Assembly (NCBI GenBank): GCA_002189035.1
Contig: CM007990.1
Location: 372,001-436,000, forward strand
DNA from: Utricularia gibba
Taxonomy: Eukaryota > Streptophyta > Magnoliopsida > Lamiales > Lentibulariaceae
Direction: 5' to 3'
Length of the DNA stretch: 64,000 bases
The notes beneath the pieces are model-generated. The model made no database searches. It saw only the letters and a list, made by a program, of their open reading frames with translations, and was not told the DNA's origin. Within the stretch, counting starts at the first letter, position 1, and each line of letters opens with the position of its first letter. Positions 1 through 64,000 of the stretch are shown here, in pieces. Both the position numbers and the translations under genes were made by a program.

Positions 1-445
1 AACCTTCGGTCCTCGTCTCTGGCAGCTCCCAGTGCATCCTCTACCGATCACAGATACCTCTGATAGGGTGACTGTGTTTGCCTGCTCTTTGCTTCAGGGC
101 CAAGTGTTGCCATGCCTGAAAGCTGCAAGCAGGTATTTGGCTGCATCGCCGACGATGCTCCTTAAGCCAGAATCATTGTGCCAAAAACGGGTGGTGAATC
201 TGCTGCACAGGATGAAGAATTCCAAGGGTGCAGTTATAGATAGCTGTGGCAGATTGAGAGCCCTGTGGAAGGAAAACCAAAAGGCACTGTTCCTGGAAAT
301 TCAGGATTGGTTTCAAGAAGGGTTTCATGATCAGTTCCAAGGCCTCTGGGATGTGATGCTCCAGCAAATATCTATGGACCCCGAACGGAGATTCGCAAGG
401 AAGACCAAGAGGACAACACATGTACCGCATACTCACGAATTTTGA
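1..445 (+). CDS. 3' end of an unidentified protein-coding gene (partial, cut by left edge)
   Basis: An open frame runs from base 2 to a TGA at 443-445 with no in-frame ATG near its start, so this is the C-terminal part of a gene that begins left of the window. A pyrimidine-rich stretch ending in CAG at about 106 could be a splice acceptor, in which case the last exon starts near 107. The translation is helical-looking, with basic and amphipathic segments (for example LCQKRVVNLLHRMKNSKG and LFLEIQDWFQEGFHDQFQG), and ends in a basic tail. I do not recognise the family. The antisense strand also has an 87-codon frame (173-436), but it shows no better features. The gene is convergent with MDN1, and the tandem repeat array lies between the two 3' ends. 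Confidence 0.45.
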   Translation, partial: TFGPRLWQLPVHPLPITDTSDRVTVFACSLLQGQVLPCLKAASRYLAASPTMLLKPESLCQKRVVNLLHRMKNSKGAVIDSCGRLRALWKENQKALFLEIQDWFQEGFHDQFQGLWDVMLQQISMDPERRFARKTKRTTHVPHTHEF

Positions 446-483
446 GATAGGTTCGTTAGATATTTTTTGTTTGATATTTTGAG

Positions 484-1378
484 GATGATGAGTGCACAGG
501 GATGATTAATATTTTCGATACTGTATATTATAATACAAAGTTTGTATTCAAAATTATAAAAAATAATTAATGACAACAAAATTATGAATAATTACAAAAG
601 AATGATGATGAGTGCACGTGTTGCAGCAAGGGGGAAGGACGGCGACCCTCCGAATTGTGAGAAACACAGCTTCTCTTAGAGTGTTGATTAATATATTAGA
701 TATTGTATATTAGAATATGTAGTTTGCATTAAAAATCATAAAAAATAATTAATGACAACAAAATTATGAATAATTACAAAAGAATGATGATGAGTGCACG
801 TGTTGCAGCAAGGGGGAAGGACGGCGACCCTCCGAATTGTGAGAAACACAGCTTCTCTTAGAGTGTTGATTAATATATTAGATATTGTATATTAGAATAT
901 GTAGTTTGCATTAAAAATCATAAAAAATAATTAATGACAACAAAATTATGAATAATTACAAAAGAATGATGATGAGTGCACGTGTTGCAGCAAGGGGGAA
1001 GGACGGCGACCCTCCGAATTGTGAGAAACACAGCTTCTCTTAGAGTGTTGATTAATATATTAGATATTGTATATTAGAATATGTAGTTTGCATTAAAAAT
1101 CATAAAAAATAATTAATGACAACAAAATTATGAATAATTACAAAAGAATGATGATGAGTGCACGTGTTGCAGGGGGAAGGACGGCGGCACTCGGAATTCT
1201 GAGAAACACAGCTTCTCTTAGAGTGTTGATTAATATATTAGATATTGTATATTAGAATATATAGTTTGTATTAAAAATCATAAAAAATAATTAATGACAA
1301 CAAAATTATGAATAATTACAAAAGAATGATGATGAGTGCACGTGTAACCCCCTTGCTCAAATTCTGAGAAACACAGCT
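484..1378. repeat. 182-bp tandem repeat array at the MDN1 3' end
   Basis: The phrase AATGATGATGAGTGCAC recurs at 601, 783, 965, 1147 and 1325, giving periods of 182, 182, 182 and 178 bp. A shorter, divergent copy occupies about 484-600, and a partial last copy runs into the MDN1 stop codon. Units at 601-1146 are almost identical; the unit at 1147 has small changes including a 4-bp loss. Each unit has an AT-rich half (about 90 bp) and a GC-richer half with TTGCAGCAAGGGGGAAGG. Each also carries a segment matching the MDN1 terminus and stop region (CACAGCTTC then T/A CTT then A/G GAGTGTTG). This places the array in the MDN1 3' UTR or just downstream. Confidence 0.93.
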
Positions 1379-4300
1379 TCACTTGGAGTGTTGCATGAGC
1401 TCAAACCACTGGAGATGGAATGAAACAAACACATGAGAACCAAACAACAAATGCAGCAACAATAGAATAGCAAGAACGTGCGACTCTTACTTGTCTCAGA
1501 AGGTCCGCAAGCACTCGTGGAAGTGCCTCGATGTTCTTCAACACAACATAATATGGGAATGGAAAAGTGTCGAGGTACTTAGAGATCTTGTGCTTCCCAC
1601 CCTGAATTGTAGCTTCCTGAAATACATTGAGGGAATCAGTGTAACCCCTTGCTCAAATGAAACAGCAGAAAGCCAGCCAACATACATGATTAAAGAGTGT
1701 TTTTTTAGGATACCTGAAAATCTAGGATTGACTCATTCGGCTTTGGACTGTCTAAGATAAGGAATGCAACCATGCACTGCTTGCTCAGGATGTCCCTCAC
1801 ACGACGCTTTAGTTTTTCCTGATAGGAGAACATTGATGGACGTTGCATCTCTGCGGGAAAACTTGATAAATTTTGAATGACAAGTGCGTACCTTTTCACT
1901 GAACCTGCCATCTGCGATTATCAGAACAAGTTGCTGGAGAGGATTTTCACCAGATGGTAGACGGGCTCGCATCACCGCAGCATCCAACATGTTATCCAGG
2001 TATTTCATCAGGTCAGACATTGGCTCATTTGCAATCGTGTTTTCTTGCTTGAATGTGAAACTTGATATCATCTGTAACATGTTTGGATGGATGTCAAGGC
2101 TTTGATGATCAACCTGTCATGGACTAAACTAGTGTTTCACGGAGCTATCACTAACCTTGATTCCAGCTTCAGGAGTGAATGATTGGTCAAAATCATGCAG
2201 GAGCTTGATATTCCCCTGCTGCCCAAAGCTTGCTACGGCCAGGCGTCCTACTTCTAGTTGAGACATTGCTCGACATACTGTCACCAGAGCTTGGAGGGCA
2301 AAATTCCCACAACCCCATTCAGACATGCTGCGGGAGTCATCGACGGCAATCACAACTTGGTAATCACGCTTGCTAGGCTTAGTCCTCCTCAGCCATATCT
2401 TGTCTTTTCGGTAATGGCTGGCAATGTATAGGATAACCTGTGGATGGGATGGATCATCTAATATTGAGCAAGCATTTTGGAGGGAAATAAATGTTAACTG
2501 CCACATGATTACCTTCTTCATGTTGATTCTTTTACCAGTCTTGTAATAACCTTGGAGCTTGCTAGCTACCGTGGGCTCCAACACCAGACGTAGTTGTTCC
2601 ACCAACTCGTGAGACAGTCTTGTTGTGAGCAATTCAAATCTTCTCCAATGGGCAGCAGCATCACTCACATCAGATGAGGACTCGTATCTGAGGGCATGAC
2701 CCAGCTGATCATCCTTGGACGAGAATTCCAGGCACTGGTTCGCTGCTTCGCTCATAAATGATTTCCTCATAATTACCACATTATCTGACATTTCAGTGTT
2801 ATCTTGGATGTTTTCACCATCTATTTCCATGTGCTCTGCAGAACCTTGCTCATGATCTACAATTTCTCGTTGCAGGTTGGCATCCAGCATATGGCTCAAG
2901 GGAAGATTTCTTATAGGTAAGTTTTCAGGATTCCCTTTCTCGAGCTGAACTTCATTTTCAGCTTCTGTCTGCATTTGATTCCCCAAATCCGTATCAGTTT
3001 CTCTCTCAGAAATATCACCCCTAATTTGATCAGCAGTTGCTGGTCCAAGGGCTTGAGCTGTCCCTTCTTGAAACTCAGCAGTGTAACCATACTCATCTGC
3101 AGTATCATCCACCAAACCATCTGCAATATCTTCCTTTTGAAGGTCAACGGACACTGTGACCCTTTCCTTCCACCCCTCCAAGGCATTGCCAATGTTGCGA
3201 TAAGGGTTGGGCTGTAAATTGTGAGCAAAGGACTCGGAAGAAGGCTGTGAAGATACAGGCTTCCCGACGCTCAATCTTTCACCAGAACCAGAAGCAGCAA
3301 CGGCAACTTCAGATTCTGAGGCATTAGGCTTCCCACTAGTTGGCGCAATGTCATTCTTCACATCATCAGATCCATCCAAGTTAGTTGCATCAGTGTGAAT
3401 TTCTGTGGACTGGACTCCCGCCTGGGAGGCACCGTCCTTTGAGCTAAGTACGTCATGATCTTCTTTTGGCACCTGGGAATCTCTTGTTCCTTCCAGATTT
3501 TCAGGGACAGCCTCCTCAGCATCAGCCATTTCTGTATCTTCTGCATCTTTCTCGGTGTCTGCCTCATCTGTAACTTCGTTCGCCTTTCCTTCTCCATCTT
3601 CCATCTCTGCATCCTCCAAGTCCTCCGATTCCCCATCTACTGTTGGTTCATCAGAATTCATTTCATTTTCATCAGGCTTTTGAATCTGGTCAGGGTTTAC
3701 GCCTGAAGGGTCAGCAAATGCCTCATCTTTTTCCATGGTCATATCATCTGCATCATCACCATCATGACTACCACCATCCTCATAATCTTCATCCTCATGC
3801 TCAGCAGATTCTTTTGCATCATTCAACTCCATACTGTCTTGCGTCGGAGCAGAATCGTCCTTGGCTCGCAATTCATCATCCTGGGAACCCCCATCCTTGA
3901 CTGATGGTCCATGCTCATACTTCTCTGTCATGCCACGTTCCTCCTCGTCATCATCGTGCTCGCCAACCTTCTCATCAACAACATTGCTGTCATCACCAAC
4001 AGCTCCCATGGCAGACTCAGGTTGCTCCCCATCACTCTCATCTTCATTGTCATCAGCATTTGAATCCTCGCTAACGCTAAATGCATCAGCATCGAAGTCT
4101 TGTTCCATCTCTATGCCCTTATCATTCTTACCAGTTGTATCATCTGGAGACTTGCTATCTTCGTTTGGCTGCAGCTCATGAAATCAGTCCCGGTATCCAG
4201 TATACGGTACTAATGCAAAATACACATATCTATCTTAATGGATGCATACCTTCTGTGAAGAACCAAGAAGCTGATCTTCATCACTAATTTGATCACTGAC

Positions 4301-7300
4301 ATCGGTTGCTCCTACACCCTCACCCATTCCAGTTCCACTAGCATCGTTCACTGCTTCTTTGCTATCCTCCGCATCTTCTTCGGGGGAACCGAATCCTTTG
4401 ACAAATAGTGAAGAGAAGATGTTCCCAGTGCAAAGGTGACTTCACATACCTAGAGAACCACAAAAACACAGATCATACGCTGTTCTTGCACCTACTTGAT
4501 TCTTAGCATGGATTGACGTGCAAAATAGCTCAGCTTCTACAATTGGTGGAGGTTCATTCATATATATATTGAAATTCAGATGAGCGGATCAAACTGAAAC
4601 TCACCACAGTGTGAATCCTCAAGAAATCCAGCAGCAGATTTTCCCCAAAAGCAAGAAACTTCTCTAGCATATCATACATGTTTTTCAGTTGAAAGTGAAT
4701 GGAAGAGTTTAAACTGGTATCTCCTCCTCCACAAAAGTTGAGAAGTTCTCCCTGGAGATTGCAACTCAAGTTGGAAAACTCTCAAATATCTCAAAATAAA
4801 AACCTTTCGCATATTTCATTTCTGAGTTTCAAAAATACACCAGCCAAAGACAAGTAAAAAGGTAATAAGAAAGAACTTACCAGATGCTGAACTGTCGCAA
4901 TTACGTTTTCATGGATGAGTTCCAATTGCAAATGCTCTATATGTTTTTCGAATATAGGCTTCCATTCTTTTATATTACAAGTGAAATCCTGGTTCAGATG
5001 CCCAATGCTCTCAAATCCAGTAGCAAGTCGGCTAAGTGTATCTTTGAGTGCACTATCAAAGTCAGCTTTGTATCTTGCAATAGTTTCATCATTAGCTGAC
5101 AAGCCTATTTGTTTCGAAGAAGAGTACATTTCCTTACAATGAGAGGCCTGCAATACATAATAGAGAATCAGTTGTAATAGTCAAGATTTCCTATAAAATG
5201 TTCCAACATGATACTGGAAATAGGAGCTTCTGTTTGGTTTACCTGTACAAGTAAATTATGTATACGCTCAAGAAGGATGCCTGGAATGGAATCCTGCCTA
5301 TCTTCTTTCCCGAGATATGCAGACAGGTCTTGCTCTAATGTCTTGAAAAGCTCAAAGTTCTTATCCACCAGCTGTTCCATTTCAAGGTTGACTCCATAAA
5401 GCTGCAAAAATGTGATGCCTACAGTGTCCTCTCCATTACATCCAAGAAGGTGCTTATCCATTGTATCCTGTAAAGATTTTTATTAGATCATGGAGAAGTT
5501 TGTGAATAAAAAAATTGGGTTCCAATACACTTACCTTGGATTCCTTGATGATGGGAAGAACGTTCTGAATGAGCGAGAGAAACTTTACCGCTTCACCTTT
5601 TAAAGTAGAACAGGAACTCAGATGATTTTTTTCAACGGTCTGTAGGAACCACGCTTCTTCATACAGTAAAGTGCATAAATTATCAATGAGTTGCTGCAAC
5701 AAATGCAAAAGTAAATGTCAGAACACGAATAAGAATAGCATTCTCCATCCCCTTGGTCAGGAAACAAGAGTGAAGAAAAACCTTTTGCTGCCACATGCAT
5801 TCAAAGATGGACAACTGATTCTTCATTGGAAAGCAGCCACCAGAGGTTTCTCCCATGGACAAAAATTTAGACAACGACCAAGTGCACTGGCTCAATGAAT
5901 TGAGTTTCTTGGAAAAAGCATAGATGATTGCTCTTTGCTCTTGTTGAATCTCAAACAAGTCGTCAACATAAGAACACGACCTTGCTGCCTGCAGTAGAGA
6001 GGATGAAGAGCCACATCATTACAAACATGAGATATTATCATATATGTTACTCAAGGCATACCTGTATATTACTAATGTCCTTGTGAAATTTCAGAGAAAC
6101 TCCCTCTAGATGTGTAATCATGGAGATACTCTTGAAGTAAAACTTATTTGCTAATTTCCACAAAAAATCATGAGACGAGCTCTGAATGTGACCAGGATTT
6201 ATATGACTTGAGGAATCGTCTGTGCACATCAACAAGTGCTGCACTTCATATGCCGGCTGGAGAATCCATCTTTTAGATTTTCTGAACTCTCCCTGCTACC
6301 AAGCAAAAATCAGTTAACGCTGATATAAAAATGCTCCATCCTCATTCTCGTTGAATAGCATGTGTCCCAATTTCGAAATAAAACTTGAAGGACGATAATA
6401 TTCCACTTTGTTTTATTAATCAAAATTCGAAATAGGAGATGAATATGTATGCACAAAAGCTAAGAGAATGTGGAAGTGAAAACTGGTATGCAATCACATT
6501 ACCTCCATAGCCAGTCGATGCTTGGACAACCTGCAGCGTTCAAGAAAATCGAAAAGCTCAGAAAATTGCCTTCTTTTGATAAGGTTCTTTGTCTTATCAT
6601 CCCAGAGTTTGCTAAACCCAATCATTCTGGTGCATAGCTCATCAAGTGTATGCCACACCTGCTGTCTTTCCAGAACGCATGACAGTATGCCAGTGGCATT
6701 GATTGATTTTAGTGCCTCCCCTGCAGGAGATGCATTATTAAAAAGGAACAAATGACTGAAAGATGAGGTTGAAGTCTAAGGAAGCAAACCATCCATGTTT
6801 ATTAGACTCTTCTGCCAATTGTCAAACCATGTAGGGCTACTGCAGAAGGAAAAAAAAAAAAAATCAGCACTCCACGAAAAACTTTGGACTCCAATTAAAA
6901 AATTGGAGCATACCCCTCTTTGTTGTTGAGGGCAATGTGATCAGCTACAGCTTCAAGGACTGTCTTTGTTTCAAGATCAACAAAAAAACTTTGAACTTGA
7001 GCACATTCTTCAGCCCCACTTCTTTGCATTTCTCGACCAAGATATTCCATAAGAGGTTGTTGGAGTAGGTCCTGAGATTCAGTTGTGGGAGACAATAGAA
7101 AATCAGTGTGGCCATTGAATATGGATAAATATCTCCTGAAAACTTTGAATAATATCTGACAACATTAATAAATGCGCCATAATATGCAAGCCAGCAGAAA
7201 AAGTGGCAAATTTAAATACTGAATAGAAATTATACCGTATACTTTTTCACAATTTTCCTCAATTTAAGCCGGGTATTTCTGATGCTCCCAATCATTTTTC

Positions 7301-10300
7301 CGAAGGCCTCAACTGTCAAATGTTTATTGACGTAATCCCAACGACAAAGCTTTAGAAGCTGATTCAACTCCTTCTCAATTGTTCTTCTATTCTCGCTATT
7401 ATGCTCCAGAATTCTTTGGGATGAGGAACACATAACCAAATGAGTAAAACATTACAAAAACTCCATGCCAAATGAATGCAAAGTTTCAGAAAAAAAAAGG
7501 AAAGAACACTAGCACAAACGCGACTCACTTTGGTAACAACTGAATGTAGAAGCCAGAAACATTGTATAGAATTTTTGCATTCTCCACTTTCCAGGTGGTG
7601 CTGCAAAATCAACCATGAAAATTCGCATAAAATTGTAGTAGCAGAATTGACTTTACTAACAGTCATGATGATCCTAGTTTATTAAAAAAATTCGTTTACC
7701 CCATATGATTCTTCCGCCTCAAATCAGTATTAATCTGCCCGTAGAAAGAAAATAGCAACTGAAGTTGCTTTTTAAATTCTCCAATGGCGGATGTATTGAA
7801 GAATTCTTGCAGGCTGCGGATTTATGGAAGTAAATAATTGACCTTTTGACTAAACTATATTCTCGGAAAGATATTTAAAAAGGTAAAAAGGAAGACATGC
7901 CTTTCAATCGCTAAGCTGTTGTTTTCATCAAGATCATCGGCAAGACTTCGTAGCAAAATTGAATAAAGAGGAAACCAAAGCTGCAAGTGATGTGTTCCAA
8001 CATTGTCAACAGACTCAAAATATATAGAAACTAATCAACAGAGAATCAAATTCTCCAGGACGAATGTGGCAGGTGAACTTTTACAAGGAAGAAGTACAGT
8101 TACCTTTCCAACATTTGCTTCGATCTGAGAGTCAACATCATCGAGCAGTGCTGGCCAAGAATTGAATTCCAACTGATACCATGAGCACATCAAAGCGAGA
8201 ATAGGTTGCAAATACTCTGGAAATAGAAACAAATGCGGAAGGTAGTTATTCTTGTTTGAAAAGTGGCATGGGATCATCAATGGGATCTAACTGGAGGGGG
8301 AGGGGGGATGAACTATGCGCATCAGAACATTACACTACATACCATTCACCGAAAATTTGGCAATCTCGCTTTGTGAAGCACAAATCCTACCTAGAAGAAA
8401 CTCCAGAGCAGACAACACCTTCAGAAATAGAAATGAACGAAATTCAGAGGAAAAGACTGATATATTACTCTGCATACTGCAGAGTTATTATACAGCATAT
8501 GAACACATAACATAATTAAACCAGAAACTGTAAATCTGAAAGGTTTTTACTGGACTACCAGATCCGGTATTTTACCTTGGCAGGAGGAGAATCGAGCGGA
8601 AGAGCCAAAATCATGTCAATAACTTCTAAAATCCTCTGGAGGACAGGACTTTCATGCTCTTTCAGCAAGCCAAGTATGTGCCACCTTAAGATGGTTACTG
8701 GCTCAACAACTCTAACTATGATGGGTGAGTTTGAATCCTGTAAGGATCAAGGAGTATAACCAACGATTCTGTTACCAACCATGAAGCAAAAGTGCATTAT
8801 CTTCATACCTTGTAGAAGTTGTTCGCACAGCCCACTTTATCAGAAAGAAAAAACTTCTTGCCATGCTCCAAGCATAGGCAGAGTAAGTGCTCAGGGGCAA
8901 GCATAGCATCAAAACAGGAGGCAAGAGTGCCTTTCAAATCTGATTGACGAGAATATAAATAAGATACTGAATAAGATTAACAATTTCATACTATTCTCAA
9001 GCATCCAGAAGGAAATGAATCACCTTTGATCATTCTTAACCCTGACGTATAAGATTCAATAAAGGAAGACATCATACCCATCTCAGATACTTGTGGACGA
9101 CCAGGCTGTTAAAAATATGGCCCGAGTCACAAAAGCAGGACGTAAATGGATAAAGTTAACACAGCATGGGTAGTTATCTTTAACTCCACAGTAATTCAAG
9201 GATCCATAATTAAGCACTGAAGAAAGTAGCTTACTTGTTGAACAAGGTCCACCGAGCCGAACAATTGGTTATGAATATTAACAATACCATCCAAATCAGA
9301 TTCCTTCACATCCCAGTTATGGTCCATGTCAGCAGCATTCCCATCAACACTTATCTGATGGAAACAAGGATTATAATTTACACAAGTTTTTATAAGAAAA
9401 ATGGTACATGCACGTGGAACAAAAGCATGGGATGTATTTTCCAAGAAAACTAATCCATGTGTACCTTCTCATCCAGATCTTCACAAAGAAGTTCTTGCCA
9501 CTCGGAAAAGCTATCATTTGGAAGCAGGCTTGTGCAGTTTGACAAATCAATTTCAATGATGTTCGCCATCTTAAATGCCCGGGCTCTCAATTTGAATTGT
9601 CCACATTCTTTAGTCACTGTGTTCTTCTCCCGATGCTCCATCCAAAGGCATGCTATTTCATAAAAGATCTCTGATAGAAGCTGATATAAACAAAAGTTCA
9701 AAATCAGACTTCGGATAACAAAAAACAATACTAGCACATAGATACAGGAGAATATGTACCCAGGAGCCTAACCTTGAAGGAAGCATCATTAAGGAAACGA
9801 GAAACAGTGACACCATCCTTGATTCTTCGCAGGATATTTTGGTAAATGGAAAATTTAGAAGGCAGAGGTAGAGCCTGAAACAGGAGATAACCAGGAAGCC
9901 CATCAAATTAATTCCCGTACTAAATTCTTGCTATGGAAAAAAAAAAAAGATTCCAGATTAGCCATGTACCGTCAGATTTGGAACACATTGAGGCGTTGAC
10001 ATAGCCTTTTTTGCAAAGTTAAACAGGTTTTCAAGTGCATGCACAGAAATAGCGTTCAATGGGGCTGAAAGTACTGGAAGCTCTCCAGCATGTGCGGATG
10101 TAGCTGCAGGAGATCTAGGGAATCTCATGAATTCATAAATGAAATCCTGTCAAAGAAGCCCTTGCGTCAGCTGCAAGACTATATGGGAAGAAATAAAATA
10201 TGAATGAACCATAAGCCAACCAGGAATGAACTAGTATCGTGCTTTGAATTCCCTGGATGTGGACCATGGATTTCAGAAGAGAGCATTAATGAGAGGCCCA

Positions 10301-13300
10301 ATTTAATCTCATACAGTGCAATTTGAACAGGCTCGGTTATATCCTTAAACGCTGAGTACTCATTAGATAACCGGTCAATGAAGTTCGACAAGACTACCTG
10401 AAAATGAAACTTGAAGGGTCACAATATTCATCACAGGGCTTCAGTCAAATACACAAATGCATAAACAAATAGCACAGGCTGAAAAAAAGAACTTGAAGGA
10501 ATTACCTGAAAATTCTGAACTCGTTCAGCTTTGAAGCCTTTAAAACAGTTAGTCCATTCAACGATATCACCCAAAAGTTTTTTCAAGTCCTCAAATTTTA
10601 CAGAACAAGGACGGTATACAATCTGTTGCATTCGAAAACAAAGATATTTTAGGATGAGATTCATTATCAAGCATGCCGTTTAGGACGGCATGAATATCCC
10701 CCACAAAAAAAAAAACAATGTAGATGTATGCATATGCACCTTTTTTTGCATCCTTTTTCTCTCCGCATTGAGTTCCTCAAGCAGAGTCCCTCTAAAATTA
10801 TTTTCACCACTCTCATAAGAATTTCCAGCTAAATAAATGCATTCTTCACGAACCTGCAAACAACAGAAAAATTATCAAAAGAGCCAGAAGTTAACTACTG
10901 ACCAGACGGAGTATTATCATCCCGTATAGATAATACCTCGGCCTCCAACTCAATGGATGCTATTTTCTCAGCCAACTCAGAGTACTTGAGTGAATACTTC
11001 AGACTGGGATCCAGATTAGTGGAGCGGACAAGAAGATTACAACGTAAGCCTCCAAGGCATACTAGGGCATATCCCACAGTTCTCATATCTGAAGAATGGT
11101 TATCATGCAAATAAAAAAAAATCCTTATGTATTGGATTTAGATCTACATTTTAAATCCAAGTGATAGCATAACAAACCATTAGTTGGGATCACGGAATAA
11201 AGTCCTCGGACCATTGGCTCAACATAGCAGTCAATAAGGGAAGTGAACACATCTGACGACTTTAACAGAGAAATTAGAGTTTCCATATGTTCCTGCACAG
11301 AGTAATAAATAATTTTCAGTGAATAAAATCCAAAGTGCATTTTAACCATATATATACTTCATGGATAATTTCTTGAATACATACCGTGCTTTTATGTTCC
11401 TGGATTGAATGAAATGCAGATCTGATTTTGGTGTATCCAGAATAATTGAATGACTTCTTATGTGCGTAAATAATCTAGAAGCAAGAGAACGGAGAAGGAA
11501 ATTCCAAGTAAAATCTCAGTGCTGGCAATAACAGAATTGAACATCTTTTTCTTGAAAATACCTGCTGGAACAGACAGCGCACAACAGATAAAAGCATGGA
11601 ACCAATATTCTTAATATAGGCTGAACTTTGCCATAGATTATGTGATGCAGCTCTAAAAGTCATGCCGTGCATGTGGTATTCTGTAACAGGAACAACATTT
11701 TCCCTGTGTGCAAAAAAAAAAAAAGAAGCATTAGGAAGTCTAGGATAATGTAATCTACGTGCATCCTTCCCTAATAAACGCTAATAATCTATCATGGCCC
11801 AAGAATTACGCAGAGCAATGAAACAAAATGTGGAACTTACAGGATATTGTCAACAATTGATGATTTCAGAGGCCGAAAAAGCTTGCATGGTAAAGTTGCA
11901 CAATAATCACTCTCCTGGGTTAAGCTCTGCATGATAAATGCACATTGTCAAACACTAATAATGGCATACAATATGTGGCCAACAGCGTGAGATTTTCCAA
12001 ATTGGAAAGTACCTCTTCAACTAGAGGGCAGCCTTCCCAAAGACTTGTATGCCACCTGAGCCACAGCTGGAGAGTACAGCCAGAAATTTCTCTATCGACT
12101 GCATAAAATCAATAAATAAATTAAGAAAAAAATAGGAAACAAGCATGGCAAATTCATGTAAGTTAATAGACCTCCGGTGAGCAAATGCCATGCATCCATA
12201 GTCCACAAAATATTCTGGAGTGGTAAGAGCTCAATAGGGGATCTTGACGAGTGACTGAGGGAGAAATTCAAAGATGATCTCAACGGACCTGACAACTTCA
12301 GCAAAACCTGTAACATTGGTAAACAAAAAAATAACTCAACAGGAGAATTTGTGGATTCCAAAATGCTATTATTGTTGAATTTCAAAACAAACATGCGTAC
12401 ATCATATTGCTTTTCAGTTTCCACCACAGATATCCTAGTCAGATCCTGGAGCAGCTCCAAATCAAAGACAAGGCTTGTCTCATCGAGCATAGGTTGAATG
12501 CTCAGCCAACGGATGAACCCAGAACTTCTAGACAAAGAAATAGGTGTAAAGACACAACAACCAGGAGAGCCTTTAGGAAGGGGTGAATCTGTATCAGCTT
12601 GCGATTCCATCACCAACTTCTGCTTTTCAATGTCCAATCTCTGGACAAGCATCTGACAAGTCGAGGACACACAGATGATTAAGTGAAAACAATGCAAATC
12701 CATGAAACACAGGAGTACCTGATAGATGTCTTCCAACTGGTGAACGATCTCAATCTCACTATAATTATTTTTACCAATAACAGATGATGCCATGCCTAGT
12801 CCTTGGATGAAAAAGAATTCAATCAGAATAGAATGCATATAAAATAAAAAATGCATTTATCATCTGTCCAACAAAGCATGAAGCAATCTGAACACTATAA
12901 AGGGTCACAAAGAGAAAACCTTCTCTCTAAAAAAAGGCAAGGATACAATTGCTGCCCCAGATAAGTGAGTTCTAACAATTTGCAATCTTGTTTCATTTTA
13001 GAGAAAAGTTGATTAAACCTTGAGGTAAATTCCTAATGAACAGTAGTAGCAGATGATGAGTAGTCATTGCAGGTGGCAAATTTTGTACAATTTCATGGAT
13101 ATTTTAAAGAAGATAAAATAAATGATCTTATTGCAAGTTTTGTCGCTATCACAACTTGGATGCAGCCGCTATTGAAACCTTCCAACAAACAAAAAAAATA
13201 AGTGCAGATGAATCCTGCGCTCTGTACCTTGCATTGCAAGAATACGAAGCTCAACATTGGCAACCATTGCAACATCCACTGCGCCATCCTTCAATTTGTG

Positions 13301-16300
13301 TGCTTCTGCAAAAGCAGTACATGTCATGCATGAAAGTGAAAATGCTGCAAATACAGTAAAAAAAACTGTTGAATGAACTGTGAACTTATGATGGGAGTAA
13401 ATATTCATTATAATCCAATACATGATGCTCAAAATCAGGCATCGGAAGAGTATATGAGAATTAGTAAATTCACTGAATCATAATTATTGAAATAGTATGA
13501 AAACGCACAACAAGATACCTTGCTTCAAAAACTCATATTTTCTTGGATTCAGTGTGTCACATAATTTCGATAGTCGGCAGTGAATTTGGTATTGGTCGGC
13601 AGATGATGGCAAAACAACGTGGCAGCTATGGGTCAACAGCAAAGGTTTTCCTGAAGTGAAGCTCACATTGGCTCTTTGCATCTCAGCCTTAACAAAAAAA
13701 AAAAAAAAAAGATCAAGATACCAGTTTCTAAACTAAAAGAAAAATAATCAACACAGATTGATAAAAAATACAATGGAAGCTAAAAACACAACAAAATGAC
13801 TCGTAGATACCTGAAACAGCAACGCTTCATCCAAGCAGAGAACTTGCAGCTTTTTGGCATATTTAATTAAATAATTCCCAAAAATTTGCTGGCGTTCTGC
13901 CTGAGAAAAAACTATGCTTTTCCAAAAGATAATATGATACTCAAGAAGCACGGAGTATAACTTGAAAAGGGCATCAAAAGAAGCTGAGTCCACAAGCGAG
14001 TCCAGAACTTTTTCTTCCATCCTCCTTAGGGAAATCAAAGCAAGAATGAAAGGCAAGGTTTGCCCATGGTCTCTGTGATCATCCTCTTTGCTCCACTGTT
14101 GAATGCTGCATCTCAGTAAAGGGACGCAGTTAATGCAATTCAGGAAGATTTGATGGTGATCTATCATACCAACAGACTGACATATATTAATCTGTTCGAC
14201 AGAGAGCATAGGCATAGAAGAGAAGTCATTTCCGATCGGATCTAGAGATATGAGATGATTGCGCAAATGAAAGATTCTCCGCCAGATAGAATGTTGCAGT
14301 TCCTTTTTCAGTAAAGATGAAAACCAACTGAAAAATGAATGCAATCTGGTACCAAACCACTCAAGGCAGGAGATATAAAGCAAATAATCATCTTCAGTTG
14401 CCTGTTCAATCACCCAATTTGCAGCAAAAGAAAGTTTCCTCTGAGTTAAATCTAGATCCACCTCACTTTGGGGCCCCATATACTCGAGATACGCAACAAT
14501 CTGTCTCATGGAAGCCTCAGCTGGATGGATAACATAGTCCTTCAATTTCAAGGGAGCTGACCAAACTACTGGTGGATACAACAAGGAATCTTTATTTGCA
14601 GGTGATCCGAATAGATCTAACTTCAACAAAAAAGAAAGCGCTGCATGAGAAACAATTTCTCTTCCTTTCTCCTCGGAAAATGATGAAAAATATGTATATT
14701 CCCAACTTTTTAGTAAGCTCCAGGCGGACTGATTACCATTCATAATGAGCCTATGAAACATTTCAACCCAGCGTGAAAGCTCCAGATTAGTTATGCTGAC
14801 ATTAAGCTGTAACCCTTCATGCTTGGCATACAAATGGGCCTTTGCCATCATCTCAACCAACTTCCTGGTTGGAATACCTGACAATGCAATGAACCTCTTT
14901 GTTTCTCTTAGCTCAATCTCGTAACTACTCTTGAGATTTTTCTCCTCCATCAGCCAGTGGGGATGCATCATATAAATTTCAACACCTCTGTTTCTCATTG
15001 CTCGAGAGACTTCCCCAAAGCTAGGGTTAACAGTAAGAAACATTCGAAATTTTGGATGTGGGCGGAGAACCACATGGTTTCCATCAACAATTCCACATTC
15101 GTTGATTGTGATAGATCCAGATTGCTCCACTAAAGAGTTAATTCTATCAAGAACCTGCATAAAAAAAAAACAAAAAACAAGACCTTACTAACATATAAGG
15201 ACTTGAAAACAAGAAAATTTGCATCGAAGTTGTTCAAATTGAAGTATACAAACCGTTGGATTGCAGAGATTCGCATTTTCTAAGACAATCCATTCGCCAT
15301 TTTCAATAGCCTTGACAAGTGATCCAGTTATCCATTCAAACTTCACTGAGTAATTCTTCTGAAATTCATTTTCCAACTTCTTAATCACACGCAAAGTGCT
15401 ATCCAGATCATTCTCAGACCATGAGAATGACAACTCTTGTTCAAAAACACAGTCCCTTAGACATACGACAATGTCAGCCAACTGCTCAATTGACTGTTTC
15501 ATTCTTTTGTTGTCTGATAATGTCATTGAAGGATTTGCATTAGACAAGAAGGCTAGCCATCGAGAAACAAGGCCCCTTCCCTTAGAAAAGCCATCCAGGG
15601 ATGATCCAATCATGTTGGAGTATTCATTCATGTATCTTTCCACTTGAGCTACAGCAAGGTGATAATGGCGGGAGGCATTATATTGCTCAAAGCAACCCAG
15701 TAGATCAGATATATCAGTTGCAGATGAAAGATTCAATTCATTTAGCACATTTCCAGTAAGACCAGCAAGCAACCTTACGATTGAGGTCTTGCCTGAAGAT
15801 GAAGGGCCAACCAATATACATAACCATTGATGTTTCACACAATGCACAATTGCCTGCAAACTGTGGCGTAAACCAGGCAGAATTGTAAGCTTATCAGAGG
15901 ATGTTGATGTTGTGCACGAATATCTTTCAATGGACACGCTTCCAACACTCAAAGAATGTGGACTAAGTTTAACCCTTGGATGCAAATTTACGAATGGCTT
16001 TGCCCCAAAAATAGTTTCATAGAGTTTCAGCACTTCTTGCCGATCAGCAGCAGTTCGAAGTCTTTGAAGGTAAATTGGATTCAGGAAACAAACAGACCTA
16101 GACAATTTGGGGCAGCTGGAAAAAAGAATAGAAGAGAAAAAAGTAAGGACATTCAGAAAAAACGCTAAGCATACCAAGATAAGTAATTCATGAATAAGAA
16201 GAGCATACTTCTATGGCAAGAACGGATCACATCACGGAGATTAAACTCCCATGGGGAACCATCTTGACCAAAGTTATGATACACCATGGTCTCCTGATGT

Positions 16301-19300
16301 AGCCTTTTATTGAAAATGATCAAGTTTGACAAGAGAGATCTTTCAATTGATGGAAACTGTGAGCTACATATCGAATGGTAATCTTCATCAACAAGCTCAT
16401 CAACATAGACCTGAATTAAAAGGATTCGGAAAAGTAATCAACCATGTGTTCAAAATCAATCTACTACAATCAAGGCATGGGTTTCATTTGGTGACATCAG
16501 AATAAACAAGAAAGCAAGCATACCTTGGTGAACCTGTTTAGAAATGACTTGGGGAGGCACTTGCGGCCACCTCCTTCATACGAAGGGTTTTGACATGCAA
16601 ACACTCTGAATGAAGGTGGACATTTGAATGATTGACCCAGTTCTGGAATGAAAATCTCAGCCCGATGATCCAGTATAGAATTCAAACCCTGTTTAAAAAT
16701 TCAACAATCAAGCTCAGACCAGCATTAACTTCAATCTACAAGGAAGAGATTCAGATTTTAAAACTTGTTGAAAGCGAACCAAGAAACCAAAAATTATATT
16801 CTTTACCATCGTTTAGCAAGATCACATCAAACAAAAGCCAAGCGTAGGGGGTAATCATAGGCTCTAACAGCAAAAAAGTACCTCCAGAACAGATTGTGGT
16901 GCGAGATTAAGCTCATCCAGCAAGACCCATGACCCCTTCTTTAGAGCCTGGATTGCAACAAGAGAAGTTCAAACACTTGCAATTGAAGAGAGAGTTCCTC
17001 GGAGAGCAGGCAATCCAAACCTGTAGTAGGATACCATCAGACCAAGCAAACTGTATGCCTTCATCACTTTCAACAGGTAAGTCTGAACCCAGCAAGTCCA
17101 TGATGTCTGTCTGTGAAAGCAGGTACATTGATATTATCTAACACACAATGTGGAATGCCGGATGCACCATTTTACCATTAGACTAACCTGCTCAGATAAG
17201 TTTATGCGAACAACAGGATGCCCAGAAAATTTTCCAAGTGCGATTATTAAGCTTGTTTTCCCTACCCCTGGGCTTCCTTCCAACAAAACTAGAAAACAAA
17301 CGGATTAAAACGTACATAATGTAATGGCTAGAAATGAAATTTCCAAAGCATGATATGCTGAAAAAAAAAATACCAGGCTTCTTGAGCTGAAGTGCACGCA
17401 GAACCCTAAGAGCATTTCTGCAAGTCGTGGGTGCCAGGAATTCATATCCTTCTAATATGGGACAGTTAATACCTAAAGAGACACAAATATGATATAAATC
17501 AGAGACAAGGCTAAATACCTACGAAATTTGCAATTACATTCTTGAGAAATATATTTCGTTCAACCTAAAACATTCCCTGCTACAAAAAAAAGGTCAGTTG
17601 AAAGTCACGATTGATGCTGATACCTACCCTTCTCAATGTAGAAAGGATGAATGCCAAACAGAGTACTGTGCTCCATACTGTCCTTGGAAGTAATAGGCAC
17701 GTCACCTACATCAGGCCACCCGTAGGACCGCAGCTCCCCTATCCACGAACGCTCGACATTTGGTTTGAATACCTTAAAAAACGAGCCACCGCTTATCATG
17801 AAAATTACAACAAAAAAACAAGTTGAAGGATAATTGATCATAAGAAATGCCCTCAAGGAACTTCTTTTGACAACTGGTCAGCTGCCAAGAAGTGAAAGAG
17901 GCAGTCTGTTTTAAACTGATCTTGACTCCAAATAACTCTGCTACTTACTTTGAGTCTTTCGAGAAGGAACTTGAAGCATTTAAATCTCAACTCCCCAGCC
18001 TCCGCTTTAGAAATGTTTGTACCTGCGAGTAGTCTTTTATAATGCTTATGCTGACTAGAGTGTGCACCTAACTAGAGTTATGGGCATCCACGGACTAGAA
18101 AATACGTGAGCCTGTTGGTGATATAAAACAAGGGCAAATTGTCCCAAACTTCCCAATCCTTAGGAATCCAAATAAGATATTTAAATATTTAAATCATGAA
18201 AAATGCTTCGCATGATCAGGCTGACACACCTAATAGAAGTCCATCCAGAAGGACAAGGAAAGCTCCATGAACAAATGCAGATTCAGCAGGCAAATTTCTC
18301 TCTGTCACATTGATGAAGGATACCCAAGACAAGAGATCTCTCACTGTAAGAACGCTTCCTGTCTGCAAGAGATTGAACCACTGAAAGGCAAAAAATAATG
18401 ACAAAGGTTAAAATAACTGTTTGAACCACGAAAACTTGACTTGGAAAAAGTCGTTCCAGTTTACATATCCACAAAAAAATCATATTCCATATATGGATCC
18501 TGTATGCAATATAAACTCTTCTTAGTTAGAACTCCACCAGATCAAAACAATAAGCTTGCAATAGTTCAAACGCTCAAGGCACAGACTGCAGATGTGTAAC
18601 TTGTTAGATTGAATACCTCCCAAAAATTGAGCATGATGTCCACAAGGTAAGCATGCTCCGAATTTGAGAGTCTGCATTTTCAAAGATAAAGTCATGTATG
18701 CTTTGATTATCTCCATTTGCCATAACAGAGTTGTAATTACTTAACCTGTTGATAGCAATACGTTTGAGATCATCTATATCACTAACAGAAGGAACCCAAA
18801 TTTCAGTAAACCGATTCCGCAGGGCAGGAGAGAGCTCTTTTTTCCCATAGTCTCCACCAGGATTCATAGTGGCCAGTATGAAAAATTTCTCATGAGCATC
18901 AACAGTCTCAAGTTCTGGGCCACCTTTCTCTGTCAAGGACTGTATTGGGCAAAAAAAGATATCAATCATCCACTTGGATAAAATTCCAATTTGAAAACAA
19001 GAAAAATAAAATAGCGAGAATGATTTAGAATAAAAAAATTAAAATTATAAAAAATAGGCATGAACATTGAAAAAACAGTATTCAGAAATGAAAACAATGA
19101 ACAAACCAATTTCCTCTCTGGTTCCAAGACGCTGTTTAACCTCTCCAGAACACTATCATCAGCTAATGAAATCTCATCAACAAGAAACAGTTCTCCTCTC
19201 TTCATGGCTTCAACTAGAGGGCCATCTTGCCAAACAAAAATCGTTCGCCACCTCTTTTCCAGTTGGCCTAGACTTTGGTGAACCTTCTCAACATGGGCAA

Positions 19301-22300
19301 TGTCCTGTTCAGTAACATCAGGATGAAAGATAGATCCTTCCTTATAACTCTTAATAACCATAGAAAGGACATTCAACGTGATTGTAGCCTTGTTAATATT
19401 TGGTGAAATCTTCTGCAAAGCAAATCCATCATGAAAAAGTTATTTATGATGAATAGAATATGATATCCTCCTCAAAAGAAAAGCAGATAATATATAGTAA
19501 GACACAAAGAAGATGACAAAGTAAAAACATCAGCATACAGCATCTCCTGGATAGTGGATTATCGCATTTAAGTGTGCAAGCTTGTTGACAAGATTCTGAA
19601 AGTCGGCACTAATGCTAGATCTCTCACGTACAGGGTAGAAACCCTGCAGAATATTGGTTAAAGACCATCAAAATTTTTATGGAAAGACAGATAAGATGAG
19701 GCATGAAATCAGTGACAAAAGGAGATGAACAGACCCCAAGAAAATCAGCTGTTTCAGTGAACTGATGGCAATTTAAAGTGTGCAATTTGGAACCCAGAAT
19801 GCTACTAAGCAATTGGCAAACGGTAGTTTTTCCTCCACCAGTTTCACCAACCAAGAGGACAGGCTCACGCATCTGATAACACCGCTCAACCAGAAAATAA
19901 GCCCTCCATAGGCTTCGAGTCCAGATGATTCTAAAGAAAAAGAATTGAAGAAAGATTGTAGCTGGAGAGTCATAACTCATCTATTAGCACATCAACATAC
20001 AGATACTTACTTTCCAATACTTCCGAAGTGACCTATAAACTTGTTATCCCCAATGACCATATCTTCCCTTTCACCCTCTACCTGCATGGAATTTCACCAT
20101 CATTAATTATGGTGCTAAGATGTAATAAAAGCGCATGGAAGTGAATCAGGGACAAAAGTTATCAACAGAAAAACAGTGGAAACTTAGAGATATATTACCT
20201 GCTTATAAAGGTCATCATCAGAAAACTTGACTTTCAAATGCATCTCCAAAATATCCTTTACAACTGTTCTCTCACCATCATCACGGAGCCTTTCAGCCAT
20301 TAAATAATAACCATCATATGCTAAATCTTGATCACCAAATTTGACGAACCGTTTAGCCCAGCGAAACAAGTCACGCGGGGTTATGTATCCATGTTTTCCA
20401 GCAAATATTTTACTACTCTGTCTCTGCAAATGCAATGCATTCATGACATCAACAATTTTTTTAGCTCTGGATCCTGGAACCTGACAGCTCTTCTCCAGGA
20501 TGGTAGTTAATTCTTCCTGTGGAATGTCATCAACGTGAATTTCTATGAAACGGTTGCGGAATGCACGAGATAACATTTTACGGCCCCCATACACAACAGG
20601 AGGGTTTTGAGTAGCAAAAAGCATAAATTCAGGATGACTGCGTATAGTTTCCCGGAGTTCAGGAACATAAAGTTCCCTGTTATCATCTAGCAGTCGATTC
20701 AGCGCTTCAAGAACATCCGATGGAGCCAAATTAAGTTCATCAAGGACTACCCAGTGCCCTTTTCGAACAGCTTTAACCAGAGCACCTTCTTGAAAAACAA
20801 GGCTTCCACTGGCATCGGTGATGTAAGAGCCAAGATACTCTTGAAGATCAGTATGCTCATGATTATTAATTCTCACAAACTCATGACCCGTTATTGCTGC
20901 AAGAAACCTTACAAGACTAGTCTTTCCACTGGATGTTGGTCCTTGCAGCAAAACAGGATACCGTGAGACAAAGATTGCCTGTGCAAGGTTCCTAAGATGC
21001 TCCTTAACACTTTTTGTCAAAACATAGCTATTCAATATTTCATCACCCCTTGCGGATGCTTTATTGACCAAGTATTTGTCAAAAGGAATTGACTGTGGAG
21101 GTGCCACTGTACCCAAAAAATGCTTGCAAATCAGGTTATTCATCAACTTAGCACTGCTTTCTTCTAATAAATTCATAAAAAACATACTAAACCCATCATA
21201 AAGGGACCTTTCGAAACCAAAACATCTGGCTTTCTTGGCATATTCTAATGCTCGATAGAGAGAACGCAAACTGTAATGGGGCCTCTGGTTGGCCCCATCC
21301 TGGAGCCGCTCCTCAGATTTCCTTGCCTCTTTATAGAATCTAACAATATTAACTGCTATTTTTTGAGATGAGGCATCATCATCAACGAATTGTTTAACGA
21401 ATAAAATCAAGTCATCATCATTAACTGTATCATCCACAAAATACTCCGTAAACCTGCCCCTCAAAGAATTTCCCAAATCCCTTTTTCCAGCATCATTAGC
21501 AGGGTTCATGCAAGCAAACAATCGAAAATTTGGATGCCGAGAAACACAATCTATATCACCCTTCTCAGCCAAACTTAGAGATCCTTTTTCATCATCAAGG
21601 ACCCCAATAACTCTCTGCAAAATCTCAGGAGAAGCCAAATTCACTTCATCCAGCAATATCCATTCACCATCTCTCAACGCGCTGATAAATGCACCTTCTA
21701 CAAAGGAGAATACCATTCCATCTGAAGCATTTACCTGTGCCTGAGCCTTTTCAACTTTAGTTGAAAAAGATTGCCAAGCCTTCAATAGATCGTTACTCAG
21801 AGGCCTTTTTCTTTTCTCACCAGGACTGAACTTTCCTATTTCAACAACCTTTCGGAAACTTTTCTGGAATCCACTCAACAATCTTTTCCAATTCTTGTCA
21901 GTTAAAAATTTCCGCAACTTAGAAAGAAATAATTCGTTATCCTAATTAAGAAATATTAATTTTAGTAATCATCCATGCAAAATGCGACTGCTGAGATAAG
22001 AGATAGTGCAATATGGAATAGTGTACCTTAAATGAAAATGTACTTGTGAAAAGATTTTCAAATTCTTGATATAGTGGAATACATATGAAATGTCCACCAA
22101 CTGGTTTGAAACCCCCTAATAGATCAGCTACATCACTTTGCTGGCTTAGATTCTACAATAATCAGTGTACTAAATTAAAAAAAAGTTATGAAAAGCAACC
22201 AAATAAATTGAGGGCATGGGAAACTAAGACATACTAAAACGGTAAGCTTTTGACCAAGCCTTGAGGCAAGTGTCTGCACCAACGTAGTTTTCCCTGTGCC

Positions 22301-25300
22301 AGTTTCACCAACTAACAATACAGGTTCATTATTCTTAACAGAGGCAGCAATTCTTTCAAGAGCATGCACTGACGCGCGTAGCTCAACAAATGGCTTCTTT
22401 TCACAGTTTAACTGAAGAAAACAACTACATATTCAGTTTACCACCCTTGGAGGGAGAGGCAGAGAAAAGTTCATCATAGAGGAGTATGAAAAATTTATTC
22501 ACTAACCGCATTTTCTGCACGCTGCAGCCTCACCCTTCCAACTTGAATAATGGAGTTGGATTCCTGCACACGACACCCAAACATTAAAACTATAATACCT
22601 GAAAATGAATAGTAAAAAATGTGCACATATAATAGATACAATGCAAAAGAAGAAAGAATAACTCATGCTACCTGGAGGACAGGCCTGCTCAGAGGGTACA
22701 ATGTTTCACGTGCAGGAACACTCCATATGCTGGAAATTTCTCTCATAATAGCCAAGCGATTCATCTCTGAAGTAGTGAAAGACGCAAAAACTTCCATCGC
22801 CTGTGGATCAAAAACCCAAATTCATTGAAATCCCTACCAGACATATGTTTGTGGATGGAAAATCTAGAAACCATAAATGAATCCGACCTCATTACAAATA
22901 CTTTCACGTGCATAAGATGAGAGACTCTCCTTTCCAAGGTGAAATCCCAAACTCGCAATTCTTTTTGATAACTTAAGAAGGTCTCTGCCATATCAAAGAA
23001 ATAACTCAACTTACACCTTGATGACTAAGAAAGAGGGATGAAAAAATGCGACGAGAAACAGGGGCAAATATAAACACCTTAAAGTGAATCTGCTGTGGAA
23101 CGTTGATGACATGGATAAACCCAACAGAGATCGCATCAGATGGTTCACCTTTTCAAATGTTTCTGCAGATACATCCGACAACATGAGTTACAGATTTCAT
23201 TAAGTCAAACTTATTAATCAAACATAGACATCCACCAAACCTATAAGTTTTCCAGCAATATGCTCCACCTCTGGATACCATGCAAGCACTATGTTGAACA
23301 TGTCTCCACTACTAGGAGCATCGATCATAACTTTCAGCCAGGCAGCACCAAGTGAATGCCTACCTGTTACCAGAGAAAGCAATAAAAGACAAACAGAGTC
23401 ACTGCAAGTGACATAACATAAAACCTCACTCAGAAAACAGATGCAGGAAAAATGAGTATCTTACCCTCTAAAAAAGAAGATGTAACTGGATTTGTGCTTG
23501 TCACAGTTGCAAGCAAACGAAAGCCATCATTAACTTTCAGGGTCTGGAAATTACATAATGGAGTTGGATGAATGCAGGAGTGAAAAATAGAATCAGCAAG
23601 TACGGTGAAAATGGAAGATAAGAAAGAACCTGCCCATGGCCGGTTGAGAATTCATATGCACCTTCCAATAAAGGAAGCAAGATTGAGAAAATGTCTTGTG
23701 GCGCTTTATCGATATCCTCAAAGACAACCCAAAAACCATTCACAACAGCCTGAAAATTTGGACATTAAAAACAGACAGGATAAAGAATGGGTTAATTGAG
23801 CAATAGACAAAACACCTGAGTAAGCAGTCCAGGTTGCCAGAGGAATTCCCCAGGTTGCTCAGTACAAACATATGACCCAACCAAGGTTTTACCATCTGCC
23901 TGCTCATCCATGTGGATGGACAAGACTGCATTGGTCCAAAAAGTACAAATGATGCCCCGAAATATTCTTGGTAAAGAGTGAAACAGAAAATAGGAACAGA
24001 ACCAGTTCAATAAGTATTGAAAGAGCTATATAAAAAGATTCACATGGCATACTTGACCCAAATCCATACGAATATATAGAAGTGTGCTCAAAGTTTAGTA
24101 AATGACAGCTGCCTAGTTCATGAATGAAGCAACAGACACATAATATGAGTCCACCACCCATTAACTTGAGCCACACTTAGGAGTATAAAGCTTTCATCCA
24201 TAAAATTTTGCAGGTTTCAATTCATTATTCATAAGGTATGTCTTAACTCCACACAACACAGCATGCGATTAAGGTAAAGGGCTAATGTGGTGATAGACAG
24301 GCAAACCTTTCGATCCTTTACTGCAGGCCAGCTTCTTGATGATTGAAGTTTTCCCAGATCCGGGAGGGCCATAGAGAAGAACAGGCCACCTCTGGCTCAT
24401 GGCCAGGGAGATCATCTCAAGACTTTTCATCATAGCAGAAGTCACCAGAAGGGGACTACCATCCTCCCTACAAAAATAAAATATTCAACTACAGTAAACC
24501 AGGGGAAGGCCAAACGAGAAATTACATCTTCAATACAACATGAAGAAAAAAAAAATTATTTATCTTTTCCATTCGTTGTGCAAGGCAGTAGACAATCCAA
24601 AGAGATAATGCACATGTATTAGTTACACCTTTTACCAATAGCAGGAATAACAACAATATATAATCTTCTAAGAGAGAAAGTGGTGGTAAGATAAAGATCT
24701 CAAACCCTTTAAGCAGTATGCCATTATGCTCAACCACACAAGACCCCTTGGAAAGTGTAGCAAGCTGGCAACGCAGTAAGAAACCGCCACCATTTATGTT
24801 GGAATTTTTTCTTTCAATATGTTCTTCAAAGAACTGAGCATGCCAATCAGCTTTCTCCAACGAAACATCCATGCAAAAATCCTGCCATCTGGAAACAGCA
24901 TAAATAGAACATAGTACGTGCTCAGGACCATGATTCAAGACAGAAATTGAATTCCATACAGGTATATGTCTACTACGCAAACATCTTTTAAACTCAAGTG
25001 GTATGATGCAGCCTATCCTAGGGCATCCAAGCTACACAGCGTGATAAGGCACACAGTATCGATTAAGATCATTGTTTCCCATCTATAAACGTTTTTCACT
25101 GGCATGAAATGAATGTTCAACTTGTACAGAAACTAGTTCTTTTTTTGGCTAAGACAAGAAAACAACAAGAAAGAAACAGATCAAAAACATTCTTACCTCA
25201 GAAAACTCAGAAAAGCTTCATTGGATTCAAGACAGAGATTACTAGGCATTTCAAAATTGATCCTTAAGACCAACGATAAAATGCCCATACTGCACCATCT

Positions 25301-26354
25301 TAAGTCGGTTATTATTTCCCTTGACACAAAGTTAATTTTTGGATGACGCTCTGTGAGCAGCTGTACAAGATCTAAAAAGCAGGACCAATCCCACAATGTT
25401 CTGAAAACTTCTGTCTCCAATATGAGAAAACGATAGGATGTTCGAACAACATTTAGAAACTGGTTTGGATCCTATATGATAGAAAGAAATCAGTAATTTT
25501 CCAAACAATCATAGAATGAAGACCGCAGAAAAGCCTCAGTCTCCTCTGAGAGGAAATCACAAGGGTAAGCTAAAAAACAAAAACAGAAATATACCTGAAG
25601 TAAAGCCTCCAAAACTGACTCAGATAGCAAAATTCTTTCAAATGGTGTAGGAGCAAAATTGAAATAATCTAAAACAGATCTGCATCAAGCAAAGGAAAAA
25701 ATTATTAGCCACTTTCTTTGCATGGTTTTGTTTTTTAGTTCATGACGATTTTTTTTTTCGAAATTCATAGAAATAACACAAAAATACGCGACAGCCGAAC
25801 CAAAAATGAAAATGATCAAACCCCAGTTGACAGAAAGGCGATACCATCATACCTCAAAAGGAAAGGAAATAAATCAAGCGCTCGGCATAGGGCAAGACAT
25901 GCCAATTCATGAAGATGCGAACCCTTCAGGTTCCAAGCATCGTTCACATAATCATCTTCTCCAAGGAAACCGTCTATGTATAGGACTTCGGTAAAGGTTT
26001 CTCTTTCCGACCTTAAATTAGGCAAAACGAGAAGTAATGCCACAGCACTATCTACAATCTGTTTTGCTATCGGTCTGAAACACCCGAGCAACGGAACTGT
26101 ATACTTCGGGTGCAAAACCAGTCTCGCCAAAACTCCCACTAATTCTTCTTCCCTGAATTTTCCGTCCTGAAACAACCGAACAATTGATGAATTTGATCGT
26201 AACGTCACACCAAATACTCCATCATGAACACTTGCCCGCCATCCCCTACCTTTTTCAAAAAATCATCAACGAATTGTATCAACTTAATCTCGGGGCATCT
26301 GTGCAGCAACCTCTCCAACTCCTGCGCTGGCGAATAGCTACCATCGAGCGCCAT
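1379..26354 (-). CDS. MDN1: Midasin, giant AAA+ ATPase of pre-60S ribosome assembly
   Basis: Midasin is a dynein-like, six-AAA-domain ATPase that strips assembly factors from pre-60S particles in the nucleolus and nucleoplasm. The gene is complete and split into dozens of exons. The start is the ATG at 26354: exon 1 is 26250-26354 (MALDGSYSPAQ...) and exon 2 is 25853-26166. Six Walker A motifs occur in order: GPPGSGKTS (about 24350), GETGTGKTT (22300), GPTSSGKTS (20930), GETGGGKTT (19840), GSPGVGKTS (17260) and GPSSSGKTS (15800). A long linker follows (about 13700 to 4700). Next comes a very acidic Asp/Glu-rich segment (about 2900-4100), then the MIDAS motif DDSRSMSE (about 2320-2345), which contacts Rsa4/Ytm1-type partners. 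The penultimate exon is 1491-1616 and the last exon (1379-1408) encodes WFELMQHSK-stop. One possible one-base G-run loss lies at 4424-4426. Site II-like motifs lie upstream. Confidence 0.95.
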
Positions 26355-27522
26355 CAAGAACTTCAACCTGAAACGTCAAACAAAAGACAAAAGACAACAA
26401 AAAACAGAGCCCCCTTTAGTTACACTTTGCCGGAAAATTCTTAGTTCCTTGAAAGCGCGCGCTCTCTACTGTCGTTCTTTCTTCCTAACGTTAAAAACTT
26501 GCAGGAAGACTGTGTGTCCGGGTTTAAGGTGGCGCTTTTCTAGGGCCGGTCTTCTTCTCAAATTACCGCGGGATATTCATACAGAAGACGCATGCCATCT
26601 AATTTGTTTGATACAACACCACCCACTGTCCAGATCCATTGGGCTCACAGGTTTGCCGGATATCTCATTTTCAGGCCCAACGACAGTTTCACATATTTAA
26701 AAATAATAATAATAATCAATTTATTATTGTTATTATTATTATTACAAATAAACATGTAAAAAATTATTGAGGAATCCAATTATTTTGGCATGTCACACTA
26801 GTAATTCAATATCATTCTAAAACATGTTTTTTAATAGATGTTTAAGATCGTTTCTATATAATTTCCACTAATTTGATATGTTTTATTTTAATTAGTGTGT
26901 TTTGAAAAAAAAAAAAGATTTTTAGTATATTTTCAATAAAGAGAAAATTAGTCTCAATAAATTGTGCACAAATTTGAATCTAAGAAGAGTGATATATGAA
27001 GATCTAGCTTAAAAATTTAATCATTATAAAAATATTTGAATAAAATCTCAAGGATAAAGATACGAAAAGATATGAATATATTATCTAAGGCTATAAGATC
27101 ATATGAGTCCAAGATGAAGAAATTGATATCTACCTTATGAAATCTTTCAACCTCAATCATTAAACACGTTCTAAACACCCGATTTATTGAGTTTTTTTTT
27201 CGTTAAATCTTTGTTTAATTTTGATTGCAACTCCTTTAACATTTTCTCATAACGTTTAGTTTTCGTAATTTTGGTAATCGGACATTCGATTAACTGGTAG
27301 TTGAAATAACCTTTAAAACATTCATACTAATGCTTCTAAAATAAAGAATATTGATTTTTTCTCTCCTGTTAAGATCGCATCATCCATTTCTGTAGCCAAC
27401 TTCTGATTTCTCCGTTTAGGAGGTAGGAAATTTTTGTTGAACCACAAAGTAGAAACCATTGTGCGGTTGTGCACTTGAATTAACACCAAGGACTCCAACC
27501 CACGACGTTCAAGAAGAGCTGC
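26355..27522. other. Intergenic spacer between MDN1 5' end and PME 3' end
   Basis: No gene is visible. The first 350 bp should hold the MDN1 5' UTR and promoter. They are GC-richer and contain TGGGCT (26640-26645) and GGCCCA (26674-26679), which resemble the site II elements of ribosome-related plant promoters. From about 26700 the sequence is strongly AT-rich, with a trinucleotide repeat palindrome at 26701-26745 and no coding-like frames. Confidence 0.6.
26701..26745. repeat. AAT/ATT microsatellite with inverted-repeat structure
   Basis: A run of AAT triplets is followed, after a few bases, by a run of ATT/TTA triplets. The two arms are complementary and could fold into a roughly 18-bp AT-only hairpin. 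It lies just upstream of the presumed MDN1 promoter. Confidence 0.8.
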
Positions 27523-29732
27523 TCAAACCGCCGTCAGATTCGAGAAAAACGGGAACCCTGTCGCCGGCAGCCACTGGCTCCCCTGAATGAAATTCCCGAC
27601 GGTAAACTGGCTGGCCTCTAGGGAGCTGTTGATAACCCGGTAACCGGGCCAACTAACCCTAGCACTGGTGTTCGAACCGGGCCCCCGGTTCATATACTCG
27701 CCATAGTACAGCGTGGTTAGGGCGAAATCGCCGTCCCAGGGCATCCACCCTTTGGGGTCCACGACCTCCTCCATTTTGGAGAGCAAATACACCGTCCGGG
27801 AGTAGGCTTTCCACGGGCGGCCTAAATAGGTCTGGAATTGGGAGAGCACGGGGAGGAGATCCGCGGCGGCGGCGACTTTGCAGTTGAGGATCGAGATCCC
27901 GGTGTTCTGATTGGGATCCTCCCGCCCCTGCGCGGTGAAAATGTTCTGCTGGTTGTCCAGCGGGCGACGGGCGTAGAGGTTGCTGTTCTGAAACACCACG
28001 GCGGCGTTTCCGAAGATGAAGTCGATGGTGCCGTAGACGTCGCACTCGCGGTAGAACTGGCGGAGGGAGTGGACGTAGAGCGTGTCCTGGTACCCGACGA
28101 AGCTGCACTGGTACACCGCCGTGAAGTCCGCGCCGCTGCGGAAGGCCACGGCCTGGTGCTTCGCCGGGCCCGCGTAGTTCTCGATCGTGATCCCCTTGGC
28201 CATGAACCCATTCCCCACCGCCGCTTCACAATCAAAGGGAACAGTCAAGCATCAGTAAGTCATTTCCAGTCTTCCCTGCATATCAAGGAGTATTCCATTT
28301 TCCGTACCACGTCTTCTTCATCCCCAGAGGGGTGAAAAGGACAAGCCATTGGAATAACGTCCACCTACCCAGTGGTCTGATTTCTCAAGGCAATTAGTTT
28401 AGATAGTATCCCGCTTATGTATAAGAAACTTAGTCACATTTTCACGATTAAAAGGTTCATTAATTCCACAATCCTCATTGCCCCCACGGCGAAGCTCATA
28501 CTAAACCTTTTTATTTTTTCTGGGCTACGGCTACCCCTGCTTTAATAGCATAGATCACGTCCAAAAATTTGAAGAAGGAAAAAGGATGCAGACTCATTAA
28601 AGGCACGTGCGTTGCTTCTCCTAGCACGGACTCGTGATCTATCTACTACGGCATTTTATACGTTATCAGGAAAGATTTTTTTTGGTGTGAGATTAATTAC
28701 GAATAAAGATGAAGTGCAGTGGTTGTGTGATTAAAAGGAGAGGGATTACTAACCGACGGTGGCTGATCGGAAGGTAGTCCAGCCGTCGACGACGTTCCGA
28801 TTTCCTTTGATCAGAGTTCGTCCGATTCCATCTCCCAGTAACATTATCATCGTCTTTCTTCCAGGAACTTCAACGTACTCGTAATACGCCCCTGATTTGA
28901 TGTAAATCACGAACCTCGTGTTGCTATTGTTGGGGGCGGCGTTGAGCGCGTCGTTGATCGTCGTGAAATTCCCGCTCCCGTCCTTGGCAACCACCAAATC
29001 GTAGCGCGTTTCGTTCGTCGGAAGCTGCAGCAGTCTCCTGTCCTTCTTCTTCAACCAGATCGGAAATCCGGTTTCCTCGACATCCAGAACGGGATTCTCG
29101 TTTTTCCGGCTGCGTTTCTTCAATTTTGTCACCATTGCTAGAGCATTACTCGCGTGGCGTGAGATCTTCCTCACTCTCCCTTCGATTAACCGGCGCGTGC
29201 CGTTGTTGCTATACGACAATCCATCGAGGCAAGTGTACTGATTCGTCATCGCACCGCTGAGGAGCGTCACTACGTCGTCGAAGTACTTCTCCGGCGAGAA
29301 GAACGCGTTCAGATCTGCAAGGATTTTCGTCAGTTCCGCGGCGGTCTCAGAGAAGAGCTCCAAGCAATCGTCTAGCGCGTGAAGCTCAAGGGGCCCCAGG
29401 CTCCTAGTCAGCCTCCGCCGTAAGCCGCTGCAGTTTCTGGAGGCAGCGTCAACCTCCTTCATGGTAGCGTCGACAGTGGCGGCAACTACCTCCGGCAATG
29501 TCTTCTGCCGGAGTTGAGGCAGGGTAGCTGCGACTGTGGACTCGCAGAGATCCGTGTACAGAGTGCCTTCGCATGCCGATTCGACAACAAGAGCGTGCTG
29601 GAAAACGTGAAAATCACCCGGAGCTTCTGAAGAATTCTCCGGGAAAAACTTGGAGCAGGAGCAGAAAGAAAACAGCGACGTAAGCAACAGGAAGCACAAG
29701 GGATACAGAGTCATGGTCATACGCGGCGACAT
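27523..29732 (-). CDS. Type I pectin methylesterase with PMEI pro-domain
   Basis: Two exons: 28754-29732 and 27523-28223, joined in phase to give 559 residues. The product removes methyl esters from homogalacturonan in the cell wall. In order it shows an N-terminal hydrophobic signal segment, a PMEI-like pro-region with spaced cysteines (about residues 45-200), a KKDRRLLQ processing site for subtilases, and the catalytic beta-helix. Catalytic landmarks are all present: YYEYVEV, HQAVAF (oxyanion Gln), GYQDTLY (Gln and acid Asp), DFIFGNA (nucleophile Asp) and LGRPWK (substrate Arg). The ATG at 29732 is the first one and precedes the signal peptide. The gene is head-to-head with the PMEI-domain gene at 30045. 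A GC-rich antisense frame over exon 2 is a shadow. The single intron (28224-28753) is about 530 bp. Confidence 0.95.
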
Positions 29733-30044
29733 TATGAGGGAAGGAACAAGATGCAGTGGGGGGAACCTGAGCGGATGCCAGCTTTTGTACTGGAAGAAAA
29801 ATTCAGTTTTTTTTTCCCGTATATAGAAGATAAAAAGAAAAAAAAACTCTCGAAAAATCTTGAAAGACTCCCGTGTTACCCGTCGTCGAATTGAAGGCGG
29901 CCCAGAGATTTCGCAGCATTCAACCTGCCAAGACTCTAAGCCTCAACATCGTCAACGACGATTCATAACCTTATATCTACCGGGACAATGAATTCTTGTG
30001 GAAAAAAAAGTAAGAAGCACGAAAATCGAAAGATCCGTACCACA
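29733..30044. promoter_or_regulatory. Shared upstream region of the divergent PME and PMEI-domain genes
   Basis: The two start codons are 312 bp apart on opposite strands, so both 5' UTRs and both core promoters must fit here. The centre is AT-rich (29800-29860), with short T and A runs. No specific factor site can be assigned with confidence. Confidence 0.5.
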
Positions 30045-30735
30045 ATGTCTTCCAGGTTGTTTCTGATAGTTTCCGTGCTCTTTGGGTTATCCGTCGCTGA
30101 GGAGCACCTCCTCCGCATCCCTCCGCAGCCGATTCGATTACAATCTGGACAATCATCCAACGAGCCTCTGATTCAATCCGCTTGTCGCACAGCCGGGAAC
30201 TACGAGTCCGACTGCGCGTCGGCACTCGAAGGCGCGTCGAAGGCGCAGAAAACCGACGCCAATGGCCTCTCCATCTTCGCTCTCAAGTAGCTTCTACATC
30301 CAGATACGAAAGATAAATCGGCGTTTCAACTCGTATATCTGATTTTATCTTTTCCGAAGGTACGTGGAAGATCACGCGGTTAATCTCACAGCAGATATCA
30401 AGAAATCAAGCTCTATCGCGAACCTATCTCCTTCGCTCCAAGCCGCGCTCATCGAATGTATGGATCAGTACACTCCACTCGGCGATCTAATCGAGGATGC
30501 AATCAACGCTGTGCTTGCGAACGTGTACACTGACGCGCAGACCTTCATCGACGCGGCCGTGTCGAACATCGCCGTTTGTGACACGAAGCTGAAATCGAGC
30601 TCCGGCGCGAGCTCCAAGGCGGGAAAGGGACATGGGCCTGATGCGCAACTAGCCACAAATTTGAACGAGTACAACTGCTTCCTCAAAAGCATGCTCCACG
30701 CGGCCAACAATGTCATTAAACCAAGTAAAAAATAA
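30045..30735 (+). CDS. Invertase/pectin methylesterase inhibitor (PMEI) domain protein
   Basis: Two exons: 30045-30286 and 30360-30735, 205 residues. PMEI-domain proteins are secreted four-helix bundles that cap PMEs or acid invertases in the wall or vacuole. The N-terminus has a clear signal peptide (SRLFLIVSVLFGLSVA). The mature part opens with the family's first cysteine pair (SACRTAGNYESDC), followed by later cysteines in ECMDQY and AVCD that would form the second bridge. I chose the ATG at 30045 because it begins the signal peptide directly; an in-frame ATG at 29988 would add 19 lysine-rich residues in front. The intron is 73 bp. Whether it inhibits a PME or an invertase cannot be told from the sequence. 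It shares a 312-bp upstream region with the divergent PME gene. Confidence 0.9.
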
Positions 30736-30948
30736 AAACCATATACTTAATAGCCTTTAAAATAATCAATTGTAATTAAAATTATATTTTGGGCCAAAAG
30801 CCTGATAATAAAATCTATGCTTTTATAATAAACCGAAATTGCACGTGTACAACTCACCATCCAGCTGCCGGAGTGACCGCCGACCGGAATCCAAACGGTA
30901 TAAACATCGGAATCATAACCTGAAGGAAGTCAATGAGTCTCCTCCGGC

Positions 30949-31419
30949 ATGGCCTGCACTACGCCACTCATCTTCTCGTGCTTTACCACGTTCCTTCTCC
31001 TATCGGCGGTGACCGGTAACGGGGAGCCATCCCCGTATGAAGCCCTCCAGAGATACAATTTTCCGGCGGGCTTGCTCCCCCAAGGCGCCAACAGCTACCG
31101 CCTCAACTCCTCCACCGGCGAGTTCTCGGTGTACCTTAACGGCTCATGCAGCTTCACGCTAGACAACTCATACAATGTCATTTACAAGGAGGAGATCAAG
31201 GGTGCGATTTCCCGGGAACGCCTCCGGCGGCTGACGGGGATCAGCGTCAAGGTGCTCGTGGTGTGGCTTAACATCGTGGAGGTCGATCGGAAACACAATA
31301 ACCTTGAATTCTCCGTGGGTGTAACGTCGGCGAGCTTTCCGGTGAGTAATTTCAATCGAAGCCCACGGTGCGGGTGCGGGTTACAGTGTGAAGAGGAGCA
31401 AGATCACTCTGCTTCTTAA
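30949..31419 (+). CDS. DUF538 family secreted protein
   Basis: A single-exon gene of 156 residues with its own ATG at 30949. It starts with a hydrophobic signal peptide ending about residue 23 (LIFSCFTTFLLLSAVTG). The DUF538 fold follows: the conserved opening SPYEALQRYNFPAGLLPQG, a glycine/asparagine turn with LNSSTGEFSVYL, a middle YKEEIKGAISRERLRRLTGI, and a closing FSVGVTSASFPVSNF with paired cysteines (RCGCGLQC). Members are plant-specific, stress-related and structurally similar to lipid-binding BPI domains; their role is not settled. The gene ends 265 bp from the eL18 stop, tail to tail. A small open frame at 31495-31695 lies in that gap and is not supported as a gene. Confidence 0.9.
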   Translation: MACTTPLIFSCFTTFLLLSAVTGNGEPSPYEALQRYNFPAGLLPQGANSYRLNSSTGEFSVYLNGSCSFTLDNSYNVIYKEEIKGAISRERLRRLTGISVKVLVVWLNIVEVDRKHNNLEFSVGVTSASFPVSNFNRSPRCGCGLQCEEEQDHSAS

Positions 31420-31684
31420 TGGGATCTGACCCCATGAGTTTCTATCTTGAATAAAAACGATCGCTCCTTCTTGTTGTTGCAGAACACTTGATAAATGGAA
31501 TGCAAAACGATGAAGGGTGAAGTTCCATTAAAACAGCAGAACACACGAGAGAAACCGGAGGAAAACAACTCTCAATTGTCTGATAATGTTGAAACAAAAA
31601 GGATCACGATAAGTAGTAGCTACGATGGAGCGAAAGTACCCCACAATGAAGTTGCAAATGATCCAACGGAAAAGATTAGAGACC

Positions 31685-32734
31685 TTAGACCCTGAACCCT
31701 CTGCTGTTTCTTCTTCCTCTCGCACGTTCAAATTTCCTTCCCTTTGATCTCACATACGGCTTAGTGTGACTATGAGGCACACCAGGAGCAGGCCCAAAGT
31801 GCCTCACTGCTTCGCGGGCACTGCGAGAGCCCTCAGTAGGACCTGCTCGACCACAGTATCCACATTAAGCAACGTGCTCAGGGAGAAGTTAAAATTGAAA
31901 CCCATGAGGGAAGAGTGAAAATAAACTGAAAAAACGGTAGCTGGTGGCCAGATCCATGGTTATCAAACGATGACTAAATTCCAATGGTGATAAGAAACAA
32001 GAGTGCTGATGGAGTAAATTCAATTTTTGGGACACGAAAAAAGAGAACTTGAAACATTAGAGACGTTACCGTGTTCTGCCCGAGAGGAGCTCTAAGAGCA
32101 AGCTGATCAAAAGTTAGGCATTCCCCACCAGCATTCTCAATCCGAGCCCTTGCGGTTTCGGTGAACCTAAGTGCTGCAACCTTAAGAGAAGGCACTTCAT
32201 GGACCCTGACATCATCTGTGATAGTTCCAACAAGAACCGCAATCTTGTCCTCCTGGGATCAGACACCGCCGTATAAGCACGGGAGGAGAGGAACACATAC
32301 GCCCAAAAGGAACAGAGTTTTATGAAGAAAAAAGTGTGTTAGAGCAAAAAACCTTGTTCTTCATATGATGAATGAGGCGTCCAAGAGACAGCGGGGGCCT
32401 GTTAACCCTACTCATGAACAACCTTTTGAGCACAACCGCATTAAATCTACTGCCGGTTCTCCTCTCAAGGAACCGATACAGCTACGACACCAAACAGCAA
32501 ACAAATCAGACACTTCCACTACAAATCCAGCATCAAAATTCAAAAATAACCGAAGCAAACCTTCACTAAGAGCTTGATGTAGATATCATTTGATTTAGGC
32601 GCGGTTCGCCTGGTCTTCTTGCTCTTACCTCCGGCAACCAAATCGATCCCCTAAACCAGAACAAATAACGCATCAATTGAACAAACTCTCAAGGAAACGC
32701 CTGCGGATCCAACACCACCACGGCGGCTTACCAT
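31685..32734 (-). CDS. RPL18: 60S ribosomal protein eL18 (RPL18), with an apparent one-base deletion
   Basis: Five exons: 32732-32734 (ATG only), 32561-32650, 32353-32481, 32070-32252 and 31685-31842. The product is a structural protein of the large ribosomal subunit. The reading matches eL18 throughout: [20 protein letters not shown], then [20 protein letters not shown], then [15 protein letters not shown], ending [20 protein letters not shown] and RNSRGFRV. Exon 4 ends in phase 0 at GQNT and exon 5 opens VLLR. The frame then shifts at a G3 run (31830-31832) and the read-through would stop early. With a fourth G it reads [17 protein letters not shown], and the coding length becomes 564 nt, exactly the usual 187 residues. 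I take this as a sequencing error or a very recent lesion. The upstream region has a telo-box and site II motifs. Confidence 0.92.
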
Positions 32735-33327
32735 CGCTCCGCCTCGCCTCCTAGCTCCGCCTCCTTTTCATGCTACGAAGATCTGTACTTATACTAGGGT
32801 TACTGGACGCCGCTTCCATTGGGTATTCTGTTGGGCCTAGGCTCGCTTACTATTTCTCGTCAACGGGTCGCGTTTCGTGCATTGGGCCGTTTACCACTTT
32901 CATCGTATATGCCTTTAACTATTTATTTGGGTCAATTCGTTTAATCGAATCATTTTTTTATATCAATATAAATTATTAAAAGAATTCAAAAAAAACCAAT
33001 TGGTAATTTTAACATATTTATTCAATTTTCTATTTTTGAACTTAAAAAATACTTTCTCAATTTACATTATTTCTCAAAATCCAAATTCCTACAGTGTGTA
33101 GATTTCACATAACGCCCCTGCTTGAAATCCTCGTCCCCAAAAACTCAGGCTTGCCTGAAAATCTGGAAAAATGCCATCTTTTCCAAAGAAAGCCCATTGT
33201 TGTTAGGAGTGTGAAAACTCCTTAAGAAATTTGTTCACGACATGGAGATAACTGGGAAATCAAGAATCTCGATGGAAAGACTTGGGGACTGACAAAGGGA
33301 TAAGAAACTGAAGCACAAACCCACAGT
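32735..33327 (-). promoter_or_regulatory. eL18 promoter region with telo-box and site II elements
   Basis: AACCCTA (telo-box, minus strand) lies at 32795-32801, about 60 bp upstream of the eL18 ATG. GGCCCA (site II) lies at 32832-32837 and 32883-32888. This pairing is characteristic of plant ribosomal-protein promoters bound by TCP factors. The remainder (32940-33327) is AT-rich and then merges with the 3' flank of eL22. No gene is seen. Confidence 0.65.
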
Positions 33328-34090
33328 TTAATCTTCTTCCTCCGCCTCTTGCTCGGCAATGTTGAAATACCGGAGTTCATAGACACTGCGGTCTTTGTTT
33401 GACGCAATCACCCGAAGCCAGTCTCGCACGTTATGCTTCTTCAAGTACTTCTTTGTCAAGTACTTAAGATACCTACAAAGGGAATCAGCAATCAGAAAAA
33501 AAGGATGAGCTTGAAGAGAAACAACAAATGGCAGAAGATCATGCACATGAACCACCCCACAGGTTCATTCAACACAGGTACATTGACAGTGGCCCAACTA
33601 GCATATTCAAATGGGAGCTTCACTATCCCTTCAATATCCTCAAACTCCTACATTTCACAGAATAGAACAAGCTGAATATACACATTGGTATTGCAATGCA
33701 TCCCCATAGACCGGCAAACAAAAAGCATGCTTCTCATGTACCTTCAAAAGGCCTGAATTTACTGAATAAGATGTGATAACTTGTGATGCAAAGTACCCAT
33801 TTACCCAAGTATTCCACATTGTAAGCTTGAAGTAAGCCTTGATACGAAGACTATTACCTTTTGGAGAAAGCGGAGTCGGCGGTGACGGAAATCTTGTTTT
33901 TCTCACGGGAGATCGTGATAGCTTCACCGAGAGCCCCAGTTTTGCCACCGACCTTGATTTTCTCCTGGAGGAACTTCTCGAGAGAAGCAATTTCCATGAT
34001 CTTATCTTCCACCGGCTTCGAGCAATCGATGATGAACGTGGCGCTCTTCTTCTTCCCGCCCTTCGCTCCGGCCACCGCGCCTTTACTCAT
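33328..34090 (-). CDS. RPL22: 60S ribosomal protein eL22
   Basis: Two exons: 33858-34090 and 33328-33472, giving 125 residues, the normal eL22 size. It opens [15 protein letters not shown] and continues [55 protein letters not shown] and [17 protein letters not shown] with the usual acidic tail. The ATG at 34090 matches the family start, and an in-frame extension upstream has no family support. The intron is 385 bp. The gene is head-to-head with SmD2. No frameshift is needed. Confidence 0.96.
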
Positions 34091-34489
34091 CTTCGCTCTG
34101 TCGATCGCGGACGGCAAAGAATCGACAACTTTCGCTGGGTAAAACTCCAAAGACTTCCTCCCCTTCTAGGGTTTTATTGGTCAAAACGAAGTTTACTTGG
34201 GCTGGGCTTCACTTCTTAGAGGGCCTATCTACGGCCCATTGGTTCCACTTCATTCTGAAATTCCCAAATTCTGGCATCGGGGTTTTTTCGAAAACCCTCG
34301 CACGGAGCTCGATCTTCCGCACTTTAGTTGGTGAGTTTCGCTCTTAGTTTTCTTCTATATCACTTAGCAATGACCTGTAGATGCTGGAATGTGAATCTTA
34401 ATCCTTTCATTCCCAAAACATCGGTTTCATTTTCAGGAGCGTAATCCCCGGCAGGTTTTGCTTGAGTCGTCGGTTTTTTCAGAATCAAA
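34091..34489. promoter_or_regulatory. Bidirectional promoter region between eL22 and SmD2
   Basis: The two start codons are 399 bp apart. The region has AAACCCTA (telo-box, minus strand) at about 34167-34174 and a GGCCCA site II element at 34233-34238, with further TGGGC-type motifs at 34199-34206. The right part is probably SmD2 5' UTR. Confidence 0.6.
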
Positions 34490-35471
34490 ATGAGGTAAGT
34501 TATTGGACGCGTTTTACTGTCACTTTCTAGTTCTCCGGTCTCCTCTTGCTTGCAATGTTTCGTTGTTGTTGGGTAGCCTTTTCATTTCGTTGGATATTGA
34601 TTCAGCTGGGTACTTTCAGTAGCTGCATGAATTAGGGTTATCTATTCTACTTTTTGTTATACATCGGGAGGCTTGAGTTAACGCATTTTGTAAGACTACT
34701 AACATTTTCTCCTGCTTCGCTCCTCGCAGTCGCCCCATGGAAGAGGACGCACCGGTACCCATTTCTTTGCTTGTTTGCCTCATGGGTTTTGGCACCGTTG
34801 ATCATTATCTGTATCGTGTTTCTAAGATGTTGTCATGCGGGGTTTTTTTTTTCTCTGTGCTGAAACTGCTCACCATCTTGTTGGGTTTGTGCCACCTGGG
34901 AAGTGCCTGGTGAAACCAGGCATTGCCCAAATGCTTGTTGTTCGTTTGCGGAATAAAAATATGTGGCTGTTGGAGCTTCACTAATTTGGTTCAAAAATCA
35001 TTTTCAGTCAAAGAATGAGGAAGAGGAGTTCAACACTGGTCCTCTTTCTGTGCTGATGATGAGTGTTAAAAACAATACCCAGGTGCGAAAGTCGTCCTCG
35101 TGGGTTCATGCCTTGAAGCATTATACTTCAGCATTCGAGGTTTCACTTTTGTTTTCTTTTGCCATTTGCAGGTGCTCATCAACTGCCGAAACAACAAAAA
35201 GCTTCTGGGTCATGTGAGAGCTTTTGACCGTCACTGCAACATGGTGCTGGAAAATGTGCGGGAAATGTGGACTGAGGTGGGTTCGTTGCTCCTTCTGTGG
35301 CCTATTTTGCGGTTACCCTCATCTCACAAACTATTAACTATTGATTTTCCATAGGTTCCAAAGGCTGGCAAGGGCAAGAAGAAATCTCTTCCTGTCAACA
35401 AGGACCGTTTCATCAGCAAGATGTTTCTTCGTGGAGACTCTGTTATAATTGTCCTCAGAAATCCGAAGTGA
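34490..35471 (+). CDS. Small nuclear ribonucleoprotein SmD2
   Basis: Five exons: 34490-34494, 34730-34754, 35008-35082, 35172-35276 and 35355-35471, 108 residues, standard for SmD2. This core spliceosomal protein is part of the heptameric Sm ring around U1, U2, U4 and U5 snRNAs. It reads [10 protein letters not shown], then [20 protein letters not shown] (Sm1 motif), [33 protein letters not shown], and a lysine-rich loop [15 protein letters not shown] before the Sm2 motif [15 protein letters not shown]. The first exon holds only ATG plus two bases, so gene finders can miss the start. Exon phases join without a break. Confidence 0.96.
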
Positions 35472-35758
35472 AAGGTTCGGACATGAACCCCCATCCCAGC
35501 ACATCGACTTCCTTCCCTTGTAATATAAAACTGAATGTTGCCACAGGTGGGCTGCCTTCTGTGACTGCTGCGATCCACCTCGTCCCTCGTTTGGCAGCAG
35601 GTCCCAGTCCAACTTTTGTAGACTCGTTCTCCTTTGCTTTCCTTAGTGAATATTTCTCAGAAAACTAGCAGTGTTCGTAATTAAACGTGCTGTGCTTCTC
35701 AACATGGAACTACACAATGCACAACCAAAAAGAACCAAAACAGGCTTTATAAACAAGC

Positions 35759-36216
35759 TCACCAGCTGCTGTTCTCTACCACCATCTTCTCTGCAGAGGG
35801 TTCCCATCCCAGCAATTCCTTGGCCTTGGTGATGTCGGGCTTCCTCTTGTGGGGATCATATTCTGTGTTTGGCCTGAATTCGATCCTGGCATTGGGTCAA
35901 TTGTGGTTTGGACAACCTACAACCCACGAAACCCTTGATTCTTTTCCTTTTCTCTTCCTCAACAGGCATGATGCAGGTTTGTTGGAGCTTGCTAAGCCTC
36001 CTACCGGAGCAAGCGCAAGCACAGTGAACTCAAAGGAATCTTTTCAGACAAAACAATGAATGCTGTTACCAAATCAGATTCCCCATAGCCTGAGAGTTTG
36101 ATCAAGTATCTTAGTTCCACTTCCTCACAACCCGCCCGTTGCTATCCACATTCGAGGTCCGTGCGTGTTGAAGATCCAGCAAGCCTCACCTTAATGCCTT
36201 CTTGGCACAACAAGAA
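35759..36216 (-). pseudogene. Relic of a UDP-glucuronate decarboxylase (UXS) gene, C-terminal part
   Basis: The minus strand carries the end of a UXS-type nucleotide-sugar decarboxylase (UDP-glucuronate to UDP-xylose). About 36150-36212 reads EGIKVRLA then, one base short, IFNTHGPRM. Next comes a frame-shifted DSNGRVVRKW (family: DDGRVVSNF). Most of the following segment is lost or unrecognisable. About 35990-36025 reads FEFTVLALAP (family: GEFTMLELAE). After what looks like a retained intron (about 35929-35991), VVQTTIDP is followed, with a one-base shift, by ARIEFRPNTEYDPHKRKPD and ITKAKELLGWEP, then an aberrant end ENSSW-stop. Multiple frame breaks and missing sequence indicate a pseudogene. 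The retained intron argues for segmental duplication, not retrocopying. No upstream exons are recognisable beyond 36216. Confidence 0.75.
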
Positions 36217-36713
36217 TTGGTAGTTTCTTTATTCTAACACCCTTGCCTACACCGTCTCTGTAAATCAAACGCCTCCGCCACTGCAGCCGCCCCATCAAAA
36301 GGAGCTCAAGCCTTCTGCAACTGGGATCACTTCCCATAACCGAAATCTATGCTTCACATTCATTCTATAAAACACCCAAATTCTCATGCATCGGAAAAGC
36401 TCCCCCTTTTGGGGATCCCATCTTAGTTCAGAATAGGAATATATCAACATATTGGTAGTATGTATCTCAATGGTTGGAAAAGCAGGGCACACAAGAGAGG
36501 AACTTTTCATAGCTCAGTGAGTCCACTCACACACAAAAATTCTACAGACAAACGAGAGGGCCAACTGTGAGAAAGTTCTCAAGTAAACTTGAAGGTCATT
36601 GCCGAACCTCACATCGAAAGAACCTATTTCCATACCTGTTGCCTCTACCGATGCCATCTGAAAACAAACAAAGGGGGCAAGCATTGAACATTATTCACAG
36701 GCAGCAGCATCTG
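36217..36713. other. Non-coding stretch between the UXS relic and the nuclear-protein gene
   Basis: Nothing is recognisable here beyond the probable 3' UTR of the downstream-oriented gene at 36714. Short open frames on both strands show no family features. Confidence 0.5.
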
Positions 36714-37621
36714 TCAGATGGCATTCAGCATTCTCAGATCATGCTTCTTCCGGCGGCATCGATGATGAGCTTTTTGCAGTGAGTTTTCACCACCAGTTTG
36801 CATCCTTGAACCCGAATCTGTAGCAAAACAAGTAACCAGTTGTTTCCGTAAGAACATGATCCAAAAGTTTCTATCTTCCCGAGCAAAGAATGATGGACTT
36901 CACAACGATTATGTCTACTCCCCAAGACGCAATCTGTAGAAATCATATAGGTTTCATGTTAAAGATGAGAAAGCAATACCCCCAGCTCCAAGTTCGTCCC
37001 CCAGAACAAAAACCGCTGATCATCTTCTTCTTCGTCACCATATCCTGGTTCAGCATCACCTCTGTAACCGGGCTCACTTCCATACCCCGACTCATGAGCC
37101 TGATTGTCACCATTCCCAAATTGAACACATCCACTACTAGCATGCTCCCTATCCCCCGCGCCAGCTGGTTCCTTCTCCTTCCTCGAGTTCCGGTCGCTAA
37201 CATCCGACGCCCAGTTGGACTCGCCGAACAATTCCCCACTCGAATCAGTACCCCCCGCCGCCATCGGGAAATCAGAGCAAGTCCCATTCGCAGCGGATGC
37301 TCCCACGGAGCACCCCCTCCGATCGGAGCTCCGTCCGGACACGGACCTCGACCCGGCTCGTCGGCGGCGCTTCCTGGCGAACCAGCGGTTCCGAGCGGCC
37401 GAAACCGTGGTAGATCTTTCATCATCGAATAAGCTAAGCTTGGACATGTTAAGAATAGTGTCTATGCAAAAGGAGGATGTGGCACGGTCCGCCCTGCAAG
37501 GCCGCTTGCTGTGCGGGCCGACCGAATCGGAATCGGGAGGCTTCGCGAAGGGGCGCCAGCTGAACAGCTTCAGCGCACACGACTCCACTGCCGGCAGCAA
37601 ATCCCCTGCCCCGCCGCCCAT
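36714..37621 (-). CDS. Plant protein of unknown function, basic, probably nuclear (frameshifted in this sequence)
   Basis: Two exons: 36980-37621 and 36714-36817. The N-terminal exon contains KRPCRADRATSSFCIDTI, NMSKLSLFDDERS, a strongly basic ARNRWFARKRRRRAGSRSVS (likely nuclear localisation), a serine/glycine-rich middle, and an acidic, tyrosine-glycine segment ESGYGSEPGYRGDAEPGYG followed by DEEEDDQRFLFWG. After FLFWG the frame breaks at a G5 run (36998-37002). With six Gs it reads FWGDELGAG and the splice phase becomes correct. Exon 2 then reads MQTGGENSLQKAHHRCRRKK and HDLRMLNAI-stop, giving 248 residues. I infer a conserved plant family from this layout but cannot name it. Without the extra base the protein would end in unrelated residues. 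I placed the start at the ATG at 37621. Confidence 0.7.
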
Positions 37622-38546
37622 CGTCAAACCCTTATTTCCCGATCAATTGGGGCTCCACTATCTGCACCAGAACCCAGCACATGGGAAGATGCCAAATTTC
37701 ACGTTCAACGAATCCCGGTGCAATACAACGACAAATATTGTTTGCGTCGCTTCCGCATTTGTTTCCAACCGTTTATTAAATATCCAATAAATGCCAAAAT
37801 AATTTAATGACCCTAGATCAAATTACTCCAAAAAATCAAATATTCAAATTATTAACAATACATTTGATGTTTCAATATTTAATTCAACAATAATATACTT
37901 AAATATACTATTTTTATTTAATATTTTATGAATTATAGTTTATTTTTTATGATTTAAAAAATTATATACTCCTTTTATTAATAAAAAAAGATTATGAATA
38001 ACCTAATTTTAAAATTCAATTAATGACTTGAAACTTTAAAAATAGGAACAATTTTAAAAAATAGCCATTCCATCATAAATGTGTGAAAAAAAATGGTCAT
38101 GGATATTATACAAATTTTATCTAAATTCATGAAAAATATTGTCCAGATACCCACTTTTAAAATATCATTATGGTAAAATTTTTATCAAGAGTAATGTTAC
38201 TAAGAATTAAAAGCCAAACATTCGATTCATATCCGAATTATCAAATATCCGATAATTTCAAACATATATTATATTAACAATTTATATTCATAATTTACAG
38301 ATACGAATAATATTTTCAATTTTAGATCCATCCTGCGCGTGGGAACATTCCTACTGATCTCTCTTGAGATCATCCACGTCAAAAGGAGAGGAGACGACAA
38401 AACAGGTAGCAGGCATCCATCTCCTACAAGAGTAGTACTTTACAATGGAGACGACCGCCCAGCTGAGTGCGCTTGGCAGCAGGCCTGCAGGGCGTCCTGA
38501 TTCCAAGCAGACACGGCGCAAAAGGAGATGCAGAGGGGAAGCACAG
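37622..38546. other. Spacer between the nuclear-protein gene and the helicase 3' end
   Basis: The first 130 bp should be 5' UTR and promoter of the gene ending at 37621. From 37780 to 38330 the DNA is extremely AT-rich with no frame of interest. The GC-richer part from 38340 is probably the helicase 3' UTR. Confidence 0.55.
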
Positions 38547-41500
38547 TCACCCCAAATGGAGGCCTGGAGGGGAAACAGGGCTCGCTTCTGATTGTGATCG
38601 GTCGTCCAGGCGAGGGACAAACCGGTTGAAGAGGGTGGGTGCCAGTGGCTGAATGGGGTAGAAATGGCGTTTCAGCTCTGCTGCGTAGTCTCTAACCTCC
38701 AGTGCATTAGGGGGGTGCAGTTCAAAGACGTAGCAGATGGGGGTGGACACTGCTGCTGGTTGTTTTGTGTCCATGGTGTCCTGCAGCTCCCCCAGGCTCA
38801 TTTCATCGTAGGGAAATGATGAGGAAAGGAAGAAGAAGCTGTCCCTCGCAATGGTTTCCACCTGATGCAAAAACACATTGGCTGAATCAGAAAGGAATAG
38901 TAGATTTCTAGTGCTGCTGGGGGGTGTTTAGATCTCCAGTGACATGATTACCTGCAACCGGGAAAAGCGTATGCTGTTCATGGTGAGAATCACTTGCACA
39001 TCCTCCAAGGAATTCGCTAGTATGCGAATGGCTAGGTAACTGAAGAAGTTCTGAACTGGGATTTGTTGTAGTTCTTCACCATTAGCAAAGCTAGGAATCC
39101 ACCACACACATTTGACATCTTCCCAGGGGACCTTGTTCTCGTCTTGCCTAGCCATTATGGTTTGGTGTGGATGGCTCAGTCCCCACAGAATCTGAATTTC
39201 ATCCAGTGGAGGATTTACAGTGAAGGGATCAGCCTGTGGAGTGGTGGAGACTATACAAGACGGTTCATACAGAAGAGCGAGGTTTGAAGACAAGCGCAGA
39301 TCCACATCGTCCAATACTAGCACAACACCTTGGGAGGGAGCAGGAAATAGCTGCAAAAGATTTTCGGCATCGGCAATTTCATCTTCAGGGAGACAAAGGT
39401 CACTAATGCTGTAAGGTATGGCGGTAGGTTCCACATCATGGGAAAAGAAGCATGAATCTCCATTTCGGCATCCCTGCACACAGGATACACCTTACCTTAT
39501 GGAGAAAGACAAGCATCAGAGGAATTAAGTTCGGGAACAGGCACAGTTCACATTGGTTGCGAGGCAGAAAAGATGATACATACCTTCAAGGAGAAAAAAA
39601 AATTGCAACGTGGCTTTCTTGCTGAGAGCTCGTGAGAAAATGGGCATTCATTGCCCCTGTTACAAGTCCCATTGACAAAGTACCTACACAATGGCGCCCT
39701 CCCATCTGCTTCATGTCCATTATTATGATACGCATACTCATTTTGATTTTTTGAAACATCAACAGCAAGCTGGATTCGCATCTATATTTCAAGGGCTTTG
39801 TGAATATATCATCAGCATAAAATAGTTTCTTAACAATAATCAAGGAACCTTTACCTCTTTGACTGTAGATCCAAGCTTCCTGGATATCTCATTCACACAG
39901 AAGTCGCCAGGTCCAACAAACGGTGCAGCAATGCACTTTGGCGTATCTTCATACCCAATCTCATCATCTTCCAGGGATAAACTGCCAATATCTATATTCT
40001 TCGCAGAATCAAGAACACATGAATGCTGGAATCCGGATGGCTCATAGTAAACTGGAATGCTATTGGATATAACCAAACACTGGGGCCGATATCGATGTAG
40101 AGAATTTATGATTTCATCATCTGAAAAAAAAAAGATAAAAGAAAATACCATATTAAGAAAATAGTCAAGATAACAGAAGGGATGCGATGGTATACATGTT
40201 TCATTGACTTGTTCAAGCGCAGGCAAGACAAGTTGATGAAAGGAGCACCATTCCTCTTCAACAATCCGAATGAGACTTTTTATTTCCTTGGTCTCATTGA
40301 CATTAAAGATGTTTCGGAGTCTGTTAAAGCGGGACGTATCCTAAGCAGCAACACAATGACACAAAACATGACATTAAAATATGTGAAAAAAAGCATCAAA
40401 GAATTATCAGCAATGAAGAAAGGACATGACATAAGAATAAAAATATACCTTGAAAGCACATTGCCAAAATTGAAATGCACAAAAGTTGGCCATATATAAT
40501 ACCTCCAGGCCACCAAGGACAGCATTTTTACCATTTACACGATAGTAGCTATCAGTACAGTCCATCGCCTAACACAAAAAGTGAGTGATGTCTAAGCAGT
40601 GATAGGAACTGCAAGATTGAAAAGCAAGGTATTACCATGGCCTGACCAAACGGGCGGTGAATGGGCAAGGGCTGTAGATCCATCAATATTCCAAAAATAA
40701 TGCCTTCCCGCAGCATCCCCATGTTTGCAAGCTTCAGGATAAGGACAGACGCGTTGAATGATAGGCAGAAACTGGATAGTAATTGCCCATAATATGTTGG
40801 TGCATAACGGCCTCTATATGGTTTCTCTAATGCCTTCATTTGAACCAGCAAATCTAAAGCATCCTGAACAACATTGTGATCTGGAGGATCCATGGCTTTC
40901 TGAAACAGTGCTGAAACAAAGGAAAGATCAATATACATTTTCAAATCAGTGGAACAGCCAACCATAAACACCTAATGCCACAAACAACAAGTACTTTCAG
41001 GTTTTTCCTCTCCTAATGCCTCATGAAAAACTGTTAATTTTAACTTTCCTTTTCACTGCACCCACACATTCAATAGTCAAAATGCATCAAACATGCGACG
41101 AGGTTAAATTTAAGATTCCAGATAAAGATCTAGTAAGAAATGTAGCAAAATTCTGGTAGCAGCACAATTATTGAATCACCTTTGGGATCATTAATTATTC
41201 TAGACTCTGCACAACACAAGAGAAGAGTCTGCTGCCTCAGTGACAGCTTTAACAATGCAGGGGACTCAAAATCATCCAATTGACCATAAAATGATTCAGT
41301 TACTAGTCGATAAATCAAACCATCACATGTCCGACCAGTTCTCCCTCGACGTTGTTCAGCCTGCACACACAAAAGAACATGCAGCCATTCCATATACATG
41401 TATTGTTCGGGTGTAATGAATCTCTGCCAACAATTACCTGTGATTTCGAAACCCAAACAAGCATTGCTGAGTCTGTCTTTAGATTGTTGTCCCAAAAAAC

Positions 41501-43678
41501 TTGCAAAGACCGGCAAGAATCTATCACATACCCCACTTTAGGTATTGTAACAGAAGATTCTGCAATGTTTGTGGCAAGTATTACCTGGAACACAAATATT
41601 TATAAAAGAAAATCAATTGAAATATAGAACAGCGCTGAGTCTTCTTCAATATTTTCTGCCAGATAAAAGAAATTCAATGAAGAAGACACATAACCTTGCG
41701 ATGGGACTTCCAGATCTTCATGGATTTGAGAGCTTGTTCTGTATCAATACTACGATGCAAGATGTGAACTTTGAAATCCTTACTGAAAGGCTTCAACAAG
41801 GACCACTGTTGCTCTAGTGACTGATAAGTTGGAAGAAAAACCAATATGCTCTTTTCAATATCTGGTTCATTTTTGTGAGTATGCAAAATCAAATCATGTA
41901 TCAGATGATGAACTTCTGCTTTGAAAACAGCATTAGCCTTTCTTGGGCTAGGACCAGAGCAGTATTTAGAAGAAAGGCTATCACAGTTCATCCCAAGAAG
42001 TTCATTAACCTGCTTGTTAGGAAAAAAATGATTAGAAGAGCAAGATGATTCTGTAAACATGTGAACTACAAACAAATGACCTTTATCTGTAATTATGTGT
42101 CATAATCTCTCAAAACTTTGGCCATTTCTTCATCAAAAATTTGATGGTATAAAATATGTAACACAAGAAGACAACCCTCAAGAATTTTCCAAATAATTCT
42201 TGTTCGTTTACTCATTGCAAAATGAGTTTTCACAGATTTTCGTACTGTATAACTATCCTCACATAAAAGGCGAAATGAAGGCCTTCTCAAAAGAAGACTT
42301 GCAACAAATCAACCATACAGAGGATATAGGGAAAAAATAACCTGGTCCAGGTACACCACTTTTTTCTGAAAGGAGATATTCTTTTCAGTACTAGGGATCG
42401 CAAGAACTTCAACCCTTTCACCCCTTCCAAGATCCTTGAAGTATTCACGGTACCTTGTGATATCTGCCGTTGCAGACATCAAAACCACCCTGGAGAATCA
42501 TACTCGGAAGTTTTATGCTAAGGGTAAACCAGGAAGGTGGACAAAAGCTCGTTTCCTTGTGAGAAAAAAAAAATGCAATACAAACTGGAGAGATCAGTAT
42601 ACCTCAAGTCATGCTTTTTAAGTAGAAACTGCTTTATGCAAACAAGTACAAGATCAGACTCTACAGATCTTTCATGCACCTCATCCAAAACAATAACCTT
42701 GTATTTAAGGGCATTCAACCCTTTCTCTTGCATTTCATCCAACAAAACCCCAGCTGTTTTGAAGATAATCTTGGACCTGAGCAAAAATTTTTTAAAAAAA
42801 TCACCCAGAGTACTTAGATGGCTGAAGTACTGAAAAAAAAAATGGAGATAATCATGCAAAGAAAAATTACACCGAGTTGATTGGCAGTGGAATTTTTTTT
42901 AAAATAAGTGTTACGACAGAGTATATGGCCAACCATCAAACTTATATTGCCTTCCTGCAAACGCGTAGAATGAAACTAGGCATAAGACACTTACCGCACG
43001 GCAGAGTTGAAACTCTATTAAAGCAAAATAATTTCATTCCCAGCTTACATTTATTTATTTTTAATTAATGATTAACCAGTATCACAAAAAAAAATCACAT
43101 TAACGCATGCAAAAATAGTATCAAATAACGAGATCCACGAAAATGGTGGATTCGCACTTTATGATCAATGACTAGCATCAGCGATTCACACGTCTAACCT
43201 GGTGGAGAAAGCCCTTGAATGGCCAATATGGTATCCAACTTCTTCACCTACCTCACATTTACGAATACCTGCCACCATTTTAGCAACCGCCACTACAGCA
43301 AACCTCCTCGGCTGCGTGCATAGTATAGGTTCAATATTCTTCTCAAGCAGAAATTGCGGAACTTGAGAGCTCTTACCTATGATTCATCCATCGATAACAA
43401 AGAAAGATCATTTACCATCCGTAGCAGGAAAATGAAAAAAAAAAAAAAGATCCTACGGATACTAGTGCAACAGATCATCCCCAGTTTCTAAAATCTTGAA
43501 ATACACTCAAGAAAAAGAGCAGTAAAGAAAAAGAGCAGAGACCGCAGCCGGTTTCTCCAACAATAAGAGTAACACGATTCTCCATAATCTTCTCGACGAT
43601 TTTATCCTTCATCGCCAACACCGGAAGCGCAGAGAAGTCAGGCAACGCGGCGGGTGCCGGCGTCGGAGAAGACCCCAT
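38547..43678 (-). CDS. DEAH-box RNA helicase with two CCCH zinc fingers
   Basis: A multi-exon gene of the plant 'zinc finger CCCH domain-containing helicase' type (Arabidopsis C3H31-like). Helicase motifs appear in order: motif I GETGCGKSS (split between exon 1, ending 43543, and exon 2, about 43198-43379), motif II LDEVHERS (about 42690), motif III SATAD (about 42475), IAESSVTIP (about 41560) and motif VI QRRGRTGRT (about 41335). A helicase-associated region follows (about 40560-41200). The C-terminus has two CCCH fingers: CRYFVNGTCNRGNECPFSH (39640-39700) and a second whose CNFFFSLK and GCRNGDSCFFSH halves lie on two exons. A long tail ends SPPGLHLG. The ATG at 43678 starts MGSSPTPAPAALPDFSALPV; upstream in-frame sequence has only a GTG. 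An RNA-remodelling role is inferred from the domains; the substrate is unknown. Confidence 0.9.
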
Positions 43679-44435
43679 TTTGATACAAAAACCGCTGAGC
43701 GGGGGCGTCAACTCAACAGCATGCTCAAGTGGCGGCGAGCAGAAAGGAGAATACTCGCCCGCGCCCACTTTGTGCTACTTTCCAGGCTTCTCTGATTAAA
43801 TTCATAAACCGTTCGCTTCATTTCACTTAGCGCAAGCCCTAAATTAGCCGTTACGTAATATTTGTATCCTTTTTTTAATTCATCTATTTTGTTTTTTGAT
43901 CACTGTTAATTCATCTATTCATTTTATTTGAATTATTTATATTTAGAATATAATTAAATTTCATTTTGATACATAAATTTTGAATACATATATTTAAAAT
44001 AATATAATATTTGATAAATATATTTAAAGTAAATATTTTACAAAAATCATTTAGAATGGGAAATTTGAAATACTTAATTTGAATCGTTTTACAGTATTTT
44101 TGTAAAATACTTGTGTATTATTAAATTAATCTGCCTAACATATATGAACAGTTAAACAAACTTATCAAATGTTTCTTAAAGACATATTATTAATAGCTAG
44201 TATTAATAAAAAGATATTGATGAATATATTAAAATTTCATATTTATTTCATAATGAAACTTTTAATAATTCTACTTTTTATTTTTTACTATCTATATGAC
44301 ATTTTTAGTCTCCATTTATTTTTTATTTATAATAAAAGTAATAAAAAACGATAACAAAAAAAAAATTTAGAAAGAGAATTGGGCCACGACAACTCCAGCA
44401 GAAAAACAGGCAAAGCTCGAATTTGGCCGACGATA
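43679..44435. other. Divergent upstream region between the helicase and the GST
   Basis: Both flanking genes start here in opposite directions. About 43860-44360 is very AT-rich (long A/T runs, no coding signal). I see no specific regulatory motif that I can defend. Confidence 0.5.
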
Positions 44436-45227
44436 ATGGCGATGAAGGTGCACGGGCACCCTGTGTCTCCGGCAGTGCGACGCGTGGTGGGTTGTCTGGA
44501 AGAGAAGGGCCTGCCGTACGAGTTCGTCTTCGTTGATCACGTAACAGGCCAACAGAAGACGGAGCAATTCCTTTCTCTCAATGTAAAATCTGCACTGAAC
44601 TTCGTCTGCTGAACAAGGGAAGAAAACGTGGAGTGAACTTTTTCTGTTGTTTTGCAGCCGTTTGGGAAAGTTCCCGCCTTCGAAGATGGAGACTTGAAGC
44701 TCTTCGGTAAGGATCCATGAAAATGAGAGAACCTTGACCGGGTAGAGTCTCGCTGAGTTTCGGTTGTGGGAATTGCAGAATCGCGGGCGATTAATCAGTA
44801 CATCGAGCGAGCCTATGGAGATGAGGGAACTCCGCTGATACCCGCGAATCCCAAGGAAGCGGGGTTGGTGATAATGTGGACGGAGGTTGAATCCCACCAG
44901 TTTGATCCAACGGCGGTGAAGCTGTCGTTCGAGATACTGATCAAGCCGATGCGGGGGATGGTCACCGACGAGGCTGAAGTGGAGAATCTGACGGAGAAAC
45001 TGGGTTCAGTCCTCGACATCTACGAGGCGCGGCTGAAGGAGTCCAAGTTCTTGGCAGGGGAAGAATTCACCTTGGCAGATCTGAGCCATCAGCCTGTTGT
45101 GAGCAGCCTAATGGGAACCAAAATCAAGGATGTCTTCGAGGCTAGACCCAGCGTCAGCAGATGGGCAAGGGAGATTTCGGCCCGACCCGCTTGGCAGAAG
45201 ACCTTGGAGAAGATGAAGTTCCCCTGA
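44436..45227 (+). CDS. Phi-class glutathione S-transferase
   Basis: Three exons: 44436-44582, 44658-44706 and 44779-45227, 214 residues. It conjugates glutathione to electrophiles or acts as a ligandin in the cytosol. The thioredoxin-like N-domain begins MAMKVHGHPVSPAVRRVVG, with the catalytic serine at residue 11. It continues with the glutathione-site [20 protein letters not shown] and RAINQYI. The helical C-domain has the phi hallmark HQFDP and ends LAGEEFTLADLSHQPV, RPAWQKTLEKMKFP. The exon layout (two introns) is typical of plant phi GSTs. The sequence looks like a general phi GST more than an AN9/TT19-type anthocyanin ligandin, although the next gene is an anthocyanin-type MYB. A 176-codon antisense frame (44367-44897) is a shadow. 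Confidence 0.95.
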
Positions 45228-45752
45228 ACTGCAACTGCAAGCCAATCTCAGTATTCTTGCATCCCCATTATGCCTGTTTGGGGTTCAGGTCTCCCAATAA
45301 TGTCACATACCTTGATTTCCCATGAACCAATAAAGCTCAACTTCCTGTGTGCTGCGGCGGCGCGTGAAACAAAAAAGAATACGGTGGGCGATTGGGGTTT
45401 AAGGCTTGGGCTGGAGATTGAAAAAAAGCTGCGCCATTTATCATAAAACAGAACATACAATTCCAAGGCTCTATATACAGAGCAATCTCTTCTTCAAGAT
45501 CGGCGAGAACAGCACAGAGGAGATAGAGTTGCAGCAGTCTCACACAAATGTCCATCATGCAAAAATAAGTAAATAAATAACAAGCAAAACTCAATCGGTT
45601 TTATGCAATCCAAGTGTCTGAGACTGCAAGATATGTTCTTGTGTGTTGCTCTCTTCCTCCAGTCCACAAGGAGAGACAGCAATAGAGAGATCTGTCCTTC
45701 CTGCGGCAGTAAATGAAGGATGTCCGGGAATAGTTAGTGCTGCTTACGTTCC
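45228..45752. other. Spacer between GST and MYB
   Basis: The GST 3' UTR probably occupies the first part. The last 100 bp or so should hold the MYB 5' UTR and core promoter. Open frames on the minus strand (45248-45682) are short and featureless. Confidence 0.5.
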
Positions 45753-46659
45753 ATGGAAGGCAGGGCTGTCTCTGTATCGCTGGGAGTGAGGAAAGGAGCG
45801 TGGAGCAAAGCAGAGGATGCTAAGCTGAGGAACTGCATCGAGACCTATGGAGAAGGGAAGTGGCACCTCGTTCCCTCCCGAGCAGGTTCAGTGTTCGAAG
45901 TGAGTCGCTTTTTCTAGTTCCTTTTTTTTCTAAAGCTTTCACCTTTTGTACTGCAACACAGAATTGAACCGGTGCCGGAAGAGCTGCCGGCTACGATGGT
46001 TGAACTATCTACGACCCAATCTAAATCGAGCTTCTTTTTCAGAAGATGAAGTCGATCTTCTCATCCGCCTTCAGAAACTGTTAGGCAACAGGTAAGTTGC
46101 ATGTGTGTTGATCTCCCGGATAAACACTTGTCCCCAATTTAAATCGAACCTCTTTATCGTTTTTTCTGAGGAGAGAGGGGTTTACTCAAGTCCGATGAAG
46201 CAGTTTCAGAGGATAATAAGCTTACCGGTTGTCTTTCTTGTATTATTCAGGTGGACTCTCATCGCCGGAAGGCTGCCGGGAAGGACTGCAAACGATGTGA
46301 AGAACTTCTGGAATTCACACCAACTGAAGAAGGCAAAGGCCGCAGAGAAGAAAACCGCTGCGGCGGCGCCTGAGAAGAAACCTGAAAATACCACCGTTTT
46401 CAAACCTCAGCCACTTCGTTTGTCTGACGTACAAAAAGCATGCACTTGTTCCGATACTCCCGGGAAACCTAACAACACTCCACAAACTCACAGCATCTGG
46501 AACCCTGGAAACATGCCGGCCTCGCCGCCGTCTCTCGGATTTTTCCTTGATGACGGGTCAAACAGTTGGTGGTGGTGGGGTGATCTGCTTGGAGACAACG
46601 GGGACCAAACCCTAAACCCGCCGGAGTTGTTTCGGAGCCCTGACTCCCTAAACTATTAA
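45753..46659 (+). CDS. R2R3-MYB transcription factor, subgroup 6 (anthocyanin activator type)
   Basis: Three exons: 45753-45885, 45962-46091 and 46251-46659, 223 residues. SG6 MYBs (PAP1/AN2 type) activate anthocyanin genes in a complex with bHLH and WD40 partners. R2 reads [52 protein letters not shown]3 reads [32 protein letters not shown] and VKNFWNSH. The bHLH-contact signature is satisfied: DL, x2, R, x3, L, x6, L, x3, R. Downstream, [10 protein letters not shown] resembles the SG6 KPRPRTF-type motif. The C-terminus has a tryptophan run ([16 protein letters not shown]), likely an activation segment. One oddity: exon 1 and 2 join to give RAELNRC where the subgroup normally has RAGLNRC. 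Confidence 0.9.
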
Positions 46660-46831
46660 TCAGATAATAAATTATAGGATTTATTTAAATGTCATTTTTA
46701 ATTAAATTAAAATAAAATAAGTTTTTTTAGTTTATTTGTATAATATTCGTATGGCCATTTTAATTATTTATTTTTTATAAAGAAAAAAATAGTCGATGGC
46801 TGTTTGAGATTGTTCTGGTGATGAGATTCGT

Positions 46832-49194
46832 ATGGCCGTAGCAAGTTTTGAGCTTCTGCCCTGCCACGGAAGGAGGTGCATTGTCCGCGCCTTCCAGCCG
46901 CCGTGTTGCTCGGTCTGGAGCGCAGTATCTTTCCCGTTGTCGATAACGTGGTTTGTTACCGGAAGATTGGCGCGTTCGTCTTCAATTAATTTCAAGAAAG
47001 GCTCTGTTGGCCCACTGATCCAATGCTCGCAATCTAATTCCTCTGCTTCTACTTCTCCTGAGTTTGAATCCCCACGGCTGAATCATGTGTAAACATGGGT
47101 CTATCTCTTTTCTCCAAGGGACGGGTAATTTCCCTGATGATTGGAAACTTTTTTTTTTTCATTTTGTTCTCCAATGTACTGGGGATCAGCATTTTGTGTC
47201 GTGATTGGGTATTTCAGGTTAAAGATGCTCTGGTGCAGTTTGATACAGCTCTCACATTGGATCCCAGCCCAAAAGAAGCGCAAGCTGCATTATATAACAA
47301 AGCCTGCTGTCACGCTTACAAGTTGATTTTTTGAATGCTTATTTAAATTCTCTTCGGTTGCTTATCCGTATCAATTAGAAATGTTTTTTTACTGTTTGTT
47401 GCAGGAATGAAGGAAGGAAAGCTGCTGATTGTTTGCGTACAGCTTTGAGAGAATATGGCCTCAAGTTTGGCACTATATTAAACGATCCGGATCTAGCATC
47501 ATTCAGAGCAATGCCTGAATTTAAGGAATTGCAAGAAGAGGTCATATGATTATATCTCTTGACAGTTTAAATTGTCACCCCTTTGCCTGTTGTCCTGGAC
47601 CTTTAATCAATGCTTGCCGTGTTCATTTTCTGTTTTTTTTCATCTTCAACAGGCAAGATTGGGCGGGGAAGATATAGGATATGGCTTCAGGAGGGACCTA
47701 AAACTAATAAGTGAAGTGCAAGCACCATTTCGTGGGATCCGCAAGTTTTTCTATGTAGCACTAACAGCTGCAGCTGGGATTTCATTAGTTTTCACCATAC
47801 CTAGGCTTATTCTTGCTTTTCAAGGAGGTGAAGATGCTCCTGACATATGGGAGACTTCAAAAAATGCAGCTATAAATGTTGGAGGTGAGCATCCATGAGC
47901 ATAAGAAGCAACTGAGCGATTTAATCGACATTAATGAAGCTCTTGACTCAGTATACTACAGGCATAATTGTTCTTGGGGACTATATTTTTGGGAAAGCAA
48001 CAAAGAGGAAGAACAACTTGCACAAATTACTAGGAACGAAACCCTTTCAAGGCTGCCTATTCGCCTTTCGACCAACAGAGTTGTTGAACTTGTGCAGCTA
48101 AGAGAAACTGCCAGACCTGTTAGTGACACCTCGTGGCCAACTTTCTGCTTAAAACTTAAGTTCGTTGACTTTTCTTGTTATTCGTTCTAGACATATCTCT
48201 TAGCTGGTTGTGGGCATAGGTCATCTTGGCTGGAAATAGGGAGACAGTTGATTCAGCAATGAGGAAGGCTGAGAGGTTTCGAACTGAACTTGTTAGGCGA
48301 GGGATCATTCTTGTTCCTGTTGTATGGGGCCAAGGCCGAGAAGCATTGGTGGAGAAGAAGAAGGGGTTTGGTTCCTCTCCGAAGGCAGAGTCATCTCTTC
48401 CATCCATCGGGGTATGTATTGTAATAATGAAGTTCCTGTTCAACCATAGCATGTGAAATGTCTTTTCTGTAGTTTGTTGCAAGCTAAATGCAGACATGAC
48501 AGTACTCCAGGACAATCATGTGCATGTATTTGCTGTCAAGTCATACTAAGATTGGACATAGTTTTTACAGTGACTTGTTGCTGCTGGATATATGACAGGA
48601 AGAATTCGAGGAGAGGGCTCAATCTGTCGTTGCAAAATCAAAAATCAGAGCAGAGATCCGATTTCGGGCAGAGATTGTATCTCCTGCTGAATGGGAAAGG
48701 TTGAGTTTTTCCATTACATTCTTTTGCATTCCTCATGCAGCTCTTTTCAGCTTGAATCTTTTATGTTATTTTTCTTCTGGTTGCTACTTTTTTAGGTGGA
48801 TCAGGGATCAACAAAAGGCTGAAAACATAACTCCAGGAGAAGACGTGTACATAATCCTTCGTCTCGATGGCCGTGTCCGAAAATCAGGGCGGGTTAGTGC
48901 ACCCTCACTGAAACCTCATTTATTTAAAACCCAAACGATTCATCCTAAAACAATCACGGAAGTCAACAAAAGTTCTGTTTTTTTTCCTTTACTTGCTGTG
49001 CTGGGCTTAGCCTCAAATAGATGAATTCTCTAACCTAAGAACCCCCATGTCATGCTCATATGAACCAGAAAACCCTGTATGCCATAATCTCCTCCATAAT
49101 GTGGGTTTCTGTGGATCAGGGCATGCCTGATTGGCAAGAAGTTGTGAAGGAAGTGCCTTCAATGGATGCATTTTTCAGCAAACTTGAAAGATGA
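46832..49194 (+). CDS. LPA1: LOW PSII ACCUMULATION 1-like chloroplast TPR protein, with two apparent one-base deletions
   Basis: LPA1 is an intrinsic thylakoid protein that helps assemble photosystem II. Exon 1 (46832-47124) encodes a transit-peptide-like N-terminus (MAVASFELLPCHGRRC...). The tetratricopeptide region follows: KGRVKDALVQFDTALTLDPS, EAQAALYNKACCHAYKNEGR, then LNDPDLASFRAMPEFKELQE and ARLGGEDIGYGFRRDLKLIS. Two membrane segments come next (FFYVALTAAAGISLVFTIP and GGIIVLGGLYFW), then the stromal domain TLSRLPIRLSTNRVVELVQL to GMPDWQEVVKEVPSMD and SKLER-stop at 49192-49194. Two breaks need repair: C4 at 47070-47073 (C5 gives SPTAESCVNMGLSLFSKG) and G4 at 47976-47979 (G5 gives IVLGGLYFWESN). 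Each makes an ungapped fit to the family. For the second, an alternative splice acceptor at 47950 keeps the frame but destroys the conserved GGII segment. Confidence 0.9.
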
Positions 49195-49645
49195 AAGCAG
49201 AATCCTGTTTCCTCCTCCTGTCTCCAGTCATGGTTTTGATGTATGTGCAGTTCATGTGCACCTGATCTGACGAATTACCTCAGGTTCCTTGTTTATGCTA
49301 CGCTCATATCCCGGTTTATCCATTTTTGCACGAGCTTTGCCTTTCATCATCATCCTAGAGCACCTGAACTATAGTTGGTCTCCCAGGGATGGGGAAAAGT
49401 ACTTGAAATAATTGATTCCTCATGCTTCTAAATATGTGTTTGTTTTTGTTACATGTTCATAAAAATAAGAATGCGTGGATGGACTGATGTATTAAATCGA
49501 ATTTTGGGCTTTTGGGCTCAGCCCAAGCCCGGGAGACTATGCCAATGCGTCAGCCCTAATGTCGTCGAATTCGGGGATTCTTTTCTTCTTCCGAGTTTTC
49601 TGCGTGGAGTTTACACGGACGAGTTGCAGGAGTGAATCGTGAGAA
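49195..49645 (+). promoter_or_regulatory. LPA1 3' flank and FYV7-like gene promoter
   Basis: Three site II-like elements cluster at TGGGCT (49505-49510), TGGGCT (49513-49518) and AGCCCA (49520-49525), about 120-140 bp before the ATG of the rRNA-processing gene. No other gene is seen in the interval. Confidence 0.55.
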
Positions 49646-50703
49646 ATGAAGAAGAATCGTAACGATGGAAGCAATGGCGGCGGGGAGAATCAAATCAAAG
49701 ATCGGAAGAAGAGAATGAAGAAAAATATGGACCGAATGGGGGAAGGGGTGGGTTGTCGCTCGCTGCTTTCGCGAATGCCAAGACAAGGAACGAGAACTAT
49801 AACCCGGCTGTCATAAGTAAGTTTCTCTTGCAAAACCTACATTCGTATCAGATTATTTGAGTTCTGCCATGGTTGCAGTTATTCATGAAGCTAAGTTCTG
49901 TAGGAATCTGGTGTGGGTTTTCGTCTTTCTGTGGGATAATCAGTATCCATTGTCGGGTTTTAGTAACATGTTGTCCATGAGCTACACAGGCTTCACGTTA
50001 CCAGTATATTGAGTAGGAGATGGGGAAAAGGGGGATCTTGCCAATTTTTCCATTGACGCCTAGAAACCCAAGCTGAAATTTTTAAATGTTTATTGGGTAT
50101 CTGTTATCTTCTGGAGATTGTTCTGTCAGGTTCACTGTAATATGTAATGTTCCTTGATGGACGTCTCACTGACACGCAATTTGCTTCTCTAATGGCTATA
50201 GAGAAGCAAAAGGAGTTCTACAGAAATGCCAAGTTCGTGCAGAAATACAAGAGGTTGATAAACCAACAAGCTCATGTGGATGCACCTTCCACAAGCAGGA
50301 GACCATCAGAGGTGCGTATGAATCTCATTTGCATGTCAATTACGTTCAAGCCTGTGAGCATGATCTACCAGAAAAAAAAAAAAAAAAAGCTTAATGTCCT
50401 TGAGCACTGTGGTTATTGAAACAGGGCGAAAACGACGCCCATGATCCTGCTGCATTCAATAAGAAAAGCAGGAAGCAGAGCCAAAGCCTGGAGGCGTTGT
50501 ATGAGAAGACAAAAGAAGAGGAAGAGAGAGCTCGTGCGGAGCGGGCAGCCGCAATCCAGGCAAAGGCAGAAGCCAGGCAGCAAGCAGAAGCAAAGAGAAA
50601 AACCCAGAGACAGAGAATGCTGAAGAAGACCAGATCCGGCCAACCAGTGATGAAATACAGAATTGAGCATATTCTAGAAACCCTTCAAAACGAAGCAAAC
50701 TAA
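49646..50703 (+). CDS. FYV7-like rRNA-processing protein, with an apparent one-base deletion
   Basis: Three exons: 49646-49816, 50202-50311 and 50425-50703; 186 residues after allowing one missing base. The FYV7 family acts in early pre-rRNA processing in the nucleolus. The N-terminus is lysine-rich (KDRKKRMKKNMDRMG), followed by the family core GGLSLAAFANAKTRNENYNP, AVIKKQKEFYRNAKFVQKYK. A basic coiled coil (SLEALYEKTKEEEERARAER, then AEARQQAEAKRKTQRQRMLK) comes before the end RIEHILETLQNEAN. The start codon frame and the core frame disagree by one base at neighbouring G runs (G5 at 49738-49742 and G4 at 49745-49748). One extra G in either gives a glycine-rich join and correct phases through both introns. 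Site II-like promoter elements lie upstream. Confidence 0.85.
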
Positions 50704-51231
50704 GGAATGAAGTCCATTTTGGTGTCTTGCTTCCCGAGCGCATCACCTGAGAGCCAGCATTTTTGATTGTTTTTCTTTGTGCCCATTTCGGTTTCAATCT
50801 TCTCTGCCACATTGACAGGAAGCATGTAGACATGCCCCGAAACGAAGACCAAAGAAATGCCCATACCATGTTTTGGTTTCTTTAAATTCAAAAGAAATGG
50901 CATCTTGTGAAACCAACAAAGAACACAGAGACAGCCCGACGTCAAGAGCCAAACAGCACAGCAGCAGAGAGGGCAGGGCAGCCTTTTCTTTTGCTTCACG
51001 CCTTTCCTTGCAAATGGGCCCCGCTCGCCTTAAGACCCCTTCTTGTCGTGACGTGTGTCATGAGAACAAACAACTATAGAAAATATATATTATATATATA
51101 ATTAAAGCCATTAATTGCGTCCAAAAACCTTTTTGAAATATTCGGAAAAAAAAAAAAAAAAAGAGGGAACCCTCAGGCCGCCGGGAGGTTTCTCACCGAC
51201 GTGCTAACAGCAACGGCCATAGGCGGGGGTG
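50704..51231. other. Tail-to-tail spacer between the FYV7-like gene and TIR1
   Basis: Two 3' UTRs face each other here. There is an AT dinucleotide-rich patch at about 51080-51105 and an A17-type run near 51150. No gene is seen. Confidence 0.5.
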
Positions 51232-53388
51232 TCAAGAAGACATTGCTGAGGAACCGCCGTCCATCGTCCATACAAAACCGGGAAAATCGTCCCTCCGCCC
51301 GGCGACGGTGCGGTAAATGTAGAGTTTCTCGACGGCGCATTCATCGGGGATGGAGTCAGGGGGGCCTCGTTCGTCGATGACTTCGACGTTGAGTTTCGGC
51401 AGCTTCTGACCAAGAAGCTTACATGCTCCGAGGGTTACGGGGCAATTGGACATCCAAAGGGATCGCATTGTCTCCAGCTTTGCGGCGTTGGCCAGGAGAG
51501 CTTTGTCGCCGAACGGGCTGTCCCTGATCTCCAGCTTCCTGAGGCTGTGGCAGCCGGAGAGCAGGTGGTGGAGACCCAAGTCGCTGTCCCCGGCGAAAGC
51601 TATTGAGAGCATCTCTAGTTTCTTCGCATGGGTGCCGATGTACTTGAAGCACTGGTCAGTAAGAAGGCCGGAAAGCGAGAGCCGCTGCAAGTCCTTGCAC
51701 ATCTCGACGATGGCACCAAAGCCGGCATCTAGAGGCTGATGCGTCAAGTAGTCAGGCACTCGAGGTTCCAGAATACAGAGACGAAATCGGATCATGTTGG
51801 GGCGATTCCTCGCGATGGAAACCAGAGCAGCATTGGACATCCGGCGGCAGAAGTAGAGGACAGATTGGAGCTTGGTGCAGCCGTGTGAGACGGCCACAAG
51901 CCCCTTTTCCGTCAAGGATACATTAGGCTCCACCCTATAAGGTTCTGAGGGGAAAACTCGAAGTTCTTGCAAGTCTTTACATGACATGGCCACAGCTTCG
52001 AGGCCACTGTCCTCAATGTGATCCAGCACCTGCATGAAAACAAGTATCAGAGTAACCAATCTCATGGAGCTCCATCTATGTTAAGAAAAAGGAGATCGGT
52101 CATACCCAGAGACGACGTAAATTGGAGCATTGGCTAACAATTTTGATCAAGTCAGGGCTCTGAATAGTACCATAGCTCAAGTTCAGAGAGGTGATTCCAG
52201 AGCACAAGGGGTAGATGGCAGGAAGATAAGCGGGGGCAACGTCCCAAAACCCTGATAAATCCCTGATTTGCTTGCATTCTGAAAATGCAGAAGCCAGGGA
52301 TGTGAAAGTGTCATTGCGGATTTCGTATGTGTATGAACCAACTCCCAGCTCAACCAACTGAGGGGCACGGCGAAGCAAATTAGGAAGCTTTTCCAGTGAA
52401 ACCGAGCGATTCAACCGCAGACTTCTCAGGTTTGGGGACCGTGCGACGAGACGCTCCAAAGCAGAAAACATCACCTCAGAGAGCAAGCAGGAAATGTTGA
52501 GTGAAACTAGTGAAGTGTAGCAATCAGGGAAATGACTAAGCCAGTGTCCACTTATGTCATCCACATCGCTCTCCCTCAACTCGAGTTCTCTAAGATTCCT
52601 GCAATGGTTGATGTTATCTTCAATTAAAAATCAGAGCACCATAAACAGATAGCCTGCAGAATCACTATGAAATGAAGCAAAGATGGGAACTTTTTGGGGG
52701 ATTAGGGTTAGGAGGGCACGGCCCTTTCTCGTAAGGGAAAAGGGTTTCCTAGTCATCCCGGCGACTACACAGACGAGGATTGTTATGAAAAACTTCGCCT
52801 GTAGCTCCATAAGCAGAAAAAAAGAGAAATTTTACGGCATAAATCGGAAGGAAAATCTCACCCAATCGCGTAGTGCACACCCAACATTCATATCAAGTAC
52901 AGAGAACATGAAATAGAAGCGTAAGTGTTTGGACCTGCAATTGGCGGCAATGGAAGCTAGCCCATCAGCTGTGAACCCATCGCAAGAAGTGAGCACCAAA
53001 ACCTTGAAGTTCCTGAACGACTTAGATATCAGATCCAAGCTCTCGTCACTAACCACCATGCGCTTCAGCCTGATCTCCTCAAGAAACGGATAAGAAACGG
53101 ACATCGCGACTATCCACGGATACACATAAGCCCCCATCCCTCAGGCACGAGGTTAAAATCAGCGAAATGCGGTTTCCCCTTCATTTCCAAAACCCTAACT
53201 TCCGGAAATCTCCGGATCAGGATCCTCGGCGACACCGCGTAGCAATTACCGATGAAGACACGGCGGCGGCACCAGCGCTCGATGTCATACCAAGATTTGG
53301 ACACCAAGGAAACAGCGCTCCTGTCCTTGTCGCAGCTCAAGAAGGAGAAAACATGCTCCAAAACCTCCTCCGGAAACGCGTACTCCAT
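51232..53388 (-). CDS. TIR1: TIR1/AFB auxin receptor F-box protein (TIR1 clade), with an apparent one-base deletion
   Basis: Three exons: 52935-53388, 52106-52598 and 51232-52029; 581 residues after allowing one missing base. The protein is the substrate receptor of an SCF ubiquitin ligase and binds auxin together with Aux/IAA repressors in the nucleus. The F-box is [13 protein letters not shown] with [20 protein letters not shown]. Leucine-rich repeats follow ([71 protein letters not shown]-type segment). The RFRLC and LSLSGLLTD segments keep the arginine and serine that line the auxin pocket in Arabidopsis TIR1. EPNVSLTE and PGFVWTMD favour TIR1/AFB1 over AFB2/3. The frame breaks at C5 on the + strand (53131-53135): six bases give [15 protein letters not shown]. 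The 5' flank has a GA repeat. Confidence 0.95.
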
Positions 53389-53454
53389 TGCAGAGCTGGG
53401 CGAGTAACCAGATCTCGAGCTCGGGATCTGAGAGTTCGAGGAAGACGAGAGCCG

Positions 53455-53478
53455 AGCGGCGAGAGAGAGAGAGAAGCG
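53455..53478. repeat. GA/CT dinucleotide repeat in the TIR1 5' flank
   Basis: A run of GA units (53460-53474) lies about 70-90 bp upstream of the TIR1 ATG, reading CT on the coding strand. CT-rich 5' UTRs are common in plant genes. It is probably inside the transcript leader. Confidence 0.7.
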
Positions 53479-53894
53479 AGAGCGATAAGTTCTTTTTCTA
53501 GCGATTTTTATTACCTTTTTTTTTCAACAAGGCGTGGGAGAGGAGAGTGGTCAGGATTATTCAACTGGTAGTCGTTGAATATCATGTAAATTCTTAAATA
53601 TAATTCACTTTTTTTATCACCCAATAATTTTTAATTAATTATTTTTATATTACTTTTATAACATATAATATTTTCGAAAAAAATGTCAAAATATTATTAT
53701 GTTATTTTAAAAACTAATTAAGTATACAAAATATATCATATTATAAGTTTTTTATTTAAAAAATAAAATAACTTAATACGCTAATAATTTTTTCTTATTA
53801 AATTAAAAAACCAAATACAAGAGATAAATTAAAATATGCGAATAATAATATAAAAACTAATCCTTGTTCTAACCATTTGCCCCATATCGGGATG

Positions 53895-54016
53895 TTCCCA
53901 CGTGTCGCGTTCTGAGGCGTCGATTTCATCGGCGGCCAGCATCTTTTGGCTCTGTCCGACGCCCGACCATAGAAACGGAGAGAAACATGGGTCCGTGCCA
54001 AGGTAACGGTAACGGT
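53895..54016. promoter_or_regulatory. Candidate distal TIR1 regulatory island (G-box and MYB-type repeats)
   Basis: CACGTG in a CCACGTGTCGC context lies at 53899-53904, about 510 bp upstream of the TIR1 start. A direct repeat of GTAACG at 54003-54014 lies about 100 bp further. Both sit in a GC island within AT-rich DNA. Function is inferred from motif resemblance only. Confidence 0.35.
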
Positions 54017-56867
54017 CCTAGTGGGAGGATCCAATAATTTCTCACTATTGTGTTTTTTTTTAAAAAAAAATCCAAACAATACGAAAATTCTAATTTTTTA
54101 AAAGATACACTTCTCAAAATTATTTTCTGATCACAATTGTATTAATTATCATTTTCTTGTACGATATTATATGTTTTGAACATATAAATCTTACGATTTT
54201 ACTTTATTTTTTTGAATATAAAATTAAAAGTATCATCTTTTCCATTCATAAACAATATAAGATATCATCCAAACCCCTAATCTTACATTCAATAATATTG
54301 CAACAAGTTTTCAAAAATTTCGATGAATTAATGTAGGTTTACGTCGTATAACCATAGAGTAAAGAATTGGAGTATGATCTACACTTTAGGTTAGGTCAAC
54401 CATTGTGTTTTTATTTTGAAAATATTTATTTGAATTACAGTCAAAATCATTAATGGCCTATATCTTATGTTAATCATCTAGGACGAGGATATGTTTCAAT
54501 TTAAAATAAAATCATTATTTAAATTTTAAAGATACGTTTCAATTTAAAACGTGACAAATAATGACTCGATTTTGTTATGTTTAGAAGCCGCGAACAATTT
54601 TAGAATTTTTTTCTTTTTGTACTGAATAATTAATTTCCGTTTTCTTGGATGGTTAAGGTGGGCGGTGGACCACAAATGTAATAAATGTAAAAGTTGGTGG
54701 GCAAATTTGCAATTAAATTTTGTAAAAAAATAATTCCAATTTCAACCCTTTTTAAAGCCGATAGATCGATCAATATTAAAATATAATTTTAATGTGTGAT
54801 AAATAAAATAAAAAATAGTCTTATAAATGCGACACATGGGCGGAGCGGGGGTTGGAAAAGATACCGGGGAGTTAATAAGGGGTTTGACTGATGAAATTTA
54901 GTGGGGCCCAAATCATAGGCGTGGACGCCAGCGTGCCGCCGGCCGCCCCTTCCCAGCCGCATGATTGTTTTCCCACATCTTCAGTTCAGCTATCGACAAA
55001 TTTAATGAATATTATAAATAAAAATCCATTCTTTTGCATTGAATGTAATAACAAATTCATCTTTATGGCATATTAAGATTAAAAAAATGAATATTTTCAG
55101 TAACGGAGTTTTTAATCATGTGGAGAAGGAGGGTTAAATCGAAAGGGAGGGATGGGGTAAAAAAAAAGGCCTTGAAGTTTCACTGTCGGTAGAAAAATGG
55201 GGCGTTTTATTCTGTACGGGGGGCCTCAGCGCAGATACAGAGGGCTTGTACAATGATTGTTCATAATTCGACCATTCCCTATCCCATCCGCTTTGGTGGA
55301 CCACATAACTGGTCCACATTCACAAATATATGAGGACAACCACATCCTTTCATATGTATCCTAGTTTACAGAATTATTTGTATTTAGATAAATACGATTC
55401 ATATAGTTAAAGTTGAAAGTATGTTTGATATGTGCGTTTTTACGAAACCAACATGTGCTTAAAATGATAACGAAAAAAGAAAAATTCAATGATTCAAGAA
55501 AAAAAAATGTAATTTTCAATACATGCATGTTTAGAGGTATAATAAAGCCACGAAATGTAGATTTCGATAAATTTCATAGGTGACGTTTGATAAACTATTT
55601 AAGATTCTAATTATATGATGTAAAATAAAATATATTTTATATTTTTAGATTTAGAATATGTTTAAAGTATGTTTGGTAGAGAGTATAAAGAGTGATAATT
55701 AAATGAAAAAAGAAAAACATAATGTTTGGTAAATTGAATAAAATAATGGGAGTAAATAGATTGGAATAAAATTTTATTGTCATATATCTCATATTTTTAT
55801 GTTACTCTTATTTTTTATATAATTTATTTGTGTATCAAATACAATCTTAGTAGATGAATTTTAATGTATTATATTTTGTGATGAAAAAAAATTATTAATT
55901 TTGTATTTTATTTTAAAGTGAAGTTAAAAAACATATCATTTACTTAATTTAAATAAAAAGATATATGTAGTTTTAATTTATTTTAAATCAATTTTAAATT
56001 AAACTATTGGTTTAATTTAAAACTTTTTATCAAATTCATATTTTAAATAAACGTATTTTTAAAACACCATTAAATCATGTATGAAACAACAATATAAGGT
56101 TATGATTGTAACAAATTCTATGGTAAATGATTAAATAGTATGAACAATTTATATAGTAATTGGAAAATAATTATGGAAAACTCTCCTTCCTTTTTCAACT
56201 ATTGCTATAGTTGGGGAGAGTAGCCCATTTAAATTACTAAAAAAACCAATGAAAGCTGAGATTGTGTATAGACTAGTTTACCCTTTATGAATGATGTGAC
56301 TGCTTCGTATTTGCGTAGGGTTAAAATGGTCAACGAACAAATATTTTGAATCCTGGGACTTGGAATGCATCCCGCTCCTACACAGTGGCATACGTGGCGG
56401 ATTGTTATTGGATCTATGGCCGTTATATGCAAAAATTGAGACCTAGGAAGTGGAGGGGGACATTGTAGTCTGTCTCGTCCCGGCAGTTTCAACTCCTCGG
56501 GCGGAGGTTGCGAGAGGTAGCGGAGTTTTGCGGCCGGAAGGCGTCGTTTCACGGTGAGCATCACCGTGCATCTCTGTTTCTTCCACATTTTACTTGATTA
56601 ATCCATGAGTATGATGAATGCTTCTTGTTGGAGTGGATCTCCGTTCTGGAACAAGCGTTTTCTGTTTAGGTTTCCATTCTTTTTCTGATTCGTTTTTGCT
56701 AGATTCGCGCTTGTAGAGGACTTTGTTTACTCAATTTGACTGAGCCTGTGGACTTTTGTGTTTAGATTCTGGGTGCACATTTCTCAATTCTCTTCGCTCT
56801 TGATCAAGACTGGTTCTCCGTGAATTCCTTGTTTACTTACTCTCTTTTGCGTCGGTTTTTTGGAGGT

Positions 56868-57957
56868 ATGGTGGACGGAGATTCCAAGGGGTCATCACAT
56901 TGGTGGTGGCTCGACAGCCACTGTAGCAGCGACAGTCCGAATAGGTCGCCGTGGCTCCGGTCAACACTTGCAGGTGACCTTCCTGTTGCTTTTAATTCTC
57001 TGTTTTTCTTGTTCATTTTTGAAAAGTTTCTCCATGTGGGGTGGGGCATGGTCATCTGAAGAAAAAAACAGTCCATGTGGTGAGGGTGAGAATTTTACCT
57101 TTTTTGCTGATGACCGTTGGAGATGCATGTACTGCAACTACTTGACAAAAGAATCTCCAAAAGATTAAACCTTGAATTGGAGAAATTGTATAGTTGGAGG
57201 CTTCATCTGTTAAAATTTGTTCCCAGAGTTGGATGCGAAGACTAAAGGAATGTTGAAGGTGATCGAGGAAGAAGCAGATACATTCGCTCAACGGGCGGAG
57301 ATGTACTATCAGAAGAGGCCTGAACTGATTATGATGGTGGAAGATTTCTATCGAACTCATCGTTCACTTGCTGAGCAGTTTGATCACATGAGATCGGAGC
57401 CCGGATCGCGCCTGACGAGCCCCTGGCCGTCGCCGCCGTTGCCTTTCACAAAGTACAGACTGGGCAAGTCGTTGAGCATGACTGAGAAAGCGTATGATAG
57501 TTACTCTGAGCAGTATGATCATGAGGAATCTGATGAGTCCGTCATTGGCAATCCCGAATTACAAGAAGAAATCGAATGCCAGGGCGACGAAGTGTCCCTC
57601 GCCGCAAGCAATGAAGAATCAGTTATTCTCGGAGAAGAGGCGCAGAGACTTGGAACAGAAAAAGAGGGTCTCAGCAGAACTACAGCCAATGAAGAAATCT
57701 TGAGGCTAAGAGAAGAAATTGTGAGACTTGAGCAAGAAAACCAGGTTCAGAAGGAGGAACTAAAGCAGAAAGATGAAGAGAAAAGGGAGGTTATCAGGCA
57801 GCTGAGCTTAGCCATGGACCTGCTCAGACAAGAAAATGTGAATTTCAGAAATGCTTTGGCTCAGAAATCTCTTAGGACAGAGAGCAAGCATCAGAACAAT
57901 AAAGCTCAGGGATTCCTTGGGAGATTGCTCACCGGCTTCACAAAAGCTTCTCACTAG
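56868..57957 (+). CDS. NETWORKED/KIP1-like actin-binding protein (NET3-type)
   Basis: Two exons: 56868-56973 and 57227-57957, 278 residues. NET proteins bind actin filaments through the N-terminal NAB domain and link them to membranes. The NAB domain is recognisable: SSHWWWLDSHCSSDSPNRSP then WLRSTLAELDAKTKGMLKVI, EEEADTFAQRAEMYYQKRPE and LIMMVEDFYRTHRSLAEQFD. A linker rich in acidic and serine residues is followed by a C-terminal coiled coil (EEILRLREEIVRLEQENQVQ, KEELKQKDEEKREVIRQL) and the end GFLGRLLTGFTKASH. The short length and single NAB plus one coiled coil fit NET3 rather than the giant NET1/NET2 proteins. The ATG at 56868 is the first one consistent with the NAB start. The intron is 253 bp. 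Confidence 0.88.
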
Positions 57958-58136
57958 ATCGACATTCAGTTCGTGTGTGTCTTGTGTGTGCATACATCCA
58001 TATATATGTTCATGAGATTCAATTACACAAACATGTATTATGTAATAAAATATAGTTTCCATGACGTGGCAAAATTGGCACCAATGGCTGCACATGGTCA
58101 TAAAGGCATGCATCCAATCATACACCCTTACCCGGA

Positions 58137-58502
58137 TCAAGAGCGAACCAAAACAATGATGAGTATAGTTGCGGCCGTGGACATTCTCGGCCGAACAGAA
58201 GAAGAAGAAGACAGCGAAGCCACTGCTGATTCCGGGGCAAGAGTTGGTTTTGCTGCATCAGGATTAGGAGGGCTGGGGTTCGATGGAATGATAGGAATAG
58301 TGTGTTGACTCGGAGAGATCTCTGAGGCGGTGGCAGAAGGCTGATGAGGAATGTGATCAGGTGATGATGATTGGGATGAAGCCACCGGAAAAACGGGTTC
58401 AGGTAGCAATGCCGGTGCAGCAGAGATGAGAGATGAAACAGAAGGAGAAGAAGATGTCACAGTAGCAAGAAACAGGAGAAAGGGAGCCATGAAGGCAGCC
58501 AT
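58137..58502 (-). CDS. Classical arabinogalactan protein
   Basis: A single exon of 121 residues. It has an N-terminal signal peptide (AAFMAPFLLFLATVTSSS), a central region rich in Pro, Ala, Ser and Thr with spaced SP/AP/TP pairs (HQPSATASEISPSQHTIPII, NPSPPNPDAAKPTLAPESAV) suited to hydroxyproline O-glycosylation, and a hydrophobic C-terminus (STAATILIIVLVRS) preceded by small residues, fitting a GPI-anchor signal. Classical AGPs are plasma-membrane or wall proteoglycans; this one is most like the AGP25-27 type. Compositional families allow only a general call. It is tail-to-tail with the NET3-like gene, about 180 bp away. Confidence 0.75.
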   Translation of the reverse strand: MAAFMAPFLLFLATVTSSSPSVSSLISAAPALLPEPVFPVASSQSSSPDHIPHQPSATASEISPSQHTIPIIPSNPSPPNPDAAKPTLAPESAVASLSSSSSVRPRMSTAATILIIVLVRS

Positions 58503-58888
58503 TTTGGTTACTAGAGAAGACCATTGTTGGGGGAAGGAAGTGATTTAAGTCAGGGGGTTGAGAACATGGATGAGGGACATGACAGGGATGTATGAAGAGG
58601 AAATGGATTCCCTTGTCCGAAGGGAAAATGCCTGGTTTTTGGTGGCCACGTGACTGTACTTTCATCTAACCAGGGGCCAGTTTTGTCTCTCGAGTATCAA
58701 TATCTAGAAGCCTGATCAAATTTGAACTCCACATGGTCGAGGCACATTCAAAGCAGAGATGACTGCCAAAAGCAAACAACAGGGAACCTAAAAATGGCAC
58801 ACGAGTCACTGAATGCCAAGTCACTACTTGTTTCCTAAGGGACATCTAATGTACAACATCAAACTCCATAGCTGAAACACAGTAGATT
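58503..58888. other. Spacer between the AGP 5' end and the RopGAP 3' end
   Basis: It should contain the AGP promoter and 5' UTR and the RopGAP 3' UTR, as both genes are on the minus strand. No other feature is supported. Confidence 0.5.
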
Positions 58889-61218
58889 TCAGCTAGTTGG
58901 CCACTGCAGATTCTGCAATGTAGCTGTCGAGATCATTGGCACGTTCTTCATCTTCGGTGTTTCAATCTTCAGACAGGGAGAGGAAGTGATGGAACTTACC
59001 CTAGAGTCTTCATCTTCACCATCACTTGAGATGAGGAATGAGCTTTCCATTCTGCTTTCAGATAACGAAAGGCAACAATTTGTGTTGGTTGTTAAGCTTG
59101 GTGGGCTTGCTGCACAATCATTCCTGCTAATGATCCAATCCTCCTGTTTCTCGTTTGAGGATAAGAACTCATCTTTGTCTCCACTGCTGCATTCCTCCTC
59201 ATGCTCAGAAGCCGATTCGCAGGAAGCTTCTTCTTCCATCTCTTGTTGGCTGTCATATTCTTCTTCCTCCGTGGAATGAGACGATGGCGCAGAGGAGTAG
59301 CCTTCCTCCCTATCCCGAAGAGCATTTGATATCAGCATCTTAAGCAAGTTCATCACTTGGACAGCATGCATGAGAGCTGTTAAGGGATCAGACATCTGCA
59401 TAAACAAAAATATTAGAATACAGATTGGAAAGTGAAGGCAAGGGGAGTGAGAATCACAAGCACAGCAAGAACCTTGGTCATGTTTGGAGCAAAGACCATA
59501 GCAATATTTCTTTCATTCATCTTGTTGAACTCTTCCAGCTCCACAACATCCGCCATCAGATCAACTGCCCAGCTCAGAAGAGCACTTTCTGTTGGCTTTA
59601 ATTGCTTGATCAACTCAACAGCCCCCTCTTCGCTATTGCATTCCAGCACCTGTTCTGGAGAAAGTCCATCCAGAATACCAGATGGCAGCTCCCGGAACCA
59701 AGCTTTGATCAGACCGGCAAGACAATGGACGTCTATCTCTTGAGGCAAGATGCCACGGTTCAGCTTGTCCCTAACATGTTCCTCTTGCCCATTCTCCGGG
59801 TTTATTCGAAAAATTCCTTCCGACTACCAGACAATATGAGTCAGTGCTGCTCAGGAAATAACTCTTTAAAAAGCAATATTACGCATTATGGAATTGCGTC
59901 CTCACCTTCAGTCCTCCTTTTGAGTACAGGGTCTCCTGCATTAGTAACAGAATGGTGGGAACACTGTTTCCCCTGGAGTCGTACGAGCACTGCATTGACT
60001 CCGGAGACACCCCGAAAGCACTGATGCTGAAACAGTTCACAAGAGACAAAGGTAGGTACATCATGTTTTAATCCCCAAAACTACAATTCAAATAGCTTTG
60101 CAGGTAGAGCTAATACACAATTTTCACTAACGGGCAGGTCAATGAACAGCAGATTTCCCAAACCACTACACATGCTATGCTATGCTTGAGTTAGTGGGAT
60201 TCATCCATCAGCTTTTTTAAAAAAGCTGCTGACTTAGACTGCACAGACATGAATTGAAACGAAGGGTTCACAGTATTCATGAGGATTGAAGTTTACAGGC
60301 TTAGAAGATAATGACTGCAACCTCCAAATTTAAAACTTGGTCCTACGTAAGCTAAAATCTTGTGAATCCTGTCTGAAGAGTAAATAACATGGACCTCGTG
60401 CAAATTTACCCATTCGTTTCAAGAGAAATGAACAGTGGCAGAGAGATACTTGCTTCCTGAAATGAATACTTGTTATTTACATGCCATTACTGTGTCACCC
60501 TCCAGGTCAGAAGTAAATTTAAAACCCATCTGCCACTGAGGGCCACTTTTCAGCTTCTATTCCCTCTTCAGTTTGTCTTAGGCCTTGGCACTCTCAGATA
60601 AAAATCAAATTGATGATGTAAAAGAAAAAAAAAGCATATTTACCAGAAAACACAACCCCAGATTTTCCCCTGCACGGTTTCAAGTGTTCTTTTTTCTTCC
60701 CGAAGTTCGCTAACACTAAAGTAGAAAACCCAAGACTCAAATTTTATATTTTTTTTTTCAAAAAAATTGGTTCTTTGACATGACCCTACATTTTCCAAAA
60801 GCTTAAAATCTTTTTGAATCTTATCATTCGTAGCATGAGCCTGAAAAAATAACGAAGTCCTACGCTGAAAGTCAGGAAATTTAAGAGTTTACGTACCTAG
60901 CACTTGGTGCTCGGCATGTTATCTCAACCTCAAACTCAACGGGGAGCCCCAGAAATCCATGAAATCTATCGAAAGTCACATGAGTTACGTGCTGAAAGTT
61001 CGTCGGCCATCCTATTTCCATCTGGCGGACGGCGGAGATCACATCCTCATCCTCGCTCTCCACTTGACAAGTAGACACCATGGACTTTCTCAGAGCCGAT
61101 AAAATGAAATCCATCACGGATATCTGCTGCTGCGATTTCTCCCCTTTTCAGTTGACTCGAACTTGGGCTCCCTCCCAGCACAACCGCTGCCCCTCGTCAC
61201 CATAACCACGCCCGCCAT
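58889..61218 (-). CDS. CRIB-type Rop GTPase-activating protein (RopGAP), with an apparent one-base deletion
   Basis: Four exons: 60897-61218, 59906-60026, 59473-59823 and 58889-59395; 433 residues after allowing one missing base. RopGAPs switch off Rho-of-plants GTPases at the plasma membrane. A CRIB motif (EIGWPTNFQHVTHVTFDRFH) is followed by the RhoGAP domain. That domain holds SVPTILLLMQETLYSKGGLK, the catalytic arginine-finger segment EGIFRIN, VHCLAGLIKAWFRELPSGIL and NMNER-type MNERNIAMVFAPNMTKMSDP. The C-terminus is an acidic, serine-rich tail. The N-terminal frame breaks at G4 (61141-61144 on +, CCCC). With five Gs, the upstream ATG at 61218 reads through STEKGEKSQQQISVMDFILS into the CRIB exon. 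The alternative is a start at the ATG at 61114, lacking 35 residues. Intron 1 is 870 bp and holds nothing recognisable. Confidence 0.92.
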
Positions 61219-61758
61219 TAATGAAACCTCTCAAGCTGCTTACTTTTCTTGACTAAGAAGCCGAGGAAGGAAGCGGGTCATGAATGGATTACGGCAATGG
61301 AGCGGATTTTTTTGCTTGCTTGCCTTGAAGCCATGAGAAGTGGGGCTTCCTTTATTTGTCTCTGCGACAGACGCGCAACGGCCACTAGATTTCAAATTCT
61401 CGGCTTGTTCACTTTCCAGTACTGTATATTATTTTATTATTATATTATTATTCTGTTATGAATTTGGGCTTGGAGTTGCATTTAATTTCTGTTTTGCCAC
61501 TGACTCTATTTACACCGTCCCTGCAAGTTTAGGTCGCTATCACGTGACGTGTTGTTTGTTAGGTTTTGAAAATTGTGCATTGTTTTTTCACGAGGAAAAA
61601 AAAAAGAAAAAAAGAAAATGGAAATGAAAACCGTTTCCCAAAACCAATGTTCTTTTGTGGCGGGAAGGTACTACGAGCCCTAATTTTCTCCTGCTCCACT
61701 TTCCCAGCAGCATTTAGTTGAATCGAGTTCGTGTTCCGGCGATTATTTTTACTTTTCC
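61219..61758. promoter_or_regulatory. Divergent upstream region between RopGAP and SCC3
   Basis: The two genes start 540 bp apart on opposite strands, so both promoters lie here. A TAT/TTA-rich patch (about 61430-61455) and a G/A-rich run (61590-61625) are the only visible composition features. No motif is assigned. Confidence 0.45.
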
Positions 61759-64000
61759 ATGGAGGAGGAACCGGCAGTGGCGGAACCAGCGACTCGCCGA
61801 TCGGTTAGTCAATCTGTTCACATTTTCTGTGTGTAGTTGATCATGTCATCATGAAAACGTGGATGAGATTATTTCTTGTTTTCCTTCTGTAGTTGGTTAT
61901 TTCATTGTGGAATCGTCGCTGCCATCACTTTTAATTTTTTATGTGTGAATTTTCTACAGAAAAGGGCTAGGGTTACGGTCAGGGATGACGATTTCACTCG
62001 TTTGGATGGACTTGAGGTTGAGTTGGACGAAGAGAGGGAGGAGTCGTCGGATGATTTTGAGGAGCCTAGGCGGAAAGCTAAGAAAAACAGGGCTACTGAG
62101 GGTGCATCAACGTCGGGAGCAGTTGGGCGTAGAAGTAGCCTGAGTTTGATAGGTTGGTCGTTTTTCTATATTTTGGTACCTGGAATTTTTCTGTGTATGT
62201 GGAGGGCTGATCTTGTTAACTCATCCCTGAATGAGAAGAATGGATGTGTTACTGGTCTAACCATTAGATGCAGTTTTTGCCTGTAAAGAATGAATTTATC
62301 GTTCTATCTTGATTTTGTGATCTTGATGGCATATATTGATCGAAAAATTCATCTCCTCCTCAGTTGAGGTCTCCAAGATTTCATTAAGATTTTGCATTTG
62401 TTAAAATCCTGTTGGTTTCGTAATTATTCATTCATAGTTCATTAATTCCATCTTTCACATTCAAACTCATGTCCTTTTCTTCAGATGTCATTAAGGGTGA
62501 TGCGAAAATGATTCCCAATGTAGTCAAATTTTGGGTTGAAAAGTATGAGAGAAGTCGAAACTCTGCGATGGCTGAACTCTTGACTTTGCTTTTTCAGGTT
62601 GGCATGCTGGTTTTAATAATTTTTATGTAAGCGTAATTTTATTTGATGTTGCTTCCATAATATTGCTATCTTGCAGGCATGTGGAGCAGATTATTTTCTT
62701 CAAGAAAATGATGTCGATAAAACTGATGTGGATGATGCTGTAGTTCAGCTTGTAAATATTGCCAAGGCAGTATCCTTTTTTTGAAAACAATGCTCATTTT
62801 CAGTAGTTGAATGTGCAAGCATTTCATAGAATTTTGATGCAGTCTATTCAAAAGAACACAGTTGAAATTTCTTAACACTGATTTAGGGTGATATTGAAGA
62901 TTTTCAAAATTCTAAAAGGGATCTCAAGCATTTCAAAGAAAATTTGCTGTCTTTCATAGATAACGTGGTTGGGGAATGTCAGGATGGACCGTTATTTGAA
63001 AAGGATGAGCCACTCTTTGATCGGTGCATAGACTACATCATTGCCTTGTCGTGGTAAGTTCCTTCATTTCTATAACTAGGAGTGTACTTTTCTGAGATAT
63101 CTAGCAGTTTGTTGTCATATATTAGTTTCTTCTTTACAGTACTCCTCCTAGATTCTATCGTCAAATAGCCACACTTATGGGACTTCAGTTTGTCTCATCC
63201 TTTATAAATGTTGCGAATAAGCTTGGTTCGCTGAGAGAAACTACTCAGCGGCAGCTAAATGCTGAAAAAAAGAAAAATGCTGAAGGACCAGGTATTGAAT
63301 CACTAAATAAAAGGCTGTCAATGGCACACGAGAAAATTACAATTATGGAAGACATGATGCGAAAAATATTTACTGGGTATGCTTATTGGCAGTTGTTCAA
63401 TTCAGTTTGGCTAATTGCATCTTTATAATGTGTCTAATACATTTTGTATGGTGAATTTTAGGTTATTTGTACATCGTTATCGAGACATTGACCCAGATAT
63501 CCGGATGTCATGTATAGACTCACTTGGAAAGTGGATACTTGAGTACCCTTCTCTCTTCTTGCGGGACTTGTATCTGAAGTACCTGGGCTGGACATTAAAT
63601 GATAAAGTAATTATTAGATGATGATTTGAGAATCCAGGAGTGAGAAATTAAGTTACCTGTAGCTAATATCTGCATCATTTCGTTCTATTTTGGCATGCAG
63701 AATCCTGGAGTTAGAAAGACGTCTATTCTGGCATTGCAAAGCCTGTATGAGGTGGATGATAATGTACCTTCTCTTAATCATTTCACTGAGAGGTTTTCTA
63801 AAAGAATGGTAGAACTAGCTGATGACATTGACATTTCTGTGGCTGTCTGCGCTATAGGCCTTGTTAAACAGTTACTCAGGTATGTGGTAGCAGAAAAATC
63901 TCTTTTGTTTGGCATTTATGAAATTGGCCCATGGAATTTCATGATTTTATCTTTTTTTTTTGTTTCTTTTACATGATGCAGACATAGACTTGTTCTGGAT
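61759..64000 (+). CDS. SCC3: Sister-chromatid cohesion protein 3 (SCC3/STAG), partial, runs off the right edge
   Basis: The single plant SCC3/STAG cohesin subunit binds the RAD21/SYN-SMC ring. Exon 1 is 61759-61803 (MEEEPAVAEPATRRS). Exon 2 starts at 61960 with KRARVTVRDDD, followed by acidic and basic nuclear segments. Further exons cover DVIKGDAKMIPNVVKFWVEK (from about 62485), ACGADYFLQENDVD (62677), GDIEDFQNSKRDLKHFKENL (62887), TPPRFYRQIATLMGLQFVSS (about 63140) and LFVHRYRDIDPDIRMSCIDS (63462). The last one is the stromalin conserved domain. NPGVRKTSILALQSLYEVDD follows from 63701, and a last exon begins at 63982 with HRLVLD. All joins examined are in phase. Only roughly the first third of the usual 1,000-plus residue protein is inside the window. 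Confidence 0.95.

Follow-up and report, generated by a model that had tools for sequence, protein, structure and literature searches.

The coding-frame breaks in a 64-kb stretch of the Utricularia gibba genome are almost certainly artefacts of its assembly and not biology. The window (the whole stretch analysed here; C2:372001-436000, forward strand) comes from an assembly of 100,091,633 bases in 516 contigs, which we label C plus a number. The initial annotation of this DNA had described seven frame breaks, each at a G/C run, and had proposed that homopolymers were under-called in the assembly. That proposal is right in kind and is the best explanation of the data, because breaks consist of one-base losses without gains, are enriched at G/C runs, recur on many contigs and differ between copies of one locus. 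Six of the seven sites, lying in five genes, are hard and one is unproven; G/C runs are the preferred, non-exclusive, location. As far as sequence comparison can tell, the window breaks are very probably consensus errors of a long-read assembly, and the real genes of the plant would be intact.

To define the breaks, the genes of the window were rebuilt with GT-AG splice models. The eL18 gene (31685-32734, minus strand) loses frame at 31830..31832, where the assembly reads GGG in the sense orientation, and its coding sequence is 563 nt long. LPA1 (46832-49194, plus strand) changes frame twice, at CCCC (47070..47073) and at GGGG (47976..47979), and has a coding length of 1387 nt, two below a multiple of three. 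The FYV7-like gene (49646-50703, plus strand) breaks at GGGGG (49738..49742; coding sequence, 560 nt). On the minus strand, a TIR1-like gene (51232-53388) breaks at sense GGGGG (53131..53135; 1745 nt) and a RopGAP gene (58889-61218) at sense GGGG (61141..61144; 1301 nt). The coding lengths of eL18, the FYV7-like gene, TIR1 and RopGAP are thus each 1 nt below a multiple of three. The exon totals summed earlier with one base added (eL18, 564; “nuclear protein”, 747; FYV7-like, 561; TIR1, 1746; RopGAP, 1302) are exact under the same splice models.

A neutral N placed at the six positions bridges every break and yields uninterrupted proteins of 187 (eL18), 462 (LPA1), 186 (FYV7-like), 581 (TIR1) and 433 (RopGAP) residues, with no further stop in any of the five. 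Pfam profiles support the bridged frames. The match of eL18 to Ribosomal_L18 rises from 227 bits (profile positions 1-141 of 188) in the raw frame to 310.8 bits (1-188) after bridging, and residues 1-135 align with the eL18 chain in ribosomes of known structure (best E, 2e-70). The Transp_inhibit domain of the TIR1-like gene, which also carries F-box_5, extends from 25 of 47 profile positions to all 47. The FYV7-like protein has no Pfam family in its raw frame and matches PF08524 (rRNA_processing) at 48.7 bits with X at the break. In LPA1 the DUF3493 domain (low PSII accumulation 1) spans the second break, so the change of frame falls within the domain; in RopGAP the break lies upstream of both the PBD and the RhoGAP domains.

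One extra base at these runs had been said to restore the family sequence, and this holds for the frame: an N at the six places gives whole proteins. The identity of the missing base as the G or C of the run is uncertain. At the eL18 and TIR1 break spots, two paralogs each carry one extra base, and in all of them this base is not the run's own but interrupts the run; the lost base therefore need not be G or C. Because third codon positions are degenerate, the same doubt extends to other sites. The location of each break and its size of one base are nevertheless firm.

The seventh site lies in a gene for a putative nuclear protein (36714-37621, minus strand), where a break was proposed at sense GGGGG (36998..37002). 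The coding length of 746 nt is one below a multiple of three, and the raw frame is nevertheless open for 241 aa. A Pfam search with this gene found no family, and a search of the whole genome at E up to 1 matched the gene itself alone, yielding no paralog to support its second frame. Given the open raw frame and the lack of a Pfam family and of a paralog, this break stands as a proposal only.

Several other genes of the window show no break. Read with the same splice models, eL22, GSTF, MYB and NET have coding lengths that are multiples of three and no break, and SmD2 is also break-free once its first exon is correctly placed. Judged by eye, a DEAH-helicase/CCCH-finger gene (38550-43680) and a pectinesterase gene look open across their introns, as does a PMEI gene (29940-30732), for which an apparent break was rejected as a mistaken intron. 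The first 25 kb of the window hold what we take to be a Midasin-like gene. Counting 11 coding sequences, with the genes judged by eye outside the denominator, the window contains 6 hard breaks in 9.2 kb.

The same lesion occurs in other loci of the genome. A scan of the genome with the GRAS model of Pfam gave 70 rows, from which 18 split and 24 single-row loci were fetched. The set used for counting comprises 35 loci. It excludes L023 (C414 tip), L032 (C416 tip), L058 (the open copy on C422) and a duplicate on C316, as well as pieces on C402, C177 and C321. Two further loci, L021 and L028, had been taken as broken; this was rejected by eye, as introns had been mistaken for breaks and both are open across the intron. 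Also left out were two decayed-looking loci (L031 and L033); such GRAS loci do occur, an example being C3:261182 with four stops. Within the set, 12 loci carry a total of 16 one-base losses and are broken, the other 23 being open; for five of the losses (L020, L025, L027 and two in L030) the run is ambiguous. Two calls of an insertion were discounted: one, in L025, adjoins an intron, and the other belongs to the C414 tip copy, which is outside the set. The 16 breaks fall in ∼38.2 kb of GRAS domain, or one per 2.4 kb; the samples have ∼50% G+C, so this rate is not to be carried over to the whole genome.

Paralogs of the window genes and genes of the HSP70 family behave similarly. Five of 14 paralog models, on C451, C3, C1, C414 and C321, are broken by six losses and no gain. 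The break in the RopGAP paralog on C1 has no run of at least 3 of any base within 8 nt (the only such case among the six), and two paralog events, in a leucine and an aspartate codon where the lost base may be T or C, are not themselves inside a G/C run. From an HSP70 listing of 71 rows, we checked the frame in six HSC70-type genes picked by their long second exon; two are broken, by one loss each adjoining CCC or GGG, and these are 95% and 97% identical to open paralogs. As a point against widespread error, all seven histone H4 genes are open. Taken together, the hard breaks number 30 (6 in the window, 16 in GRAS loci, 6 in paralogs and 2 in HSP70 genes); all are one-base losses, with 0 gains. 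The genes hit include ribosomal, HSC70-type and hormone-receptor genes whose frames are open apart from the break.

These counts bear on real gene decay, in which the broken genes would be recent pseudogenes left after whole-genome duplication. For several of the broken genes a paralog exists in another block, so that loss of one copy could be tolerable, and the genome does contain GRAS loci of decayed appearance such as that on C3. Pseudogenes would be expected to accumulate a mixture of gains and losses together with further stops, but none of the 30 breaks is a gain and the five bridged window genes have no other stop. Conserved HSC70-type genes are broken as often as the rest (2/6). In DNA searches with the window, in which the best candidates were scored, LPA1, the FYV7-like gene and the “nuclear protein” gene gave no second copy, so no spare copy is seen for them. 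We consider decay an extremely improbable cause of the breaks, and consensus error the far better account of them.

The placement of the breaks was compared with that of simulated deletions. Within 6 nt of a break, the longest G/C run has a mean length of 4.00 for the 18 events in GRAS and HSP70 genes, compared with 2.06 for 599 recovered simulated deletions (Mann-Whitney p about 6e-9). A G/C run of at least 4 lies within 6 nt of 10 of the 18 breaks (7.3% of simulated deletions), and a run of at least 6 within 6 nt of 5 of them (0.17%). There is no excess of A/T runs at the same 18 breaks relative to the simulated deletions (p 0.96), and A/T runs of at least 3 outnumber G/C runs in each of the three coding-sequence sets counted. 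A G/C run of at least 4 lies within 3 nt of five of the six hard breaks in the window, whose positions were assigned to the run manually; for deletions placed at random in ten coding sequences of the window, the share is 5.3%. A Fisher test (7e-7) used hand-entered break counts, with L020 counted as G/C; the simulated-deletion test is relied on instead.

As a control, deletions and insertions were simulated. The aligner recovered 599/600 of the former, misplacing them by a median of 2 nt, and 114/120 of the latter; the absence of gains is therefore not due to blindness of the aligner. The enrichment is not absolute, as no G/C run of at least 3 lies within 6 nt of two of the 18 breaks in GRAS and HSP70 genes (the first event in L017, and L027). 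The longest G/C run in the window is six, and we considered whether longer runs are cut off altogether; this was rejected, as runs of exactly seven G occur 2706 times in the genome (both strands), and long runs are thus not always shortened.

Redundant contigs allow copies of the same DNA to be compared directly. One GRAS locus is present in three contigs, at the tail of C414, at the head of C416 and, as an open copy, in C422. Relative to C422, the C414 tail is short of 8 bases, lost in 4 events, with 0 mismatches (1074 columns), and the C416 head is short of 1 base, again with 0 mismatches (869 columns). Over the whole C414/C416 overlap (2222 columns) there are 3 mismatches and 20 indels, of which 15 are gaps in C414 and 5 are gaps in C416. 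When C316, a 38-kb contig, is compared with C412 over 10,000 columns, there are 7 mismatches and 13 indels, and every one of these indels is a gap in C316. The single-base events are divided between G/C and A/T (7 and 9 for C414/C416; 4 and 5 for C316/C412), and 4 of the 20 and 4 of the 13 events, respectively, are longer than one base. The A/T losses and longer events in these two pairs speak against a pure G/C model; contig tips and small contigs may differ in error profile, and reads may have been few there. A third pair, C241 and C304, has 16 mismatches and 2 indels in the 3457 columns of its best piece, with both indels missing in the large contig. Two of the three redundant-contig comparisons look like error, and C241/C304 does not. 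The restriction of the lesion to G/C runs, as first claimed, is accordingly too strong: some breaks have no nearby run, and A/T losses are equally common between redundant contigs.

Population indels had been raised as an alternative, whereby the assembled haplotype carries true one-base losses and other haplotypes are intact. Homopolymers are mutable, and the C241/C304 pair has the substitutions expected of real haplotypes or duplicates. Real haplotypes should, however, show substitutions, whereas the three copies of the GRAS locus differ by losses with 0 substitutions in 869-1074 columns. Only losses are seen, and unlinked essential genes within one window would all need to carry broken alleles. 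DNA searches for a second haplotype of the window gave, among the best candidates scored, only 66-92% identity, mostly to paralogous exons. Real indel polymorphism appears very improbable, albeit less so than decay.

The other alternative raised was correction at the transcript level, taken here together with translational correction. The run lengths would then be real, with frame-breaking losses, mostly at G/C runs, in a large share of conserved genes, and slippage at the run in transcription or translation would restore full proteins. The clustering of sites at homopolymers, where slippage is easiest, fits such a scheme. The sites are not conserved, however: eL18 and TIR1 paralogs are full-frame at the homologous place. 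Copies of one locus disagree, and some breaks have no run nearby. We know of no such correction mechanism for nuclear plant genes. As causes of the breaks, both population indels and transcript-level correction are unlikely, and the latter is scarcely credible.

Consensus error, the preferred reading, would arise as follows. When noisy single-molecule reads are combined into a consensus, a base that lies in a homopolymer or next to one may be dropped; G and C runs would be the commonest sites of such loss, and its frequency would rise with run length. Accurate reads would be expected to carry one base more at the break sites.

The probable sequencing platform is consistent with this scheme. 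The long-read assembly of U. gibba is described in a review as produced with HGAP from PacBio long reads only, in 581 contigs with an N50 of 3.4 Mb (PMC5793159). We infer that the assembly containing the window is this PacBio HGAP/Quiver assembly, even though it has 516 contigs as opposed to the review's 581. Published parallels exist in bacteria. In the Streptomyces albus SM254 genome assembled with PacBio HGAP and Quiver, 205 indels remained, “nearly all” of them in homopolymers of G or C (PMC4832174), and the Quiver-polished PacBio assembly of Enterococcus faecium ATCC 700221 contained 561 deletions of a single base of the homopolymer type (PMC4888979). Both resemble the present case in their single-base homopolymer deletions after HGAP and Quiver; they differ in that they are bacteria in which Illumina reads revealed the errors, whereas in this plant the evidence comes from protein frames, paralogs and redundant contigs. 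Kastor (PMC12007338) addresses the same effect, frameshifts in long-read assemblies that give genes the look of pseudogenes, but is described as a tool that relies on a curated reference set and is meant for small genomes. Among the titles and abstract openings returned by a literature search, none reports such errors in the U. gibba assembly.

With 12 of 35 GRAS loci and 2 of 6 HSC70-type genes broken, truncation or splitting may be frequent among gene models taken from this assembly, and reads should be consulted before gene loss or truncation is concluded from it. A case in the literature concerns DCL3 of U. gibba, reported to be without the helicase and Dicer dimerisation parts, with support from transcripts and 5' RACE (PMC8333044). 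We considered whether this truncation could be an artefact of base loss and did not favour it. A search of C213 gave no Dicer_dimer match at E up to 10, and no helicase frame was seen by eye among plus-strand open reading frames of at least 30 aa in C213:2753001-2763000. C213 does carry an RNase III pair, which we take as DCL3 by elimination; its lack of a Dicer_dimer match agrees with the published description, as would be expected if this is the U. gibba PacBio assembly. The published truncation does not seem to depend on base loss.

DNA searches revealed blocks on two other contigs of the assembly, C451 (2.215-2.242 Mb) and C3 (3.655-3.682 Mb), that repeat the gene order of window 32030-58660; such collinear blocks would be expected from whole-genome duplication. 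Window 35770-36420 has the appearance of a broken gene remnant, presumably of a UDP-glucuronate decarboxylase gene, and a DNA search matched C451:2219803-2219932 to window 35799-35927 at 87%.

One locus is present on three contigs, at the tail of C414 (L034), at the head of C416 (L035), and on C422 (L058); the assembly therefore contains unmerged redundant ends. Comparison of C241 (31 kb) with C304 near 2.235 Mb shows 16 mismatches and 2 indels over 3457 columns, a profile that differs from that of the other two redundant pairs (C414/C416 and C316/C412). C241 and C304 form a pair that is either redundant or duplicated, and may represent a real haplotype or duplicate.

An RNase III pair at C213:2761967-2762970 (within locus L062) is probably the published U. 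gibba DCL3, a truncated protein reported to lack the helicase and Dicer dimerisation parts (PMC8333044). Dicer_dimer had no match at E up to 10 anywhere on C213, the contig carrying the pair, and no helicase frame was seen by eye upstream of it.

An atypical GRAS match lies at C402:1216543-1218138. A single 598-aa open frame there holds three GRAS domain pieces; a fourth piece has internal stops and overlaps in order.
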